A DNA stretch of 64,000 nt from Fischerella sp. CENA71. GTDB lineage: Bacteria > Cyanobacteriota > Cyanobacteriia > Cyanobacteriales > Nostocaceae. The position numbers and the translations under genes are program-made. The stretch spans positions 186,001-250,000 of the forward strand of contig JANBVI010000020.1 in assembly GCA_024239075.1 (NCBI GenBank). Direction: 5' to 3'. Below are positions 1 through 64,000 of this stretch, piece after piece; position 1 is the stretch's first letter; each line of letters starts with the position of its first letter. A model generated the notes under the pieces. It worked only from the letters and a program-made list of their open reading frames with translations, was not told where the DNA came from and did no database searches.

Positions 1-386
1 TTTAACTTTTTAAATCGTAGTTATACTATTGTTTTTAGTGATGGCTCACCTTTGTCTTGGGCTTAATTTATATTTCTTAAGTAGCCTGTTCGGTTTACAG
101 TCAAAAAGCTGTTGTATAAAAAAAGCCATCCACTCTTGACTAAATATATTTAATTCAGCGAAGATCGCGACTTAGACTTATTGCACAAGTCTTGTCAAGA
201 AAAAACTAGGCTCAGGCAAAGGCAAAGCAAATGTTTGAAAAAGACATATTGCATCTCAAAAACCTATAGAGAATTGGAGTATGAAAAATCTAAAATAGAT
301 ATTAAATTAAAAACAAACAAAGATCATTATATCGACACACGCCAATCGATTTTACTTTCTCTATCAGCGTCGTCGGTCTGTTACCA
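1..386. other. Gene-free stretch upstream of sasA
   Basis: AT-rich spacer. A 70-codon open frame at 181-393 has no family resemblance and a basic, repetitive composition, so I do not call it. The stretch probably holds the sasA promoter, but no consensus element stands out. Confidence 0.5.
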
Positions 387-1598
387 GTGCTAAAACACGA
401 TTACATGCAAGCTTCCCAGGATCAGCCCAATTATTCTGAAGCTCCACTACAGTTGTTACTTTTTGTCGATGGACGACCAAAGTCTCGACAGCAAGTCCAG
501 CGAATTCGTGCGTATTTGAAAGAATTACAGGCTGACTACAAGTTTGAACTACAAATTGTTGATGTCGGACAACAACCCTATTTGGCTGAACACTTCAAAC
601 TGGTAGCAACACCAGCTTTAATCAAAATTCACCCAGAACCTCGACATATTTTAGCTGGTAGTAATATAGTTACACAGCTTAAAAATTGGTGGCCTCGCTG
701 GCAAATAGCAGTCGATACCTATATAAAATTACAGAGCGACCTGCAAGAAAACACAGAGGATAATGGTTACACCGCCTCAGTTTCTAAATCCTCTATTCGT
801 TCAATTGCTCTATCTGCGGAACTTCTGCACCTGTCAGATGAAGTTTTTCGCTTAAAACAAGAGAAGGAGGAACTCGAAGAGCAATTACAGTTTAAAGATC
901 GAGTAATTGCGATGCTAGCTCATGATCTCCGTAATCCTCTAACAGCCACAGCTCTGGCTATAGAGACTCTCCAATCCAACTATAATCCAGAGAAAGCAGG
1001 TTTTGAGCGGCTAACGCCGACAATGACAAATAACTTATTCAAACAAGCCCGTAACCAAGCTCGCATTATAGATCGTATGATTACTGACCTTTTGCAAGTA
1101 GGTCGTAACAATAACGAAAAAGAATTTCCGGTTAAGCCACAAAAAACGAATTTGGGAAAACTGTGCTTGGATGTTTTGGAAGAATTGAGCGATCGCTATA
1201 CAGGCAAATCCTTAAAAGTTGAAAAGGATATTCCCAAAGATTTACCCCTAGTTTACGCCGATCCGGAACGTATCCGTCAGGTATTGATAAATCTCCTGGA
1301 TAATGCTATTAAATATACACCCGATGGTGGTATAATCACTGTTGCAGGGCTACATCGTACTACCCAAAAAGTTCAATTTAGTATTGGTGACACAGGGCCT
1401 GGTATACCTGAAGAAAACCGCGATCGCATTTTTGAAAATCATTTTCGTCTCGAACGAGATGAAAGTAAAGAAGGCTACGGCATAGGTCTGTGTTTGTGCC
1501 AACGCATTATCCGCGCCCACTATGGTCAAATATGGGTAGATTCTTCACCCAGTAACGGCGCATGGTTCCACTTCACCTTACCAGTATATATAAAGTAG
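387..1598 (+). CDS. sasA: Circadian output sensor histidine kinase SasA
   Basis: Two-component histidine kinase that reads the KaiC clock and passes phosphate to RpaA. Residues ~20-110 form the KaiB/thioredoxin-like sensing domain ([15 protein letters not shown] start). A coiled stretch follows, then a HisKA domain with the phospho-acceptor in AHDLRNPL (H179), and a HATPase domain with the N box [11 protein letters not shown] (~305), DTGPGIP and GYGIGLCL. Length (403 aa) is normal for the family. The ATG at 405 is an equally possible start and removes six residues. No kai genes or rpaA lie nearby, which is usual because sasA is generally unlinked to kaiABC. Family assignment is firm; the function is inferred from the family. 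Confidence 0.95.
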
Positions 1599-1688
1599 TT
1601 AGTAGTAGGTGGTTGTACTAGACGTGCTATGGCATTTCTGTATACTATTGGGAAACCCCCGCAACACAGTGGCTCCCCTTGTCTCCTT

Positions 1689-2114
1689 TCAGCTTTCCCT
1701 ACTTTGCCATTCTCGCAATGCAGCAATAATTTGGATATTTGCTTCTGGAAAAGCAAAAGTTTCTAATTCATCAACACTCACCCAACACACTTCATCGCAT
1801 TCTATTGGCTGGGGAACTCCTTGTATGAGGTGGCAATGATGTACTGTGAGAGTAACGCGGATTTGCGTGTATGTATGATCAATAGTGATGAGGTGTTCAC
1901 CAACTTCAACTACTATTCCTAATTCTTCTTTTATTTCTCGTTGAATACACTCTTCGATAGTCTCATCAAGCTCTATTTTACCCCCCGGAAATTCCCACAA
2001 TCCACCCATCGCACCTTCTTGACGGCGGCGATCAATGAGAATTTGTCCTTGGTTATTCCAGATTACGGCAACACCGATAATTTTATGAGGTGGAATCCAA
2101 TTAGTTTCGTTCAT
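1689..2114 (-). CDS. Nudix hydrolase, MutT-like (8-oxo-dGTP diphosphatase type)
   Basis: Small Nudix enzyme of about 141 aa. The Nudix box is complete: GGKIELDETIEEC followed by REIKEELGI, with the metal-binding REXXEE glutamates present. The N-terminal HKIIGVAVIWNNQGQILIDRR is typical of MutT-type proteins that cleanse the nucleotide pool. The open frame runs up to 2168, but the extra 18 residues (FLVFVVITKQPTTNHH) look like translated spacer, so I place the start at the ATG at 2112-2114. It converges with sasA across ~90 bp. The substrate cannot be read from sequence; 8-oxo-dGTP is the default for this subfamily. Confidence 0.85.
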   Translation of the reverse strand: MNETNWIPPHKIIGVAVIWNNQGQILIDRRRQEGAMGGLWEFPGGKIELDETIEECIQREIKEELGIVVEVGEHLITIDHTYTQIRVTLTVHHCHLIQGVPQPIECDEVCWVSVDELETFAFPEANIQIIAALREWQSRES

Positions 2115-2365
2115 AGCATGGTGGTTGGTGGTGGGTTGTTTGGTAATAACGACAAAGACCAAAAACAAAACTCGACAAAGAAATAAATTTTTGCCGAGTC
2201 TGTATTTTAAGACAATTTGTATATTAACTTTTCAGTAGTCTCATTTCAGAGGCTGACTACACTCAGCTATCTTATTGGTTAATTCATCAACTTATTGTGG
2301 CTAGGACAAAGCCTGAAATCAACTTATTTGTTTTATTTACTCTTGTGATAGCTAATTTTGAATTG

Positions 2366-2710
2366 CTATTCAACTTCATGGTTGTTGACTTCTGTACTTT
2401 GAAGCGCTAGTTCAAAGTTCATTCTCTGTTCAGCGTTACGCAAGAAGTAACCACTCATCATCGCAGATGCTAACAGACGACCGAGACTTTCACGGCTAGT
2501 GGTGATAGTAACACCAAAGTGTTCGGGCGGTAAATTACCCAAAAGTCCAATAATGTTCCGTTCCATTACTTGAAATACTTCAGGAGAAGCAGGTTGAGAT
2601 AGCTGACTAACGGTATCTGGAGTCAATGATTTAACATACTGCCACAGAAAGTTCTCGGTTTCTAACTCACCGTTAAAAAATTCTGAGGCTTTCTTAGATG
2701 GGTTGTTCAC
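2366..2710 (-). CDS. DUF760 family protein
   Basis: 114-aa soluble protein of the DUF760 family, conserved in cyanobacteria and plastids. Recognised from the pattern NFLWQYVKSLTPDTVSQLS, VMERNIIGLLGNLPPEHF and GRLLASAMMSGYFLRNAEQR. No catalytic motif, signal peptide or membrane segment is visible. The function is unknown; plant relatives have been linked to chloroplast protein regulation, but I do not transfer that here. A GGAGGAAAAA-type ribosome site lies just before the ATG. The gene stands alone. Confidence 0.85.
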   Translation of the reverse strand: MNNPSKKASEFFNGELETENFLWQYVKSLTPDTVSQLSQPASPEVFQVMERNIIGLLGNLPPEHFGVTITTSRESLGRLLASAMMSGYFLRNAEQRMNFELALQSTEVNNHEVE

Positions 2711-2902
2711 GTTTTTCCTCCTGTATTACCACAACAGCAGGCAAACTGAAATTTTGATAAACCTTAATCACAGATTATGAATCATCTGTTTAATTTTACT
2801 ATTGCTGTTGTGTCCTTCTGCAAACTAATGTAACAGGCTGAAGTTGTTTTGAAAGTGGGCGTAACCGTACCAAAGCAAGCGGAAAGTATCACCTGACTGA
2901 AA

Positions 2903-2969
2903 AAGGGGTGTAAGGAGTATGGGGGTGTAGGAAGAGCCATATTTTTATTCACCCTGGTGTACGCAATTC
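2903..2969. repeat. Dispersed spacer repeat, copy A (inverse partner at 54791-54857)
   Basis: A ~67-bp sequence made of GGGGTGTA-type blocks followed by ATTTTTATTCACCCTGGTG. Its reverse complement recurs at 54791-54857 with only a few differences by eye. It lies between DUF760 and the sigma-factor gene, neither of which it encodes. Confidence 0.75.
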
Positions 2970-2984
2970 ATGACGGCTAGTTAA

Positions 2985-3941
2985 CTAACTTGCTAAATAT
3001 TCATTGATACTGATTTTAGATTTGCGGAGTTTAGTTAGGGCTTCGCGTTCGATTTGTCTCACTCGTTCGCGACTGATGTTGAGTATTTCGCCGATTTTAG
3101 CCAAAGTCAAGGCGTGTCCGTCATTTAAACCAAAGCGTAAGGATATTACTTCCCGTTGTTGTGGTGTAAGATCCGCCATGAGAATTTCTAAGTCACCAGA
3201 TAAGGAAGATTGGGTGACAAAATCTTCTGGAGATGCTCCTGGATCTTCTAGCATTTCTCCTAGTTCAGTATCATAATTATCTCCCAAACGTATATCTAGA
3301 GATAGAGGCACACGTGCTTTTTCGAGATACTCTCGTACTTGTTTGGGGGTTAATTCTAATTCTTGTGCTAGTTCTGAAATCGAAGGAGCGCGTCCTAATT
3401 TTTGGGATAATTGGCGTTGTGCTTTCTTGATTTTATTTAATTTTTCGGTAATGTGAATTGGCAGGCGAATAGTCCGCCCTTTTTCGGCGATCGCACGAGT
3501 TATGGCTTGACGTATCCACCAATAAGCATAGGTAGAAAATCTATAACCTTTGGTAGGGTCAAATTTCTCGACACCGCGCTGCATTCCAATGCTACCTTCT
3601 TGGATTAAGTCCAGCAAATCAACGTTGCGCTTAATATATTTTTTCGCCACAGAAACCACCAGTCGCAGATTAGCTTCGACCATCCTGCGTTTAGCAATTT
3701 CAGCATCAGCGATCGCTTTATCTAATTCTGTGAGTTCTAAATGCGTCGCTGTCGCCCATTCTTCTAATGTTGGTTCACGACCTAACTGGTGCTCTAGTAA
3801 CTCTCTAACCTCACGTAAGGCTACTGCTCGCTGCACCTGTTTACCATAGAAAATCTCTTCCTCGTGTGTTAACAATGGCACACGACCAATTTCACGTAGG
3901 TAAGTCCGCACTAGGTCTGTAGCTGTCTGAGCGGTCTTCAT
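2985..3941 (-). CDS. RNA polymerase sigma factor, RpoD subfamily, group 2 (SigB/SigD type)
   Basis: 318-aa sigma-70 factor. It opens with region 1.2 ([23 protein letters not shown]). Region 2 follows with [61 protein letters not shown] (given in parts of the chain near residues 92-150), then region 3, and region 4 with the [24 protein letters not shown]. It lacks the long N-terminal region of the primary sigma RpoD1, which marks it as a non-essential group 2 factor that recognises near-consensus promoters under stress, dark or nutrient shifts. The length matches what I recall for Synechocystis SigD, but I cannot separate SigD from SigB subtypes without a tree. A long (~580 bp) AT-rich upstream region suggests complex control. 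Confidence 0.93.
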
Positions 3942-4524
3942 GGCACTACTCTTTAGTAATTCTTGGTTTAGAGGTGGGGTATTTGATAGATGTCTGTGGC
4001 TGGGTATCTACCCAGTTAATTGATCTTGGTTTTACGCTGCTTTTCACACGCCCGGTTAGATGAGGACGACTCCTAGTTCCGATTTGTTCTCAGTTGTTAA
4101 AGATTACAATCACTTTTTTTTATGCACAAGTATCCACAGTCATAAAGATGGTATTTTCTAAAACATTTCGCGACTGTTGTATTATTAAGCATTGTAACAT
4201 TTATGATAATTTTTTGACTATCGTACAGACCAAAATCCTGTGTTATTTTTATTAACTTCAGCTCAGTGATTTTTTGAAATCATATCTACAAGCTTATTCC
4301 ATAACTTTAGCAAGGGCAAGAATTTTTTCTAATATTTCTTAACAAAACTCAATAATAACTATGATCATATACTTCTATAATTGTTAATTTTTTATTAAAA
4401 TCGCTGATCATAGGGATAAGGGATCGGGGACAAAACAAGTCAAAAGTCAAAAGTCAAAAGTCAAAAGTAAGAACTTTTGATTTGTTGCCCCATGCCCAAT
4501 CCCCGATGCCCGATGCCCTATCTC
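3942..4524. other. Gene-free spacer between the sigma factor and carB, with repeats
   Basis: Upstream region of the sigma gene and downstream region of carB. It holds four tandem CAAAAGT heptamers (4441-4468) flanked by the arms of a ~22-bp imperfect inverted repeat (4410-4430 and 4500-4521, AGGGATCGGGGA type). No coding frame is convincing. Confidence 0.6.
4410..4521. repeat. Inverted repeat enclosing a CAAAAGT heptamer tandem
   Basis: The left arm 4410-4430 (ATAGGG...ATCGGGGA) pairs imperfectly with the right arm 4500-4521 (TCCCCGAT...CCCTAT). Between them lie four exact CAAAAGT units. The right arm abuts the carB stop codon, so the structure may also end carB transcription. The same GGGGATNGGGGA vocabulary recurs inside carB (5794-5876) and at 31686-31712 and 45985-46031. 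Confidence 0.65.
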
Positions 4525-7500
4525 TTATGGAACCATGCAATAATCTTGGATACCTTTAACATCTAAGGTTGTGTTTTGCAGAGAATGGATCGCTGCAACG
4601 GTGGCTTTGGCGCCAGCAATGGTAGTGATAATGGGGATTTTATAAGCTAAGGCTGTACGGCGAATCAGCCTAGCGTCGCTTTGGGCTTCTTCTCCAGAAG
4701 GTGTGTTAATAATCAGCTGAATTTTGTGATTTTTAATCGCATCCAAGACATGGGGGCGTCCTTCGTGGAGTTTTAATACCAACTCTACTTCTAGACCATG
4801 TTCATGGAGAACACGCCGTGTACCGTCAGTAGCCATGACAGTAAAGCCTAGATCGATAAATTCTTTGACTACTGCTACTGCTGCTGCTTTGTCGCGATCA
4901 TTCATTGAGACAAATACCGTACCACTCAAGGGTAAACGTTCGCCAGCAGCTAATTCTGCTTTGGCAAAGGCGCGTCCAAAGTCGCTGTCTATACCCATAA
5001 CTTCACCAGTAGAACGCATTTCTGGGCCAAGTATGGTATCAGTACCAGGGAACTTGTTGAATGGTAATACAGCTTCCTTCACAGCAATATGGGATGGTAT
5101 GATTTCCTGTGTAAAGCCAAGTTCCTCCAAAGTTCTACCCGACATAATTAAGGATGCCAGTTTTGCCAAAGGTACGCCTGTAGCTTTAGAAACAAATGGT
5201 ACAGTCCGAGAAGCGCGGGGATTAGCTTCTAAAATATATACTTGGGGCGATTCAGTTTGAGTCCCAGCTACAGCAAATTGAATATTCATCAGCCCTACAA
5301 CATTTAATGCTTGTGCTAATTGCACTGTCCACTGACGAATTTGATCAAGAACTGCTACTGGTAGGGAAATAGTAGGTAAAGAACACGCTGAGTCTCCGGA
5401 GTGGATACCTGCCTGTTCAATGTGTTCCATTATCCCACCAATGACGACTCTACCTGTGTGATCTGCGATCGCATCTACGTCTACTTCGATCGCATTTTCC
5501 AGAAACTTATCGATTAAAATCGGGTGTTCTGGTTCCACTTGTACCGCAAAGGTCATGTAGCGCTCTAATTCTGTATCAGAGTAGACTATTTCCATGGCTC
5601 TACCTCCTAACACATAGCTAGGACGCACTACGACCGGATAGCCAATGCGTTTGGCGACAATCAACGCATCTTCATAAGTGCGAGCAATACCATTGGCTGG
5701 TTGAGCAATATTTAATTCTTTGAGAATCTTCTCAAACCGTTCCCTGTCTTCGGCCATGTCAATTGAATCTGGAGAAGTACCCCAAATTTTAGTGATAAGG
5801 GATTGGGGATTAGGGATTGGGGATTGGGCATTTTCCTCATTCCCTGATTCCCAGTCACCAGTACCTATTCCCTTTAAATATTTCTGCAATGGTAAGGCCA
5901 ACTTCAAAGGTGTTTGTCCACCAAACTGCACAATTACACCTACAGGATTTTCTGCCTCAATAATGTTTAGTACATCTTCTTTTGTGAGGGGTTCAAAATA
6001 AAGGCGATCGCTTGTGTCATAATCTGTTGACACTGTTTCGGGGTTAGAGTTGACCATGATTGTTTCATAGCCTGCGTTTTTGAGTGCAAAGGCTGCATGA
6101 CAACAACAATAGTCAAATTCAATTCCCTGACCAATCCGGTTTGGTCCGCCACCCAAAATCATGACTTTGGGTTTATCTGTAGGCAAAATCTCTGTTTCTT
6201 CTTCGTAGGCTGAATAATAATAAGGAGTAAACGCCTCAAACTCCGCCGCGCAGGTATCCACTGTTTTATATACTGGAATAACACCTAATTGTTTGCGGTA
6301 TGCCCTGACTTCATCTTCTGTGGTTTTGGTAGCATAGGCAATCTGGCGATCGCTAAATCCTTGACGTTTGACTGCATACATTTGCTCTTTTGTCAAAGAC
6401 TTTAATGGTGTCCGCTTCAGGAATTTTTCAATTTCCAATAGTTCCTGCATTTTTTCGAGGAACCAAGGGTCAATCCCGGTTAATTCATAGATTTCTTCTA
6501 TACTTAGCCCCAATTGCATTGCATGGCGCACAGCAAAAATGCGCTCAGGATTTGGTGTCCGCAGTTGGGCGCGAATTTGTTCACCACTGGGGAGTTTTTC
6601 TTTGATATCGCATCCCCAACCGGCGCGTCCTGTTTCCAGAGAACGCAAGGCTTTTTGGAAAGACTCGTTAAATGTCCTTCCCATAGCCATTGCTTCCCCT
6701 ACGGACTTCATTTGTGTGGTGAGTACTGGTTCAGAACCGGGGAACTTTTCAAAAGCGAACCGGGGTATTTTGGTGACTACGTAATCTATAGTCGGTTCAA
6801 AGGAAGCAGGAGTTTTCTTTGTGATGTCGTTTTTAATCTCATCCAAAGTGTAACCGACAGCTAATTTGGCTGCCATTTTGGCGATTGGGAAACCAGTTGC
6901 TTTACTCGCCAAAGCCGAACTCCGAGAAACACGGGGGTTCATTTCAATTACAACAACTTCCCCATCCACAGGATTGACGGCAAACTGAATATTAGAACCA
7001 CCAGTTTCTACGCCAATCTCGCGAATAATTTTAATTGCCATATCCCGCAGCCGTTGATATTCTTTATCAGTAAGGGTTTGGGCTGGGGCGACGGTAATTG
7101 AGTCTCCGGTATGGATACCCATGGGGTCTAGGTTTTCAATTGAGCAGATAATTACGACGTTATCTGCTAAATCGCGCATGACTTCTAGTTCGTATTCTTT
7201 CCAACCCAGTAGAGATTGGTCGATCAGAATTTGCGATACAGGCGAAGCATCAATTCCTGTTTGAGCCATTTCCGCAAATTCTTCTTCGTTATAAGCAATC
7301 CCACCACCAGTACCACCCAAAGTAAAAGCAGGACGAATAATTAAAGGATAAGTACCAATGCGGTGAGCGATCGCTTTTGCTTCTTCTAATGATGAAGCTG
7401 TTCCACTTGGACATACCTTGACACCGATCTTAGCCATGGCGTCGTTAAACAGTTTTCTGTCTTCTGCTTTTTCAATTGCTGGTAACTTAGCACCGATTAA

Positions 7501-7842
7501 CTCGACGTTGTACTGTTCCAATACTCCACTTTTTGCCAAAGTTACAGCAATGTTCAGAGCAGTTTGTCCTCCCATTGTTGGTAACAAGGTGTCAGGACGT
7601 TCTTTGGCGATGACTTTTGCGACTAATTCGGGTGTGAGTGGTTCAATGTAGGTGCGATCGGCTGTTTCCGGATCAGTCATAATAGTTGCAGGGTTGGAGT
7701 TCACCAACACTACTTCATAACCTTCTTCTCGCAACGCTTTACAAGCCTGGGTTCCAGAGTAGTCAAACTCACAAGCTTGCCCAATCACTATTGGGCCTGA
7801 TCCTAATAGTAGAATCTTTTTAATATCATCACGACGGGGCAT
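4525..7842 (-). CDS. carB: Carbamoyl-phosphate synthase large subunit
   Basis: Makes carbamoyl phosphate for arginine and pyrimidine synthesis, using ammonia delivered by CarA. The duplicated ATP-grasp architecture is complete. Residues 1-~400 are the carboxyphosphate half ([32 protein letters not shown]). An oligomerisation region follows, then ~555-960 form the carbamoyl half ([32 protein letters not shown]). The C-terminal ~140 residues are an MGS-like allosteric domain. At 1105 aa it is longer than usual. The excess is explained by ~28 residues at ~655-683 ([17 protein letters not shown]...) that are translated from spacer-type repeat DNA between LPLQKYLK and [12 protein letters not shown]. 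The reading frame stays open, so the enzyme is probably functional. No carA is in the window. Confidence 0.97.
5794..5876 (-). repeat. Spacer-type repeat inserted in frame in carB
   Basis: On the plus strand this is a run of GGGATTGGGGATT-like units followed by ATTCCCTGATTCCCAGT. It matches the vocabulary of repeats normally found between genes in this window (4421, 31690, 45990). It sits where other CarB proteins go straight from the ALPLQKYL helix to [11 protein letters not shown], and it adds ~28 codons without a stop. Confidence 0.75.
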
Positions 7843-8515
7843 AGTTTTTGCCTTGGAGTAAGAGAATACAAATCTTGATTATTTTAAGGGCAATACGGTT
7901 CAGTTAAGGATAATTGTAGGTTGGGTTGAGCGCGAGCGTTACCCAACAAAGTCTTGAGAATGTTGGTTTATCCTACGGGAAGTCGCACAGGGTAAGCTAA
8001 TATGTCTATGTCTCACGAATAAAAACACAATTAAATTATATTTTTAATTTTATTTTTAGATTTTGAACTAATTTTTACTATTTTTCGATACAGAAATCAC
8101 ATGTAGTAATGATGCAATATTTTTCAATTGTTTTGCTGAATGTAATTTTTGTTAGTTATTTTTCTCAATACAAGGACAATGTAATTTTAACTATACATAA
8201 AGTAAGTTTAAAAAACTTAGAATTTTGGAAACATAAATGCTTTGTTTAGCATTCCTAAATCCTTCTTAAACAGCAATATACCTGAATTTTTGTATAAGTC
8301 AGTGTTCTGGTTATCTTAATTTTTATAAATCTTACAGATATTGCTGTCTAAAAATATAAGAATTATTTGCAATATTTACATTGTGTTTTTTTATATACAA
8401 TTATAAAAAAGCAGAGACTTAAGCTTTTAATCTCTGCTTTTTTTATATTTTTTTTACAACTAACACTTGCAAATTATTTATAATTTAACAAAGGTGTTTG
8501 AAATTGATTGGAGTG
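7843..8515. other. Gene-free spacer between carB and dpsA
   Basis: Two small repeats near carB are followed by ~450 bp of very AT-rich DNA. At 7890 lies CAATACGGTTCAGTTAAGG, which matches the terminal repeat of the MITE-like elements at 38322 and 58648 but has no partner end. At 7917-7949 lies a GGTTGGGT...ACCCAAC hairpin of a kind common in cyanobacterial spacers. No open frame is supported. Confidence 0.55.
8408..8446. terminator. Bidirectional-looking terminator downstream of dpsA
   Basis: A perfect 10-bp stem AAAGCAGAGA / TCTCTGCTTT with a 13-nt loop is flanked by A-runs on the left and T-runs on the right. It can therefore act on either strand. It lies ~70 bp past the dpsA stop on the minus strand. 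Confidence 0.8.
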
Positions 8516-9070
8516 TTAGTTTTGAGCACGTTGAACGAAGCCTAAAGTTAAACTGTCTTTGGCAAGGAAATGAGCTAAATGGTAAGCTCTTTCCTCAGTT
8601 TCCAAAAGGATTTTTTCGTAGAGATAACGTGTAGCGCGATCGCCTAAACTCTCTGCTTGAGAAGCTTGACTACGGAGGACTCTAATAATAGCCTGTTCTG
8701 CTTTGAGGTCATTTTCTACCATATCACGGCTAGAAAATACGCCATCTATTTCTTGTTCAAAGCAAGTTAATTCTGCCAATTTGGCAAAAGTAGCAACTGG
8801 TACTCCTCCCAGTCCATTTAAGCGTTCACCAATATCATGGATATGTTCTTGGATTTCTTTATAGCTATCGTTAAAAAACTCGTGCAAAGAGTAGAATTCA
8901 GCACCTTCGACTACAAAATGATGCTTTTGGTATTGTAAAGCTAGGGCTTGAAAACTAGCTAGGACAACGTTAAATCCTTCACAAACTGGAGTGGTAACAC
9001 TGCGATCCAGTAAGACAGGATTGTCGTAAACTTGACCAAAATTTTGTAATAAAGTTTGCGTTTCAGACAT
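8516..9070 (-). CDS. dpsA: DNA-binding ferritin-like protein DpsA
   Basis: Dps miniferritin that oxidises Fe(II) with peroxide, stores iron and protects DNA. The 184-aa chain has the Dps core [16 protein letters not shown]...[13 protein letters not shown]. Aligned by eye to E. coli Dps, H51, H63 and E82 of the ferroxidase site are kept. The usual aspartates at 67 and 78 are N67 and H78, a His-rich variant as in cyanobacterial DpsA proteins. The C-terminal half ([37 protein letters not shown]) is diagnostic of the cyanobacterial DpsA group. It is monocistronic, with a strong terminator at 8408-8446. Confidence 0.95.
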
Positions 9071-9624
9071 TGTTCTCCTCGCTTTTTAGCAGCTATGCTT
9101 TCTAACTGCTTAGGTTTTTACATATTAGCATTTAAAAAATGAAAACCAGGTATATCAATATGATTAAATTTTAATTTTTAGGTGCATAAAATTTCTGTTT
9201 CTATTTATTATTGAAAATGCATCTCATCAAATAACTTGATATTCACTTGCGATTAAAGTCAGACAATCACAATGTCATCAGCAAGGATGTGTTTCATTTG
9301 TTAGCAGTGAACAAAGTAAATATTTGCATTAAGAAGAAGGAGAGAAAAAACATATTTGCTTTCTTCTTGACTTTTTTGAGAATAAATAGCACTTATTTGT
9401 GATTTTTAGGCTTGAATTGACTAATTTAGTCTTTCTTATGCTTATTACTCATTTTTGTTATCTATAGTTCGATATTCCTCTCGCTTATAGTCATGATTGA
9501 AAATTTTTTTCAAAAACTAATGAGAAAAGTTTGCACTTAGGTTATGCTGGTTTAAGGAGTTCAACTCCAAAAACATCTGGTTAAGGGAGTCAAAACGCAG
9601 TTTTTACTGCGAGTTTATAGCACT
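9071..9624. other. Gene-free spacer upstream of dpsA
   Basis: AT-rich divergent region between dpsA and the small ORF at 9625. It has a weak hairpin followed by CTTTTTT at 9331-9377 (AAGAAGAA / TTCTTCTT), which could end a short plus-strand transcript. A small perfect hairpin CGCAGT-TTTT-ACTGCG lies at 9596-9611, just before the ORF. Nothing else is supported. Confidence 0.45.
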
Positions 9625-9876
9625 TTGAGGGCGGCAATCTTGAAGTCTTTTAGTTCAGAAATAGAAGCAAAACACGTTGTAGAGGTGAATTGGTCAGATC
9701 GTTGGCAAGTCTATCAACGCTTGCAGCAACTGGATATTCCCTGTTGGTGTGAGGCTAACCAACCGTTGACAGTTCAAATTGACAATGCTTACACAGCTAT
9801 TCAAGTTTGGAGTGTCCTACGGCAATTTACCGCATCTCGGCAAGTATTGATTTGGGCTTTAGAAGGGTGTTGGTAG
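9625..9876 (+). CDS. Small conserved cyanobacterial protein of unknown function
   Basis: 83-aa protein starting at a TTG. The chain (VVEVNWSDRWQVYQRLQQLDIPCWCEANQPL, then VWSVLRQFTASRQVLIWALEGCW) looks like a family of small hypothetical proteins I associate with heterocystous cyanobacteria, with an alpha/beta fold and a Trp-Cys rich middle. No membrane segment or metal motif beyond the CWC triad is seen. The start is uncertain because no clear ribosome site precedes the TTG. It lies 71 bp upstream of the [2Fe-2S] protein gene on the same strand and may be co-transcribed. Confidence 0.6.
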   Translation: MRAAILKSFSSEIEAKHVVEVNWSDRWQVYQRLQQLDIPCWCEANQPLTVQIDNAYTAIQVWSVLRQFTASRQVLIWALEGCW

Positions 9877-9947
9877 CTTAGTCTCTAAGCTGTCCTAAGT
9901 AATATCTCGCTTGATTAGTTGTATTAGTCAAAAATTAGGTAACTACC

Positions 9948-10589
9948 ATGAGTAATTCCCACAATACTGAAACAACAGCATTTTGTATGGAGGCTAGATT
10001 TCTCGATTTTGTGATCAAAGATGGCTATAAACTCAAAGGACTACTGCTAGGTACACCTGACGGCGAATGTTATGTAAAACTAGCTAAACATTTACGGGTA
10101 GCATTTGACTGGCGTTTACCACGCGGTACTTGGTTGCAAGTTGTAGGCGAAAAAAAATACGATCGCAAAACTGGTGAAGTCAAACTCAAAGCTGAACGAA
10201 TTTTGGCAGCCAGAATAGACACGGTGACGCGAACAGAAGAAGACGCACAGAACTTCCCCGTGCCTTCTGCTAATCACACCAAGCCAAAAGTAGCAAAATC
10301 AACTATCTTGGTATGTCAAAAATCTGATTGCATGAAACGTGGCGGCACAGAGGTGTGTCAAGCTATACAAGCAGCTATGAGCGATCGCGGTTTAGAAGAC
10401 CAGGTAACGATTAAGGGAACTGGTTGCATGAAGAATTGTAAAGCAGGGCCTAACTTAGTCATGCCCGATAAAACCCGCTATAGTCGCATCAAAGCCACAC
10501 AAGTACCCGCACTTATAGATAAGCACTTTAGTGAAAAACATCAAGATAGTAAAATCACATTTGCGATCGCCAGTAATAATACTATTTAA
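9948..10589 (+). CDS. Two-domain protein with C-terminal thioredoxin-like [2Fe-2S] ferredoxin domain
   Basis: 213 aa. Residues ~12-90 form an N-terminal domain (FLDFVIKDGYKLKGLLLGTPDGECYVKLAKHLR) found in cyanobacterial proteins and not assignable to an enzyme. Residues ~115-195 form a thioredoxin-fold [2Fe-2S] domain with C123-X4-C128 and C160-X3-C164 (VCQKSDC, GTGCMKNC). This is the cluster-ligand layout of NuoE/HoxE-type shuttle ferredoxins. It probably carries electrons in the cytosol; its partner is unknown. The final ~15 residues are partly encoded by a HIP1 site and may be variable. Confidence 0.85.
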   Translation: MSNSHNTETTAFCMEARFLDFVIKDGYKLKGLLLGTPDGECYVKLAKHLRVAFDWRLPRGTWLQVVGEKKYDRKTGEVKLKAERILAARIDTVTRTEEDAQNFPVPSANHTKPKVAKSTILVCQKSDCMKRGGTEVCQAIQAAMSDRGLEDQVTIKGTGCMKNCKAGPNLVMPDKTRYSRIKATQVPALIDKHFSEKHQDSKITFAIASNNTI

Positions 10590-10670
10590 ATAAAAAATTT
10601 TTTAATACAAATATTTTATTTACTTTTGATACTGAGTCCTAGTTTTGCCAGTTTTTGCAAAAATTAGGGC

Positions 10671-11504
10671 TTATCCAACTTCCTTAAAAAGTGCCGCCCA
10701 ATCAATTACAGAAGGTCGCGATCCACTGTTAAGTATCTCAAAAGCTTTTCTTTCACAATCAGGATTCGTGAGACATTCCACGCACGCTGCTGCAACATCA
10801 ATGCGGCTAGTTTGACCAGTGAGTTTGTCGCCCGTTCCCAGTACTACACCCAGCTTACCTCCGGTTTTGGCTTGCAACAAAGTGTTGAGGTCGTATGAAG
10901 TATAGGGACCGTCAATCAGACGACCTGGACGGATAATAGTGTAAGGCAAGCCGGAATTAGCGATCGCTTCCTCGCCTTTTTGTTTGGCATCTAGTATACC
11001 AAAGGTATTAAGAATACTATAGGGAAAGTTGTCTTTGCGTAGAACTCCGCAGGAAGAAACATAAACAAACCGCTTCAACCCAGAGGGTGCTGCTTGCACT
11101 AAATTAGTGACACCTTGAAAATCAACTTTTTCAGGGCTATTTTTTGCTTTGGCTTTCGCATCTGACGGATTAAAAAACAGCTTAATCCATGCAATTAAGT
11201 TAGGTGTTTGCTCAAAATCCCATTTAGCAGAAGGGAAAGCACTAGTTCCACTACAACAAATGATGTAGCTAACACCCTCCATTGCTGCTGGAAGTGTAGC
11301 CTCTTCACGTAGATCACCGACAGCAATTTCTACCTTGTCCTCAAACATTTTTTGGGCTTTAGCAGTGTTGCGCGTCAGAATGCGAACTTTAAAACCCTTT
11401 TCTAACAGCTTACCTATTACCAGCTGCCCTACTCCGCCAGTGGCGCCAGTCACAAGTACTCTTTTTTCAGTAGATACTCCCGCAGAAGTCATAGCTATCA
11501 CCAA
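10671..11504 (-). CDS. NAD(P)-binding atypical short-chain dehydrogenase (NmrA/Ycf39-like)
   Basis: 277-aa Rossmann protein. The glycine-rich motif VTGATGGVGQLVIGKL (~18-33) fits an atypical/extended SDR. RFVYVSSCGV and GLPYTIIRPGRLIDGPY correspond to the usual mid-domain motifs, with the active-site Tyr in a non-classical position. Proteins of this type bind NAD(P)H and act in isomerase, reductase or assembly roles; the substrate is not readable here. It lies 10 bp downstream of the SUI1-like gene on the same strand, which suggests an operon. The alternative start at the fifth codon (MTSAGVSTEKRVLVTG) is plausible. Confidence 0.88.
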   Translation of the reverse strand: MVIAMTSAGVSTEKRVLVTGATGGVGQLVIGKLLEKGFKVRILTRNTAKAQKMFEDKVEIAVGDLREEATLPAAMEGVSYIICCSGTSAFPSAKWDFEQTPNLIAWIKLFFNPSDAKAKAKNSPEKVDFQGVTNLVQAAPSGLKRFVYVSSCGVLRKDNFPYSILNTFGILDAKQKGEEAIANSGLPYTIIRPGRLIDGPYTSYDLNTLLQAKTGGKLGVVLGTGDKLTGQTSRIDVAAACVECLTNPDCERKAFEILNSGSRPSVIDWAALFKEVG

Positions 11505-11514
11505 AAATTAAATA

Positions 11515-11862
11515 TCAACCACCGCTTATTTTGGCTTTGTATCCCAGCTTGAGCAAAATTTCCAGGATTTTTTGTTTGTGTTCGCCTTGAATTTCTATTT
11601 CGTTATCTTTAACTGTCCCACCTGTACCGCACTGAGTTTTCAACTGTTTGACTAATGCTTGCAAAGTTTCTGGTTTGGTTTGAAAACCGCTAATGACAGT
11701 AACAGTTTTTCCTTTGCGTCCAGCGCGAGTTGCTTGCACCCGTACATTTTGTTTTTCGGGTGGTAGTTCTTGAATTGGTCTTTCTAATGCTGCGGAGTTG
11801 TTGTCACCAAATTCACGGTAAACAAAGCGATCGCTTGATGATTTATCCTTGGGGGAAGCCAT
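11515..11862 (-). CDS. SUI1/eIF1-like translation factor (YciH family)
   Basis: 115-aa protein. The C-terminal SUI1 domain (~40-112) reads VRVQATRAGRKGKTVTVISGF, then LVKQLKTQCGTGGTVKDNEIEIQGEHKQKILEILLKLGYKAK. This family is the bacterial counterpart of eIF1 and is thought to help start-codon discrimination on the ribosome. It is first in a two-gene minus-strand unit with the SDR gene. Confidence 0.93.
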   Translation of the reverse strand: MASPKDKSSSDRFVYREFGDNNSAALERPIQELPPEKQNVRVQATRAGRKGKTVTVISGFQTKPETLQALVKQLKTQCGTGGTVKDNEIEIQGEHKQKILEILLKLGYKAKISGG

Positions 11863-12107
11863 AAACTTTAATAATCAGTGAACAGTTATCAGTTATCAGT
11901 CATCAAAAACTGACAACTGTTTAGTAGTTTTAACTAGTCTGTTTTTATCGTAATGCGCTTTAGAGTTTTTTATAATTAAGTTCGTCTTGTAGTTAAAACT
12001 TTAGCCTTTAACCAAAAATTCTTCGCAGGCTACAAACCTTCAAGTTCCATAAGTGGAATAGCACTAAATACAGTAACTTTATTGACTTCACCTGTGCCTC
12101 ACCCATC

Positions 12108-12136
12108 TAAAATCTAAAATCCAAAATCCAAAATCG
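12108..12136 (+). repeat. AAAATCC heptamer tandem at the trpB start
   Basis: AAAATCTAAAATCCAAAATCC-type units end immediately before the trpB ATG at 12138, so the repeat occupies the position where a ribosome site would be expected. The same unit family recurs at 34106-34150 and, on the other strand, at 49254-49300. Confidence 0.75.
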
Positions 12137-12137
12137 C

Positions 12138-13373
12138 ATGACTACTACTCCCATTTTCCTCAATTCCCAAACTAATCAAAATCCCGATTCGCAAGGACGC
12201 TTTGGTCGCTTTGGTGGTAAATATGTTCCAGAAACATTAATGCCAGCACTGGCAGAATTAGAAATAGCATACGAGCAATATCGCAATGAACCTGCTTTTG
12301 TTGCAGAATTACAGCAATTACTCCGTGATTACGTCGGACGTGCCACTCCTTTATATTTTGCCGAACGCCTCACCGCCCATTATGCTCGTCCAGATGGGAC
12401 AGGAGCGCAAATTTACTTAAAACGTGAAGATTTAAATCATACAGGCGCTCATAAAATTAACAATGCGATCGGTCAGGTATTGTTGGCGAAGCGCATGGGT
12501 AAAAAGCGAATTATTGCCGAAACTGGTGCTGGTCAACACGGTGTAGCAACAGCGACAGTCTGCGCTCGGTTTGGTTTAGAATGTGTGATTTATATGGGCG
12601 TTCACGACATGGAACGTCAAGCTTTGAATGTATTTAGAATGAAGCTGATGGGGGCAGAAGTCCGACCAGTAGCGGCGGGAACAGGTACACTTAAGGATGC
12701 CACTTCCCAAGCAATCAGGGATTGGGTGACAAATGTCGAAACGACTCACTATATCTTGGGTTCGGTGGCTGGGCCTCATCCTTATCCGATGATGGTACGG
12801 GATTTTCATGCAGTGATTGGACAAGAAACCCGCGCTCAAGCAATAGAAAAATGGGGCGGCTTACCTGATATTCTCATGGCTTGTGTCGGTGGTGGTTCTA
12901 ACGCAATGGGACTTTTTCACGAGTTTGTGAATGAGCCATCTGTTAGGTTAATTGGGGTGGAAGCGGCTGGTGAAGGTGTGAATACAGAAAAACATGCAGC
13001 CACCTTGACAAAAGGACGGATTGGTGTATTGCATGGAGCCATGAGTTACCTGCTACAAGACAACGATGGACAGGTGATAGAGGCTCATTCAATTAGTGCT
13101 GGTTTAGACTATCCAGGTGTGGGACCAGAACATAGTTATTTAAAAGATGCTGGACGTGCTGAATATTATAGTGTGACTGATGCCGAAGCTTTAGCCGCAT
13201 TCCAAAGACTGTCACGCTTAGAGGGAATTATACCTGCATTAGAAACCTCCCATGCGATCGCCTACCTCGAAACTTTGTGTCCTCAACTTAGCGGTAGTCC
13301 CCGGATTGTGATTAACTGTTCTGGTCGTGGTGATAAAGATGTGCAGACAGTAGCTAAATTCCTCAATCAGTAA
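12138..13373 (+). CDS. trpB: Tryptophan synthase beta chain
   Basis: PLP enzyme that condenses indole with serine in the last step of tryptophan synthesis. It is a TrpB1-type chain of 411 aa. It has [19 protein letters not shown] at the N terminus and the PLP lysine in [17 protein letters not shown]. The phosphate loop is [10 protein letters not shown] and the C-terminal motif is [13 protein letters not shown]. The N-terminal ~18 residues before GRFGRFGG are variable. trpA is not adjacent, as is usual in cyanobacteria. The spacer before it is made of short tandem repeats, and no Shine-Dalgarno is visible. Confidence 0.97.
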
Positions 13374-13473
13374 ACTGATAACTGTCTCACTAGTGTCTAT
13401 CTTGAGACTCTGGTTGTACTCAAGATTATAGTGTTACATTCAAAAAGTCCGGCTAATGTAGGAAAACTCGTTT

Positions 13474-13499
13474 ATAGTAAGCGCTTTAGCGCTTGCTAT
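13474..13499. repeat. Short palindromic repeat (AAGCGCTTTAGCGCTT type)
   Basis: A 12-bp stem ATAGTAAGCGCT / AGCGCTTGCTAT with a TT loop. It resembles the palindrome at 22996-23033 in its AAAGCGCT core. It lies upstream of the small ORF at 13542 and argues against a longer ORF starting at 13431. Confidence 0.6.
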
Positions 13500-13541
13500 G
13501 AACTTCAAAATCACCAACTTTCCGAGCAGGAAATCTTGGTT

Positions 13542-13643
13542 ATGGTTCAACTTACTACCGAAAGATTATATTTACTCGTTTTAGTACTTATTTTTGGATT
13601 TTTACTAACACCATATTTTGTCTATTTTAAAGAGAATTTTTAA
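13542..13643 (+). CDS. 33-aa single-pass membrane peptide upstream of the GTPase gene
   Basis: Predicted peptide MVQLTTERLYLLVLVL followed by IFGFLLTPYFVYFKENF. It is a single hydrophobic helix with a short charged tail, the build of small photosystem, cytochrome or NDH accessory subunits. It does not match any of those I recognise (PsbM, PetG, PetM, PsaM, PsbX). The longer open frame from 13431 crosses a palindromic repeat, so I start at 13542, with AGGAAA ten bases upstream. It ends 6 bp before the GTPase ATG, with AAAGGA between, so translational coupling is plausible. Confidence 0.5.
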   Translation: MVQLTTERLYLLVLVLIFGFLLTPYFVYFKENF

Positions 13644-13649
13644 AGGACA

Positions 13650-14978
13650 ATGACTGAAGAACGTGAGCCTGATTTTCCGTCAACGAATATTCAAAACTCA
13701 CATGAACCGACTGATGATGTCAATAAAGAGTCGGTAGATCATGCTGATACAAATCCGATTGCAAGTGTTTGGAATAAAACAACAGAACGATTGATCCAAG
13801 CTCTACCCGTAGAAAAAATATCACAGTCATTTATAAAGTGGTTTAGTGTGAGTGAAGCTCAAGTTGCAGAGATTTTAGAGCAAGTACGAGCAGAATTACC
13901 AACCACAGAAGCCTTATTGATTGGTAAACCTCAAGCTGGGAAAAGTTCCATTATCAGGGGATTAACGGGTGTTTCTGCCGATATTGTTGGTCAAGGATTT
14001 CGTCCTCACACTCAAAACACCAAGCGCTACGCCTATCCTTCTAATGATCTACCTTTGCTGATTTTTACTGATACTGTTGGGCTGGGTGATGTTAATCAAG
14101 ATACTGAGGTAATCATTCAAGAACTAATTGGTGATTTGCAAGAAGAGAGTCGTGGCGCCAAAGTCATGATTCTCACTGTCAAAATTAACGACTTCGCCAC
14201 CGATACACTAAGACAAATTGCTCAGGAGTTACGTCAAAAATATCCAGATATTCCCTGTGTATTAGCAGTTACCTGTTTACATGAGGTTTATCCTCCTGAT
14301 GTTGCCGATCATCCAGAGTATCCACCAGTATACGAAGAACTCAACCGCGCTTTTGCTGCTATACAGGAAACTTTCGCTGGACTGTACGATCGCTCTGTAC
14401 TCATCGACTTTACCCTGGAAGAAGATGGTTATACACCAGTTTTTTACGGGTTGGAAGTATTGAGAGATACTCTAGCAGATTTACTTCCAGAAGCCGAAGC
14501 GCGAGCAATTCACCAGCTATTAGATCAGGGAACTGGTGAGAAGATTGGTAATCTCTACCGAGATGTAGGACGGCGTTACATTTTAGCATTTGCCGTGATT
14601 GCAGCAACGATCGCCGCCACACCTTTACCTTTAGCTACAATGCCTGTGTTAATTGCATTGCAAGTATCAATGGTTGGCTTATTAGGTAAATTATATGGAC
14701 AGACACTTACACCTTCTCAAGCTGGTGGTGTCGTAAGTGCGATCGCAGGTGGTTTTTTTGCAAGGGCTATAGCACGAGAGTTAGTTAAATTTATACCGGG
14801 TCTTGGCAGTGTGATTGCTGCTTCTTGGTCTGCTGCCTATACCTGGGCATTAGGTGAAGGTGCTTGTGTATACTTTGGTGATTTAATGGGAGGCAAAAAA
14901 CCCGATCCGCAGAAAATTCAATCTGTGATGCAAGATGCATTTGAGCAAGCAAAAGCACGTTTTCGGAGTATGAAATAA
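13650..14978 (+). CDS. Membrane-associated GTPase with C-terminal DUF697-like region
   Basis: 442 aa. The first ~65 residues are acidic linker. The G domain spans ~75-270, with Walker A GKPQAGKSS, a switch/G3 motif FTDTVGLGD, and a G4-like position occupied by AVTCLHEV rather than NKXD. Residues ~300-400 form hydrophobic helices (YILAFAVIAATIAATPLPLATMPVLIALQVSMVGLL, described in parts) that suit membrane insertion, as in YcjF/DUF697 GTPases. The role is unknown; an Era/dynamin-like membrane function is inference. The atypical G4 makes nucleotide specificity uncertain. Confidence 0.8.
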   Translation: MTEEREPDFPSTNIQNSHEPTDDVNKESVDHADTNPIASVWNKTTERLIQALPVEKISQSFIKWFSVSEAQVAEILEQVRAELPTTEALLIGKPQAGKSSIIRGLTGVSADIVGQGFRPHTQNTKRYAYPSNDLPLLIFTDTVGLGDVNQDTEVIIQELIGDLQEESRGAKVMILTVKINDFATDTLRQIAQELRQKYPDIPCVLAVTCLHEVYPPDVADHPEYPPVYEELNRAFAAIQETFAGLYDRSVLIDFTLEEDGYTPVFYGLEVLRDTLADLLPEAEARAIHQLLDQGTGEKIGNLYRDVGRRYILAFAVIAATIAATPLPLATMPVLIALQVSMVGLLGKLYGQTLTPSQAGGVVSAIAGGFFARAIARELVKFIPGLGSVIAASWSAAYTWALGEGACVYFGDLMGGKKPDPQKIQSVMQDAFEQAKARFRSMK

Positions 14979-15052
14979 AATTCTAAATACCCCAAAACAG
15001 TTAACAATTATTTTCCTTTTTCCTTCTACATTAATAGCGATTTATTAAAATT

Positions 15053-16696
15053 ATGTTTCTTACTCAAACAGTTCCTCGTCAACGAGAAATCGTTGAAGTT
15101 CTTTTCCGTAATGGCTGGGACTATATGCGAAGATTGATCACAGGTGGTAAAGCTGATGAGCCTCAGTTACCCACACCAGCTGTTTTGAAAAATATTTTGG
15201 TTGATTTAGGCCCTGTGTATGTCAAATTGGGTCAACTACTTTCTACCCGTCCAGACTTGCTAAGTGCTTCTTATATTGAAGAACTATCAACATTACAAGA
15301 TGAAGTCCCTCCAGTTTCTTGGTCAGAAATAGAAGTTCTGATTCGTCAACAACTCAAACAACCTTTAGAAGAAACCTTCACGACTATTAATCCTGTACCA
15401 GTAGCAGCTGGTTCCATTGCTCAAACACATCGAGCTACCCTCAAAGATGGTCGAGAAGTTGCTTTGAAAGTGCAACGTCCAGGAATTGATATTACTGTTG
15501 CTAGAGATATTGCTTTGATTCAAGGTATTGCTGATTTAGTAGCACGCACTGAATTTGGTCAAAGCTACGAAATTAAATCTATCGCTGAAGAGTTTGTTAA
15601 AGCCTTGGAGGCAGAGTTAGATTTTACATTAGAAGCTAGTTATACTGACGATTTGCGGCGCAATTTATCTGCGAGTCGCTGGTTTGATCCAAATCAGATC
15701 GTAGTCGCGCAAATTTACTGGGATTTGACAACACAAAAATTACTTGTAATGGAATGGTTGGATGGTGTACCGTTGTTGTCAGCAAATTTAAGTAGCCAAA
15801 ACGGTAAAAGCCCGACTGTAGAAAGACAAGAAATTACTACGTTGTTATTTCGTGCTTTTTTTCAACAATTATATATAGATGGATTTTTTCACGCCGATCC
15901 CCATCCAGGCAATATTTTTTATCTGAAAGATGGGCGAATTGCCTTAATTGACTGCGGGATGATGGGGCGACTCGATCCGCGGACACAGCAAATTTTAACA
16001 GAAATGTTATTAGCAATTGTTGATTTAGATGCTCAACGGTGCGCCCAGTTAACTTTGCAATTAGCGGATTCAAATCAACCTGTGATTTTGTCTCGTCTGG
16101 AAAATGATTATGACCGAATGTTGCGGAAGTACTATAATTTGAACTTGTCGCAAATGAATTTCAGTCAGATCATTTATGAACTGTTACAAGTCGCTCGTAA
16201 TAATAAAATTCGTTTACCTAGTAATATGGGTTTGTATGCTAAAACCCTAGCTAATTTAGAGGGAGTAGCACGATCATTTAATCCTGATCTGAATTTTATA
16301 GATGAAATTCAACCATTGATTACGGATTTATTCCGTCGTCAGTTGTTTGGAGAATCACCTGTGCGATCGCTCCTGAGAACAGCGTTAGACTTGAAAAGTC
16401 TCTCTTTACAATCTCCCCGACAAATTGAATTACTGCTAGATCGAGTCACATCAGAGACATTACAGTGGAATTTAAATGTACGTGGTCTAGATAGCTTGCG
16501 CCGTACCACCGATGATGCTGCCAATCGGCTTTCTTTTAGTATCTTAGTAGGTTCACTAATTATGGGAGCAGCAATTATTTCGAGTAATGCGAGAACACCA
16601 CAGTTTTCTCTTCTGAGTAACGTATTATTTGCTACGGCAACTTTTTTAGGTTTGTGGCTGGTTATTAGTATTTTGCGATCAGGACGTTTACGATAA
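15053..16696 (+). CDS. ABC1/UbiB family atypical kinase (AarF-like)
   Basis: 547-aa protein-kinase-like ATPase of the UbiB/ADCK family, linked to prenyl-quinone metabolism in bacteria and plastids. Signature elements are KLGQLLSTRPDLL (KxGQ motif), the A-rich loop AAGSIAQTHRA, the lysine in ALKVQRPG, the catalytic FHADPHPGN and the metal-binding LIDCGMMGRLD. Two C-terminal hydrophobic segments (LSFSILVGSLIMGAAII and LFATATFLGLWLVISIL) anchor it to a membrane. Cyanobacterial genomes hold several paralogs, so the specific substrate is unknown. Confidence 0.92.
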   Translation: MFLTQTVPRQREIVEVLFRNGWDYMRRLITGGKADEPQLPTPAVLKNILVDLGPVYVKLGQLLSTRPDLLSASYIEELSTLQDEVPPVSWSEIEVLIRQQLKQPLEETFTTINPVPVAAGSIAQTHRATLKDGREVALKVQRPGIDITVARDIALIQGIADLVARTEFGQSYEIKSIAEEFVKALEAELDFTLEASYTDDLRRNLSASRWFDPNQIVVAQIYWDLTTQKLLVMEWLDGVPLLSANLSSQNGKSPTVERQEITTLLFRAFFQQLYIDGFFHADPHPGNIFYLKDGRIALIDCGMMGRLDPRTQQILTEMLLAIVDLDAQRCAQLTLQLADSNQPVILSRLENDYDRMLRKYYNLNLSQMNFSQIIYELLQVARNNKIRLPSNMGLYAKTLANLEGVARSFNPDLNFIDEIQPLITDLFRRQLFGESPVRSLLRTALDLKSLSLQSPRQIELLLDRVTSETLQWNLNVRGLDSLRRTTDDAANRLSFSILVGSLIMGAAIISSNARTPQFSLLSNVLFATATFLGLWLVISILRSGRLR

Positions 16697-16796
16697 TTTT
16701 GTTGCTTGTTTGCAAATAGCAGTAAACAACCATCAACTACTGTACAGGCGCACAGCTAGCTGTGTATCTTTACTAACACCAACTATCTACCATTTT

Positions 16797-17783
16797 ATGC
16801 CAATTATTGAAGCTCAAAATCTGAGCAAAGTTTATCCTGTCGCTGTGAAACAACCAGGTATTGCTGGAACAATTACCCACTTTTTTCGCCGTACCTATCG
16901 CCAAATTAAAGCAGTTCAAGATGTTTCCTTTGAAATAGCACCTGGTGAAGTAGTTGGGTTTTTAGGGCCAAATGGTGCTGGAAAAACCACCACACTCAAA
17001 ATGCTGACAGGATTGATTCATCCTTCTAGCGGTATAGTTAAAGTCGCTGATTATGTTCCCTTTCGTCGCCAAGAGGCATTTTTGCAAAAAATCACCCTAG
17101 TAATGGGACAAAAGCAACAATTAATTTGGGACTTGCCAGCAGTAGATTCTTTGAAAATTAACGCTGCTGTTTACAATATTAGCGATCGCGAATTTCGGAA
17201 GCGAGTCGGCGAACTCACCGAAATGCTGTCTCTAGAAGGAAAACTTAACCAACCAGTACGCAAGCTGTCTTTGGGTGAGCGTATGAAAGCAGAAATCTTA
17301 GCAGCACTTTTACATCGTCCCTCAGTGCTGTTTTTAGATGAACCAACTTTAGGACTAGACGTTAATGCTCAGGTGGGAGTGCGCGACTTTTTACGAGAGT
17401 ATAATCAGCGTTATCAAGCCACAGTACTGTTGACGAGTCATTACATGGCAGATATCACCGCTCTGTGTCAACGGGTATTATTAATTCACCAAGGTAAGTT
17501 GATGTATGACGGTAGTCTCGATGGACTATTAGAAAAGTTTGCACCTTATCGAGAGGTACATGTGGAATTAACACAACCTCTGTCAAAACAAAGGCTCATG
17601 TTCTACGGTGATGTCCAAAAATTAGATGGACGAATGGTATGTTTTATGGTGCAGCAAGAAGACTTGACACGCACCGTTTCCCGGATTTTAGCAGAATTAG
17701 ATGTGATTGATTTAACCGTGAATGAACCACCAGTAGAAGAAGTAATTGGAAGAGTATTTCAAGCAGGGGTAGTTAATAATTAA
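16797..17783 (+). CDS. ABC-2 type exporter, ATP-binding subunit
   Basis: ATPase of about 328 aa in the COG4586 class. Walker A is GPNGAGKTT, the Q loop region is VMGQKQQLIWDLP, the signature is LSLGERMKAE (LSGGQ-like), Walker B is VLFLDEPTLGLD, and the switch is TSHY. The open frame extends up to 16710, but the extra 29 residues look like translated spacer; the start at 16797 begins MPIIEAQNLSKVYPV as in homologs. It is followed 82 bp later by a matching permease. The cargo is unknown. Confidence 0.9.
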   Translation: MPIIEAQNLSKVYPVAVKQPGIAGTITHFFRRTYRQIKAVQDVSFEIAPGEVVGFLGPNGAGKTTTLKMLTGLIHPSSGIVKVADYVPFRRQEAFLQKITLVMGQKQQLIWDLPAVDSLKINAAVYNISDREFRKRVGELTEMLSLEGKLNQPVRKLSLGERMKAEILAALLHRPSVLFLDEPTLGLDVNAQVGVRDFLREYNQRYQATVLLTSHYMADITALCQRVLLIHQGKLMYDGSLDGLLEKFAPYREVHVELTQPLSKQRLMFYGDVQKLDGRMVCFMVQQEDLTRTVSRILAELDVIDLTVNEPPVEEVIGRVFQAGVVNN

Positions 17784-17816
17784 AAATAGTTGTTTGTTCA
17801 TTGTTGGTGGTTAATA

Positions 17817-17862
17817 ACTAATGACTAATAACAAATAACAAATGACAAATGACAAATGACTA
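17817..17862 (+). repeat. AATGACA heptamer tandem between exporter genes
   Basis: Degenerate 7-mers (AATGACT, AACAAAT, AATGACA) fill the gap between the ATPase and permease genes. The family recurs on one or other strand at 31860-31883, 47219-47276 and inside the trnL intron (50359-50378). Confidence 0.8.
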
Positions 17863-17865
17863 ATT

Positions 17866-18654
17866 ATGCAAAGACTAATCAAAACAACATTAACTTTTCT
17901 GTCTGTTTACTACGCTTACATGGTGGAGTATCGTGCAGAACTAATTTTATGGGTTTTAGCCGGCTCTTTACCAATTATCCTGATGGGAGTTTGGATACAA
18001 GCTGCTCAAAGTGGACAATTCGGTTTAACACCCGTGGATTTTGCTCGTTACTTTCTGGCTGTTTTTCTTGTGAGACAGTTCACAGTTGTATGGGTAATTT
18101 GGGAGGTGGAAAGGGAAGTAGTAGAAGGTAAGCTTTCTAACCGATTGCTACAACCTATTGATCCAGTATGGCATCATGTTGCTGCTCATGTTAGTGAAAG
18201 AGTTGCTCGTATACCGTTCGCAATTCTTTTAGTAGGATTGTTTTTTTTACTATATCCCCAAGCTTTTTGGATACCGAGTTTAGGAACTTTTTTATTGTTT
18301 AGTTTAGTGGTGATATTAGCTTTTATTTTACGCTTCGTGATTCAGTACACTTTTGCTATATTTTCTTTTTGGACAGAAAGAGCAAGCGCTTTAGAAGATT
18401 TCTGGTTTTTGTTCTTTTTGTTTTTATCTGGTATGATTGCTCCTCTTGAGGTTTTTCCAGAATCAGTCAGGACAATAGTACTCTTTACTCCTTTTCCTTA
18501 TTTAATTAATTTTCCTGCCAGTATTTTGGTAGGGATACCTGTAAATTTGACACAAGGATTGGTGTCAATGTTGGGTTGGATTTTGTTGTTTTTGGGTTTG
18601 AATCGTTGGTTATGGCGACAAGGATTAAAGCGGTATTCAGGAATGGGAGCATGA
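17866..18654 (+). CDS. ABC-2 type exporter, permease subunit
   Basis: 262-aa integral membrane protein with about six hydrophobic helices, of the COG4587/COG3694 type that partners the upstream ATPase. Features include an N-terminal YYAYMVEYRAELILWVLAG helix, the cytosolic loop EVEREVVEGKLSNRLLQPIDPVWHH, and a C-terminal FPYLINFPASILVG. Such systems often have two different permease genes; only one is here, so either it works as a homodimer or the second subunit lies elsewhere. Confidence 0.88.
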   Translation: MQRLIKTTLTFLSVYYAYMVEYRAELILWVLAGSLPIILMGVWIQAAQSGQFGLTPVDFARYFLAVFLVRQFTVVWVIWEVEREVVEGKLSNRLLQPIDPVWHHVAAHVSERVARIPFAILLVGLFFLLYPQAFWIPSLGTFLLFSLVVILAFILRFVIQYTFAIFSFWTERASALEDFWFLFFLFLSGMIAPLEVFPESVRTIVLFTPFPYLINFPASILVGIPVNLTQGLVSMLGWILLFLGLNRWLWRQGLKRYSGMGA

Positions 18655-19020
18655 ATTGATGCGAGGGAGCATTCCAAATGTTTGAGTTTATTTTTAAACG
18701 CAGAGGAACGCTAAGTAAGCGCGGAGGATCGCAGAGCGTTAAGCATAGCTACTTCGTTTTGTGTTTTGAAAAAATTGGGATGTTCTCTGATGCGATCGCA
18801 CACTGATTTTTAGATAAGGGTTATTCGTGAAGTGCCGCTACAAAAAACAACATACTAATTTAATTGACAAAAATAAAGTTAGTATCAAAATTTCAAAACA
18901 AACCTTGAGAGCCTAGACTTGTAAAATATATGGAATTGCTAGTAATGTGTTGTAACAAGCTGCTACGTATCTACACATAATTTTCATACCTGTGTCATTA
19001 ATTATTCATAAAAATTTTGG
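18655..19020. other. Gene-free spacer with a dispersed repeat, upstream of Yfr1
   Basis: Contains an ACGCAGAGGAACGCTAAG-type dispersed sequence at ~18698-18750 that is familiar from cyanobacterial spacers. The remainder is AT-rich with no coding frame. Confidence 0.5.
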
Positions 19021-19026
19021 TAGAAT
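19021..19026 (+). promoter_or_regulatory. -10 element of the Yfr1 gene
   Basis: TAGAAT lies 7 bp before the first base of the predicted 5' stem of Yfr1 (19034). No good -35 box is visible. Confidence 0.55.
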
Positions 19027-19033
19027 TGCTGGT

Positions 19034-19105
19034 AGCAAACATTAAATTTGCTCCTCACACCACACCGCTGCTCTCTTGTGTGCTAAAGGCAAGAGAGCTT
19101 TTTTC
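19034..19105 (+). ncRNA. yfr1: Yfr1 small regulatory RNA
   Basis: The predicted ~70-nt RNA has the full Yfr1 architecture. A 5' hairpin AGCAAA / TTTGCT (19034-19052, 7-nt loop) comes first. The single-stranded signature CTCCTCACACCAC (19051-19063) follows. Last is a 9-bp terminator stem GCTCTCTTG / CAAGAGAGC (19070-19098) with six T residues. Yfr1 is an abundant cyanobacterial sRNA that base-pairs through its UCCUCACAC core with target mRNAs such as porins. From memory it is often found near guaB and trxA; here it lies between an ABC permease and an acyltransferase gene. Confidence 0.88.
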
Positions 19106-19399
19106 TTAGGTATGACGTCTATAATCGTGACAATCAGCTAACCGTCTACCAAAAATTCATACTCAAGGCTGTGATTCTGGCTTTAGGCCAATGAGTATCT
19201 TAGGACATAAAGCTATCTGCCCAAATCTAATCACCACTAAGGCAAGCTCTAGCATAGATTAGTAACAGAATGCCATTTCACATTTTTTGTTAAAAACTCA
19301 CCAGATTGGGAATTTGTAGGTTTGTACAGCTAGCTGTGCATCCCTAGAATAACCTCCCCAAATCGGTTCAATATCAAGAATTGCTAATAAATAAAATTC
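19106..19399. other. Spacer between Yfr1 and the acyltransferase gene
   Basis: No coding frame or clear signal. It should hold the promoter of the acyltransferase gene. Confidence 0.4.
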
Positions 19400-20356
19400 A
19401 TGTCCAATAGTCCGTTGATTCCTCAGCCAAATTCCGATGATGCACAAGAAGCTGATTTGACACCGCTAACAGAAGCAACCATTCAACGTGCAAAAGAAGG
19501 TGTTGCTTATGCACGCGATCGCCATACTAATGAAATTATCCGCCAAGCACTACAGGAAGCGGAAGCAATTGCGGAAGGTGCTTCGGAACATAAAGTTAGT
19601 GGTGAAATACGGCGAAAGGTAATACGGACTCTCATCCATAGTTTATTCCGGGTAAAAGTTGAGTTTTCAGAACGGATTCCTACTCAACCAGTGTTAATTG
19701 CAGCTAACCATCTCAATCATATTGATCCGTTTTTATTACTATCAGAATTACCCGCACATCCCTACAGCTATATTTTTGGCGATGCTCGCACTCTTTATAA
19801 TCAGTGGTGGAAACGACAATTTCTACATTTGGCTAAGGGAGTCATACCTATAGAACGGATTTGGAAAGAAGAATTAGCAGTAATACAAGCTGCGAAAACT
19901 GGACATAAAGATTTAGTTGAATTAGCAGATGCTATAGAAAAATATGTCCCCACAGGTAACTCTATAGAATTTATGCGACGCTTAGATCGTATTGTTCAAG
20001 GCATTTTTGCTCGTGGGGAAAGTATAATTCTATTTCCAGAAGGAAGACTGGGCAATGTCGAAGCTCAGTTATTTGTTCCTCTCAAACGCGGTGTTGCTAT
20101 TTATGCTTTACGTTCTGGAGTGCCAATTTTACCTGTAGCTTTAATTGGTACACAAGATTTATATTTTTACAAACAATTAACTGTTCGATTTGGCGAACCA
20201 ATTATTTCCCCGCAATCTAGTCGTCCCAAAGCACAACAAATAAAAGCAATAGTAGATCAGTTAGAAGCAGCATTGACAGATTTATTACCGAAAGATTATC
20301 AAGAACCGAAAGAACCCAAGTTATTACATCACTTTCTTAATCATATGTTTTGGTAA
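19400..20356 (+). CDS. PlsC-like lysophospholipid acyltransferase family protein
   Basis: 318 aa. The acyltransferase core has the catalytic HX4D in NHLNHIDPF (~residues 110-118), the substrate-binding LFPEGRLGN (~214) and ALIGTQDLYFY downstream. It is longer than bacterial PlsC (~240 aa) because of an N-terminal ~80-residue extension rich in charged helix (EATIQRAKEGVAYARDRHT) and an insert between the HX4D and FPEGR blocks. It probably transfers acyl groups to lysophosphatidate or a related lipid at the membrane face; specificity is unclear. Confidence 0.85.
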   Translation: MSNSPLIPQPNSDDAQEADLTPLTEATIQRAKEGVAYARDRHTNEIIRQALQEAEAIAEGASEHKVSGEIRRKVIRTLIHSLFRVKVEFSERIPTQPVLIAANHLNHIDPFLLLSELPAHPYSYIFGDARTLYNQWWKRQFLHLAKGVIPIERIWKEELAVIQAAKTGHKDLVELADAIEKYVPTGNSIEFMRRLDRIVQGIFARGESIILFPEGRLGNVEAQLFVPLKRGVAIYALRSGVPILPVALIGTQDLYFYKQLTVRFGEPIISPQSSRPKAQQIKAIVDQLEAALTDLLPKDYQEPKEPKLLHHFLNHMFW

Positions 20357-20808
20357 TCTTTAATTCTTGTTCTGTAGAATTAACACATTTTGGACTACTC
20401 TGTCGAGTAGACACCTAGACGGACGAAGTCCGGCTTCTCATAGAGTAGCGGCTACTTGCACGCCTGTCGCTAACGCACCTACCAGGTAGCCGCACTTCGG
20501 TGCGTTTATGGATTTTAGATTATCCGACAGATAAATCTGTTTGCTCTGTACCTTGCTCAGAATTATCAGTCATAAATACATGTTTTTTATGATCTTCGTG
20601 AAATTAATTATTGGTTCGTATTCCAATTTTATCAATTCACTTGCAGGGTAAAACTTGCAAAGTTTTTTAACAATAAGATCCCCGATTTATTCAAGAAGTC
20701 GGGAACTGACTCTCTTAATTTTTACCATTCATTTAGGATTGCTATAATAAAATTATAAACAATAGCAGATTATATAAGCTTACTGAAATTTATTACTTCA
20801 ATCCAAAT
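20357..20808. other. Gene-free spacer with nested palindromes
   Basis: Holds the palindrome cluster at 20402-20505 and an ATCCCCGA...AAGTCGGGAA hairpin at ~20680-20703 related to the element at 57412-57470. The last ~80 bp should carry the promoter of the DUF711 gene. Confidence 0.5.
20402..20505. repeat. Cluster of nested short palindromes
   Basis: Contains CGGACGAAGTCCG, a GCGGCTAC (20448-20455) / GTAGCCGC (20486-20493) pair and CGCACTTCGGTGCG (20491-20504). It is GC-richer than its surroundings and has no open frame. Confidence 0.65.
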
Positions 20809-21960
20809 ATGAAAATTAGAACTATTACAACAGGTATTTCCTTAGCTTCACCCAAGGAAAAAGATAAGATTAGGCAAGCAGCAGAGTTCAATCAACAAGC
20901 AAAAATTTTGTTTGAACAATTTGGTAACGAAGTTCAAACAACTAGAATAGCGACAAATTCATGGGAAGAATATCTACATGATTTATCTCCCAAAGAAATT
21001 GTAAAAACTATTCAAAATTTAGAAAAATTTTGTGACGAACTTAATATCAATTTTTTTAATATTGGATATGCTAGCAGTCCTGAAAAAATTGCCCTCATTC
21101 CAGAAATAAAGAAAAGTACATCTTTAATTTTTTCTTCATCTAAAATTGGCGACCAAGAAACTGGTATTAACTATGAAAGTATTTTAGAATCTGCAAAAAC
21201 AATTAAACGTATTTCTCAAGAAACTGAAAATGGTTATGGCAACTTTCGATTTTGTGCTTGGGCAAATTGTAGCTCAACCATACCATTCTTCCCTGCTGCA
21301 TACCATGAAGGTAATACATCTTTTGCTCTTGGTATAGAGTGCAGCGATTTAGTAATGAAAAGTTTTGCTACAGCAAACAATGATATTCAATTAGCAGAAA
21401 ACAATCTCCAATTATTGTTAAAAGAAGAATTAAATAAAATAGCAGATATTGGTGAAAAAATATCTGCACAATTTGGTGTTAATTATAACGGTATTGATAC
21501 ATCATTAGCACCACCTTTAGAGCGACAAGAAAGTATTGCTTTTGCTTATGAAAAACTGATGAATAGCAAATTTGGCTATCAAGGAACACTAACAGTTTCT
21601 GGGATGTTGACTCGTGTTTTAAAAAGTGTACCAGTCAAAATCTGTGGTTATTCTGGTTTGATGCTTCCTGTTTGCGAAGATGTAGGTTTAGCAGCCAGAG
21701 CAAACGAACAAACTTATGATATTACTAATTTACTATTGTACTCAGCTGTTTGTGGTTGTGGACTTGATACAGTTCCCATCCCTGGTAATATTTCTACAGA
21801 AAAGATTGCAGCAATATTAATGGATATAGCAACTTTAGCCATCAAGCTAGATAAGCCATTATCAGCAAGATTATTTCCAATTCCAGGAAAAGAAGCAGGG
21901 GAAATGACTGCTTTCAATTCCCCATATCTTGTTGATTGCCAAATATTTGCTGTTAATTAA
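20809..21960 (+). CDS. DUF711 family protein (UPF0210-like)
   Basis: 383-aa soluble protein of the DUF711 family. MKIRTITTGISLASPKEKDKIRQAAEFNQQA at the start and the C-terminal YSGLMLPVCEDVGLAARANEQTYDITNLLLYSAVCGCGLDTVPIPGNIS are diagnostic (described in parts). The structure is known for family members, but the reaction is not; glycyl-radical links proposed for relatives are not supported here. It converges on the 2OG-dioxygenase gene with a 42-bp gap holding a shared hairpin. Confidence 0.88.
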   Translation: MKIRTITTGISLASPKEKDKIRQAAEFNQQAKILFEQFGNEVQTTRIATNSWEEYLHDLSPKEIVKTIQNLEKFCDELNINFFNIGYASSPEKIALIPEIKKSTSLIFSSSKIGDQETGINYESILESAKTIKRISQETENGYGNFRFCAWANCSSTIPFFPAAYHEGNTSFALGIECSDLVMKSFATANNDIQLAENNLQLLLKEELNKIADIGEKISAQFGVNYNGIDTSLAPPLERQESIAFAYEKLMNSKFGYQGTLTVSGMLTRVLKSVPVKICGYSGLMLPVCEDVGLAARANEQTYDITNLLLYSAVCGCGLDTVPIPGNISTEKIAAILMDIATLAIKLDKPLSARLFPIPGKEAGEMTAFNSPYLVDCQIFAVN

Positions 21961-21975
21961 ATTGGTTGTTATTTA

Positions 21976-22002
21976 TTGGTTGGTATTTATCTTACCAACC
22001 AA
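21976..22002. terminator. Shared bidirectional terminator-like hairpin
   Basis: Perfect 10-bp stem TTGGTTGGTA / TACCAACCAA with a 7-nt loop. It lies between the facing stop codons of DUF711 (ends 21960) and the dioxygenase (stop begins 22003). It lacks long T-runs, so termination strength is uncertain. Confidence 0.65.
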
Positions 22003-22671
22003 CTAATCAGAAAGCAAGCTTGGCGAAGTTAGTACAAAAACATCCCTTGTTCCTACACTGTCTGCTATAGGTTTAATCGGAGTGGTAAAGTGAAAGAATT
22101 GATGGTCATTTATCAGTAATAATTCTCCTGGGTAGAGAATTTTATTGAAAACGGGCTTTTCTTTCTTAGCAGTATATAAATGGGTTTCTCCACCTTGAAT
22201 ATTGTTTCTATCAACAGAAAAGATACCGATAAAATCAGTCCCATCTCTATGAATACCTTCAGGTGCAGGATTACCAAAATTATCTGGTGAACAACTAGTT
22301 CTGATTTGATGCACTCCGATTTCTGCTTCTGGATGCAGTTTACAAGAATCACTAAATGCTAAAACTAGGTTTTTAAATATATCTAGTTCTATGAGTGCAT
22401 CATCTAATTCTGCAAACTCTCTTTTGATATCACCTACTAAGGGATTATAATCTTTGCTTTGAAACAGATAACCATGAGGTAATTTGATTAACCTATCTTT
22501 AGAAACTATAAAACGCGATAGCCTTCTAGTACGATAGTTACCTTTAATATAAGGGTCAACAGGTAAGTTATTAAAAAATGGTTGGAAACCTTCTGTAGTT
22601 ATTGAGTTTACCTTGCGTAGGGTAAATAAAAAGGCATATTCCAATTCTGTTGATCCCAGGACTTTTTGCAT
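22003..22671 (-). CDS. 2-oxoglutarate/Fe(II)-dependent dioxygenase family protein
   Basis: 222 aa, of the 2OG-Fe dioxygenase family (Pfam 2OG-Fe_Oxy_2) that includes bacterial free-amino-acid hydroxylases such as isoleucine dioxygenase. The iron triad is visible: H141-X-D143 in GIHRDGTDF and H194 in NDHQFFHFTTPI, with R209 a likely 2-oxoglutarate ligand. The substrate is unknown; an amino acid or small peptide is the best inference from the family. No natural-product cluster surrounds it. Confidence 0.82.
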   Translation of the reverse strand: MQKVLGSTELEYAFLFTLRKVNSITTEGFQPFFNNLPVDPYIKGNYRTRRLSRFIVSKDRLIKLPHGYLFQSKDYNPLVGDIKREFAELDDALIELDIFKNLVLAFSDSCKLHPEAEIGVHQIRTSCSPDNFGNPAPEGIHRDGTDFIGIFSVDRNNIQGGETHLYTAKKEKPVFNKILYPGELLLINDHQFFHFTTPIKPIADSVGTRDVFVLTSPSLLSD

Positions 22672-23077
22672 ACGATTTTTCTCCTGGTATATTGATCTTC
22701 TTCCTATCCTTCCCTGTTTTATTCCTTGAGGAAGGCTTATATTTCCTAGTGTATGCTATTTTTTATGAAAATGTCGTTAAGTAGACTACAAAAAATGTCA
22801 TTTTATGATATAGAGAACTGAAACCTATTGATATAGGAAGCAAAGAGAATTAAGAATTTTGTTAATACTGTTGACATGAAGTCAAGGTATGACAAATATG
22901 ATGTTTTTAGATATCGACCACCGATATACATGGGTGGATATAGTCTGTTTGGAATGAAGCGATCGCTTCTAGTAGTCCGCCACACCAACTTTGTGGGGTT
23001 CGTAGTGAGGACTAAAGCGCTCACTACGAACCCGGTTACAGAGCAAGCTGAAAAATCCAAAATTGTTTGACTTTGGC
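22672..23077. other. Gene-free spacer with a 14-bp-stem palindrome
   Basis: Upstream of the dioxygenase gene and downstream of the YidD-like gene. It includes a HIP1-centred palindrome (AAGCGATCGCTT, ~22967) and the repeat at 22996-23033. Two short open frames here overlap the repeats and are not called. Confidence 0.5.
22996..23033. repeat. Palindromic repeat, GGGTTCGTAGTGAG stem
   Basis: Perfect 14-bp inverted repeat GGGTTCGTAGTGAG / CTCACTACGAACCC with a 10-nt loop containing AAAGCG. It is typical of dispersed palindromes in filamentous cyanobacteria. Confidence 0.8.
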
Positions 23078-23383
23078 TTAAATCGGTATACAACAAGGAA
23101 TTACAATACACCCACTTTCTGCACGTTGACTTTGCAGAGTTTGAGCAGCTATTTTACAGGCTTTGAATCTTTGGGGAACCATTTGTATAGCTGTGAGCAA
23201 ATTCTGGTTAATCAGTTGGCGTTTGATGTAGTCAGAGCAAGACTCACCCCCATAAAGCAATCGATGGGGACAGGAAAAACCTTTGTGAGGGGAAAGACGC
23301 TTTTGATAGGTATTGAGTGATGCGATCGCAACCTGACTTGCAAAAGTCTCAAGAGTACTAACTGACATAAGAAAAATAGTCAT
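23078..23383 (-). CDS. YidD family protein (membrane protein insertion efficiency factor type)
   Basis: 101 aa. The family core YQKRLSPHKGFSCPHRLLYGGESCSDYIKRQL matches the YidD pattern of SPxKGF-C-H-R then SCSxY, in parts at ~residues 26-57. Unlike standard YidD it has a longer cysteine-bearing tail (KACKIAAQTLQSQRAESGCIVIPCC) and is not next to rnpA/yidC. It is probably one of the paralogs many cyanobacteria carry. YidD is thought to sit at the membrane and aid insertion; that role is inference for this copy. The start may be the ATG at 23368. Confidence 0.75.
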   Translation of the reverse strand: MTIFLMSVSTLETFASQVAIASLNTYQKRLSPHKGFSCPHRLLYGGESCSDYIKRQLINQNLLTAIQMVPQRFKACKIAAQTLQSQRAESGCIVIPCCIPI

Positions 23384-23538
23384 CTAAACTACCACTCAAT
23401 CTTCTATCCCACGCCAATCTCTATTACTCTATCAACAGGTTTAATTTGCAAACTGGTTCTCATCGGCTGGTGTGAATAAAATTTGACTAAAATTTGACTA
23501 AAATCAAATATTGCTGAACTCCATTCCCAATCAAGATT

Positions 23539-24378
23539 ATGAGTTTTTCCAGCCGTAATTCACTCTTCAAAAACATCGGCACGTACATTATATTAAGTGC
23601 GATCGCATTAACAACGCTTTTCCCTCTATTTTGGCTCTTAAGTACTGCACTCAAATCTCAAAGTGAAAATATCTTTCAGTCACCACCGCAGTTACTACCA
23701 AGTCAGCCAACTTTGGAAAACTTTGTTAACGTTTGGCAATCTAATCCTTTCGGACAATATCTAGTCAATAGTACTTTTGTTGCTGTACTGACTGTCGGAT
23801 TAAATTTACTATTTTGCGCTTTAGCTGCTTATCCCTTAGCTAGACTTTCATTTGCGGGAAGAGACTGGATTTTTATCGCGATTATTTCCACAATTATGAT
23901 TCCGTTTCAAATCGTGATGATTCCCCTTTATATTTTGACAGTCCAGTTGGGCTTAAGAAATACCTACTTAGGAATGATTTTTCCTAGCCTAGCTTCTGCT
24001 TTTGGGATTTTTCTCTTGCGACAAGCTTTTATGAGTGTCCCCAAAGAAATGGAAGAAGCAGCACGTATGGACGGCTGTTCAGAATTGGGTATATGGTGGT
24101 ACGTCATGTTACCCGCAGTTCGTCCTGCATTAGTTACTCTAGCAATTTTCGTTTTTATCGGTTCTTGGAGTGATTTTTTGTGGCCTCTAATTGTTATTCA
24201 AGATGAAAGTTTGTATACCCTACCTTTAGGTGTAGCGAAATTAGCGGGTACTTTTTCTCTTGATTGGCGATTAGTAGCTGCTGGCTCAGTAATTTCTATT
24301 GTTCCAGTCATGCTGTTATTTTTATTTTTACAACGCTACATTGTACCCACAGAAACTGGTAGCGGCGTGAAAGGATGA
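23539..24378 (+). CDS. Carbohydrate ABC transporter permease (MalG/UgpE-like)
   Basis: 279-aa inner-membrane permease with six predicted helices. The cytoplasmic EAA loop is clear: EEAARMDGCSELGIWWYVMLPAVRP. The tail QRYIVPTETGSGVKG matches MalG-class subunits of sugar importers. No MalF-type partner, binding protein or ATPase is adjacent; in cyanobacteria these are often scattered. The sugar is unknown. Confidence 0.92.
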   Translation: MSFSSRNSLFKNIGTYIILSAIALTTLFPLFWLLSTALKSQSENIFQSPPQLLPSQPTLENFVNVWQSNPFGQYLVNSTFVAVLTVGLNLLFCALAAYPLARLSFAGRDWIFIAIISTIMIPFQIVMIPLYILTVQLGLRNTYLGMIFPSLASAFGIFLLRQAFMSVPKEMEEAARMDGCSELGIWWYVMLPAVRPALVTLAIFVFIGSWSDFLWPLIVIQDESLYTLPLGVAKLAGTFSLDWRLVAAGSVISIVPVMLLFLFLQRYIVPTETGSGVKG

Positions 24379-24402
24379 AGCATAAGAATAAAAATCAGAA
24401 AT

Positions 24403-25104
24403 TTAACAGGCTCCATGTTTTTTGATTACTATCCATATCGTCTTAAAAATCAGACTCAAGTCGTACATAATTGACCACTTACGTTGGTAGTCTATGTCCA
24501 TGTTGACTATCTTCTCAAAGTCGGTGATGCTCGAGCGACCATTTGCTTGCCATTCTCCTGTCATACCTGGTTTGACTCGTAATCTTTGCCAGTGATGTAT
24601 TTGGTAGCGTATTACTTCATCAGGAGTAGGTGGGCGAGTACCGACTAAACTCATCTCCCCTCGCAAAACATTCCAAAATTGAGGAAATTCATCTAAACTA
24701 GTTCGACGTAAAAATTTACCTACACGGGTGATGCGTGGATCTTCAGTAGATTTAAAGATGTAACCCGTTGATTCATTTTTTACTAAATGCTTGAGTTTAT
24801 CTGCACCAACAATCATAGAGCGGAACTTCCACATCCGAAAGGTACGCCCGTTCAAACCACAGCGAATTTGACTATAAAATAGGGGACCAGGATCATCAAA
24901 AAATGTGGCAATTGCAATAGGTATAATCAATATTGCTGTGATCACTAGACCAATAATCGCTCCTAGTATATCAATGATTCTTTTAGTAATGCTTTTGACA
25001 GAAGAATGTGATGGTTGTGGGAGAAATTGAGTTGAGTTTGAATATCTTATAAAGAAGGAATTATCAGTCTGAGGACATTCTTCATTAGAACTAAAATCAA
25101 ACAC
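24403..25104 (-). CDS. Polyprenyl-phosphate sugar-1-phosphate transferase (WcaJ/PglC-like)
   Basis: 233 aa. One N-terminal helix (RIIDILGAIIGLVITAILIIPIAIATF) is followed by the catalytic domain of the bacterial sugar transferase family. Motifs include DDPGPLFYSQIRCGLNGRTF, MWKFRSM, ITRVGKFLRRTSLDEFPQFWNVLRGEMSLVGTRPP and VKPGMTGEWQANGRS (described in parts). It starts polysaccharide repeat units on undecaprenyl phosphate. It resembles initiators of exopolysaccharide synthesis, including the type used for the heterocyst envelope, but no other polysaccharide genes flank it, so the product is unknown. Confidence 0.9.
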   Translation of the reverse strand: MFDFSSNEECPQTDNSFFIRYSNSTQFLPQPSHSSVKSITKRIIDILGAIIGLVITAILIIPIAIATFFDDPGPLFYSQIRCGLNGRTFRMWKFRSMIVGADKLKHLVKNESTGYIFKSTEDPRITRVGKFLRRTSLDEFPQFWNVLRGEMSLVGTRPPTPDEVIRYQIHHWQRLRVKPGMTGEWQANGRSSITDFEKIVNMDIDYQRKWSIMYDLSLIFKTIWIVIKKHGAC

Positions 25105-25312
25105 AGATTTATTTCGGTTTTTACTTACTCAGTAGTTTATATGTAACTATAAACAATAACCATTTACACTGAGAAGCTAAAAATAAAAAATTTATACAAT
25201 CTTTGCAATTGAGTAGGGAAAATTTAAAGTACCTCTAGAGTGAAAGCAATTTACAAAATAAATTCTGGCAAACTGGTAATAGTGAAGCAACAAAGAACTA
25301 AGAGAATTTAAA

Positions 25313-25987
25313 TCAATCTTTTTTTAGCTTTGCTAGTGCATCTTCAGCAGCAGCTTTCTCAGCATCTTTTTTACTCCGTCCACTACCTATTCCATAAATT
25401 TTTTCACCAACAAACACCTGAGCAACAAATTCAGGTGCGTGAGTATAACCTCCTACCTGTTCTGTTACATATTTAGGTGGAGTGGGGGTAATATTCTTTT
25501 GCACCCACTCTTGAAAGCGATTTTTCGAGTCTACATTCGCCCGATTATCAACAATAATTTCTGGTACTGCATCAAACAATGGTTCTACAACAGCCCGAAT
25601 CGCCTCTATATCAGAATTTTTATCTAAATAATAAGCACCAACCACAGCTTCAAAGGTACTACTAAGCAAATTTGGATTTTGAAAGCCGCCATCGAGAATA
25701 GCACCTCTACCCAATCGCATTCTTAAGTCTAAACCTACCTCAATAGCGAACTTGGCTAGTTGCTTCTCATCTACCAACCCCGAACGCCGCCTGGTTAATT
25801 CATCTTCTCCTTTATCGGGATAACGGCAATAGAGATAATGACCACTGAGAAAATTGAGTAAAGCATCACCCAGAAATTCTAAGCGTTCGTTGTGTTCGCC
25901 TTCTGTTGGGTTTTCATGAACATAGGAACGATGGGTTAACGCTCGACGTAGGAGTTGATCATTATTAAATATGAGTAGTTTGTGCAT
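25313..25987 (-). CDS. rnc: Ribonuclease III
   Basis: 224-aa double-strand RNA endonuclease for rRNA and mRNA processing. The catalytic signature NERLEFLGDALLN is near residues 34-46, the second acidic cluster is in FEAVVGAYYLDK, and a C-terminal dsRNA-binding domain (~150-222) ends GSGRSKKDAEKAAAEDALAKL. Cyanobacteria often have two or three RNase III-like genes; this one is full length with both domains. Confidence 0.95.
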   Translation of the reverse strand: MHKLLIFNNDQLLRRALTHRSYVHENPTEGEHNERLEFLGDALLNFLSGHYLYCRYPDKGEDELTRRRSGLVDEKQLAKFAIEVGLDLRMRLGRGAILDGGFQNPNLLSSTFEAVVGAYYLDKNSDIEAIRAVVEPLFDAVPEIIVDNRANVDSKNRFQEWVQKNITPTPPKYVTEQVGGYTHAPEFVAQVFVGEKIYGIGSGRSKKDAEKAAAEDALAKLKKD

Positions 25988-26113
25988 TTTTATGTGTTGT
26001 CTTGTTGCGAAAATTGATTGTTGGGAAAGTTTACCGTATTCAGTGCTTGAGAGACTATAGTTTTTGATACAGGGCTAAAGGTAACTACTCTAACCCTGAC
26101 TAGAGTGGGAATT

Positions 26114-26136
26114 TTCATGATGACTGAGGTCATGAA
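26114..26136. promoter_or_regulatory. Dyad upstream of ftsH (possible operator)
   Basis: Perfect inverted repeat TTCATGA / TCATGAA with a 9-bp spacer. Its size suits a dimeric regulator, but no regulator is known to me for this sequence. Confidence 0.3.
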
Positions 26137-26435
26137 TAAAAGCATACAAAGCATAGGGAAGAATGCAAATTCCTAATTTTCGGTACCTTGTTTGGTGTTT
26201 TGTGACTTCCTTTTTTAATGCTTTGTATTAAAATTAAGTTAAATTTAATTAAGATTCTTTTTGGCGTTATGGTTGTGCCATCGCGCTTGAATCAGTCCAT
26301 TGTGGACAGTAAACAATTATTCAATTCCTTGATTGGGTACACAGAACCCAAACTCAGAAAGCTGATAATTGATAACTGCTCCCTGACTAACTGACTAACT
26401 GATAAAACAAAATGGATTTATAAATATCCGTTTCC

Positions 26436-26463
26436 TAGCGATATCGTGGGAATCACATCGCTA
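26436..26463 (+). promoter_or_regulatory. Dyad in the probable 5' leader of ftsH
   Basis: Inverted repeat TAGCGAT / ATCGCTA with a 14-nt loop, ending 36 bp before the start codon. It could be an mRNA hairpin or an operator. Confidence 0.3.
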
Positions 26464-26498
26464 ATTAGTTGTATATCGGCATCTAGAGGCAAAACAAG

Positions 26499-28385
26499 AT
26501 GAAATTCTCCTGGAGAGTCCTAGTTCTCTGGACATTGCCAGCTTTGGTAATTGGCTTTTTCTTCTGGCAGGGTGCATTTGCTGGTGCTCCTGCGGATATG
26601 GGTAGAAATACAGCCAGTACACGTATGACCTACGGTCGCTTTCTAGAATATTTAGACGCCAATCGCGTCACTAATGTAGATTTTTATGAAGGTGGCAGAA
26701 CAGCAATTGTGGAAGCTGTAGATCCGGATCTCGACAACCGTGTTCAACGGGTACGGGTTGATCTGCCTATTAACGCTCCTGAGCTAATTACCAAGCTCAA
26801 AGATAAAGGAGTGAGTTTTGATGCCCACCCGATGCGTAATGACGGTGCGATCTGGGGACTTTTAGGAAATCTAATTTTTCCAATCTTATTGATTACTGGA
26901 TTGTTCTTTTTGTTCCGTCGCTCCAGCAACTTGCCTGGTGGTCCCGGTCAAGCAATGAGCTTTGGCAAATCTAAAGCTCGTTTTCAAATGGAGGCCAAAA
27001 CAGGAGTTAAATTCGACGATGTTGCAGGAATCGAAGAAGCAAAAGAAGAACTCCAAGAAGTTGTCACTTTCCTCAAACAACCAGAAAAGTTTACAGCTGT
27101 TGGCGCTCGTATCCCCAAGGGAGTGCTGCTGGTAGGGCCTCCAGGAACTGGTAAGACTTTATTGGCAAAAGCGATCGCTGGAGAAGCAGGAGTTCCTTTC
27201 TTTAGCATCTCTGGTTCAGAATTCGTCGAGATGTTCGTGGGTGTGGGTGCGTCTCGTGTGCGTGACCTGTTCAAAAAAGCCAAAGACAACGCTCCATGTA
27301 TAATATTTATCGATGAAATCGATGCGGTAGGTAGACAACGGGGTGCTGGAATTGGCGGTGGTAACGATGAACGGGAACAAACCCTCAACCAACTACTGAC
27401 AGAGATGGATGGTTTTGAAGGTAACACTGGTATCATTATTATTGCTGCTACCAACCGTCCTGATGTATTGGACGCGGCGTTGTTACGTCCAGGACGTTTT
27501 GACAGACAAGTAACCGTCGATTCACCTGATATTAAAGGGCGTTTGGAAATTTTAAAAGTTCACGCTCGTAACAAGAAACTAGATCCCAGCGTGTCTTTAG
27601 ATGCGATCGCTCGTCGTACTCCTGGATTTACCGGAGCCGATTTAGCCAACCTCCTCAACGAAGCTGCGATTCTCACCGCTAGACGTCGTAAAGAAGGCAT
27701 CACCCTCACCGAAATTGATGATGCTGTGGATCGGGTGGTTGCTGGTATGGAAGGTACACCCCTGGTAGATAGCAAGAGCAAGCGTTTAATTGCTTACCAC
27801 GAAATTGGTCATGCTTTGGTGGGTACTGTCCTCAAAGATCATGATCCAGTACAAAAAGTTACTTTGATTCCACGAGGACAAGCACAGGGTTTGACCTGGT
27901 TTACCCCCTCTGAAGAAATGGGTTTGATTACTCGCTCTCAAATCAAAGCCAGAATTACAGGTGCTTTGGGTGGTCGTGCTGCTGAAGATGTGATTTTTGG
28001 TCGGGATGAAATTACCACTGGTGCCGGAAATGACTTACAACAAGTGAGTAACATGGCACGGCAAATGGTAACTCGTTTCGGAATGTCTGATTTAGGCCCC
28101 CTTTCCTTAGAAAGTCAGACAGGAGAAGTATTCTTGGGTCGAGATTGGATGACTCGTTCTGAATATTCGGAAGCGATCGCATCTCGGATCGATGCTCAAG
28201 TCCGCGCCATTGTTGAAGAATGTTATGACAACGCCAAGCGGATTATGCGTGACAATCGTACTCTCATGGATCGTTTAGTTGATCTGCTGATCGAGAAAGA
28301 AACTATCGACGGCGAACAATTCCGTCAGATTGTGGCTGAGTACACTGTTGTCCCCGAAAAACCTCAATTTACACCTATTCTCTAG
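26499..28385 (+). CDS. ftsH: ATP-dependent zinc metalloprotease FtsH
   Basis: 628-aa membrane AAA+ protease that removes damaged thylakoid or plasma-membrane proteins such as photosystem II D1. Two N-terminal transmembrane helices (~8-25 and ~120-138) flank a periplasmic/lumenal domain. The AAA module has Walker A GPPGTGKT (G213-T220), Walker B IIFIDEID, and the SRH region [17 protein letters not shown]. The zinc site is H434-E-I-G-H438, with the third ligand aspartate expected in the downstream GAGNDLQQ segment. Cyanobacteria have four FtsH paralogs; this resembles the thylakoid FtsH2/FtsH8-like group, but the exact subtype needs a tree. Confidence 0.95.
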
Positions 28386-28420
28386 GTTTGTTTAGGTTTT
28401 TAAGTTTATAATTTTTTACT

Positions 28421-28449
28421 CCCCATGTTTATAAATAAAAAACATGGGG
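28421..28449 (+). terminator. ftsH terminator-like hairpin
   Basis: Perfect 10-bp stem CCCCATGTTT / AAACATGGGG with a 9-nt loop, 36 bp past the ftsH stop. It is followed by ATATTTATTT rather than a pure T-run. Confidence 0.65.
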
Positions 28450-28544
28450 ATATTTATTTAAAAGTTCGCTAGACTCTTAACCCTTGACTCTTGACTCTTG
28501 ATTGTTGACGATAAATTATTAACTATTAATTTCTTGTTAAATCT

Positions 28545-29357
28545 ATGAAATCTTATTTAGCTGCTGCTATTCAAATGACCAGTGTGTCTGATCTAGAAAA
28601 AAACTTGCTGCAAGCAGAGGAATTAATTGATTTAGCGGTGCGTCAGGGTGCTGAATTGGTGGGTTTACCTGAAAATTTTCCCTATATGGGAGAAGAAAAG
28701 GACAAACTCGCTCAAGCGGAGGCGATCGCACGTAAAACAGAAGCATTTCTCAAAACGATGGCGCAGCGCTATCAAATTACCATTTTAGGTGGTGGCTTTC
28801 CGATTCCTGTAGAAGCCACTGGTAAAGTTTACAACACAGCTTTACTTGTTGACCGCAACGCCCAAGAATTATTGCGTTACCAAAAGGTACATTTGTTTGA
28901 TGTCAATGTTCCTGATGGGAATACTTACAGAGAATCTAGCACAGTCATGGCTGGTACAGAACTACCTTCTATTTATGCTGATGAAGTACTAGGTAATATC
29001 GGACTTTCTGTTTGTTATGACGTTCGTTTCCCGGAACTTTATCGCCACATGTCATCCAAGGGAGTAGATGTGATATTTGTGCCTGCGGCTTTTACTGCTT
29101 TTACAGGTAAAGATCATTGGCAGGTGCTACTGCAAGCACGTGCCATTGAAAATACCAGTTATATTATCGCCCCAGCCCAAACTGGACTTAACTACGATCG
29201 CCGTCAAACCCATGGTCATGCAATGATTATCGACCCCTGGGGAGTGATTTTAGCTGATGCAGGAGAAAAACCAGGAGTTGCGATCGCCGAAATTAAACCA
29301 TCACGGCTAGAACAAGTCCGCCGTCAAATGCCTAGTTTGCAACATCGGATATTTTAA
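28545..29357 (+). CDS. Carbon-nitrogen hydrolase (nitrilase superfamily, Nit1/Nit2-like)
   Basis: 270-aa amidase-type enzyme. The Glu-Lys-Cys triad is visible as E43 (GLPENFP), K114 (YQKVHLFDV) and C157 (LSVCYDVRFPELYR). The sequence pattern is that of Nit/omega-amidase-type proteins, which include deaminated-glutathione amidase. The precise substrate is not certain. It converges on the coiled-coil gene with a 15-bp gap. Confidence 0.9.
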   Translation: MKSYLAAAIQMTSVSDLEKNLLQAEELIDLAVRQGAELVGLPENFPYMGEEKDKLAQAEAIARKTEAFLKTMAQRYQITILGGGFPIPVEATGKVYNTALLVDRNAQELLRYQKVHLFDVNVPDGNTYRESSTVMAGTELPSIYADEVLGNIGLSVCYDVRFPELYRHMSSKGVDVIFVPAAFTAFTGKDHWQVLLQARAIENTSYIIAPAQTGLNYDRRQTHGHAMIIDPWGVILADAGEKPGVAIAEIKPSRLEQVRRQMPSLQHRIF

Positions 29358-29372
29358 CGCTCAAGGAGCTGG

Positions 29373-30062
29373 CTACCCATTCTTCGGGAATTGGGGATTT
29401 CGTGCTGGTGGTAAGTTTGGTTGCAATTGTTCTCTGCCTTTGTGAACAATTTGTAACATTTCGTGAAGTTGCTCTTCGATATTTTCTAGAACGCTATCAG
29501 CATAGTCATCCGCACCCTGTTCGATGGCTTCAGCTTCTGCGATCGCGGCTCGTCGCATTTCCTCCAACTCTTGCTGACATTGGCGGCGTTTACGATCAAT
29601 TTCTTCGAGAGTATTTTGTAACATTGCATCACATTCTTGTTGCACTTGTTGCCGTAGTTCTGCGGCTTCTCGTTCTGCTTGTCTGAGAATGTCGCTGTCA
29701 TCTAATATTTGCGCTCTTTTTGCTTGTGCGGCTTCTACTATTTGCTGTCCGTACTCTTCTGCTTGCAACAAAATTTCTTCTTTGTGTTGCAACATATCTG
29801 TTGCTTCCGAAAACGCAGTTGGCAAGCACACTCGGATAAAATCAAGCTGATCAAGCAGCTTATCTTCATCCACTAACGTCCGTCGCGTCAGTGGAATGTG
29901 AAAGCTAGCAAGAATCATTTCTTCCAAACGATTGAGTTCCATTTGAATATCTATGCTTCCCGTTCGCATAGCTTCTTCAGGTACTCCGTCGCTGAATTCC
30001 GGTCGAGCTAAATTGCTTCCGTCTTGACTTGGTTCGATACGGGATGGTTTTGGGCGTAGCAT
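29373..30062 (-). CDS. Coiled-coil protein overlapping coaD
   Basis: 229 aa, mostly long charged helices ([50 protein letters not shown], in parts). The general build is like ATP-synthase b subunits or DivIVA-type coiled coils, without a membrane anchor. The function is unknown. The annotated start overlaps the 3' end of coaD by 55 bp; a start at the internal ATG near 29969 would avoid the overlap but lose a proline-rich N terminus. Either way it is co-directional with coaD and likely in the same transcript. Confidence 0.75.
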
Positions 30063-30523
30063 TGGTAAATATCCAGGGCAACGTGCGGGGGAACAAGATG
30101 ATCAACAGAACCACCAAATCTTGCAATCTCTTTTACCACACTACTACTTAAAAAACTATATTCATTTGAGGTTGCCAAAAAAACAGTTTCTATATCTATG
30201 GAAAGAGTTTTATTAATATGAGCCATCTGTAACTCAATTTCAAAGTCTGAAATTGCTCTTAGCCCCCGCAGTAAAACAGCAGCTTCCCGCATGTGAGCAT
30301 AATTGACTGTCAAGCCATCAAAAGCATCAGCTTCCACATTGGGTAAATGCTTGACAGAATCACGAATCTGTTCCAGCCTTTTTTGTACGCTAAACAGTGG
30401 CGTCTTATTAGGATTCCGCAGTACAGCAACAATCACCTTCGTAAATAGCCGACTACCACGCTGAATGATATCTAGGTGTCCCAAAGTAATGGGGTCGAAA
30501 CTTCCTGGATAAATGGCAATCAC
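30008..30523 (-). CDS. coaD: Phosphopantetheine adenylyltransferase
   Basis: Penultimate enzyme of coenzyme A synthesis, joining 4'-phosphopantetheine to AMP. 171 aa, with the nucleotidyltransferase signature [16 protein letters not shown] including the T/HXGH motif, [19 protein letters not shown], and the C-terminal [18 protein letters not shown]. The last ~14 residues ([14 protein letters not shown]) exceed the usual length and are encoded in the region shared with the downstream coiled-coil gene. Confidence 0.96.
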
Positions 30524-30826
30524 AATTTAACGATGCCTCACAGTTGTTTAGGTGATTATATCTAATCACAGATTAGGAGCAACAGAGGTAATTTTTATTT
30601 TTGCTAGAGATTGTATCGGAATCAAACACTGGGAAAATGTTTTTTCCTCTCTGATCGAGCTAATTAAGACTTAGAATCTAAGCTGTAGTTTTAGTAGTTA
30701 GTAGTTGTCCGTTGTTCGTTGCTAGTTGTTCGTCCCAACCATCAACAAACAGCCATCAACAAAGAACTAACTACTGGCAATTTAAAACTCTATACTTTAA
30801 ATTCCAAGTTTTTTAGGTACTTCTGC
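30524..30826. other. Spacer between coaD and lgt
   Basis: Divergent spacer with AGTTAGTAGTT / GTTCGTTGCTAGTTGTTCG-like heptamer repeats near 30690-30735. These give an open frame in front of lgt that I do not treat as coding. Confidence 0.5.
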
Positions 30827-31684
30827 ATGGCATTGGATATTTCCGCTTTGCCCTTGGCGTTTCTATTTACATCTCCTGGTCCCATTTTTGTCAAACTAGG
30901 GCCAATCACTATCCGTTGGTATGGTTTGTTAATTGCTTCAGCAGTCTTAATTGGTGTGACTCTTTCGCAGTACTTGGCAAAACGCCGTAGTGTGAATCCA
31001 GAGTTATTGAGCGATTTGTCAATTTGGCTAGTGATTGGGGCGATTCCAGCAGCAAGACTGTATTATGTTTTGTTTGAATGGCCAGAATACGCTCAACATC
31101 CGGAGCGGATTATCGCCATTTGGCAAGGAGGTATTGCTATTCATGGGGCGATTTTAGGGGGTCTGTTGGCAGCTTTAATCTTTGCCAAATTAAAGCGGAT
31201 ATCTTTTTGGCTATTGGCAGACTTAGTGGCTCCTTCGCTGATTTTAGGGCAAGCGATCGGACGTTGGGGAAATTTCTTCAATTCAGAAGCGTTTGGCGTG
31301 CCAACCGATTTACCGTGGAAACTTTATATTCCGCCAGAACGCCGTCCCCCAGACTTAGTTAATTTTGAATATTTTCATCCCACGTTTTTGTATGAATCAC
31401 TGTGGAATTTAATGGTATTTGCCTTACTGATGACATTGTTTTTTAGAGGTTTGCGGGGTAAACCACGTTTAAAAACGGGTACGTTATTTATGGTTTACTT
31501 GTTGACTTATAGTTTGGGACGCTTGTGGATTGAAGGTTTGCGAACTGATAGCTTAATGCTTGGGCCATTGCGAATCGCACAAGTGGTGAGTTTAATCGGC
31601 ATTATTTTGGGATTGAGTGGTTTAGCTTGGCTGTATATCGCTAAACGTCGATTACCAGATGTAGTTTCGACTTCGCAAGAGTGA
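30827..31684 (+). CDS. lgt: Prolipoprotein diacylglyceryl transferase
   Basis: Seven-helix membrane enzyme that attaches diacylglyceryl to the lipobox cysteine of prolipoproteins; the two lipoproteins at 52-53 kb are candidate substrates. 285 aa from the ATG at 30827 ([14 protein letters not shown]). The upstream open frame is repeat-derived. Motifs present are [15 protein letters not shown] near the start, [13 protein letters not shown], the Lgt signature [13 protein letters not shown], and [12 protein letters not shown]. Confidence in the family is high. Confidence 0.96.
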
Positions 31685-31820
31685 GGGGAACGGGGATTGG
31701 GGATTGGGGGATAGGAAGGACACGGGGACAGGTCGAATATTTTTGATTGATTCACCGCGTCTGTCACTCTCCGTATCACCGCATCTCTTGCCAATACCTA
31801 ATGACTAATGGCTATTATAC

Positions 31821-31842
31821 AGACGCGACGTTCCTCGCGTCT
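31821..31842. repeat. AGACGCGA palindrome
   Basis: Perfect 8-bp stem AGACGCGA / TCGCGTCT, loop 6 nt, within GAGACGC-rich spacer sequence. It is related in wording to the GTAGAGACG palindromes at 35284, 38366 and 58691 and to the hairpin at 58466. Confidence 0.65.
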
Positions 31843-31889
31843 CTACTAACTGACTAATGACCAATGACCAATGACCAATGACTAAAAAT

Positions 31890-31918
31890 AAAAAATGCCC
31901 CAGAGTTTTCTCTAGGGC
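31890..31918 (-). terminator. Minus-strand intrinsic terminator without an upstream gene
   Basis: On the minus strand GCCCUAGAG-AAAA-CUCUGGGGC pairs over nine positions, including one U-G wobble, and is followed by ATTTTTT. On the plus strand the same position is a C-A mismatch and no T-run follows. The strand choice is therefore supported by the sequence itself. Confidence 0.75.
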
Positions 31919-31945
31919 TTAACCAGGGTGCATCTACCATTCATC
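31890..31945 (-). ncRNA. Candidate minus-strand small RNA
   Basis: A short transcript would run from just downstream of a TATCTA -10-like hexamer (31951-31956, minus strand) to the terminator at 31890-31918, about 55 nt. A ten-codon frame (MNGRCTLVKP) lies inside it; its ATG sits close to the predicted 5' end, so I do not claim translation. No known RNA family is recognised. The promoter is weak evidence; the terminator is strong. Confidence 0.4.
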
Positions 31946-32029
31946 TCTACTAGATAGGGAGAGACGATCCGGAAAGATACTGAGAAAATCTCAAAAAAAA
32001 TTTTTTTTCTTAATTTATCTGATTTTTTT

Positions 32030-32836
32030 ATGCGTAATAATTCTATAAGTGATAGTAGTATAAATAACCTATATTTATTAAGCCCATGTGTGTATATTGT
32101 TGGAGCAGGACCTGGAGATCCGGAACTTTTAACCATTAAAGCCCAAAAAATCTTGATGGCTGCTGATGTAATTTTATTTGCTGACTCTTTAGTGCCTCAA
32201 CAAATTTTGCAATTCTGTCGCCAAGATGCAGAGATTATTCCAACTGCGAACAAGACTTTAGAAGAGATTTTGCCATTGATGATAGAACGAGTGCGATCGC
32301 ACCAGTCTGTTGTCCGTCTTCATTCTGGTGATCCCAGTCTCTATAGTGCGATTCAGGAACAAATGCAGCTTTTGGCTGAAGCAGAAATCCCTTTTGAGGT
32401 TGTACCTGGTATCAGTGCTTTTCAAGTTGCTGCTGCGAAACTGAAAGTAGAACTCACGGTTCCTGGTTTGGTGCAAACAATTATCCTGACACGGATTAGC
32501 GGACGTACAGAGGTTCCTGCCAAAGAAGAATTAACTTCTCTGGCTGCACATCAAGCTAGTCTGTGTCTTTACCTGAGTGCGCGTCACATCGAAGCAGCTC
32601 AAGCCAAATTATTAGAACATTATCCACCTGATACACCTGTGGCTATCTGCTATCGTCTAGGCTGGCCTGATGAAAAAATTTTGGTGGTTTCTCTTGACAA
32701 AATGGCTGATTGTACTCATCAAGAAAATTTAATCCGTACCACACTCTATGTAATTAGCCCTGCACTCAAACAAGGTATTGGGCGATCGCGCCTATATCAT
32801 CCTGAACATAGTCATCAATTCCGTCCCCAAGAATAA
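32030..32836 (+). CDS. cobM: Precorrin-4 C11-methyltransferase
   Basis: SAM-dependent tetrapyrrole methylase of cobalamin (corrin) synthesis, 268 aa. It has the glycine-rich VGAGPGDPELLTIKAQKIL near residue 25, the motif RLHSGDPSLYSAIQEQ, the VVPGISAFQVAAAKL block and the CobM-typical LTRISGRTEVP. The first ~20 residues (Ser/Asn-rich) are not conserved, and the start may be later. No classic B12-box riboswitch is visible upstream. Confidence 0.93.
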   Translation: MRNNSISDSSINNLYLLSPCVYIVGAGPGDPELLTIKAQKILMAADVILFADSLVPQQILQFCRQDAEIIPTANKTLEEILPLMIERVRSHQSVVRLHSGDPSLYSAIQEQMQLLAEAEIPFEVVPGISAFQVAAAKLKVELTVPGLVQTIILTRISGRTEVPAKEELTSLAAHQASLCLYLSARHIEAAQAKLLEHYPPDTPVAICYRLGWPDEKILVVSLDKMADCTHQENLIRTTLYVISPALKQGIGRSRLYHPEHSHQFRPQE

Positions 32837-33038
32837 CTAGACTTCTGGTAATAATTTGGGGAAGGATAAGGGGGAATCGAAAAATCTTTTCCCCTCTACC
32901 CTAAAAGATGCACCCCAATTCACAAGTAATTATACCTTTTGTCAGAGGTTTATTCTCTTCACAAAAATATATCTGTACTCCAGTTGCTTCTGTTCGTTAG
33001 ACTTAGCAGTGTAGAAAAAATATTAGGTAGATTAACTG

Positions 33039-33518
33039 ATGCTTAACGAACAGGCAAAAAAAACCATGTTGTTGAAAATACCCCACGGACTCTATATCTG
33101 TGGAGTTAAAGATGGGGAAGAAATCAATGGTTTCACGGCTAGCTGGTTAATGCAGGCTTCATTTAAACCCCCATTGGTTGTAAATTGTGTCAACCAAAAT
33201 TCTATTTCTCATAAAATGATTAAAAACAGTGGGGTATTTACGATTAGCTTTTTGGAAGAAGGACAAAAAGATACAGCACAAAAGTTCTTTAAACAGATGC
33301 GTCGTGTGGGCAATAAATTTGAGGATGTAGAATTTTATCTTGGCGAAACAGGTTGTCCGATTATTTCCGATTCTTTGGGATATATTGAGTGTCAAGTTGT
33401 TGATGCAGTAATGAAAGGTGATCACACTGTATTTGTGGGTGAAGTAATAGCTGCTGGTGTGCATCGTGAAGGTAAACAGCTAATACTGGAAACAACAGGT
33501 TGGCAGTATGGTGGTTAG
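33039..33518 (+). CDS. Flavin reductase-like domain protein
   Basis: 159-aa FMN-binding split-barrel protein of the flavin reductase family. It resembles the flavin reductase module found at the C terminus of cyanobacterial flavodiiron proteins (IPHGLYICGVKDGEEINGFTASWLMQASFKPPLVVNCV, in parts; then SGVFTISFLEEGQ and GYIECQVVDAVMKGDHTVFVGEVIAAG). It probably binds FMN and NAD(P)H; its electron acceptor is unknown. A GTTAGTGGTTAGTGG repeat follows the stop. Confidence 0.87.
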   Translation: MLNEQAKKTMLLKIPHGLYICGVKDGEEINGFTASWLMQASFKPPLVVNCVNQNSISHKMIKNSGVFTISFLEEGQKDTAQKFFKQMRRVGNKFEDVEFYLGETGCPIISDSLGYIECQVVDAVMKGDHTVFVGEVIAAGVHREGKQLILETTGWQYGG

Positions 33519-33596
33519 TAGTTAGTGGTTAGTGGTTAGTAGTTTCTAGAAAAAGCATCAACAATCAACAATCAACTAAAATCCAAAATTTGTGTT

Positions 33597-33950
33597 ATGC
33601 CTTTGATCAAAGTTCAAACTTCTGTTTCTGCGCCTGAAAAAGCTGAAATTGAAGCAATGCTTAAAAATCTCTCAGCGAAATTAGCCAAGCACACTGGTAA
33701 ACCAGAATCCTATGTGATGACAGCTTTTGAACCAGGAATTCCGATGACATTCGCTGGTAATACAGATCCAGTGTGTTATGTAGAAATTAAAAGTGTTGGC
33801 ACAATGAAGCCTGATCAAACTCAGGTAATGAGTCAAGATTTTTGTCAGGAAATTAATCAAGCGTTAGGGATAGCAAAAAATCGGATTTATATTGAGTTTA
33901 ACGATGCCAAAGGCTATATGTGGGGATGGAATAGTACAACTTTTGGTTGA
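33597..33950 (+). CDS. MIF/phenylpyruvate tautomerase-like protein
   Basis: 117-aa tautomerase-superfamily protein of the MIF type. The catalytic N-terminal proline is present (M-P2-LIKVQTSVS). SYVMTAFEPGIPMTFAGNTDPVCYVEIKS and the C-terminal NRIYIEFNDAKGYMWGWNSTTFG fit the family (described in parts). It forms trimers in relatives; the bacterial substrate is unknown. It follows the flavin reductase gene by 78 bp on the same strand. Confidence 0.9.
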   Translation: MPLIKVQTSVSAPEKAEIEAMLKNLSAKLAKHTGKPESYVMTAFEPGIPMTFAGNTDPVCYVEIKSVGTMKPDQTQVMSQDFCQEINQALGIAKNRIYIEFNDAKGYMWGWNSTTFG

Positions 33951-34200
33951 TTTTTTCTAGTTCACTAATTTGCGTAGAAAATTAGTTTTGAAAGTACTTT
34001 CAAATTTGAAATAAATCAATTTATCATCAACCGGGTGTTGAAAATAATTTTCCCAGCACCCGGTTTTGATGTTTGCATGAGCAAGCAGATTTATCTGTAG
34101 AAGAAATCTAAAATTCAAAATCCAAAATCCAAAATCTAAAATCTAAAATCAAATGACCTTGAGATAACATAGATATGCCAGTATAAAATTGTGATTAATT
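33951..34200. other. Spacer with terminator and AAAATCC repeats before rlmN
   Basis: A terminator at 34029-34065 and tandem AAAATCC/AAAATCT units at ~34106-34150, the same family as before trpB. Confidence 0.6.
34029..34065 (+). terminator. Terminator after the tautomerase gene
   Basis: Stem AACCGGGTG / CACCCGGTT with an inner GAAAAT/ATTTTC pairing, followed by TTGATGTTT. It lies 78 bp past the stop. Confidence 0.75.
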
Positions 34201-35265
34201 ATGTCTGTTACGTCTGTTTTGTCTGAGGTTGATTCACCCAATCAAAAAATAACAATTCCTCCGTTGCTGGGTGCTTCTGTGACGGAGTTAACTGCTTGGG
34301 TGCAACAGCAGGGACAACCAGGTTATCGAGGTAAGCAGCTGCATGATTGGATTTATAACAAAGGAGTGCGATCGCTTGCTGATATTTCTGTTTTTCCTAA
34401 ACAATGGCGTGCAGAAGTCACAGAAATTCCGATTGGGCGTTCTACCATACATTACCGCTCAGTTGCCCCTGATGGTACTGTCAAGTATCTTTTAAAACTG
34501 TCAGATGGATTGATTATTGAAACTGTCGGTATTCCTACAGAAAAGCGTCTAACGGTTTGCGTTTCTACTCAAGTGGGTTGTCCGATGGCGTGTGATTTCT
34601 GCGCTACTGGTAAAGGTGGTTACAAGCGCAATTTGGCACGTCATGAAATTGTCGATCAAGTGCTGACAGTTCAAGAAGATTTTCAGCAACGAGTCAGCAA
34701 TATTGTATTTATGGGTATGGGTGAACCCTTACTCAATACAGATAATGTCCTGGCTGCGATCCAATCTCTAAATCAAGATGTGGGGATTGGACAGCGTAAC
34801 ATGACTGTTTCTACTGTAGGAATACGCGATCGCATCCGTCAATTTGCTCAAAACAAATTACAAGTTACGCTCGCAGTCAGTCTACATGCACCTAATCAAG
34901 CACTCCGGGAAAAACTCATTCCTAGCGCCCGTCCCTACAAAATAGAAGATTTACTTACCGAATGTCGGGAATATGTTGAGATCACAGGACGGCGAGTATC
35001 TTTTGAGTATATTCTGCTGGCTGGTGTTAACGATTTGCCAGAACACGCCACCGAATTAGCAAAAAGACTGCGGGGATTCCAAAGCCATGTTAATTTAATT
35101 CCCTACAATCCCATTTCCGAAGTTGACTACAAACGTCCCAACCGTGAGCAAATTCAAGCTTTTGTCAAAGTCCTCAAACAGCATCACATCGCTGTCAGCG
35201 TACGCTACTCTCGTGGTTTAGAAGCAGATGCTGCTTGTGGACAATTACGGGTGAATAACCAGTAG
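34201..35265 (+). CDS. rlmN: 23S rRNA (adenine-2503-C2) methyltransferase RlmN
   Basis: Radical-SAM dual-specificity RNA methyltransferase acting on A2503 of 23S rRNA and A37 of some tRNAs. 354 aa. The cluster motif is C127-X3-C131-X2-C134 ([11 protein letters not shown]), with GMGEPLLN for SAM binding. The C-terminal catalytic cysteine is C346 (AACGQLRV), the partner of the cysteine at ~118 in the preceding CVSTQVGC segment or its equivalent. All expected elements are present. Confidence 0.95.
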
Positions 35266-35283
35266 ATTTGTTAGTTAATAAAG

Positions 35284-35309
35284 TAGAGACGCACCATGGC
35301 ACGTCTCTA
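35284..35309. repeat. GTAGAGACG...CGTCTCTA palindrome (solo core)
   Basis: Near-perfect palindrome TAGAGACG-CACCATGGCA-CGTCTCTA. It is the same core as in the MITE-like elements at 38322 and 58648 but without their terminal inverted repeats. It lies between the rlmN stop and the zinc-ribbon gene. Confidence 0.75.
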
Positions 35310-35335
35310 GATTTGTGCTGACAGACTTACCTTAA

Positions 35336-35539
35336 TTATCGCCGCGCATAAATTCCAGGGGCGTAAGCTTCAATTACTTTCCCTGTAACTGTGCAACATA
35401 CCATTAAGTAATCACAATTTTGGCATTGCGTCCGAGTTAATTGTCTATCCGAAATATAATATCTTTCACCTTCACTACCACAATTTGGACAGTGAATTTT
35501 TTGTACTGTCTGCATTTGATAACCTCTGGCCATCATCAT
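35336..35539 (-). CDS. Small zinc-ribbon protein
   Basis: 67 aa. Two CPXCG-type knuckles, HCPNCGSEGERYYI and TQCQNCDYLMVCC, form one probable zinc ribbon, followed by TGKVIEAYAPGIYARR. It belongs to a small conserved cyanobacterial group sometimes annotated after a PriA-like zinc segment, but it has no helicase part. Nucleic-acid or protein binding is inferred only from the fold. The start could be the ATG at 35515. Confidence 0.75.
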   Translation of the reverse strand: MMMARGYQMQTVQKIHCPNCGSEGERYYISDRQLTRTQCQNCDYLMVCCTVTGKVIEAYAPGIYARR

Positions 35540-36053
35540 AATTTGGTTGTTTGTAAAAGCTGTGAATATATCAACGTCACTAAATTTTTAGTTTTACATT
35601 TGTGAAAAGAATCATTTTTTTATTTGCTTGCGTAATATCAAGTTAATCTATAAAAGATTAAGAGTCGATATATTTTTTATTATCTTAAGATTTATAATCT
35701 CTCACCATCCTACTTTAGATATAAAATTTATTTTTTGATTTGCCTGACTCTTATAGAAATAGTGATCCCTGAAAGGAATGCTTGGATATTTCTAGTTTTA
35801 CAGTCCTTATCATTATTGTCGGTCAGTGAAAACTTGGATTTTTTGCAAAAACAAATTAAACGTTTGATAAATAACGTACTCTCAGACTGATTATTACTTA
35901 TCAACTCTAGCGTTCAATGATAGTAGTTCTGATGTTTCGGATATTTTCTGTCTGCCTAAACTTTTCTACACACGAAAAAAATAGCCTATAGATATAGATT
36001 CACCATGAAATGCTTTGACAAACAGTAGCGTGAGTAACAAATAGTTAAAAAAA

Positions 36054-36090
36054 TAACACTTTATTTGTTCCAGTAACAAAGTGTTAATTT
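36054..36090 (+). terminator. Terminator-like hairpin in the gene-free spacer
   Basis: Stem TAACACTTT / AAAGTGTTA with extra TTGTT/AACAA pairing inside, followed by ATTTT. No plus-strand gene precedes it for ~790 bp. Confidence 0.4.
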
Positions 36091-36212
36091 TGAGGTGAGA
36101 TCAATTTTTTGTTGCTAAGGGAGTTACGATTAAACTCTTGCGAGAAAATTTAAGGAAATATTTCGATTAATAGATGAATACCATTAGCAGCGTTTGCTAA
36201 TCTAATGATTAG

Positions 36213-36273
36213 TAATGGGTAATGGGTAATGGGTAATGGATAATGGGTTTTGCCATTTATCAATTACCCATAA
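36213..36273. repeat. TAATGGG heptamer tandem with inverted arm
   Basis: Five TAATGGG-like units (36213-36247) face TCAATTACCCATAA (36259-36272), allowing a stem. It lies just past the end of uvrC. Confidence 0.8.
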
Positions 36274-36298
36274 TTTCTTATGAATTCATGTGTTCACT

Positions 36299-38176
36299 TC
36301 AAGAAGGATGAAAATAATCATAGATTTCTTGAGCCAAGCGTGGACCAATTCCAGAAACTTCAGCCAGTTGTGTAGGTGTAGCCTGCCGAATATAATCAAC
36401 AGAACGAAAGTGTCCCAAAAGTTGCTTTTGGCGATGGTGTCCTAAACCAGGAATTTCATCTAAACGCGATCGCTTCAATTTATCACTGCGTTGTTGACGA
36501 TGAAAACTCACAGCAAATCGATGTGCTTCGTCTCGCAACCGTCGCAATAGTTGAACCCCTGGTTGTTCTGCGTCAGTGGAAAGTGGTTCAGACTCTCCCG
36601 GTAGAAAGATTTCTTCTCGTTTTTTCGCCAAACTAACCACACGCAAGTCTTCCAATAAATTCATTTCTTGCAAGACTGCTACAACCGACGATAGTTGACC
36701 TTTACCACCATCAATCATAACCAAATCCGGCCAGTCTGGATTCCCCAGGCGTTGTAATTGTGGATCTTCTGCATACTTGCGAAAGCGACGTCCAATCACT
36801 TCGGCTAAACTCGCAAAATCATCTGAGTGTCCGACTGTAACTGTGGGATTTTTAATTTTGTAATGACGATAGTATTGTTTTGCAGGTAAACCGTCAATAA
36901 ATACAACTTGAGAAGCTACTGCATTAGAACCTTGAATATGAGAAATATCATAACCTTCAATGCGGTGGGGTAATTCGGGTAAGTCGAGGATCGCAGCTAA
37001 ATCTTCCATCGCTTGTTGGTTGCGATCGCTCAATTTTTGCATTCTTTGCAATTCATACTGAGCATTTCGCTCTACCATCTCAATTAATTCTGCCTTAGTT
37101 TGACGCTGGGGTGCTACTATCGTCACTTTTCTATTTTTGCGCTGTGTCAGCACATCTGCCAAAATATCGGGTTCTGGCAATTCGTGTTGCACTAAAATTT
37201 CTGTAGGAATTTCCACCGCTTCGGCAGTTTGGTAGTGTTCTTCCAAGACACGTTGTAAAATTGCTCCGGATTCGGCCTGTGCGTCTGCGACAAACGCCAA
37301 ACGTCCGACTAATTTCCCGGCCCGAATTTGGAATAATTGAATGCAGGCATGTTGAGCATCGGTTGCTAGTGCGATCGCATCGCGAGAAACTGTATCATCT
37401 GGTAAGGATACTTTTTGATCAGCAGTCAGAGACTTTAAGCCGTTAATTTGATCACGAAATCGCGCCGCAGCTTCAAAATTCAACAATTCTGCTTGCTTGT
37501 GCATTTGTTCTGTGAGGATATCGATCAGTTCACTACTTCTTCCTTGGAACACCATCGCCACTTTTTGGACAATTTTGCGATATTCCTCCGGAGAAATCAG
37601 TGACTGACACACACCCGGACACCGTCCTAAATCAAAATTTAAGCAAGGACGATCTTTAAATAATGGTTGGGGACGTTGACGTAGAGGAAATATCCGTTTG
37701 CACAGGCGCAAAATCTCCCGCAGTGTGTGAGAATCTGTATAGGGCCCATAATATTTATCTTTTTGGTTACTGAGTAGACGTTTGCGGGTAATATAAATCC
37801 GTGGGTAGTCTTCTGACCAAGTGATGCAAAGGTAAGGATACTTTTTATCGTCTTTGAGTAGTACGTTGAAGTATGGCAGGTGTTGCTTGATCAGATTCGC
37901 TTCTAGTGCCAAGGCTTCAGCTTCAGTATCAGTGACAATGAATTCAATTTCTGTCACTTGCCTTACCATTGTGGCAATACGTTCAGTCAGTTTCTGTGAT
38001 TCCCGGAAATATGAACGAACACGCGATCGCAACTTTCGTGATTTACCTATATAGATAATGCGATCGCTCCCGTCTCGCATCAAATAAACTCCCGGTTCTG
38101 GCGGAATTTCAGCTAGACGATTTTCTAGCCGTTGCGGATCTTTGAGTAGCGGTAGTGTTTGAGCAGATGTTGTCAC
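36299..38176 (-). CDS. uvrC: UvrABC system protein C (excinuclease subunit)
   Basis: Dual-incision nuclease of nucleotide excision repair, 625 aa. It has an N-terminal GIY-YIG domain ([30 protein letters not shown]) for the 3' cut, a Cys-containing [13 protein letters not shown] segment, a UVR motif (~residues 205-245), and the RNase H-like domain for the 5' cut ([33 protein letters not shown]). Tandem HhH motifs close the chain ([32 protein letters not shown]). It is complete. Confidence 0.96.
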
Positions 38177-38510
38177 AACCAGAGCTTGGTAACTTTACAT
38201 TTTACCTATATTTATTTTAAGTAGTGTCACTGTTTTTAGCTGTGGATCTTATGCTTTCTTCCTCATGGAATATTAAGCTTCGATTTCAAGGAGCAATTAA
38301 GTAAAAAGCATAGAACACATACCAATATTTCTCGGTTAAGGATTTTTCATCATAATTTGGGCTATGTAGAGACGCGCCATGGCGCGTCTCTGGTGGGTTT
38401 AAATGTCAATCGAGTTGTCTGATCCGAGCAGTATTGGAACACATACACATACGCTTAAAGAAAAATATTGACAGTATTTAATTGGAGGAAATTTTTATTT
38501 TAAAAAATCT
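38177..38510. other. Spacer upstream of uvrC holding a MITE-like element
   Basis: Contains the 115-bp element at 38322-38436 with its 9-bp direct repeats. The rest is AT-rich with no supported frame until 38511. Confidence 0.6.
38322..38436. mobile_element. MITE-like element, copy 2
   Basis: 115 bp. The ends CCAATATTTCTCGGTTAAG and CTGATCCGAGCAGTATTG are imperfect inverted repeats. The centre is a perfect palindrome GAGACGCGCC-ATGG-CGCGTCTC region (38366-38391). Direct repeats GAACACATA flank it (38313-38321 and 38437-38445). It aligns end to end with the element at 58648-58761 in the opposite orientation. It encodes nothing, so movement would depend on a transposase elsewhere. Confidence 0.8.
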
Positions 38511-38681
38511 TTGCGTATTGAAGAGAAATATCGTGACGGTATCGCCGAAACACTTAACGAATTGCAGACAGCAATGCTCATGTTGGCTCAAGTAGAATTA
38601 AAGATTTCACAAAGTGGAAATTACTTACAAAATATGAGCCATAAATTTGAAGAATTTATTAACGAACAAAAAACAGAATGA
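38511..38681 (+). CDS. Small helical protein with a non-ATG start (possible remnant)
   Basis: 56 codons reading LRIEEKYRDGIAETLNELQTA, MLMLAQVELKISQSGNYLQN and MSHKFEEFINEQKTE. It is a well-balanced amphipathic helical sequence unlike translated spacer. The frame is open back to a TGA at 38470-38472 but has no upstream ATG. A GGAGG site at 38483 is too far from the TTG at 38511, so the real start may be a rarer codon, or the 5' end has decayed. The function is unknown. It converges on the response regulator gene with a 20-bp gap. Confidence 0.45.
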   Translation: MRIEEKYRDGIAETLNELQTAMLMLAQVELKISQSGNYLQNMSHKFEEFINEQKTE

Positions 38682-38701
38682 AGAGCTATTTCAAAAAAAA
38701 A

Positions 38702-39127
38702 TTATAGATATTGACAAGCTAATTCTTCTTCGATTCCCATAACTAATTCAGTCAAATTGATTGGTTTGACGAAGTAGCGACGCGCTCCTAATTTCATAGC
38801 TTTTTCCTGATCTGCTTTAAAAGCAAATGCAGAAACTACAAATATAGGTATGTATTTTAAATCTGCTTTTTGCTGTTTTCTCTCTAATAGAGAGTAACCA
38901 TCAATGTCTGGTAGTTTAAGGTCTAATAAAATTAAATCAGGTTTAAAGTCTTCTATTGTTTCAAAAAAAGTAGAACCTTCTGGAAAACTTTGAACTTCAT
39001 ATCTACAGTAACTAAGATAGTCACTCAATAACATTCTATTGATGTCATTGTCCTCTATTAGTAATATTCTTTTTTGCCGTCTATATGATGGAAACTGTTG
39101 TTTAACAGTAAGTAATTGAGATGTCAT
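38702..39127 (-). CDS. CheY-like single-domain response regulator
   Basis: 141 aa. One receiver domain with acidic pocket IEDNDINR, phospho-acceptor in PDLILLDLKLPDIDGYSLL, switch VVSAFAF (Ser rather than Thr) and lysine in YFVKPINL. No output domain is present, so it likely passes phosphate or interacts with other kinases. No kinase is adjacent. Confidence 0.92.
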   Translation of the reverse strand: MTSQLLTVKQQFPSYRRQKRILLIEDNDINRMLLSDYLSYCRYEVQSFPEGSTFFETIEDFKPDLILLDLKLPDIDGYSLLERKQQKADLKYIPIFVVSAFAFKADQEKAMKLGARRYFVKPINLTELVMGIEEELACQYL

Positions 39128-39884
39128 TTCTATCTAGTGATTGTAGGCGGGAAGCAGATAAAATTTACCGTATTTCCAAAGAGTTCATATAGAAATATGA
39201 TACATACTTACAAAATAAACTTATTTAAGATCAGTTTAAAATACGAAGCAAGTTATATTTAACTGCATGATTTATGAATTCCTACTAAAATCTTAACTCA
39301 AAACATAAATTTAATTTTGAATAAAAATGCTAATGCTAATAATCATCATCAGAAGAGTGAGGTATGAGAATGAGAATAGTTAAGACTACCAACTTCTATA
39401 TATATTTATGTATTTTTACACTCTGCTACTCAGCAGATTCCACTAGCATACTCCATAAAATGACAAATGGCATTAGAGACTAAATAAGATAAGGCGATGG
39501 GAGGCTAAAATGTTTTGTGAGTAAGGATAGAAGCCAAAAAAAGGAGCTAACCACTCTTATTGTCTGTCTATAGTCTTAGAGTCCCAGCTTTTACTATGAT
39601 TGTGCTTTTTTTAGCTTACTTCGTGTAGTTATTCTGATCAATAATCCGAGCAAGGTACAGAGCTTCTCACCCCAACCCCCAAGCGCCCATTCCCCCAAAT
39701 GGGGTGTGATGGTGTAGGGATGTATGGATATGAGGACAAGCCAGATTTTCATCCTTTATGAGGTGAAATGACTAATGATCATATTTTGTTTTATAAAAAT
39801 ATTAAGTAACACAAATAACTGATACATTTTGTGATGCGAGCCACACTATATATTAAAGATGTAAAGGAGTTTTAAAGCGACGCA
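39128..39884. other. 760-bp gene-free spacer before the pentapeptide gene
   Basis: AT-rich first half. A C-rich segment with a CCCATT-CCCCCA-AATGGG hairpin lies at ~39687-39705. No coding frame is supported. A TAAAGGAGT ribosome site lies at its end for the pentapeptide gene. Confidence 0.5.
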
Positions 39885-40304
39885 ATGCATATAGACGAAC
39901 TTCTCAGACGTTATCAGTCGGGAGAAAGAAATTTCAAAGGTGCAAACCTCATTGGTGGTTACTTGTATGGAGTAAATTTGAGTGGAGCAAATCTACAAGG
40001 AGCATCTTTGAGTGAAGTTGATTTGAGCGAAGCAAACCTCACAGGAGTAAACCTCAGAGAAGCATCTCTAGTGAGAGCCAACCTCACAGGAGCCAACCTC
40101 ACAGAAGCTAATCTCAATGGAGCAAATCTGTTTGAAGCCAAGCTAACAGGAGCTACACTCCACGGAGCGCATCTGAAAATGGCAGACTTGATAGATGCAG
40201 ACTTTACTGCTGCCAATCTAGAAAAAGCTAATTTGTATGGTGCATATTTAACTGGAACTTTGTTGCAGGGTGCTATCATGCCAGATGGCACAATCTATCA
40301 GTGA
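39885..40304 (+). CDS. Pentapeptide repeat protein
   Basis: 139 aa, almost wholly A(D/N)LXX repeats (about 22 units from residue 18 to 132, e.g. GANLQGASLSEVDLSEANLTG) that fold as a right-handed quadrilateral beta-helix. No signal peptide or extra domain is seen. Cyanobacteria carry many such proteins; functions are mostly unknown. AAGGAG precedes the ATG at a suitable distance. Confidence 0.93.
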   Translation: MHIDELLRRYQSGERNFKGANLIGGYLYGVNLSGANLQGASLSEVDLSEANLTGVNLREASLVRANLTGANLTEANLNGANLFEAKLTGATLHGAHLKMADLIDADFTAANLEKANLYGAYLTGTLLQGAIMPDGTIYQ

Positions 40305-40807
40305 GTCATCCTCTAACAGGATTTTAGACTTCGTCGTGAGCGCTACTTCGACAAGGCTCAGTACAAGTCAATCGAACGATTTTGGATTGGTTCCAGGAAT
40401 CTAGGGGCATGGAACTAATTATTTAATGTTTCTGAATATTTTGAAATAATTATCACCGCAAATGTGCCAAAAATAAGTTGATGGCACCAAGGAATCGGTA
40501 AAAAGTCCATCAAGGCGATGCGATCGCCCTGAATCACATGTCCAATTCAAGTCAATTCGTTAAGCAGTAAGCACCATCTAGACCTCCGCAAGGGTACTCC
40601 CGCCTGGATGATAAAATGGTACAGGTGTCACAGTTCCATGGTTTTAATATTCTAAAAGTTTCAATTATCAACAAATATATATTGGACATCTGAAAAATAT
40701 CTGCGTACGATACTCCCATATAGAGATGGGTAAAGGGAAAGGAAAATTTTTATACCTTTCCCAATTTCTGCTATCTAATAATTCAGGAGTCCTAAGGAAA
40801 TATCAAA
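40305..40807. other. 500-bp spacer before ilvD
   Basis: Contains a TTCGACAAGGCTCAGTACAAG-like dispersed sequence near 40348-40369 and a HIP1 site. No leader peptide rich in branched amino acids, T-box or other recognised regulator was found. A CCTAAGGAAA ribosome site precedes ilvD. Confidence 0.45.
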
Positions 40808-42493
40808 ATGTCAGAAAATTTGAGAAGCAAAGTTGTTACCCAAGGAGTACAGCGATCGCCTAACCGTGCCATGCTGCGGGCTGTGGGTTTTCAAGATCAG
40901 GATTTTACTAAAGCCATTGTTGGCATTGCTAACGGTTATAGTACCATTACCCCTTGTAATATGGGGATCAACAAACTGGCACAAAGGGCAGAAATTGGTA
41001 TTAAGAATGCCGGAGCAATGCCACAGATGTTTGGCACAATTACCATTAGCGATGGTATTTCCATGGGAACCGAGGGGATGAAATACTCCTTGGTATCACG
41101 AGAAGTAATTGCTGATTCGATAGAAACTGCCTGTAATGGGCAAACAATGGATGGGGTGCTGGCGATTGGCGGTTGTGATAAAAATATGCCAGGAGCAATG
41201 ATTGCGATCGCTCGCATGAATATTCCTGCCATTTTCGTTTATGGTGGTACAATTAAACCTGGACACTACAACGGACGCGACTTAACCGTCGTCAGTTCTT
41301 TTGAAGCGGTAGGCGAATATAGCGCTGGTAAAATAGGCGAAGACGAGCTTTTGGCAGTTGAACGCAGTGCTTGTCCTGGTGCAGGTTCCTGCGGTGGAAT
41401 GTACACAGCTAACACCATGTCTTCTGCCTTTGAAGCAATGGGGATGAGTTTGCCCTACTCTTCCACAATGGCAGCAGAAGATGAAGAAAAAGCCGACAGT
41501 ACGGAAAAATCGGCATTTGTCCTCGTAGAAGCGATTCGTAAGCAAATTTTACCTCGTCAGATCATCACTCGTAAATCGATTGAGAATGCGATTTCTGTGA
41601 TTATGGCAGTAGGTGGTTCTACAAATGCTGTGCTGCATTTTTTGGCGATCGCTCGTGCTGCTGGCGTTGAACTTTGTCTTGATGATTTTGAAACTATCCG
41701 CGCCCGTGTTCCGGTTTTGTGTGATTTGAAACCCAGCGGTAGATATGTAGCAACAGATTTACACAAAGCTGGTGGTATTCCACAGGTCATGAAAATGTTA
41801 CTTGAGCATGATTTACTACACGGTGATTGCTTGACTATCAGTGGTCAAACAGTTGCAGAAGTCTTAGCAGAAGTGCCAAATGAACCCTCACCCAACCAAG
41901 ATGTGATTCGTCCTTGGGATAAGCCGATGTATACTCAAGGACACTTGGCTGTTCTGAAAGGTAATTTAGCCACAGAAGGAGCAGTAGCAAAAATTACTGG
42001 TGTAAAAGTTCCGAAAATTACTGGACCAGCACGAGTTTTTGAATCCGAAGAATCTTGCTTAGATGCTATTCTCGCCAAAAAAATTAATGCTGGTGATGTG
42101 ATTGTGATTCGCTACGAAGGCCCGAAAGGCGGCCCGGGAATGCGGGAAATGCTTGCTCCCACCTCAGCAATTATCGGGGCTGGTTTGGGCGATTCCGTGG
42201 GATTAATCACCGATGGTAGATTCTCAGGTGGTACTTATGGGATGGTTGTCGGACACGTTGCACCAGAAGCAGCTGTCGGCGGTGCGATCGCATTAGTAGA
42301 AGAAGGCGATACCATCACTATTGATGCTCACGCTCGTTCATTACAACTGCACCTATCTGATGAAGAATTAGCTCGTCGTCGTGAAAATTGGCAACCTCGT
42401 CCACCCCGTTATACTCAGGGTGTATTAGCCAAGTATGCCAAGTTGGTATCTTCTAGTAGTCTTGGTGCAGTGACAGATTTGGATTTGTTTTAA
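40808..42493 (+). CDS. ilvD: Dihydroxy-acid dehydratase
   Basis: Third common step of valine, leucine and isoleucine synthesis, turning dihydroxy acids into 2-keto acids. 561 aa. Conserved cysteines are C50 ([11 protein letters not shown]), C123 (GGCDKNMPG) and C195 ([17 protein letters not shown]); this set suits the [2Fe-2S] form of the enzyme. The C-terminal domain has [12 protein letters not shown] and [10 protein letters not shown]. It is complete and monocistronic, with a strong terminator. Confidence 0.96.
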
Positions 42494-42513
42494 AATAAAT
42501 CAGAGATAAACAA

Positions 42514-42552
42514 AACACAGATGCACATAAATAAGCATCTGTGTTTATTTTG
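42514..42552 (+). terminator. ilvD terminator
   Basis: 11-bp stem AACACAGATGC / GCATCTGTGTT with a 10-nt loop, then TATTTT. It starts 21 bp past the ilvD stop. Confidence 0.85.
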
Positions 42553-42603
42553 GATTGATCTTCTCATTCCACTCTTTTTTGAGTAATTCTAAAGCAGGAC
42601 TAC

Positions 42604-43938
42604 ATGCTAACCACCAATACCACCAGTTCTTTGCCTTTACCTCCCGGTAGTTTTGGCCTGCCTTTAATTGGAGAAACAATACCGTTTGTAAACGATCCAA
42701 ATTTTACTGAAAAGCGATACAAAAAGTATGGTTCTCTTTTTAGAACTCATATATTTGGGCGTCCAACTTTAATAGTCACAGGTGCAGAAGGGAACAGATT
42801 TTTATTCAGCAATGATCATAAATACTTTTCTAATAATTGGCCTTACAGCACTAGAATGCTTCTAGGCCCTGCATCTTTATCAGTTCAGCAGGGTACAGAA
42901 CATCAAAATCGTCGTAAACTACTATCGCAAGCTTTTCAACCAAGAGCTTTAGCTAGTTATACCAGCACAATGGAGCAAATTACCCATCAATATTTAGATA
43001 GATGGGAAAAACTCGCTACATTTACTTGGTATCCAGAACTCAGAAATTACACTCTTGATATTGCCTGCAAGTTGCTTGTGGGAGTTGATTCAGCTTCCCA
43101 AACTCAATTGGGTGAGTGGTACAAAATCTGGGTGGATGGTTTATTCACCCTACCAATAAACTTGCCGTGGACTAACTTTGGTAAGGCGTTACGTTGTCGA
43201 AAATTATTATTAGCTGAAATTGAAAAGATTGTTCGTCAACGTCAAGAAAGTGGGAACTCATATCAGGACGTTTTAGCACTACTTTTACAAGCAGAGGATG
43301 AAGAAGGTAAACGCTTAAGCCTCACCGAACTCAAAGACCAATTGTTGACTTTGCTATTTGCTGGTCATGAAACTTTGACCTCAGCATTGGCATCACTGTG
43401 TCTATTATTAGTACAAAATCCAGAGGTTTTAGCAACTGCTCGTAGTGAACAACAACAACTCGGTGTAGACACACCTCTAACCTCGGAAAATCTCAAGCAA
43501 ATGACTTACTTAGAGCAAGTCTTAAAAGAAGTAATGCGGCTGATTCCGCCTGTTGGTGGTGGTTTTCGAGAGGTAATCCAACCCTGTGAATTCAATGGTT
43601 TCCGCATTCCTCAAGGTTGGTCTGTACTATATCAAGTAGGTAAAACCCACAAAGATCAAAGTGTTTATAAGAACTCAGAAACATTTGAACCAGAGCGTTT
43701 TAGCCCACAAAGAGCAGAAGATAAACCCAAACCTTTTAGTTATATACCCTTTGGTGGTGGGGTACGGGAATGCCTGGGTAAGGAATTTGCCAAATTAGAA
43801 ATGAAACTTTTTGCAGCCCTTTTGCTGCGTCATTATCAGTGGGAACTATTACCCGAACAAAACTTAGAGATGATTATGGTTCCAACCCCTAATCCCAAGG
43901 ATGGTTTGAAGGTAAGCTTTCAAAGATTATTGAGTTAG
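42604..43938 (+). CDS. Cytochrome P450, CYP120-like
   Basis: 444-aa soluble P450. Landmarks are the proline-rich start LPLPPGSFGLPLIGE, the I-helix oxygen motif AGHET (253-257), the K-helix EVMR, and the heme loop FGGGVRECLG with ligand C390. Overall wording (FGLPLIGETIPF at the start and LEMIMVPTPNPKDGLKVSF at the end) is close to CYP120A1 of Synechocystis, a retinoic-acid-binding hydroxylase. A retinoid or apocarotenoid substrate is inference from that resemblance. Confidence 0.92.
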   Translation: MLTTNTTSSLPLPPGSFGLPLIGETIPFVNDPNFTEKRYKKYGSLFRTHIFGRPTLIVTGAEGNRFLFSNDHKYFSNNWPYSTRMLLGPASLSVQQGTEHQNRRKLLSQAFQPRALASYTSTMEQITHQYLDRWEKLATFTWYPELRNYTLDIACKLLVGVDSASQTQLGEWYKIWVDGLFTLPINLPWTNFGKALRCRKLLLAEIEKIVRQRQESGNSYQDVLALLLQAEDEEGKRLSLTELKDQLLTLLFAGHETLTSALASLCLLLVQNPEVLATARSEQQQLGVDTPLTSENLKQMTYLEQVLKEVMRLIPPVGGGFREVIQPCEFNGFRIPQGWSVLYQVGKTHKDQSVYKNSETFEPERFSPQRAEDKPKPFSYIPFGGGVRECLGKEFAKLEMKLFAALLLRHYQWELLPEQNLEMIMVPTPNPKDGLKVSFQRLLS

Positions 43939-43962
43939 GCTCGTCTACAATAAGAGCGATCG

Positions 43963-45063
43963 CTATCTCGGATAAGAAATACCATTAATCTGACGATCAC
44001 CTGTATACAATCCAGGAAATTGAGAAGTTGATGAGGAATTAGATTGTGGTACTTGAGTGGGCTGCTGCAAACTAAAAGAATTACTAGAGTTTCTGGAATT
44101 AACAACGCTTTGACTTGGTGTTTGGTTATAGTATGGCGTCACATTAGAGGATGTTGTAGGTGTAATAGATATTACCGCAGATGTGGGTGTTTGGATGCTG
44201 GGTGTAGAAAGGTTTGGATATTGGTTAGGAATGTTAGCGGCAGGAGAAACGGAATTTTGATTAGGGTAGTTTGTAGTATTATTGACGGGAGCGATCGCAT
44301 TTCCATTAAATACCGTAGTCGATGCTAAATTTTGATTGGGCAACAATAATGAATTTGTCTGACTTATCTGACTTAAAGTTGTACGATTCCCCAAAGACAA
44401 ACTTTGATTTGTTGATTGATTAAGAGCAGTTTGCAAAGGACTAACTACAGCAGTATTTTGTTTATAGTTGATAGGATTAGTGAATCCCATCCCCACATTA
44501 GTAGAAGTTTGTGTTGTATCTGTTTGAATAGACGACGTCGTTAAACCGTTTACTCCTAAAAACTGATTATTATTCTGAGAATTTTTGAATTGCAATAAAT
44601 TTTCTGTTTGTGACACAAATGGATTTTCTAGCTTTGGCGTAGATGCAGGATTTACTAGCTTCAAGCCAGAGTTGGAGTTAGCATCGGTGGCTGTTGTCTT
44701 TTGTTTGCTTAAGCTTTCTAAAATATTATTAGTATTGTCTAGTTTGGTATTTTGCTGGATATTAGTTGCTGTGGAAGGTAGAGTTCCATGAACAAAGTCA
44801 TAAAATAGAACTGGTAAGTTATCAATATCCGCAGCAATGGCTTTATCTTCTTGCGAAAGAGAAGAATTTACAGAGTTTTTTGCTCCAGCTTGTTGCTTAA
44901 CTGGCTTAAAATTAAACAAATCTGGCTGTTGCCAGTATTCTTCAAGCACAAATCCTACCACGGCTAAAAAAATTGCTGTTCCCCAAAAACTAGGTCGAGC
45001 CAAATTCCATAAGCTGGCTTTGAGAAAGCGTAAGTAGGTGAGAGGGTAGCGACGACCTGACAT
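43963..45063 (-). CDS. Low-complexity Asn/Gln/Ser/Thr-rich membrane-anchored protein
   Basis: 366 aa. A basic N terminus (SGRRYPLTYLRFLKASLWNLARP) and one transmembrane helix (~27-43, GTAIFLAVVGFVLEEYW) precede a ~310-residue tail. The tail is dominated by N, Q, S, T and P with few charges, probably disordered and outside the cytoplasm. It ends PGLYTGDRQINGISYPR, which looks more ordered and may be the conserved part. No catalytic domain is seen. The function is unknown; a cell-surface or septal role would be speculation. Confidence 0.7.
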   Translation of the reverse strand: MSGRRYPLTYLRFLKASLWNLARPSFWGTAIFLAVVGFVLEEYWQQPDLFNFKPVKQQAGAKNSVNSSLSQEDKAIAADIDNLPVLFYDFVHGTLPSTATNIQQNTKLDNTNNILESLSKQKTTATDANSNSGLKLVNPASTPKLENPFVSQTENLLQFKNSQNNNQFLGVNGLTTSSIQTDTTQTSTNVGMGFTNPINYKQNTAVVSPLQTALNQSTNQSLSLGNRTTLSQISQTNSLLLPNQNLASTTVFNGNAIAPVNNTTNYPNQNSVSPAANIPNQYPNLSTPSIQTPTSAVISITPTTSSNVTPYYNQTPSQSVVNSRNSSNSFSLQQPTQVPQSNSSSTSQFPGLYTGDRQINGISYPR

Positions 45064-45300
45064 GTTAAACCTGATGGAATTAAGGGAGAAAGAGTAGGAA
45101 TATTATCCTAGCCCCTCAATAGTTATTTAGTCATTATTGATAGACAACTCTTAGTATAAAATTTACAATAAACTACATCAGATCGTTTTTCCCCTTTCCC
45201 TTCTTTCTGTCAGTTTCGATATCATCTCAAAATTAAATCTGCTCTAACTTAATGCTTGTGGCTGGGCAAAAGTTGGACTCTAATTCAACAGGAGCAGAAC

Positions 45301-45921
45301 ATGAAAGCAGAAGATATCATGACCAAAGAGGTTGTTAGCATCCGCAGTTCAGCAACTGTTGCTGAAGCAGTTGGTGTAATGAAGGAAAAACGATTGCGGG
45401 CTTTGGTTGTGGAGCGCAATCATGATAATGATGCTTACGGTATTGTTACTGAGACTGACATTATTTATAAAGTAACAGCTTATGCCAAAGACCCCAAACA
45501 AGTACGTATCTACGAAATTATGAGCAAGCCCTGCATTATTGTCAATCCCGAATTGGCTGTAGAATATGTAGCGCGGTTATTTGCCAACACAGGAATTCGC
45601 AGAGCGCCCGTAATTAAAGGTAAGCTGTTGGGAATAATTTCTGTCACCGATATTCTCACCAAAAGTGATTTTGTCGAAAAGCCACAATCAGTTTTGCTAG
45701 AAGACAAAATTCAACAAGCGATCGCAGATGCTCGCGCCATATGTTCTCTCTACGGTACATTATCTTCAGAATGTGCCGCAGCCTGGGTAACAGTAGAAGA
45801 AATTCAAGCAGAAGCAGCCCATCAAAAAGCTGGACATATAGCATTTACCAAAACATCATTTGAGCAATACTGTGCAGCCAACCCAGATGCACCAGAATGC
45901 CGAATTTATTATGAAGATTGA
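45301..45921 (+). CDS. CBS-CP12 fusion protein
   Basis: 206 aa. Residues ~1-125 are a CBS-domain pair (MKAEDIMTKEVVSIRSSATVAEAVGVM, YGIVTETDIIYKV, RAPVIKGKLLGIISVTDIL) that may bind adenylates. Residues ~135-206 are a CP12 domain with both cysteine pairs, C148/C158 and C191/C200 (AWVTVEEIQAEAAH, QYCAANPDAPECRIYYED). CP12 bridges GAPDH and phosphoribulokinase in redox control of the Calvin cycle; the CBS-fused form, known from cyanobacteria, may add energy sensing. I use the ATG at 45301 after AACAGGAGCAG; the frame extends to 45256 without conservation. Confidence 0.88.
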   Translation: MKAEDIMTKEVVSIRSSATVAEAVGVMKEKRLRALVVERNHDNDAYGIVTETDIIYKVTAYAKDPKQVRIYEIMSKPCIIVNPELAVEYVARLFANTGIRRAPVIKGKLLGIISVTDILTKSDFVEKPQSVLLEDKIQQAIADARAICSLYGTLSSECAAAWVTVEEIQAEAAHQKAGHIAFTKTSFEQYCAANPDAPECRIYYED

Positions 45922-45984
45922 ATAAGTTAGTCATTTGTCAATGGTCAAGGGTCAATTGTCATTAGTTATTCTCCCTTGTCCCCG

Positions 45985-46031
45985 TGTCTCCCTTGTCCCC
46001 GATCCCCGATCCCTGATCCCCGATCCCCGAT
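45985..46031. repeat. CCCCGATCCCTGATCC tandem
   Basis: Seven-base CCCCGAT/CCCTGAT units in tandem between CBS-CP12 and lptF/G, running into the lptF/G stop. This is the complementary form of the GGGGATNGGGGAT family seen at 4421, 5801 and 31692. Confidence 0.8.
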
Positions 46032-46032
46032 C

Positions 46033-47202
46033 TCATCGCCGTGCTGTCCGTACTAATAAAAATAAACCTAGTCCCAACCCCAAAACATTGGGTAGCCAAG
46101 CTGCAACCAAGGGAGAAAGAAAACCTGTGTCTCCCAATGTACGAGTAACCTGTAATGTTGTGTAGTAAGTAAATATAACTGCTAGACTCACCCCAAAACT
46201 GGCTGCTCGACCTGTACGTTGGGGTATTGTTCCCACAGTAGCACCGACTAGACCACAGACAACACAGGCAAAGGGAAAGGCAATTTTTTGTTGAATTCGG
46301 ACTCGCAGTTGCCGAACTTTTTGGTCATTACCACTAATTTTTTCTATTTCTAGTTGTTCTAGTGATTGAGCAATGTTCATCTCTTCAAAGTCACGGCTTC
46401 TGTTTGCCACATCTAATGGTGTGCGGGGAAGTTGTAATTGTTGATGTTTGAATCGGGCGATGTTGCGATAAGAGCGATCGGGTGCAACTAAATAGATCGT
46501 ACCGTTATAAAAATCCCAAACGCTTTGTGAACCATTCCATTCACCGAATTCTGCGACAACAATTTGATTGAGACCTTCTTGAGAACGATCTATGAGTGTC
46601 AAGCCTTTCATGCGCTTGCCATCAAATTTGTCAGCATAAAACAGACGTGTCAGTATTCTTTCTTTACTACCGTCTGCTTGTTTCACATTTTGATATTCGG
46701 GGTAGAAAATATTTTCTTGCTTAAATGTAGGTTTATCAGACTTGAGAGCTCGATCTAAAGTAACAGTAGCTTCGTAGTTAGCTGCTGGTGCAATTTGTTC
46801 ACTGACAACAAATGTGATTCCTGCAACCAAGAAACTCATCACTACGGCAGTTAGCACCATGCGATACACACTCACGCCACAACTACGTAGGGCGATCAGT
46901 TCACTTTCGCCAGACATCCGACTGTAGGTCATCAAAGTTGCTAGCAGTGTTGACATCGGAAAAACATAAACAATTACCCGTGGCAACTTTAATAAAAAAA
47001 CCTTTAAGCCTATTTCTAGTGGTAATCCTGCTTGAACTACTTTTCGTAGCAATTCATATAAGCTATCCGCCGTAAACACAAGGGAAGCAAAAATCCCAAA
47101 ACTAAACAAAAACGGTGGAATTAATTCGCTAGCAAGGTAGCGATCCATTATGGAAATGGACAGCAGTGAATTGAGTTTGTGGAAAGATTTAGATTTAGCC
47201 AT
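46033..47202 (-). CDS. LptF/LptG family permease of the LPS export system
   Basis: 389-aa YjgP/YjgQ-family membrane protein. Three N-terminal and three C-terminal helices surround a ~200-residue periplasmic domain (residues ~105-300). It opens MDRYLASELIPPFLFSFGIFASLVFTADS after a 17-residue lead. With LptB it powers extraction of lipopolysaccharide from the inner membrane. Cyanobacteria typically have a single LptF/G-type gene, so it may act as a homodimer. It is third in the unit lptA-lptB-lptF/G. Confidence 0.9.
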   Translation of the reverse strand: MAKSKSFHKLNSLLSISIMDRYLASELIPPFLFSFGIFASLVFTADSLYELLRKVVQAGLPLEIGLKVFLLKLPRVIVYVFPMSTLLATLMTYSRMSGESELIALRSCGVSVYRMVLTAVVMSFLVAGITFVVSEQIAPAANYEATVTLDRALKSDKPTFKQENIFYPEYQNVKQADGSKERILTRLFYADKFDGKRMKGLTLIDRSQEGLNQIVVAEFGEWNGSQSVWDFYNGTIYLVAPDRSYRNIARFKHQQLQLPRTPLDVANRSRDFEEMNIAQSLEQLEIEKISGNDQKVRQLRVRIQQKIAFPFACVVCGLVGATVGTIPQRTGRAASFGVSLAVIFTYYTTLQVTRTLGDTGFLSPLVAAWLPNVLGLGLGLFLLVRTARR

Positions 47203-47218
47203 GAGTCATTGGTTATTA

Positions 47219-47276
47219 GTCATTTGCCATTTGTCATTTGTCATTGGTCATTGGTCATTGGTCATTGGTCATTAGG
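47219..47276. repeat. GTCATTTGCCATTTGTCATT-type heptamer tandem
   Basis: Eight or so ATTTGTC / ATTGGTC units lie between lptB and lptF/G. Its first 20 bases are identical to 50359-50378 inside the trnL group I intron. Confidence 0.85.
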
Positions 47277-47330
47277 AATGGTTCATAACCACTAACTACT
47301 AAGTACTAACCACTAACAACCAACAATTGA

Positions 47331-48059
47331 CTAAACCTGAAAATTATCACCTAAGTAATATTGGCGCACCAAAGAATTATTGTAGAGTTCGTCGGCGTTG
47401 CCAGAAGCAAGAATTTGACCTTCCCGCATGATGTAAGCACGATCTGTAATAGCTAGGGTCTCGCGAACGTTATGATCTGTAATCAAGATTCCCATATCGC
47501 GTTCCCGCAGTTGTGCAATCAGATATTGAATTTCTGAAACTGCTATTGGGTCAACTCCTGCAAAAGGTTCATCTAAAAGTAAAAATTTTGGTCCTTCTGT
47601 ACCAGCTGCCAATGCTCTTGCTAATTCCGTCCGCCGTCGTTCACCTCCAGAAAGTTGAATTCCTTTGCTGTTAACTACTTTTTCCAAACGAAACTCTTGT
47701 AATAATGTTTCGAGTCGCCGTTGCCATTGCCAGCGAGGTACATTTGTTTGCTCCAGAACCAACAGTATGTTATCTCGTACTGACAATTGGCGAAAAACAC
47801 TAGCTTCCTGTGCTAGATAACCAATACCCAATCGCGCCCTTTTGTGCATAGGTAATGCAGTAATGTCCTGATGATCCAACCATACAGTTCCTCGGTCTGG
47901 TTTTTCTAAACCTGTGGCAATGTAGAATGTCGTAGTTTTACCAGCACCATTTGGGCCTAGTAACCCAACTACTTCGCCCTGGGCAACAGAAACGTTGACG
48001 CGATTGACAATCACTCGCTTGCCATAAGATTTGCGAATATTTTCTAGGACAATTTTCAC
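47331..48059 (-). CDS. lptB: LPS export system ATP-binding protein LptB
   Basis: 242-aa ABC ATPase. Walker A is GPNGAGKTT, the Q-loop area is IGYLAQEASVFRQLSV, the signature is LSGGERRRTELARAL, Walker B is FLLLDEPFAGVDP, and the switch is ITDHNVRETL. IGYLAQEASVFRQLSV and DEPFAGVDPIAV are typical of LptB. It lies between lptA and lptF/G. Confidence 0.94.
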   Translation of the reverse strand: MKIVLENIRKSYGKRVIVNRVNVSVAQGEVVGLLGPNGAGKTTTFYIATGLEKPDRGTVWLDHQDITALPMHKRARLGIGYLAQEASVFRQLSVRDNILLVLEQTNVPRWQWQRRLETLLQEFRLEKVVNSKGIQLSGGERRRTELARALAAGTEGPKFLLLDEPFAGVDPIAVSEIQYLIAQLRERDMGILITDHNVRETLAITDRAYIMREGQILASGNADELYNNSLVRQYYLGDNFQV

Positions 48060-48177
48060 GCTCTGTGTGCTTTGTTGCTTATGAATAATTGATGAGTAGT
48101 GTTTGTTAAAAACTAACTACATAAATTAACTGTATGGGCGCATGATTTTACGCCCCTACTAACCACTAAATTCTAAT

Positions 48178-48672
48178 TTACTTAGAACGTTGAAGAGGAG
48201 GTGTGTTGGGGGCGGGTGTGGTTGCTTGATTTACTTGATTATCGTTGACTATGTAGATAGATTCTACTTGACGACCTGTTTTTGGTTGGGCAACAAATCG
48301 CCCTTCATCAATCAGGTATGTTACTGTCTCACCTCGAATACTGTTGCCGCCCTTTTGCAAAACGTAAACATTACCACTTAGAACTATGCGACGTTCTTTG
48401 CTAAAGTACTGGGCTTGTGCTGCTGTAGCCTGAATTCCTCTGGCTTCATACACCATTTGTACGTTACCACGAGCAGTTGCGACTTGGGTTTTGGCGTCGT
48501 ATTCTTGTACATCAGAGTTGATAGTGAGGGGGCGATTTCCTGCTGCTGTCTGGGCGGTAGCAGTTTGTAGTTGACTAGGAAATGCGATCGCACCAAAAAG
48601 TGCAGCTGGTAGCATTAAGGCTAATCCAAAGCGGCGCATTGGCAATAGAAGTAATTGATACCAAGAGATCAT
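48178..48672 (-). CDS. lptA: LptA/OstA-like periplasmic LPS transport protein
   Basis: 164 aa. A signal-peptide-like N terminus (RRFGLALMLPAALFGAIAFP) is followed by an OstA domain (LTINSDVQEYDAKTQVATARGNVQMVYEARGIQATAAQAQYFSKERRIVLSGNV, in parts). It should form the periplasmic bridge that carries LPS from LptFG/LptB to the outer membrane. It is the first gene of the unit. Confidence 0.9.
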   Translation of the reverse strand: MISWYQLLLLPMRRFGLALMLPAALFGAIAFPSQLQTATAQTAAGNRPLTINSDVQEYDAKTQVATARGNVQMVYEARGIQATAAQAQYFSKERRIVLSGNVYVLQKGGNSIRGETVTYLIDEGRFVAQPKTGRQVESIYIVNDNQVNQATTPAPNTPPLQRSK

Positions 48673-48855
48673 AGCAATTTAGGATTTAAGATTTCAGCTT
48701 GTATTCCAATTATCTCTACTACTAGAGTATGTCAGGATCACTACTAGCTGTAATATGTTGACGTTCGCCACAAACTCAAGGTTTCGCCACTTTAGCCTTT
48801 TCCAGCTCTAGCTTAGAATCCCCTGCCCATCTTGCCGTGGGGAGTGTCAAAAATA

Positions 48856-49251
48856 CTAATCTTCACTGCCTTGTACTATCTTGGGTAAAGGAAATGCTGG
48901 CTCATCGCCTAATTTCATTGTGGCTAGTTTCTCTGGTTCTGTATGTTGTAATGTTTTCAATAACGCAGCGCTATGCTCTAATAACTCATCTACATCTATG
49001 CCACCGTAAACTGATGGATAACGTCGCAGGCGGTTGCTACCTTCTCCTAACAAAATCGCTGCACCTCGCCAATTACTGTTACCCAAATGATACAGCGCTA
49101 CTGCTATTTGTAAAATTCCCTGATAAAAAGTTTTTTCTGGCTCTGTTGCTTCCATCCACAAAGCCTCTAAGGTATCATGACAGGCATAGAATTCCCCAGC
49201 GTTAAATTGTTCTACGCCTTGCCAAAATTGCTGGGGTTGGTCATTAGTCAT
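48856..49251 (-). CDS. DUF309 family protein
   Basis: 131 aa. It shows the DUF309 helical motif FNAGEFYACHDTLEALWMEA followed by FYQGILQIAVALYHLGNSNWRGAAILLGEG. Family members are small alpha-helical proteins found widely in cyanobacteria and plants; the function is unknown, though the HDXLE-like site (H24, E28) is metal-site-like. It stands alone downstream of ftrC. Confidence 0.9.
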   Translation of the reverse strand: MTNDQPQQFWQGVEQFNAGEFYACHDTLEALWMEATEPEKTFYQGILQIAVALYHLGNSNWRGAAILLGEGSNRLRRYPSVYGGIDVDELLEHSAALLKTLQHTEPEKLATMKLGDEPAFPLPKIVQGSED

Positions 49252-49253
49252 CC

Positions 49254-49301
49254 GATTTTGGATTTTGGATTTTGGATTTTGGATTTTAGATTTCGGATTA
49301 A
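49254..49301. repeat. GATTTTG heptamer tandem
   Basis: Six GATTTTG-like units immediately upstream of the DUF309 start, in the opposite sense to the AAAATCC tandems before trpB and rlmN. It overlaps the expected ribosome-site region of DUF309. Confidence 0.8.
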
Positions 49302-49522
49302 TTTCCAGAATTTATCTGCTTTCTTGTACCCTACTCAGAATAATCGATCATCAGTGTCAGCTATTTTTTATCGACTATTTTTTATTAAAAAATTTTGCTT
49401 TTGTTAACAAACAAGTACATTCTTATGAACTTACCAGTGATCAGTAGATGAGCAACTGATAACTGTTCACTGGTAACTGTAGCCTGCGGCAAGGCAGCAT
49501 GTATCTGTCTATACTAATTTGA

Positions 49523-49888
49523 TTAGCCCATACCATCGCGTACTTGTTTGATGGTTTCCAAAGAGATTTCTTGCTTGTCGCCAGCAAACTCATTGTCTGG
49601 TGTAAGAAACAGCATACAGTGGCACTCTTTACGTTCGCGCATTGGTACGCAAGGACAGTTCCAAAAAGCAGCGTTGACCTCGGCTTCTTTGTCTTCGTAG
49701 TGGCGACAAGGACATAGGGGTGATCCAAGTTCATCTTTGTGTTTAGCAAGCCCTTCAATTACCACTGCGGTTACAGAAGGTTCAGAACAGAAGTAAGTTC
49801 CAGTGCGCTTGGCATATTGTTCAGAAAAATGGCGCATTGCTTCTAAGTTTTTCTCGCTGGATTTTGTGTTTACTTCTGGGGAGATCAT
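49523..49888 (-). CDS. ftrC: Ferredoxin-thioredoxin reductase, catalytic beta subunit
   Basis: Carries the [4Fe-4S] cluster and redox disulfide that pass electrons from ferredoxin to thioredoxin in light-dependent redox control. About 121 aa from the ATG at 49888; an in-frame GTG lies 4 codons upstream. The family cysteines are all visible: SPLCPCRHY, WNCPCVPMRERKECHCMLFL, plus FCSEPS. This enzyme links functionally to CP12 redox control in the same window. It is followed by the intergenic region of DUF309. Confidence 0.94.
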   Translation of the reverse strand: MISPEVNTKSSEKNLEAMRHFSEQYAKRTGTYFCSEPSVTAVVIEGLAKHKDELGSPLCPCRHYEDKEAEVNAAFWNCPCVPMRERKECHCMLFLTPDNEFAGDKQEISLETIKQVRDGMG

Positions 49889-50220
49889 AGGAACGAACAC
49901 TCATAATTTACACATTTCTTTGCATTGTACCGCAGCCTTGGTAAGCTATAGCTGGGGATAATCCCCCTTTTTTTAGCTACTCTCACCTAAGAGATATCTT
50001 GCAGATACACGGTTTGCTGATTCTGTGGCGATCGCAAGCACTCATCTCCCCTTGATTTCACCCCAGGATTGGAATTATCTGCTTTTAAAATCAAACCCGT
50101 GTTAAACAATTACAAAATTTTTTACGCTTACTAGTTGGCAAATTACGAATTTGATGCTCAAATAGATCGAGGAACAATTTAATACTGTATAATCAACAAA
50201 AGCAAATCCCAAATTTACTT
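49889..50220. other. Spacer between ftrC and trnL
   Basis: Includes a small hairpin GGGGA-TAA-TCCCC followed by CTTTTTTT on the plus strand at 49954-49974, with no plus-strand gene before it. The remainder is AT-rich and should hold promoters for ftrC (minus) and trnL (plus). Confidence 0.5.
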
Positions 50221-50604
50221 GGGGGTGTGGCGGAATGGTAGACGCTACGGACTTAAGTAATTGAGCCTTAAAGAAGAAACTCTTTAAGTGAATGCTCTCA
50301 AATTCAGGGAAACCTAAATCTGGTAACAGACAAGGCAATCCTGAGCCAAGCCAAATTTGTCATTTGCCATTTGTCATTCGTTAATTGTTTAAGTAACAAA
50401 AGACAAGTGATAAATAACAAAAGGCTAATTTGGAAGGTGCAGAGACTCGACGGGAGCTACCCTAACGTTAAAGTCGAGGGTAAAGAGAGAGTCCAATTCT
50501 CAAAGCCAAAGATAGCTAGTCTACTAGGCAGTAGCGAAAGCTGCGAGAGGATGAAAATCCGTTGACCGTAAAAGGTCGTGAGGGTTCAAGTCCCTCCACC
50601 CCCA
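50221..50604 (+). tRNA. trnL-UAA: tRNA-Leu (UAA), interrupted by a group I intron
   Basis: Exon 1 is 50221-50254 (GGGGGTG acceptor strand, D arm, anticodon 5' stem ACGGA and loop CUU). Exon 2 is 50554-50604 (AAAA then TCCGT, variable arm, T arm GGTTCAAGTCC, acceptor CACCCCC and discriminator A). Together they make an 85-nt tRNA with a 7-bp acceptor stem and anticodon UAA, split between U34 and A35 as in cyanobacterial and plastid trnL. CCA is not encoded. A terminator follows at 50621. Confidence 0.95.
50255..50553 (+). other. Group I intron in tRNA-Leu(UAA)
   Basis: 299-nt self-splicing-type intron. It begins AAGTAATTGAGCC after exon U34 and ends in G (…GAGGATG), the conserved omega-G. Core segments include ATTCAGGGAAACC, TAATCCTGAGCC-like P/Q, and GTGCAGAGACTCGACGGGAGC for R/S. 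An AT-rich, repeat-built arm (~50350-50430), likely P6b, separates the core. The 64-codon open frame inside has no endonuclease motif. Confidence 0.92.
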
Positions 50605-50620
50605 CTAAAAATTAGAACTG

Positions 50621-50654
50621 AGCCAGTCTTCATATGAAGGCTGGCTTTGTGTTT
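50621..50654 (+). terminator. trnL terminator
   Basis: Stem AGCCAG-T-CTTC / GAAG-G-CTGGCT closes with a U-G wobble in the plus-strand RNA and an ATAT loop, followed by TTGTGTTT. It begins 17 bp after the tRNA. Confidence 0.8.
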
Positions 50655-50883
50655 GCAAAGCATATGATCCTGTTTTGAAAATGGGTGGGGGTGTAAGCTC
50701 GACTTTATCCAAAATCCAGAGCTTGGTTCTCCTTATAGGGCAAAAACCATAGCAATAAGAGCAAACACTTTTTCCATGTCACTGATCCATGCTGAAATCG
50801 AAAAAGTAAAACGATTTTTTTTAAAAAGGGTGTATTTAGCTAGGTTAGTAGCTTGTTATTTCCCATGCCCAATGCTCAATAAT

Positions 50884-51801
50884 TTATTCAAAGAGGCGTT
50901 CGTCAAGCCAAGCGAAGCCAGCACCTGTGATTTCTGCAAGAATACTGACTAGACGATAGACAGCTATTGCACTGATGACTACCGCAGCAGGAAAATAGTT
51001 TTGTAGAAGCGCGATCGCAGTTGCTTCAAATACACCTAATCCACCAGGCGCACCCGGAACAACAAGCCCAAGTAACCAAGCAAAACTAAAAGCCGTGAAC
51101 AATAAGGGAATTTGACTTAAATTTAAATAACTCAAAGCATAAAAAGTTAAAATAAATCCGGTTCCGCGCAATCCCAAAAATCCCATTTCTCCTAATAAAG
51201 GCAATAGAGGGTAGTGTTCCATAGTAAAACTCACATCTGAAGTATTTGTGGGATCAGACTTCTTTGTCTTCAAGCGATACATTAAGCGAATTAATAGGTT
51301 TAAAAATCGGGGATGAAGCACACACAACACTATAATTAAACCTAGTATTTGCCCTATATGTACACTCAAGCTAGTATTTGTTTGAACAAATAAACTGCTT
51401 GATAAGACAACAATTAAAGCTGCTGCGGCCATAAGTAAAGGTTCTAGTAATACACTCAAAGTGGCTACAGCGGTAGAAACATTGGCATTTTTTGCCGCTA
51501 TAATTCGCCCATAATAATGCCAAACATTACCCGGTAAATACTTAGCAAGGTTGGTTTGCAGATAAACGTGGATAAACTGCACAGATGATACGGGTTGATT
51601 TAAATGTTTGAGAATCCAAGTCCAAACCCAGCCAGCCCAAGTATGTCCTAATAAAGTTACACCAGTTGCGATCGCGATCATTGCCCATCCTACTGCATCA
51701 ATGCGAATAGCAGTAATTCCTTGCCAGTTATCCTTTAAGGCTTTCGCCAAAAAAAACAGCGTTCCACCCAAAATTAACCAGCGTAAAAATTTTTTTATCA
51801 T
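50884..51801 (-). CDS. Lysylphosphatidylglycerol synthase TM/UPF0104 flippase-like membrane protein
   Basis: 305 aa with about eight transmembrane helices and no synthase domain. The family motifs YLPGNVWHYYGR (near residue 93-104) and VPGAPGGLGVFEATAIALL (near 250) are clear. Relatives include the membrane half of MprF and glycolipid flippase-like proteins. Transport of a lipid or lipid-linked molecule is inference; the substrate is unknown. Confidence 0.88.
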   Translation of the reverse strand: MIKKFLRWLILGGTLFFLAKALKDNWQGITAIRIDAVGWAMIAIATGVTLLGHTWAGWVWTWILKHLNQPVSSVQFIHVYLQTNLAKYLPGNVWHYYGRIIAAKNANVSTAVATLSVLLEPLLMAAAALIVVLSSSLFVQTNTSLSVHIGQILGLIIVLCVLHPRFLNLLIRLMYRLKTKKSDPTNTSDVSFTMEHYPLLPLLGEMGFLGLRGTGFILTFYALSYLNLSQIPLLFTAFSFAWLLGLVVPGAPGGLGVFEATAIALLQNYFPAAVVISAIAVYRLVSILAEITGAGFAWLDERLFE

Positions 51802-52171
51802 TGCAGAGATTTAACTGTTTGGCTAGCCTTTGATTAAACACCTCAAATCATACAGTAGAGGCAGAGTCTTTGGGTAACAAATATTGAATTTGCTGTAAAT
51901 AATTAAACTTAATATCTTATCTCTTTGCTTATTAAATCTTTTCTGATTTATGATTTTTTCTACTTATATCCATCTTAAGTTAGATAAAAATCCCACTATT
52001 TTAATAACAATAATGTGACTTACGCTAGAGGAAAAACCTCCTTTTAAATACGTATTCTAAGAAATCGATTGTTGTATTAAACAAAAATCAACTCCAGCAA
52101 TAAAGCTAACTGAGTTTTATCATTACTCAGATTAAGTGATTATATTTGTTTGGTGTTGAAAGGAGGAATTG
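51802..52171. other. Divergent spacer upstream of the lipoprotein pair
   Basis: AT-rich. Small hairpins are GAGG-AAAAA-CCTC-CTTTT near 52029 and CTGAGT-TTTATCATT-ACTCAG at 52110-52130. It ends with a strong GAAAGGAGG ribosome site for the first lipoprotein. Confidence 0.5.
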
Positions 52172-52708
52172 GTGAACAGTTTAATTGCAGTTGTAAAAAA
52201 ACTACGCCTGCGGCAAGTTTTAACTGTATTTTTAGCAGGTTTATTGTTAATAGTTAGTACTGCTTGTAGTAGTAAGTATGCTCAAGGCGCACAGCCATAT
52301 AATCCACCTGTACAAGCTGGCGGAGCCAACAATCCTTACAAGGATAGTGGGGATAAATATACAAACTTAAAGATGTCCAAGTCTGGACGCGATCAAGCTA
52401 GTTTGCAGCTAAATTCACAAGTGTTTTTGGCTGATGTCAATGACAACTCTGAACTGCTTTATCCTGGTGCGGAAACACCGGTAGGTAGAGCCTATAAAGA
52501 AGGAGAATTACCAATTAAATCTGAAAAAGATTTCCGTCCAAATGCTGGTAATTTGATTCAGAATGAACCAAGTGTAACTCAAAGAGCAAAAGACAGAATT
52601 GAAACTGTTAAAGAAGCTGTAGAAGAAGCTTCAGGATTTTTGAAAGATAAAGGAAATGAAGCTGCCAATAGACCAGAATTGCAACCTAATCCAGCAGTCA
52701 ATAAATAA
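52172..52708 (+). CDS. Lipoprotein 1 of a paralogous pair (DUF6658-like)
   Basis: 178 aa. The start is GTG at 52172, chosen because AGGAGG lies 5 nt upstream; a TTG one codon earlier would be too close. A basic n-region (VVKKLRLRQ), hydrophobic core (VLTVFLAGLLLIV) and lipobox STAC mark it as lipid-anchored. The mature chain is polar, with YKEGELPIKSEKDF and an amphipathic C-terminal segment (RAKDRIETVKEAVEEASGFLKDKGNEAA). Its N terminus matches the next gene closely. The function is unknown. Confidence 0.8.
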   Translation: MNSLIAVVKKLRLRQVLTVFLAGLLLIVSTACSSKYAQGAQPYNPPVQAGGANNPYKDSGDKYTNLKMSKSGRDQASLQLNSQVFLADVNDNSELLYPGAETPVGRAYKEGELPIKSEKDFRPNAGNLIQNEPSVTQRAKDRIETVKEAVEEASGFLKDKGNEAANRPELQPNPAVNK

Positions 52709-52795
52709 AGGTTAATTCCAAATTCTCAAAATTCACGATTTTAGGTTAAGTATTGCTGAGTTTTTAACTAATTCAAACACGATAAGGAGTTCCAC

Positions 52796-53323
52796 ATGAA
52801 CAAAGTAATTTCTTGGGTCAAAAAAGTTAGATTACACCAAATTTTCACAGTTTTTGTACTAGGTGTTTTAGTATTCTTCACCCAGGCTTGTTCTCCTTCA
52901 ACAGCTGCTCAATCTACACAATCTCCCAAAGGCAATGCTGAAGTATATGTTCCCAAGGGTGATAATGTCATTAATCCTTATGAAGGTGGGATGAATAACT
53001 TTAGCGATAGAGATCCAAGAGCAAAAAGTGATGCAAAAGCTAGAGGTGAATACTTAAAAGAAAACGCTGCCCAAAATCAAGCTGAAAAATCTACTAATAA
53101 CCCCCTTGAAGCTATCCGTCGTGTAGGTTCTGATGCAGGTAGCCTTGGTAAAAATGTTCAGCAAAAAGCTGAAGATGTAGGAAATAAAGTTCAAAATACT
53201 GCTGAAGATTTTGCTAGAGGAACCAAGCAGGGAGTTGAAAATATCAAGGGTAACACTCAGGATGCTGGTGATTACGCCAAAGACATTACTAAGCACACGG
53301 TTCGAGATACCCTCAGAGACTAG
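52796..53323 (+). CDS. Lipoprotein 2 of the pair, with LEA/apolipoprotein-like tail
   Basis: 175 aa. The leader VKKVRLHQIFTVFVLGVLVFFTQAC parallels that of lipoprotein 1. The C-terminal ~70 residues repeat an 11-residue-like pattern rich in A, K, D and V (NVQQKAEDVGNKVQNTAEDFARGTKQ...), as in late-embryogenesis-abundant or apolipoprotein helices that protect or bind membranes. An AAGGAG ribosome site precedes the ATG. A terminator follows. Stress protection is inference. Confidence 0.8.
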   Translation: MNKVISWVKKVRLHQIFTVFVLGVLVFFTQACSPSTAAQSTQSPKGNAEVYVPKGDNVINPYEGGMNNFSDRDPRAKSDAKARGEYLKENAAQNQAEKSTNNPLEAIRRVGSDAGSLGKNVQQKAEDVGNKVQNTAEDFARGTKQGVENIKGNTQDAGDYAKDITKHTVRDTLRD

Positions 53324-53376
53324 ATCGCCTAGTTGAAGTAAATTAAAATATTCCTCATCCTTTTAGGATATCAACA

Positions 53377-53400
53377 AAGCCTGCCTATGCAGGCTTATTT
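53377..53400 (+). terminator. Terminator of the lipoprotein pair
   Basis: 8-bp perfect stem AAGCCTGC / GCAGGCTT with loop CTAT, then ATTT, 54 bp past the second lipoprotein gene. Confidence 0.75.
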
Positions 53401-53477
53401 AGTGAATTCCAATAATAAATCTATGTGTGTGCATCAATGGTCTATTTTTAGAACACAAATTTTGTTGTGCTTTCAAT

Positions 53478-54755
53478 TCACTCAGGCATAAATTGTAAAT
53501 GCCAATTTTGTAGTACCATTCTTTGAATTTCTCGCCAAGGAATATTATGTTTTCTGGCTAATTCTGCACAATCTTCGTATTCTGGCTGGACGTTATTTAT
53601 AACTCTATTATTTGCATTTCCTGTCCATGCTACTTTGACACGCACTACACCATATTTTGTTTCTACTTGTTGAAATTCTCTATGCAAAATAGCGCGTTGT
53701 TGCTCATAACGACGAATACCTAAAGTTGTTGTTTCACGAAATAAAACAGTTTCACAACTAATTAGATTTTCTGGAGGACAAATTACTGTCAGCAAGATAC
53801 CTGGACGAGACTTTTTCATCCCTATAGATTGAGTAAAAACATCAACTGCACCTGCTGCAAATAAAGCCTCAAATAAATAACCGATCGCTTGAGGACTTAA
53901 ATCATCTATTTGGGTTTCTAATACTGATATGGTTTCTAAAGTTGGACTAGTATTAGCGACAGATGAGCGATCGCTAACTCCGACATCTGTAGTTTCTCCT
54001 AGCCATAGGCGTAATATATTAGGAATTGATAAGTTGAGATTACCTGCTCCCAGTCCGATTTGCTTAATCTTCATCGGAGGTGGCGCACCAAATTCTTTCG
54101 CAAGTGTCGTGGCGATCGCAGCACCTGTGGGTGTCACCAGTTCCCGTTCAATCCCGTTGCTGTAAACTGGACAACCCCGCATTTCCCATAACTTTAACAC
54201 TGCTGGTACTGGTACTGCCATTTGTCCATGAGCAGCACGCACTGTTCCCCCCCCAGTCGGAAATGCTGAACAGTAAAGCAGGGGTAATCCTCTTTCGTCA
54301 CTCTCAACCCCCAACCAATCTAATCCCAAGCAAGTACCAACAATATCTACAATTGCATCAACTGCACCGACTTCGTGAAAGTGAACTTTTTGAGGGGAAA
54401 TACCATGTACTGCGCCTTCAGCAACTGCTAACTGTCGAAATACCGCTAAACTCCAAGCTTCAACTCTTGCAGGTAAGCCAGCATTGAGAATGATTTGTTC
54501 TATTTCTGGTAAATGGCGGTGATGGTGATGATTATGGTGATCATGATCGTCAGATAATAAGTCAACATGAACTTTCGTTGCTTGCTGACCATGGCGCTGA
54601 ACAAGTTCGGCCCATAATTTATATTCCTGTACAATACCTAAGTGATTAAGTTTCTCTATTAGGTATTTCAAGGGAACACCCAGACTTACCAATGCTCCCA
54701 GACACATATCACCAGAAATTCCCGATGGACATTGAAGATAAGCGAGTTTAGTCAT
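53478..54755 (-). CDS. larC: Nickel-pincer cofactor biosynthesis protein LarC
   Basis: 425 aa, of the LarC/TIGR00299 family that inserts nickel into the pincer nucleotide of lactate racemase-type enzymes. N-terminal domain motifs are YLQCPSGISGDMCLGALVSLG, FHEVGAVDAIVDIVG and ELVTPTGAAI. The middle has a His-rich metal-binding run, HDHHNHHHHRH (residues ~71-81). The C-terminal domain includes LETQIDDLSPQAIGYLFEAL. It is encoded as one chain here, with no programmed frameshift as in Lactobacillus. larA, larB and larE are not adjacent, so the enzyme served is unknown. Confidence 0.9.
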   Translation of the reverse strand: MTKLAYLQCPSGISGDMCLGALVSLGVPLKYLIEKLNHLGIVQEYKLWAELVQRHGQQATKVHVDLLSDDHDHHNHHHHRHLPEIEQIILNAGLPARVEAWSLAVFRQLAVAEGAVHGISPQKVHFHEVGAVDAIVDIVGTCLGLDWLGVESDERGLPLLYCSAFPTGGGTVRAAHGQMAVPVPAVLKLWEMRGCPVYSNGIERELVTPTGAAIATTLAKEFGAPPPMKIKQIGLGAGNLNLSIPNILRLWLGETTDVGVSDRSSVANTSPTLETISVLETQIDDLSPQAIGYLFEALFAAGAVDVFTQSIGMKKSRPGILLTVICPPENLISCETVLFRETTTLGIRRYEQQRAILHREFQQVETKYGVVRVKVAWTGNANNRVINNVQPEYEDCAELARKHNIPWREIQRMVLQNWHLQFMPE

Positions 54756-54790
54756 ATGTATTTTTTGCTAGTAGTTAGTAGCCCTGCCTG

Positions 54791-54857
54791 AACTGCGTAC
54801 ACTAGGGTGAATAAAAATATGATTCTTCTTACACCCCTACACCCCTTACACCCCTTT
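54791..54857. repeat. Dispersed spacer repeat, copy B (inverse of 2903-2969)
   Basis: Reads GCGTACACTAGGGTGAATAA then TACACCCC units. It is the reverse complement of the segment at 2903-2969 with few differences, and lies in the larC/Sua5 divergent spacer. Confidence 0.75.
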
Positions 54858-54938
54858 TACAAGCTAGTTAGTAGTTAGTTGTTCGTTCACCTTTTACCAC
54901 TATCCACTATCCACTAACCACTATCTATCACCCAATTT

Positions 54939-55598
54939 ATGACAAAAATTTTCTCAGTTCATCCTGATAATCCCCAGATCCGCCGAATAGAGGAGATAAA
55001 GACGGCACTGTCTGATGGTGCAGTGATGCTTTATCCTACTGATACAGTTTATGCGATCGGTTGTGATTTAAATGCTAAGTCGGCGGTGGAACGAGTACGG
55101 AAAATCAAACAACTAGCAAACGATAAACCATTGACGTTTTTGTCTCCATCACTTTCTAATGTAGCGACCTATGCAAATGTCAGCGACACTGCCTACCGAA
55201 TTATGAAACACCTAATTCCGGGGCCATATACGTTTTTGCTACCTGCAACAAAATTAGTTCCACGTCTGGTGCAAAATCCCAAACGGAAGACTACTGGAAT
55301 TAGAGTGCCAGATCATAAAATGTGCTTGGAACTGCTGTCAGCCTTAGGAAATCCGATAATTTCGACTTCAGCACATTTGCCACCAGATGAGACAAATAAT
55401 GGGACTTTGGGAGTGGAAGAAGAACAAATTTTATCGCGAGTCGAATTATTTGACCGTTTGGAAGGATTGGTTGATGTTATTGTAGACACTGGTGAGGAAC
55501 CAAATTACGAAGTGTCTACAATTTTGGATTTAACGGGAGAGGAACCAATAATGATCAGGCAAGGTTTAGGTTGGGAAAGAGCCACAGCATGGGTATAG
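54939..55598 (+). CDS. Sua5/YciO/YrdC family protein (threonylcarbamoyladenylate synthase type)
   Basis: 219 aa. YrdC fold motifs are DGAVMLYPTDTVYAIGCDL, KIKQLANDKPLTFLS, KRKTTGIRVPDHKMCLELLSALGNPIISTSAH and STILDLTGEEPIMIRQGLG (described in parts). The family makes threonylcarbamoyl-AMP for the t6A37 modification of tRNA. The YDSVSTIIDL-like tail and length resemble the YciO branch more than TsaC, so the catalytic role in t6A is likely but not certain. Confidence 0.88.
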   Translation: MTKIFSVHPDNPQIRRIEEIKTALSDGAVMLYPTDTVYAIGCDLNAKSAVERVRKIKQLANDKPLTFLSPSLSNVATYANVSDTAYRIMKHLIPGPYTFLLPATKLVPRLVQNPKRKTTGIRVPDHKMCLELLSALGNPIISTSAHLPPDETNNGTLGVEEEQILSRVELFDRLEGLVDVIVDTGEEPNYEVSTILDLTGEEPIMIRQGLGWERATAWV

Positions 55599-55949
55599 TA
55601 AATTAACTTCACTGCGTAGGAATTTAATTTCGGAAACTGTAAATAAGAAAACACCACTTTCATGATTGTCATAAGGACAAAGCAAAGCTATCTTAGGAGC
55701 ATTACAGGGATGAATCTTTGCAAATTAAGAGTTTTGGCTGTTTTGGAGTGGTCAAAAAAACTCGTGCATTAGCCATTGTTAAGTTGCTTATCGAAAAACC
55801 GACACATTGCCTTACCTGGAACTTGCGGATATTTCTTACATTCTTAAATGTAAGCAACGCTTGCGGTGATTATTAAGCTATCAAAGCTTAATTACTGTGG
55901 CGTCTGTTTCCATGTCGTTACGGTGCAGTACCACTCCCAATCAAAGATC
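55599..55949. other. Spacer upstream of the HetZ-related gene
   Basis: No gene. A TTCTTACATTCTTAAATGTAAGCAA segment (short ACATT/AATGT dyad) lies near 55837-55858. An open frame in phase with the regulator extends back to 55866 but looks like translated spacer. No GTA-N8-TAC NtcA site was found by eye. Confidence 0.45.
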
Positions 55950-57140
55950 ATGAAAGCTAATTCTGCTAATCTACCAACTGTTACACCGATTTCTCACAGC
56001 TACAGCGATGCTTTAATTCAATTTTTATATAAAGAAATACAAGCACACTCGAAAGCAGCACCTGGTTGTATGCAAGCTGTGGCAATGCGTATAGCCAAAG
56101 AAGTAGAGCGTATATGTGAGAAAAGTCATCGTATTCAAAAATCAGGGCAACTCAAGACTTGGTTATTAACTTTAGGACGCCATCGTTTACAAAAATGCTT
56201 GCATTATTACCGATTGGGTTCCAAGCAGGGACGGGTAGAATTACATAGTTGCTTAGGTGCGATGGTATATCGTCATATTGGCATTCCCGGAACTGAATTA
56301 GGATTTCAAGCTCGCTACAACTTAATTGAAGATTTCCTCCAAGCATTTTATATTGAGGCAATCAAAGCTTTCCGCCGAGAAAATGAATTAGCCGAAGATT
56401 ATACCCCCCACACTCTGCTACAGCTAGCGGAATACATGGCTTTTACAGAACAATATGCGAAACGTCGCATTAATCTAGCTGGCGGCGCTAATCAGCAGTT
56501 GATTATCCTGCGCGCTCAAACTTTTGCTCGGCGTCTACCGCAAGAAACAAATGTAGATTTTGAAATGGCTACAGAAACTGCTAAGACTGAAGATGCAGAA
56601 TCCTATCAGCGGAATTCAGCGGTGCAACAGTTGCGATCGCAAATGATTTCTCAACCAAGTTTTGATTTAGCTGAAGATAGTGAACGCGATCGCGTCATTT
56701 CAGAATTGACCAAATATTTTGAATCCCAAGGCCAACACGATTGTATTGATTATCTCGTATTAAAACTTCAAGATTTATCAGCACCAGAAATTGACCAAAT
56801 TCTTGGTTTAACCAGTCGCCAGCGAGATTATCTCCAACAACGTTTTAAATACCATGTGGAAAAGTTTGCTCGTACCCATCATTGGCAATTAGTTCATCAA
56901 TGGTTGGGTGTGGGTTTAGAACAAAAGCTAGGCTTGTCTTCTCAACAGTGGGAACGCTTTTTAGATGAGCTTTCTGAGCAACAACGGCAGATATTGCAAC
57001 TTAAAGCTGCTAAACACACAGATCAAGCGATCGCTAAAACCCTCAAATGCACTCCCAAACAACTGCAAAAGCGCTGGACTCAGTTGTTAGAACAAGCATG
57101 GGCTATCCGCAATGGAAATGCAGAAGTTCAGACTGGTTGA
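55950..57140 (+). CDS. HetZ-related DNA-binding regulator
   Basis: 396 aa from the ATG at 55950. The N-terminal part reads SYSDALIQFLYKEIQAHS then GQLKTWLLTLGRHRLQKCLHYYRLGSKQGRVELHSCLGAMVYRHI (in parts). It is the conserved block of the HetZ family, which controls heterocyst commitment in Anabaena. The C-terminal part has two sigma region 4-like HTH segments (APEIDQILGLTSRQRDYLQQRF and QQRQILQLKAAKHTDQAIAKTLKCTPKQLQKRW). In Anabaena hetZ is followed by patU genes; none follow here, so this may be a HetZ paralog rather than HetZ itself. It is a good marker of the filamentous lineage. Confidence 0.75.
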   Translation: MKANSANLPTVTPISHSYSDALIQFLYKEIQAHSKAAPGCMQAVAMRIAKEVERICEKSHRIQKSGQLKTWLLTLGRHRLQKCLHYYRLGSKQGRVELHSCLGAMVYRHIGIPGTELGFQARYNLIEDFLQAFYIEAIKAFRRENELAEDYTPHTLLQLAEYMAFTEQYAKRRINLAGGANQQLIILRAQTFARRLPQETNVDFEMATETAKTEDAESYQRNSAVQQLRSQMISQPSFDLAEDSERDRVISELTKYFESQGQHDCIDYLVLKLQDLSAPEIDQILGLTSRQRDYLQQRFKYHVEKFARTHHWQLVHQWLGVGLEQKLGLSSQQWERFLDELSEQQRQILQLKAAKHTDQAIAKTLKCTPKQLQKRWTQLLEQAWAIRNGNAEVQTG

Positions 57141-57245
57141 AGCTTTTATTGCTTTTATTGCTTATTAGTTAAGATTGGCTAATTTCTCTAATTTTTTGGT
57201 TGTAGATGCCTATTCTAAATAAATTACTTACATATTCCCTATTTT

Positions 57246-57261
57246 ACCCCATCAATGGGGT
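57246..57261. repeat. ACCCCAT hairpin
   Basis: Perfect 7-bp stem ACCCCAT / ATGGGGT with a 2-nt loop. The T-run needed for a terminator is absent. Confidence 0.5.
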
Positions 57262-57411
57262 AACGACTATAGGGAAACGCCATGTTTAGCACCTCTCAAA
57301 TAGTCCAGAAAAAAGCAAAATTTTAATCTTTTTATTTTATTAAATTTAAATTGTATATTTCATATATTCTTAAATAATTTTTATAAAAAACAAATAATTT
57401 GGAACAACAAT

Positions 57412-57470
57412 ATCCCCGACTTCTACTCTCCGGGAAGCCACCCGCAGAGTGTTTTCAAGAAGTCGGGGAT
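57412..57470. repeat. ATCCCCGACTTCT palindrome element
   Basis: Perfect 13-bp arms ATCCCCGACTTCT (57412-57424) and AGAAGTCGGGGAT (57458-57470) around a 33-nt loop. A related shorter form is at ~20680-20703. Confidence 0.8.
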
Positions 57471-57695
57471 ATGACTCTCTTAATAACTACACGAAATGAT
57501 ATGAGAACAAAAAAAGTGAAAGCTAGAAAAGTGCCATTTTTATTAATAAACATGCTAAAATCCAATTTTGTGAAAGTTTTTAAAAAACTCAAACCAACAA
57601 TCGCATCACATTTTTGAGGCGGGAGTGTCAAAATATATATAAATCGTGCAGATCACAAAAAACCTACAGTTAAGAGCAAGGCAGTTTAAAATCAA

Positions 57696-57902
57696 ATGTT
57701 TGATGGATTTTGGGATAACGTCTTTCGCTACCAGCGCTACTTCATCACTACCCTGTTAGGCATTTTGTTGAACACGTTCGCGCCATTAGCACCCTTGTTA
57801 AAACGCCCAGTAACATTAATTGCCCTCTTGGGCTTTTTAGCTGGTGGACTAGTATTCGTAACTCTGACCCTACGCGCCATGCTGGGTTTGAGTACAATTT
57901 GA
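57696..57902 (+). CDS. ycf33: Ycf33/DUF751 family small membrane protein
   Basis: 68 aa with two hydrophobic helices (FITTLLGILLNTFAPLAPLL and VTLIALLGFLAGGLVFVTLTLRAML, in parts). It matches the Ycf33/DUF751 family of cyanobacteria and algal plastids; a role around photosystem I cyclic electron flow has been proposed for Ycf33 and is not testable here. It precedes rbfA by ~100 bp, a pairing I recall from other cyanobacteria. Confidence 0.87.
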   Translation: MFDGFWDNVFRYQRYFITTLLGILLNTFAPLAPLLKRPVTLIALLGFLAGGLVFVTLTLRAMLGLSTI

Positions 57903-58003
57903 ATTCAAACTATATAGAGGATGTATTCTCAAAACTGGATCAGGTAAACTGACAAAAACAGAAAAATAACGTAGTACAACCTCTGTGAGGAGGCATGATT
58001 TTT

Positions 58004-58408
58004 ATGGCTACAAATCGCCGCGTTTCCCGCGTTGCTGAATTAATTAAACGGGAAGTTAGCCAAATGCTACTCAATGGCATAAAAGATGACCGTGTGGGTA
58101 CAGGAATGGTAAGTGTTACCGATGTTGACGTTTCTGGCGATTTGCAACACGCTAAAATCTATGTGTCAATATATGGCACAGAAGAAGCAAAAGCAGAAAC
58201 AATGGCTGGCTTGAAGTCTGCGACAGGTTACGTTCGTAGCGAACTCGGCGCACGAGTGCGCCTACGCCGCACACCAGAGGTAGTGTTTATCGAAGACCGT
58301 TCCATAGAACGCGGTACAAAAGTGTTATCGCTATTGAACCAACTCGAACTTCAACGTAAACCAGAAAATTTGAAAGATGATGGCGAAAATGGTACAGAAG
58401 ATGTCTAA
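58004..58408 (+). CDS. rbfA: 30S ribosome-binding factor A
   Basis: 134-aa KH-fold factor for late maturation of the 16S rRNA 5' end and cold adaptation. Motifs are [51 protein letters not shown] and [20 protein letters not shown] (described in parts). I choose the ATG at 58004 because GAGGAGG is ten bases upstream; the ATG at 57995 is too close to it. It has the usual acidic C-terminal tail. Confidence 0.95.
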
Positions 58409-58465
58409 TCTGCGAAATCTGTAACTTAAACTACTATTTCTTGGCAGAAATTAGCTATGCATTTT

Positions 58466-58493
58466 ACAGACACGACCTGTTCGTGTCTGTTTC
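58466..58493 (+). terminator. Terminator-like palindrome after rbfA
   Basis: 10-bp stem ACAGACACGA / TCGTGTCTGT with loop CCTGT, then TTTC, 57 bp past the rbfA stop. It is also worded like the dispersed AGACGCGA palindrome at 31821. Confidence 0.65.
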
Positions 58494-58647
58494 AATATCT
58501 TTAATGAGGTTTTGGTGGCGCTTTGGCACCGCTAGAAAAGACTTTACATTTATTTACATACTACACCTCTTGCAAAAATAATAAAGAATCCCTCCCAAAT
58601 CCTTCTCGAAACGGAGAGAGATTTTTTCGTTTGAGGAGGAGTGATTG

Positions 58648-58761
58648 CAATACGGTTCGGATAAGACAAATCGATTGGCATCTAAACCCTGTAGAGACGT
58701 GCCATGGCACGTCTCTACATGCCCAAATCATGACGAAAAATTCTTAACCGAACCGTATTGA
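58648..58761. mobile_element. MITE-like element, copy 1
   Basis: 114 bp. The ends CAATACGGTTCGGATAAGA and TTCTTAACCGAACCGTATTG are inverted repeats, perfect over 13 bp. The centre is a perfect 28-bp palindrome (58691-58718, GTAGAGACGTGCC arm). Direct repeats GAGTGATTG flank it (58639-58647 and 58762-58770). It has no coding capacity. It aligns with copy 2 at 38322-38436 in the reverse sense over its full length. Confidence 0.85.
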
Positions 58762-59799
58762 GAGTGATTGTTTATTGCTGTAGATAGTTCTTTGTGGACG
58801 AATAGATTATCTATGCTATCTGCTGTGTAAATCTGATGATTGATTCCGGTCTTGATTTGCGAAGGCTGTATTGCAGGAAAATTTCATAGTTATAGGTTAA
58901 TGGTTGAATTTTGTTTTTTATTGATAACCATTGAAAAACTTAACAGTCAATAACTAGCAACTAACTGATACTACATACTTTCCCATGCATTAGAAACTTC
59001 GTAATCATTTTTCTCAGCTATGAGAAGAATTTATAACATCAAACAAAGTTAACAATCAATGACAAAATGGTTTACGTTGCTTAATGTTGATGCATAAATA
59101 AATACAATGTAATTTATTTATGCATATGATTTCAGCAATTTTACTGTTAACTAAAGATGGAATATGTAATTCAATTATGTGAACTCCAAATCACCACAAC
59201 AGCTAGCTTAGAGGTATATCAACATAATCTAAAATCACCATCAAGATTGCTACAAATATTCCAATGAGGAAATTTGTTTGGTAGTAGTGTTAAACTTCAG
59301 CTACTGGTTAAAAGTTTATTTAAGAAATAATTAACAAACAAACCTCTATAAGCTTGAGTGGTGTATTGTAGCCCTTATCGCTTGCAGCAGTTTATACATA
59401 TATTTCAACCAGATATTCTCTGTTTGTTTTTCCATATAAAATGCTAGCGTCCAGGACAGCTAATTACATAGATACTTGAGTATGTTATGCATTTATTTGG
59501 CCAATATATGGTTTTTGTCTATGGATACTAATATTTAATGACTGCCCTGTTCAAAGCAAGCAAACATTAACCCTAACAACAATTTGAATAATTTGATTTC
59601 AGGGAGTAAAAATAAAATGTCATGAGTATTTGACAAATTTAACATTTATTTACATAATTTTATGATGTGTAGCGTCAAAATGAAAATAGTTCCGTATACC
59701 AAATTACAAAATCCCAGTTATAGGCCTACTCATTGCTATGTTTGTTCCTAACAGATTTTTGGGAACACTACTTAACGTGTAAAATTCTGAGTAAAGATC

Positions 59800-60036
59800 A
59801 TGAGTGTTAATACGGTGCCCTCTATCAGCTACTACTCTTTAGACGTGATTCAAGACGAAGCGCGACAACTTGTACAGAAGGGAGTGGTTAGCAGACAGCA
59901 ACCAATATATACTCTCTGCCAGTACATACCAGCTCGTGAGTGGGTGTGTATTGAATGTGAATTAGAAAAGTGCGACTTCCTCTTACGCGATCGCATCGGC
60001 GATCTGATTGGTCGGGAAGAATGGGAAAACGACTAA
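59800..60036 (+). CDS. DUF4327 family protein
   Basis: 78 aa. The chain (YYSLDVIQDEARQLVQKGVVSRQQPIYTLCQYIPAREWVCIECELEKCDFLLRDRIGDLIGREEWEND, in parts) is the near-invariant core of DUF4327, a cyanobacteria-restricted family. Cysteines at ~40, 50 and 53 plus one at ~58 could bind a metal, but this is unproven. The function is unknown. It stands alone after the long non-coding region. Confidence 0.88.
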   Translation: MSVNTVPSISYYSLDVIQDEARQLVQKGVVSRQQPIYTLCQYIPAREWVCIECELEKCDFLLRDRIGDLIGREEWEND

Positions 60037-60382
60037 TCAACAGAAAACGATTGATATTAGATTGGGAAGATATCTATTTGGAGGTGTGAATTTTCTCACA
60101 AAAGATTCAGCGCCCAATTCCAAGGAAGTCTCTGGTTTTGATTAGTCTTTCCCGATCTAGACTTTTGTAACGACTTATCTGTTATCTGTTCTTACTGTTT
60201 TTGCTCAAGCAATGTGTACGCCACATTTTGAGGCGTCAATACACAGAGCCTGAATTTGATTTAATTTGGTTTATTGATTATGCCGGAGTAGTTGGATTTT
60301 GGCAACTGCTCCGGTAATTTTTTGTTTTAATTTAGTGGTGAGTGGTGAGTTCCAATCAACCACCAACAAATAAGACCCAAAT
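60037..60382. other. Spacer after DUF4327 with a strong terminator
   Basis: ~250 bp without a frame precede the terminator at 60283-60324. This may be a long 3' UTR of DUF4327, or it may contain an independent small RNA. Confidence 0.5.
60283..60324 (+). terminator. Strong intrinsic terminator 250 bp after DUF4327
   Basis: 12-bp stem CCGGAGTAGTTG / CAACTGCTCCGG (one U-G wobble) with an 8-nt loop, followed by TAATTTTTTG. Confidence 0.8.
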
Positions 60383-60736
60383 CTACCTGACTTCCTCCAA
60401 ATATAAATTCACATCTTCGATGACACGGGTGAGTTCTGCTTCCGTAGTCAAGCGAATGTTGACGTCACGAATGGTAAGTAAAACCTTTGCAGCAAAAGGT
60501 GTAGGCCAAATATTGGGGTTACAAAAAATCTCTAAAAATACTTCTCCTGTATAACGATATTCCATTGGGCGTTGGGGACTGGCTTTTCCAGCACCCGGAA
60601 CAGCTTTAGTAGCAACCACTTTGAGACTAGTCATCAACTGTTCCAGCGCTGCTTTTAGTTCCTGTGCTGCTTGGGGTGAAAAGCTAAAACAGACAGAACC
60701 CTCAACCAAGTTAAGTGTCAGGTGATTTCCAGACAT
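60383..60736 (-). CDS. Conserved cyanobacterial hypothetical protein
   Basis: 117 aa, soluble, without a recognisable domain. It has a beta-rich start (LTLNLVEGSVCFSFSPQAAQELKAALEQLMTSL), a variable linker (GAGKASPQRPMEYR) and a C-terminal part NPNIWPTPFAAKVLLTIRDVNIRLTTEAELTRVIEDVNLYLEEV (in parts). Composition and codon use are like those of neighbours. It is probably a real gene of unknown function. The preceding terminator faces it from the opposite strand. Confidence 0.7.
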   Translation of the reverse strand: MSGNHLTLNLVEGSVCFSFSPQAAQELKAALEQLMTSLKVVATKAVPGAGKASPQRPMEYRYTGEVFLEIFCNPNIWPTPFAAKVLLTIRDVNIRLTTEAELTRVIEDVNLYLEEVR

Positions 60737-61167
60737 GAGCTATTGTTTAGATTTTTAGTACAGATACCATTTTCCTGGTAGAGGTAACATCCAGATTCGT
60801 TTGTTTGTCAATGGTAATGATTCGCAAAATCTCAAGAAAGTGTTATTGGTTGTTTGGCAACGGAATTGAAAATCATGATTTTAGCTCAACTCCATCAAAC
60901 AGAGGAGTAGAGTAAAAGACCAAGAAAACTAAAAAAATCCTCTGACAAATGCTAATAAATATAGTTGTTTGAGTAATGGTATAGCCCAATTATAATCAGG
61001 TTTGTAGTTGCTGTTAATTAAAAAATATTTCAATAAAGCACGGTAATAAATTGGCGTTATAGCAAGATAAAATCCTTACTGCGTAAGAGTTTGATACATT
61101 TTATTGATGTATTTAGTTCTACACTTAGAACTCATAGAACATCATAGTTAAAATTTAAAATTCCTCT
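60737..61167. other. 430-bp divergent spacer
   Basis: AT-rich; between the hypothetical gene and the CDF transporter gene. No frame, repeat or strong hairpin seen. Confidence 0.4.
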
Positions 61168-62070
61168 ATGTCTTTAGATAACCGGGCCACAGTTAGAAAA
61201 GTTTTAATCATCACTCTGTTCCTCAATATCTTTGTGATGCTATTAAAAGCAGTTGTTGGTAAATTGACAGGTTCTTTAAGTTTGTTAGCTGACGCCTTGC
61301 ATAGCATCACCGATAGCGCAAACAATATATTGGGATTGATTGCTAGCCGATTTTCTTCACCACAGCCCGATCGCGAACATCCCTATGGACACCTAAAATT
61401 TGAAGCAGTCGGTGCTTTAGGAATTTCGGCGTTTTTGGGTATAGCCTGTTTTGAAATTCTTCAAGGTGCTGTCGAACGCATTCTCAATGGTGGTGAACCG
61501 GTACGAATCTCACCACCAGAATTGTGGTTATTACTAGTTGTATTAGGTGTGAATATTTTTGTCACCTATTACGAACGCCACGTAGGTGTAAAAGTCGGTA
61601 GCCCGATTTTGATCGCCGATGCTAAACATACCATGAGTGATGTTTGGGTAACTATTTCCGTGATTGGCGGTTTGATTGGTGTATGGTTGGGTTATCAGTG
61701 GTTAGATGTGGCGTTAGCTTTTCCTGTAGCTTTGTTAGTTTTTTGGAGTGCCTGGACAGTTTTAAAAGAAAATTTACCTTGGCTTGTGGATCAAATTGCG
61801 ATCGCACCGGAACTCATTCATGCGATCGCCCTTTCTGTCCCTGGAGTGATCAACTGCCATGATATAGCGTCTCGTGGTGTTGTTGGTCGCCAAGCTTTTA
61901 TTGAGATGCATTTAATAGTTGATGCTCAAGATGTGCAAACAGCCCATCGCATCACTGAAGAAGTAGAAAAACGACTAGAAGAACGCTTTCGCCCAGTACG
62001 GATTCTAATTCACGTCGAACCACCAGAGTATCGCTCAGAGCAAATTAGCTTTGGCTCTAACTCAAACTAG
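61168..62070 (+). CDS. Cation diffusion facilitator family transporter
   Basis: 300 aa. Six transmembrane helices with metal-site residues in LLADALHSITDSANN (helix II) and LIADAKHTMSDVWV (helix V), followed by a cytosolic ferredoxin-like domain (~210-290, HRITEEVEKRLEERFRPVRILIHVEP). It should export Zn(II), Co(II), Fe(II) or Mn(II) by proton exchange. The D-X3-D / H-X3-D pattern in the transport site allows Zn or similar metals; the exact ion is not certain. Confidence 0.92.
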   Translation: MSLDNRATVRKVLIITLFLNIFVMLLKAVVGKLTGSLSLLADALHSITDSANNILGLIASRFSSPQPDREHPYGHLKFEAVGALGISAFLGIACFEILQGAVERILNGGEPVRISPPELWLLLVVLGVNIFVTYYERHVGVKVGSPILIADAKHTMSDVWVTISVIGGLIGVWLGYQWLDVALAFPVALLVFWSAWTVLKENLPWLVDQIAIAPELIHAIALSVPGVINCHDIASRGVVGRQAFIEMHLIVDAQDVQTAHRITEEVEKRLEERFRPVRILIHVEPPEYRSEQISFGSNSN

Positions 62071-62378
62071 CAAATCATTCTTGTGTTAGACCTGTTCTCT
62101 GACTCCAGATAGGGGCTTTATCTGTAAGATTATTAGTATCTTAGTAGCATAGTAAAACGCACTGGCAGAACGTTTTACCGTTGTGGTTCTTTGCTACTTT
62201 TGGAAGGAGAGCGACGTCACAGAAGTAGACAGTGCTGATAATAAAGAGGTCTAGATAGTTGTGGAGTTTTTGTCGCTTCCTCCACTTTGCTACGATCAAC
62301 AGGAAGATTAAATTCTTCCTACAGAACGGTTGAAGATCGTGGATATCTAGTCTGTTTATCAAAGGTCAATGAGCATTC
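62071..62378. other. Spacer with a GTAAAACG dyad
   Basis: GTAAAACG (62152-62159) and CGTTTTAC (62171-62178) form a perfect 8-bp dyad with an 11-bp spacer. A 73-codon minus-strand frame across the stretch is not supported by any family resemblance. Confidence 0.4.
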
Positions 62379-62915
62379 GTGCTGATCTCGAACTTTTATT
62401 ATCGATATCGCCACGTATGCTTATTTGCCATTTTGAAAATTCATAAGTTTTCAAGCGAACATGATATAACATTTCAATCGCTAGGAATAACAGTTATTAT
62501 CTTAAGCTTTTGGATGAATATGAATGTATATGCACAATCATCTGTGAAACCAGACATTCCGACTATAATTCAGCAAGCAAAAGATGCTTGGGTTAGTCTT
62601 GATGGCGATGCTCTAGCAAAATTGTTTACACCTGATGGTGAACTTATCGTACCTGGTTATAGGTGGCAGGGACAAGCACAAATCAGGGAGGCGGTTTCCT
62701 CAATTGCTCAACAGTCGCAGGATATCAAGATTGATATTGCGCGGATAATCATTTGTGGTGAACAAGCAGTTATTGAATGGCGTTACCAAGAAACGGAAAA
62801 AGCTACTCGTCATCGAAAAATTACTGATGATGCGATCGTAGTAGATTTTCGAGATGGTCAAATCAGCCGTTGGCGAGAATATTTTGATACTAAAACACCA
62901 TCATCTATTCAGTAA
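62379..62915 (+). CDS. Secreted NTF2/SnoaL-like protein
   Basis: 178 aa with a GTG start as the longest frame. The first ~53 residues include a hydrophobic segment (LGITVIILSFWMNMNVYAQ) that resembles a signal peptide ending at AQS; the real start may be later than 62379. The mature part is an SnoaL/DUF4440-type domain: IIQQAKDAWVSLDGDALAKLFTPDGELIVPGYRWQG, then AVIEWRYQE and IVVDFRDGQISRWREYFD (described in parts). Such domains are enzymes or binding modules; none can be specified. Its end overlaps the end of the response regulator gene by 11 bp. Confidence 0.78.
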   Translation: MLISNFYYRYRHVCLFAILKIHKFSSEHDITFQSLGITVIILSFWMNMNVYAQSSVKPDIPTIIQQAKDAWVSLDGDALAKLFTPDGELIVPGYRWQGQAQIREAVSSIAQQSQDIKIDIARIIICGEQAVIEWRYQETEKATRHRKITDDAIVVDFRDGQISRWREYFDTKTPSSIQ

Positions 62916-63345
62916 CTAGCACATTGGCGACGGCTGCAACTAAATTATCTGGGTCTACAGGTTTAGCTATGTGAGTTTGAAAGCCAGCTTCTAGGGCGCG
63001 GACACGATCTTCACTATCAGCATAGGCTGTTAATGCGATCGCTGGTACATTTCCTCCTTTTTCTGCTTTTAAGTCACGGATCTTACGAATAAGAGTATAG
63101 CCATCCTCATCTGGCATACCAATATCACAAACTAAAACATCCGGTTGTAACTGTGGTAACACTTCTAGAGCTTTTGCTGCTGACGCAACTGTAGTCACAC
63201 TAGCTCCGTCTGTTTCCAATACGGTAGAAATATAAAAGCGGCTATCTTCATCGTCATCTACGACGAGGATTTTTAATCTAGCAAGAGGGAGAGAAGATAA
63301 CGTAGCGTCTCTTGCAAGATTGGAAAAAAGAGAATTATCTCTCAT
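62905..63345 (-). CDS. CheY-like single-domain response regulator
   Basis: 146 aa. The receiver has VVDDDEDSR (acidic pocket), phospho-acceptor in VLVCDIGMPDEDGYTLI, the switch ALTAYA, and AKPVDPDNLVAAV with the conserved lysine. The pattern matches the receivers often found at the C terminus of cyanobacterial hybrid kinases. It is transcribed divergently from the bacteriophytochrome-type sensor gene at 63774, a plausible partner. Confidence 0.92.
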   Translation of the reverse strand: MRDNSLFSNLARDATLSSLPLARLKILVVDDDEDSRFYISTVLETDGASVTTVASAAKALEVLPQLQPDVLVCDIGMPDEDGYTLIRKIRDLKAEKGGNVPAIALTAYADSEDRVRALEAGFQTHIAKPVDPDNLVAAVANVLVTE

Positions 63346-63773
63346 TACTTTAGTCCCTCCTTTTTCCTCAGAATTTTTTGATATTCTTTGAGTAATTTTA
63401 CTGTGTTAGCGTCCTTTATCCATCTATCCAGACATTCTTGGCAAAATAGTCATCGCTACATGTAAATTCATCCTTAAAATAGCTTATATCAACCAGATGC
63501 TAGAATTCCGGCGTTTTGTACTTGTGAGTGTGGCATTTTTATAGTTTCTAATAACTAGAAGTCTCTCTCAATAAAGTTTTAAGTTTGTTAAATAATATTA
63601 ATGAATCTCAGTTTTTGTATTTTATCAGTTTGTGAAAATGTTTAGAATAATAAAGACAAAATTTTACGTATCACAAAAACAGAATCAACATCAAAACCCA
63701 ACTTAACTATGTTCGTTATACGTAATCTAAGTAGCAACATTGTATATTTAGTAGGGCTTGTCAAAACGTGAAT
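63346..63773. other. Divergent spacer between the response regulator and sensor genes
   Basis: 430 bp, AT-rich, no repeat of note. It should contain promoters in both directions. An AAAGAGG ribosome-like site lies at 63780, inside the called coding frame, and could support the ATG at 63789 instead. Confidence 0.45.
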
Positions 63774-64000
63774 ATGAGCAAAGAGGACATGGAATTTCCA
63801 TTTGCAGTTGATTTAACAAACTGCGATCAAGAGCCAATTCATATTCCTAGTTATATTCAAACACACGGAGTTATTTTAGCCTTACAAGAGTCTGATTTAA
63901 CTATTTTACAAGTCAGTGATAATACAATAAATTTTTTTGGCTTACATCCGGAAGAATTGCTCAATAAACCATTAAGTATACTTCTCGAACCAGAACAAAT
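63774..64000 (+). CDS. Bacteriophytochrome-type sensor protein (5' part, runs off the window)
   Basis: First ~75 codons only. The sequence VDLTNCDQEPIHIPSYIQTHGVILAL is the N-terminal PAS region of phytochromes. The cysteine in NCDQEPIHIP (C17) aligns with the biliverdin-binding Cys24 of Deinococcus BphP (TENCEREPIHIPG), unlike Cph1, which uses a GAF cysteine. The protein should continue into GAF, PHY and probably kinase domains beyond the edge. The start could also be the ATG at 63789. Confidence 0.85.
   Translation, partial: MSKEDMEFPFAVDLTNCDQEPIHIPSYIQTHGVILALQESDLTILQVSDNTINFFGLHPEELLNKPLSILLEPEQ

Follow-up and report, generated by a model that had tools for sequence, protein, structure and literature searches.

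Small dispersed repeats (SDRs) of Nostoc are said to have been reported inside minitransposons by Elhai et al. in 2008. MITEs are a known kind of cyanobacterial element. For the Nezha MITE of Anabaena/Nostoc, ISNpu3-like elements were proposed as the mover (Zhou, Tran and Xu 2008; PMC3049150), and in Anabaena sp. 90 a total of 147 MITEs, whole or incomplete and lying largely between genes, were described (PMC3542288). The family reported here appears to be a new member of this kind (compared with Nezha by description only). It was analyzed in a window, i.e., the whole 64,000-nucleotide stretch of DNA under study, and in the 7.47-Mb draft genome of the host, Fischerella sp. CENA71 (95-contig assembly).

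Two elements with matching ends, a central GTAGAGACG palindrome (core), and common internal words had been described in an earlier note on this DNA, and all of these features are present in the window. Element 1, a subfamily A MITE, occupies 38323..38436 on the plus strand (114 bp; ends CAATATTTCTCGGTTAAG / CAATACTGCTCGGATCAG) and has its core at 38366..38393 (no strand assigned). It lies between two exact copies of the 10-bp target duplication GAACACATAC (38313..38322 and 38437..38446, plus strand). Element 2, a subfamily B MITE, occupies 58648..58760 on the minus strand (113 bp; ends CAATACGGTTCGGTTAAG / CAATACGGTTCGGATAAG), with a perfect 30-bp core at 58690..58719 (no strand assigned) and arms of 19 nt that are 95% complementary. 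Its 10-bp duplication (plus strand) reads GGAGTGATTG on the left (58638..58647) and, with one mismatch, AGAGTGATTG on the right (58761..58770). The earlier note had thus recognized both elements but placed the start of the first at 38322 and the end of the second at 58761, each 1 bp off. The two elements are oppositely oriented and can be aligned once one of them is reverse-complemented. No open reading frame of at least 100 amino acids is listed at either element in the window. End matches in the window numbered 3, against 0.03 expected, and exact 10-mers around a 114-bp stretch occurred at a single site, namely, element 1; the elements are therefore not chance sequences.

Two solitary features noted earlier were also found. 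The end-like sequence reported near 7890 is CAATACGGTTCAGTTAAG at 7891..7908 (plus strand), which has one mismatch to the B end. No nearby partner end was detected at up to 3 mismatches, and the interior is unrelated to the MITE. The core palindrome reported near 35284 is present at 35283..35310 (no strand assigned) without MITE ends; it represents an independent repeat and is not left over from a MITE.

A search of the whole genome, as proposed in the earlier note, revealed that full-length copies do carry the ends and duplications rather than lacking them. The draft genome contains at least 26 copies of subfamily A, at least 17 of subfamily B, and at least 4 of a 141-bp variant. The MITEs are 113 to 114 or 141 bp long, and their 18-bp ends are in opposite orientation. 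Elements 1 and 2 represent the two subfamilies, between which the mean identity is 83%; the bodies of A copies are 97% identical to one another. Across these three groups, exact 10-bp duplications flanked 31 of the 47 full-length copies, and 41 of the 47 had a 10-bp duplication with at most one mismatch, versus 1 of 2,162 shuffled control pairings in which left and right flanks were taken from different copies. None of the 47 copies had a duplication of exactly 8, 9, 11, or 12 bp directly next to both ends. The earlier note was thus right about the duplications but not about their length, for which 9 bp is ruled out. Among the six copies with more than one mismatch, one is accounted for by a nested insertion, in which an A copy (C20:13484) sits in the end of a B copy. 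The duplication of this A copy consists of the last 7 bp of B plus 3 flanking bp, and the interrupted B copy's own duplication, CCTGACTTCT, is restored beyond the insertion. Target preference was weak, with duplication positions 1 to 3 being mostly A/G, G/C, and T/A. The G+C content of the flanks (39.7%) was close to that of the loci (40.3%), which indicates no AT-rich targeting. One plasmid record, from Nostoc sp. HK-01, gave a match (74%).

The comparison of empty sites in relatives, which the earlier note had suggested, was informative only in part. Neither of the two results that the note had named as counting against its reading was obtained. Element 1 was missing from the orthologous site in one of four congeners (G002), where the flanks aligned continuously; in another (G004), the alignment through the empty site was poor. 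Element 2 was missing from all four congeners, the site was rearranged, and none of the four provided a clean empty site. No congener had the lone core of 35283 at the aligned position, but the divergence of the intergenic DNA was too great to reveal a clean empty site.

Within the host, broken pieces of an IS4-family transposase adjoin exact 18-bp B ends at C26 and C62, and these fragments have domain matches to Nterm_IS4, DDE_Tnp_1, and NF033592. One protein query against the 95-contig assembly found no intact cognate transposase. An intact insertion sequence (IS) is present in Nostoc sp. XA010 (1,475 bp; 409-amino-acid transposase), with an exact 10-bp duplication (AGGTCACTAG) and with both 18-bp ends identical to the B left end. 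Its transposase scored 180.4 bits against NF033592 (cutoff, 115), exceeded the cutoffs for PF13006 and PF01609, and has DGT and YREK motifs; with its IS4 N-terminal and DDE_Tnp_1 domains, this partner element belongs to the IS4 family. A full transposon with the same ends, for which the earlier note had suggested looking, thus exists in Nostoc sp. XA010, with a duplication of 10 rather than 9 bp. Similarity between the MITEs and the XA010 IS is confined to the 18-bp ends, so that an origin of the MITEs through internal deletion of this IS is unsupported.

A second type of IS4 element (2,184 bp; two genes; 10-bp duplication) occurs in Calothrix sp. PCC 7716. Its ends, CAATACTGCTCGGTTAAG, equal the right tip of A, and the tip of this two-gene type is CAATACTGC. 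Five copies in PCC 7716 have an identical flank and hence are not five independent cases. Such ends also delimit three further full-length ISs (L159, L220, and L221), whose flanks do not match (6 to 9 mismatches of 10). Several other candidates were rejected. The 982-bp end pair at C9:204974-205955 contains no transposase, and one of its ends is part of a diverged MITE-like sequence. Other IS4-like genes of the host (C53, C30, C58, C57, and C62) showed 26 to 34% identity and no convincing ends. A second host IS4 start near CAATACGGTTCAGTTAAG at C55 (L317) is a remnant with a 67-amino-acid frame and no second end (up to 3 mismatches, 3 kb).

That the elements transpose by means of a transposase encoded elsewhere, as the earlier note held, is supported by the 47 dispersed copies, the duplications at 41 of them, and the XA010 IS with identical ends. 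Because the similarity to the XA010 IS goes no further than the 18-bp ends, we infer that the elements are MITEs moved in trans by the IS4-family transposase of an IS with the same ends (probability, roughly 0.92). Each MITE consists of two 18-bp transposase recognition ends around approximately 77 bp of noncoding DNA, with the palindromic dispersed repeat midway. The IS4-family (DDE) transposase, produced from a full-length IS that shares the MITE ends, would bind both of them and excise or copy the MITE, and insertion through a 10-bp staggered cut would generate the 10-bp duplication. Since the host transposase copies are broken in the assembly, present-day movement would require a copy in the assembly gaps or from outside.

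The confinement of the similarity to the terminal 18 bp and the broken state of the host IS4 transposase copies could also suggest that a transposase of a different family, which by chance has the same ends, moves the MITE and that the IS4 element is coincidental. We consider this improbable, given that the XA010 IS matches the B left end perfectly at each of its two 18-bp ends, that its duplication is likewise 10 bp, and that the IS4 gene fragments in the host adjoin exact ends. Even less probable is that the elements are conserved structural repeats, such as RNA hairpins, terminators, or regulatory stem-loops, with incidental duplications. Both elements do fold well as RNA (z scores of -4.7 to -10.7 on all four strands), and of 52 distinct elements, among which at least 5 were wrongly oriented in this comparison, 45 had one strand that folded better with RNA parameters. 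However, the strands hardly differ with DNA parameters, and the RNAalifold consensus is weak and equal for the two strands (-15.4 and -15.1), on which grounds conserved RNA-level structure was rejected. Moreover, structural repeats do not fit the 10-bp duplications of 41 of the 47 copies or the absence of the elements from orthologous intergenic regions of congeners.

The least credible explanation is that mobility resides in the central palindrome instead of the ends and that the surrounding body is carried along. The palindrome does occur outside the MITE family and in frame within genes, but the duplications abut the CAATA ends rather than the palindrome, and the 97% identity of the body within A indicates that the whole 113 to 114 bp moved. 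For the 47 copies, this explanation is refuted; the palindrome may still have its own mode of spread.

The core is a dispersed repeat distinct from the MITE. The GTAGAGACG palindrome also occurs by itself, within different MITE-like elements, and as in-frame sequence of recF and polyketide synthase genes. Of 14 lone cores, 4 (L253, L257, L259, and L263) are surrounded by computed inverted repeats of 12 or more; the L259 hit falls outside the shared body and appears fortuitous. A further, tentative and somewhat doubtful reading is that the MITEs are modular. Exchangeable 9-bp outer tips might match one body to different IS4 specificities, the B tips corresponding to XA010-type ISs and the A right tip to the two-gene Calothrix/G002-type IS. 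The center might act as a docking point for a palindrome of approximately 30 bp that spreads by itself and rides several unrelated transposons, with swapped inner-arm cassettes (GCCATGGC, CGATATATCG, TTGCAGTGCAA, and others) common to MITE families, lone copies, and in-frame gene insertions. This makeup of exchangeable tips and core deserves specialist attention. If it is real, the family offers a direct test both of short palindromic repeats spreading on transposons and of MITEs switching transposase dependence. In the open-licence literature, no text was found joining GTAGAGACG with cyanobacteria or joining MITE, Nostoc, IS4 family, and palindrome; other print may differ.

In comparison with known systems, the present elements resemble Nezha in being small noncoding cyanobacterial MITEs for which an IS with like ends is proposed as the mover, as far as Nezha is described in the account drawn on here (PMC3049150). 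They share with IS4-family ISs (NF033592; Pfam PF13006 and PF01609) the 18-bp ends identical to those of the XA010 IS and the 10-bp duplication, but are noncoding and have no common sequence beyond the ends. The core, likened here by description, recalls the SDRs of Nostoc as a very short dispersed repeat inside minitransposons and elsewhere. It starts with GTAG like the GTAG-tagged REP repeats of filamentous cyanobacteria, which, in the portion of the source consulted, carry the tag at one end, whereas the core is symmetrical, the GTAG at one end pairing with CTAC at the other (PMC3733652). For the comparable MITEs of Anabaena sp. 90, the authors state in the relevant part of their report that they detected no IS sharing the terminal repeats (PMC3542288), whereas such a partner is found for the present high-copy cyanobacterial MITE family, which identical ends and an identical duplication length link to one specific IS4-family element.

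Two elements in the window form a MITE-like pair. Element 1 (positions 38323-38436; 114 bp) has an exact 10-bp direct repeat abutting both ends, and element 2 (58648-58760; 113 bp), which lies in the reverse orientation, has an abutting 10-bp direct repeat with one mismatch. The two align over their full lengths once either is reverse-complemented, and both are bounded by CAATA..TATTG ends. The matching ends and flanking repeats described in the earlier note were thus confirmed, while its 9-bp target duplication was 1 bp too short. The end pattern CAATACGGTTCGGTTAAG occurs three times in the window (0.03 expected); one match is a lone end at 7891, with an interior unrelated to the MITE. The window also contains Rfam matches to a group I intron (RF00028; 50245-50508), CyVA-1 RNA (62159-62235), and NsiR1 RNA (31889-31939). 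The CyVA-1 and NsiR1 matches mark the host as a cyanobacterium, as do the Nostoc, Calothrix, and other named relatives of its IS4 gene.

The host draft assembly (G000; 7.47 Mb; 95 contigs; window, G000:C20:186001-250000) was searched with both elements. Element 1 detected at least 26 copies of subfamily A (≥93% identity over 112 to 114 bp), and element 2 detected at least 17 copies of subfamily B (≥89% identity over the full 113 bp); these counts are lower bounds, as scoring covered 40 candidates for each query (of 136 and 132, respectively). Four copies of a longer, 141-bp variant were detected by their paired ends. Outside the resulting count of 47 are L298 (141-bp-like) and L027, L125, and L304 (diverged or partial). 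The genome-wide search proposed earlier therefore yielded 47 full-length copies, 41 of which carry a 10-bp duplication with no more than one mismatch. The flanks were exact in 31 copies (A, 18; B, 11; 141 bp, 2), had one mismatch in 10 (7, 1, and 2), and had 2 to 9 mismatches in 6 (1, 5, and 0). When flanks from different copies were paired as a control, 0 of 2,162 pairings had no mismatches and 1 of 2,162 had one mismatch. One of the six failures is explained by nested transposition at G000:C20:13368-13595 (L044 and L026), where an A copy interrupts the last bases of a B copy, with the B duplication CCTGACTTCT recurring beyond it. None of 46 tested copies lies, as it stands, inside an open frame of at least 150 codons, and, with the copy taken out, 1 of the 46 would interrupt such a frame.

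The 141-bp variant (L073, L078, L079, and L266) has approximately 28 additional bases at the palindrome centre (ATAGCGCTATAGCGCATGGCTTCGCTAA), which are themselves repeat-like. A further locus, L308 (G000:C30:100923), has CAATACAGTTCAGTTAAG ends, no core palindrome, and flanks ATCCATTACT and ATCCATAACT; it is another MITE type with similar ends.

The left flanks of both window sites are present in all four congeners (G001 to G004). At the element 1 site, the G002 alignment runs through the junction with the target in single copy, G004 aligns only loosely, and the intergenic DNA beside the site fails to align in G001 and G003. Element 2 itself was not found in the aligned stretch of any of the four congeners, and no clean empty site was seen because the junction DNA varies in length in every congener. 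The proposed empty-site comparison was thus partly informative, with an empty site at element 1 in G002.

Candidate partners belong to the IS4 family. On host contig C62, an exact B end adjoins a 171-aa N-terminal open frame of an IS4-family transposase, which runs into a putative IS630-like gene; on C26, an exact B end adjoins a 273-aa C-terminal frame. The two pieces need not be one element, because their outer 10-bp flanks differ. A search of five genomes of the genus with the C-terminal piece did not detect an intact, closely similar copy in the host. G002 has a broken copy (93% to this piece) and an intact frame (L159; 71% identical) in a 1,473-bp element with CAATACTTTTCGGTTAAG ends on both sides and flanks without a duplication. 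A wider contig scan for the gene gave 19 loci, with named relatives including Nostoc and Calothrix. In Nostoc sp. XA010 (L212), a 1,475-bp element has CAATACGGTTCGGTTAAG at both ends, is flanked by an exact 10-bp duplication (AGGTCACTAG), and encodes an intact 409-aa transposase matching NF033592, Nterm_IS4, and DDE_Tnp_1. Calothrix sp. PCC 7716 has 2,184-bp elements with CAATACTGCTCGGTTAAG ends and a 10-bp duplication; its five copies count as one case because one flank is common to all. In Calothrix PCC 7103, the ends are present on two elements, neither of which has a duplication. The ~2.2-kb element (L215, 2019-4202; L168, 482-2011) carries a divergent second gene (126 to 132 aa), for which no Pfam match was found at 0.1 in Calothrix. 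In BLASTN comparisons of the MITEs with the partner ISs, only the 18-bp ends matched notably. Because the likeness is limited to these ends, putative MITE movement in trans by an IS4-family partner is supported, and origin through internal deletion of the partner is not.

The family's unusual side is its apparent modular make-up, as read from the sequences. After merging of identical copies into single rows and exclusion of L025 for wrong orientation (21 A and 13 B rows remaining), mean A-B identity is 56% in the first 9 columns, 75% in the last 9, and 86% between, so that divergence is greatest at the outer tips. The B tips are identical to those of the XA010 IS. The A right tip (CAATACTGC) is identical to the tip of the ~2.2-kb two-gene elements of Calothrix and G002 (L168); no full-length IS matched the A left tip (CAATATTTC). 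In relatives, the body remains close and the inner palindrome arms vary: the L186 body matches a B copy at 95% identity, yet TTGCAGTGGAA replaces TGCCATGGCA, and L187 to L191 have bodies 81 to 86% identical, with CGATATATCG, CGATAAATCG, or CGATTCATCG.

The core palindrome also occurs as a separate repeat. With up to one mismatch, its pattern AGAGACGNNNCATNNNNCGTCTC is matched 82 times in the forward and 85 times in the reverse direction in the host draft, corresponding to approximately 85 places because the pattern is palindromic; the reversed control has 0 and 1. Fourteen places outside A and B copies were fetched among the matches listed. Five (L252, L253, L254, L259, and L262) share a different flanking body with borders ATACCA[A/T]TT and GTGAAATGGTAT; among these, a terminal inverted repeat (≥12) was computed for L253 only (107 bp), the L259 match sitting elsewhere. 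Two (L257 and L263) have inverted repeats of a third kind (16 and 24 nt), L255 shows just one CAATACTACTCGG end, and three (L256, at window position 35283; L264; and L265) have neither such ends or bodies nor a gene. In 97 distinct contexts from the fetched loci, collected via the outer arms and including some chance matches, 63 cores with a 12-nt centre hold complementarity through double changes (second pair, C-G 28 and T-A 24; fourth, C-G 36, A-T 17, and G-C 6; fifth, C-G 39 and T-A 16).

The remaining 3 of the 14 lie in frame within genes: one at a linker of recF (L258; G000:C32:51383-52006) and two in separate polyketide synthase modules, each at the KS-AT linker (L260 and L261; G000:C44:108992 and 127908). 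Among the best 30 of 118 matching family genomes, 7 recF orthologues (of L267 to L296) retain both exact arms (GTAGAGAC/GTCTCTAC) at the linker, and the remainder have decayed or different inserts. One of the seven, in G003, has a different perfect inner palindrome; the other inserts include short repeats such as AGTCAGG (L293).

Element 2 has matches (E ≤ 0.001) in 193 of 218 family genomes, which is no count of MITE-bearing genomes, as four candidates per genome were scored and many matches span the core alone. Full-length matches occur in several genera (g1, g7, g9, and g22, among others). In a study of small dispersed repeats (SDRs), such repeats were reportedly located inside minitransposons. 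That the present family is an IS4-dependent MITE family, ordinary in kind, is well supported. Nezha has been presented as a cyanobacterial MITE, with ISNpu3-like elements as its proposed mover (PMC3049150).
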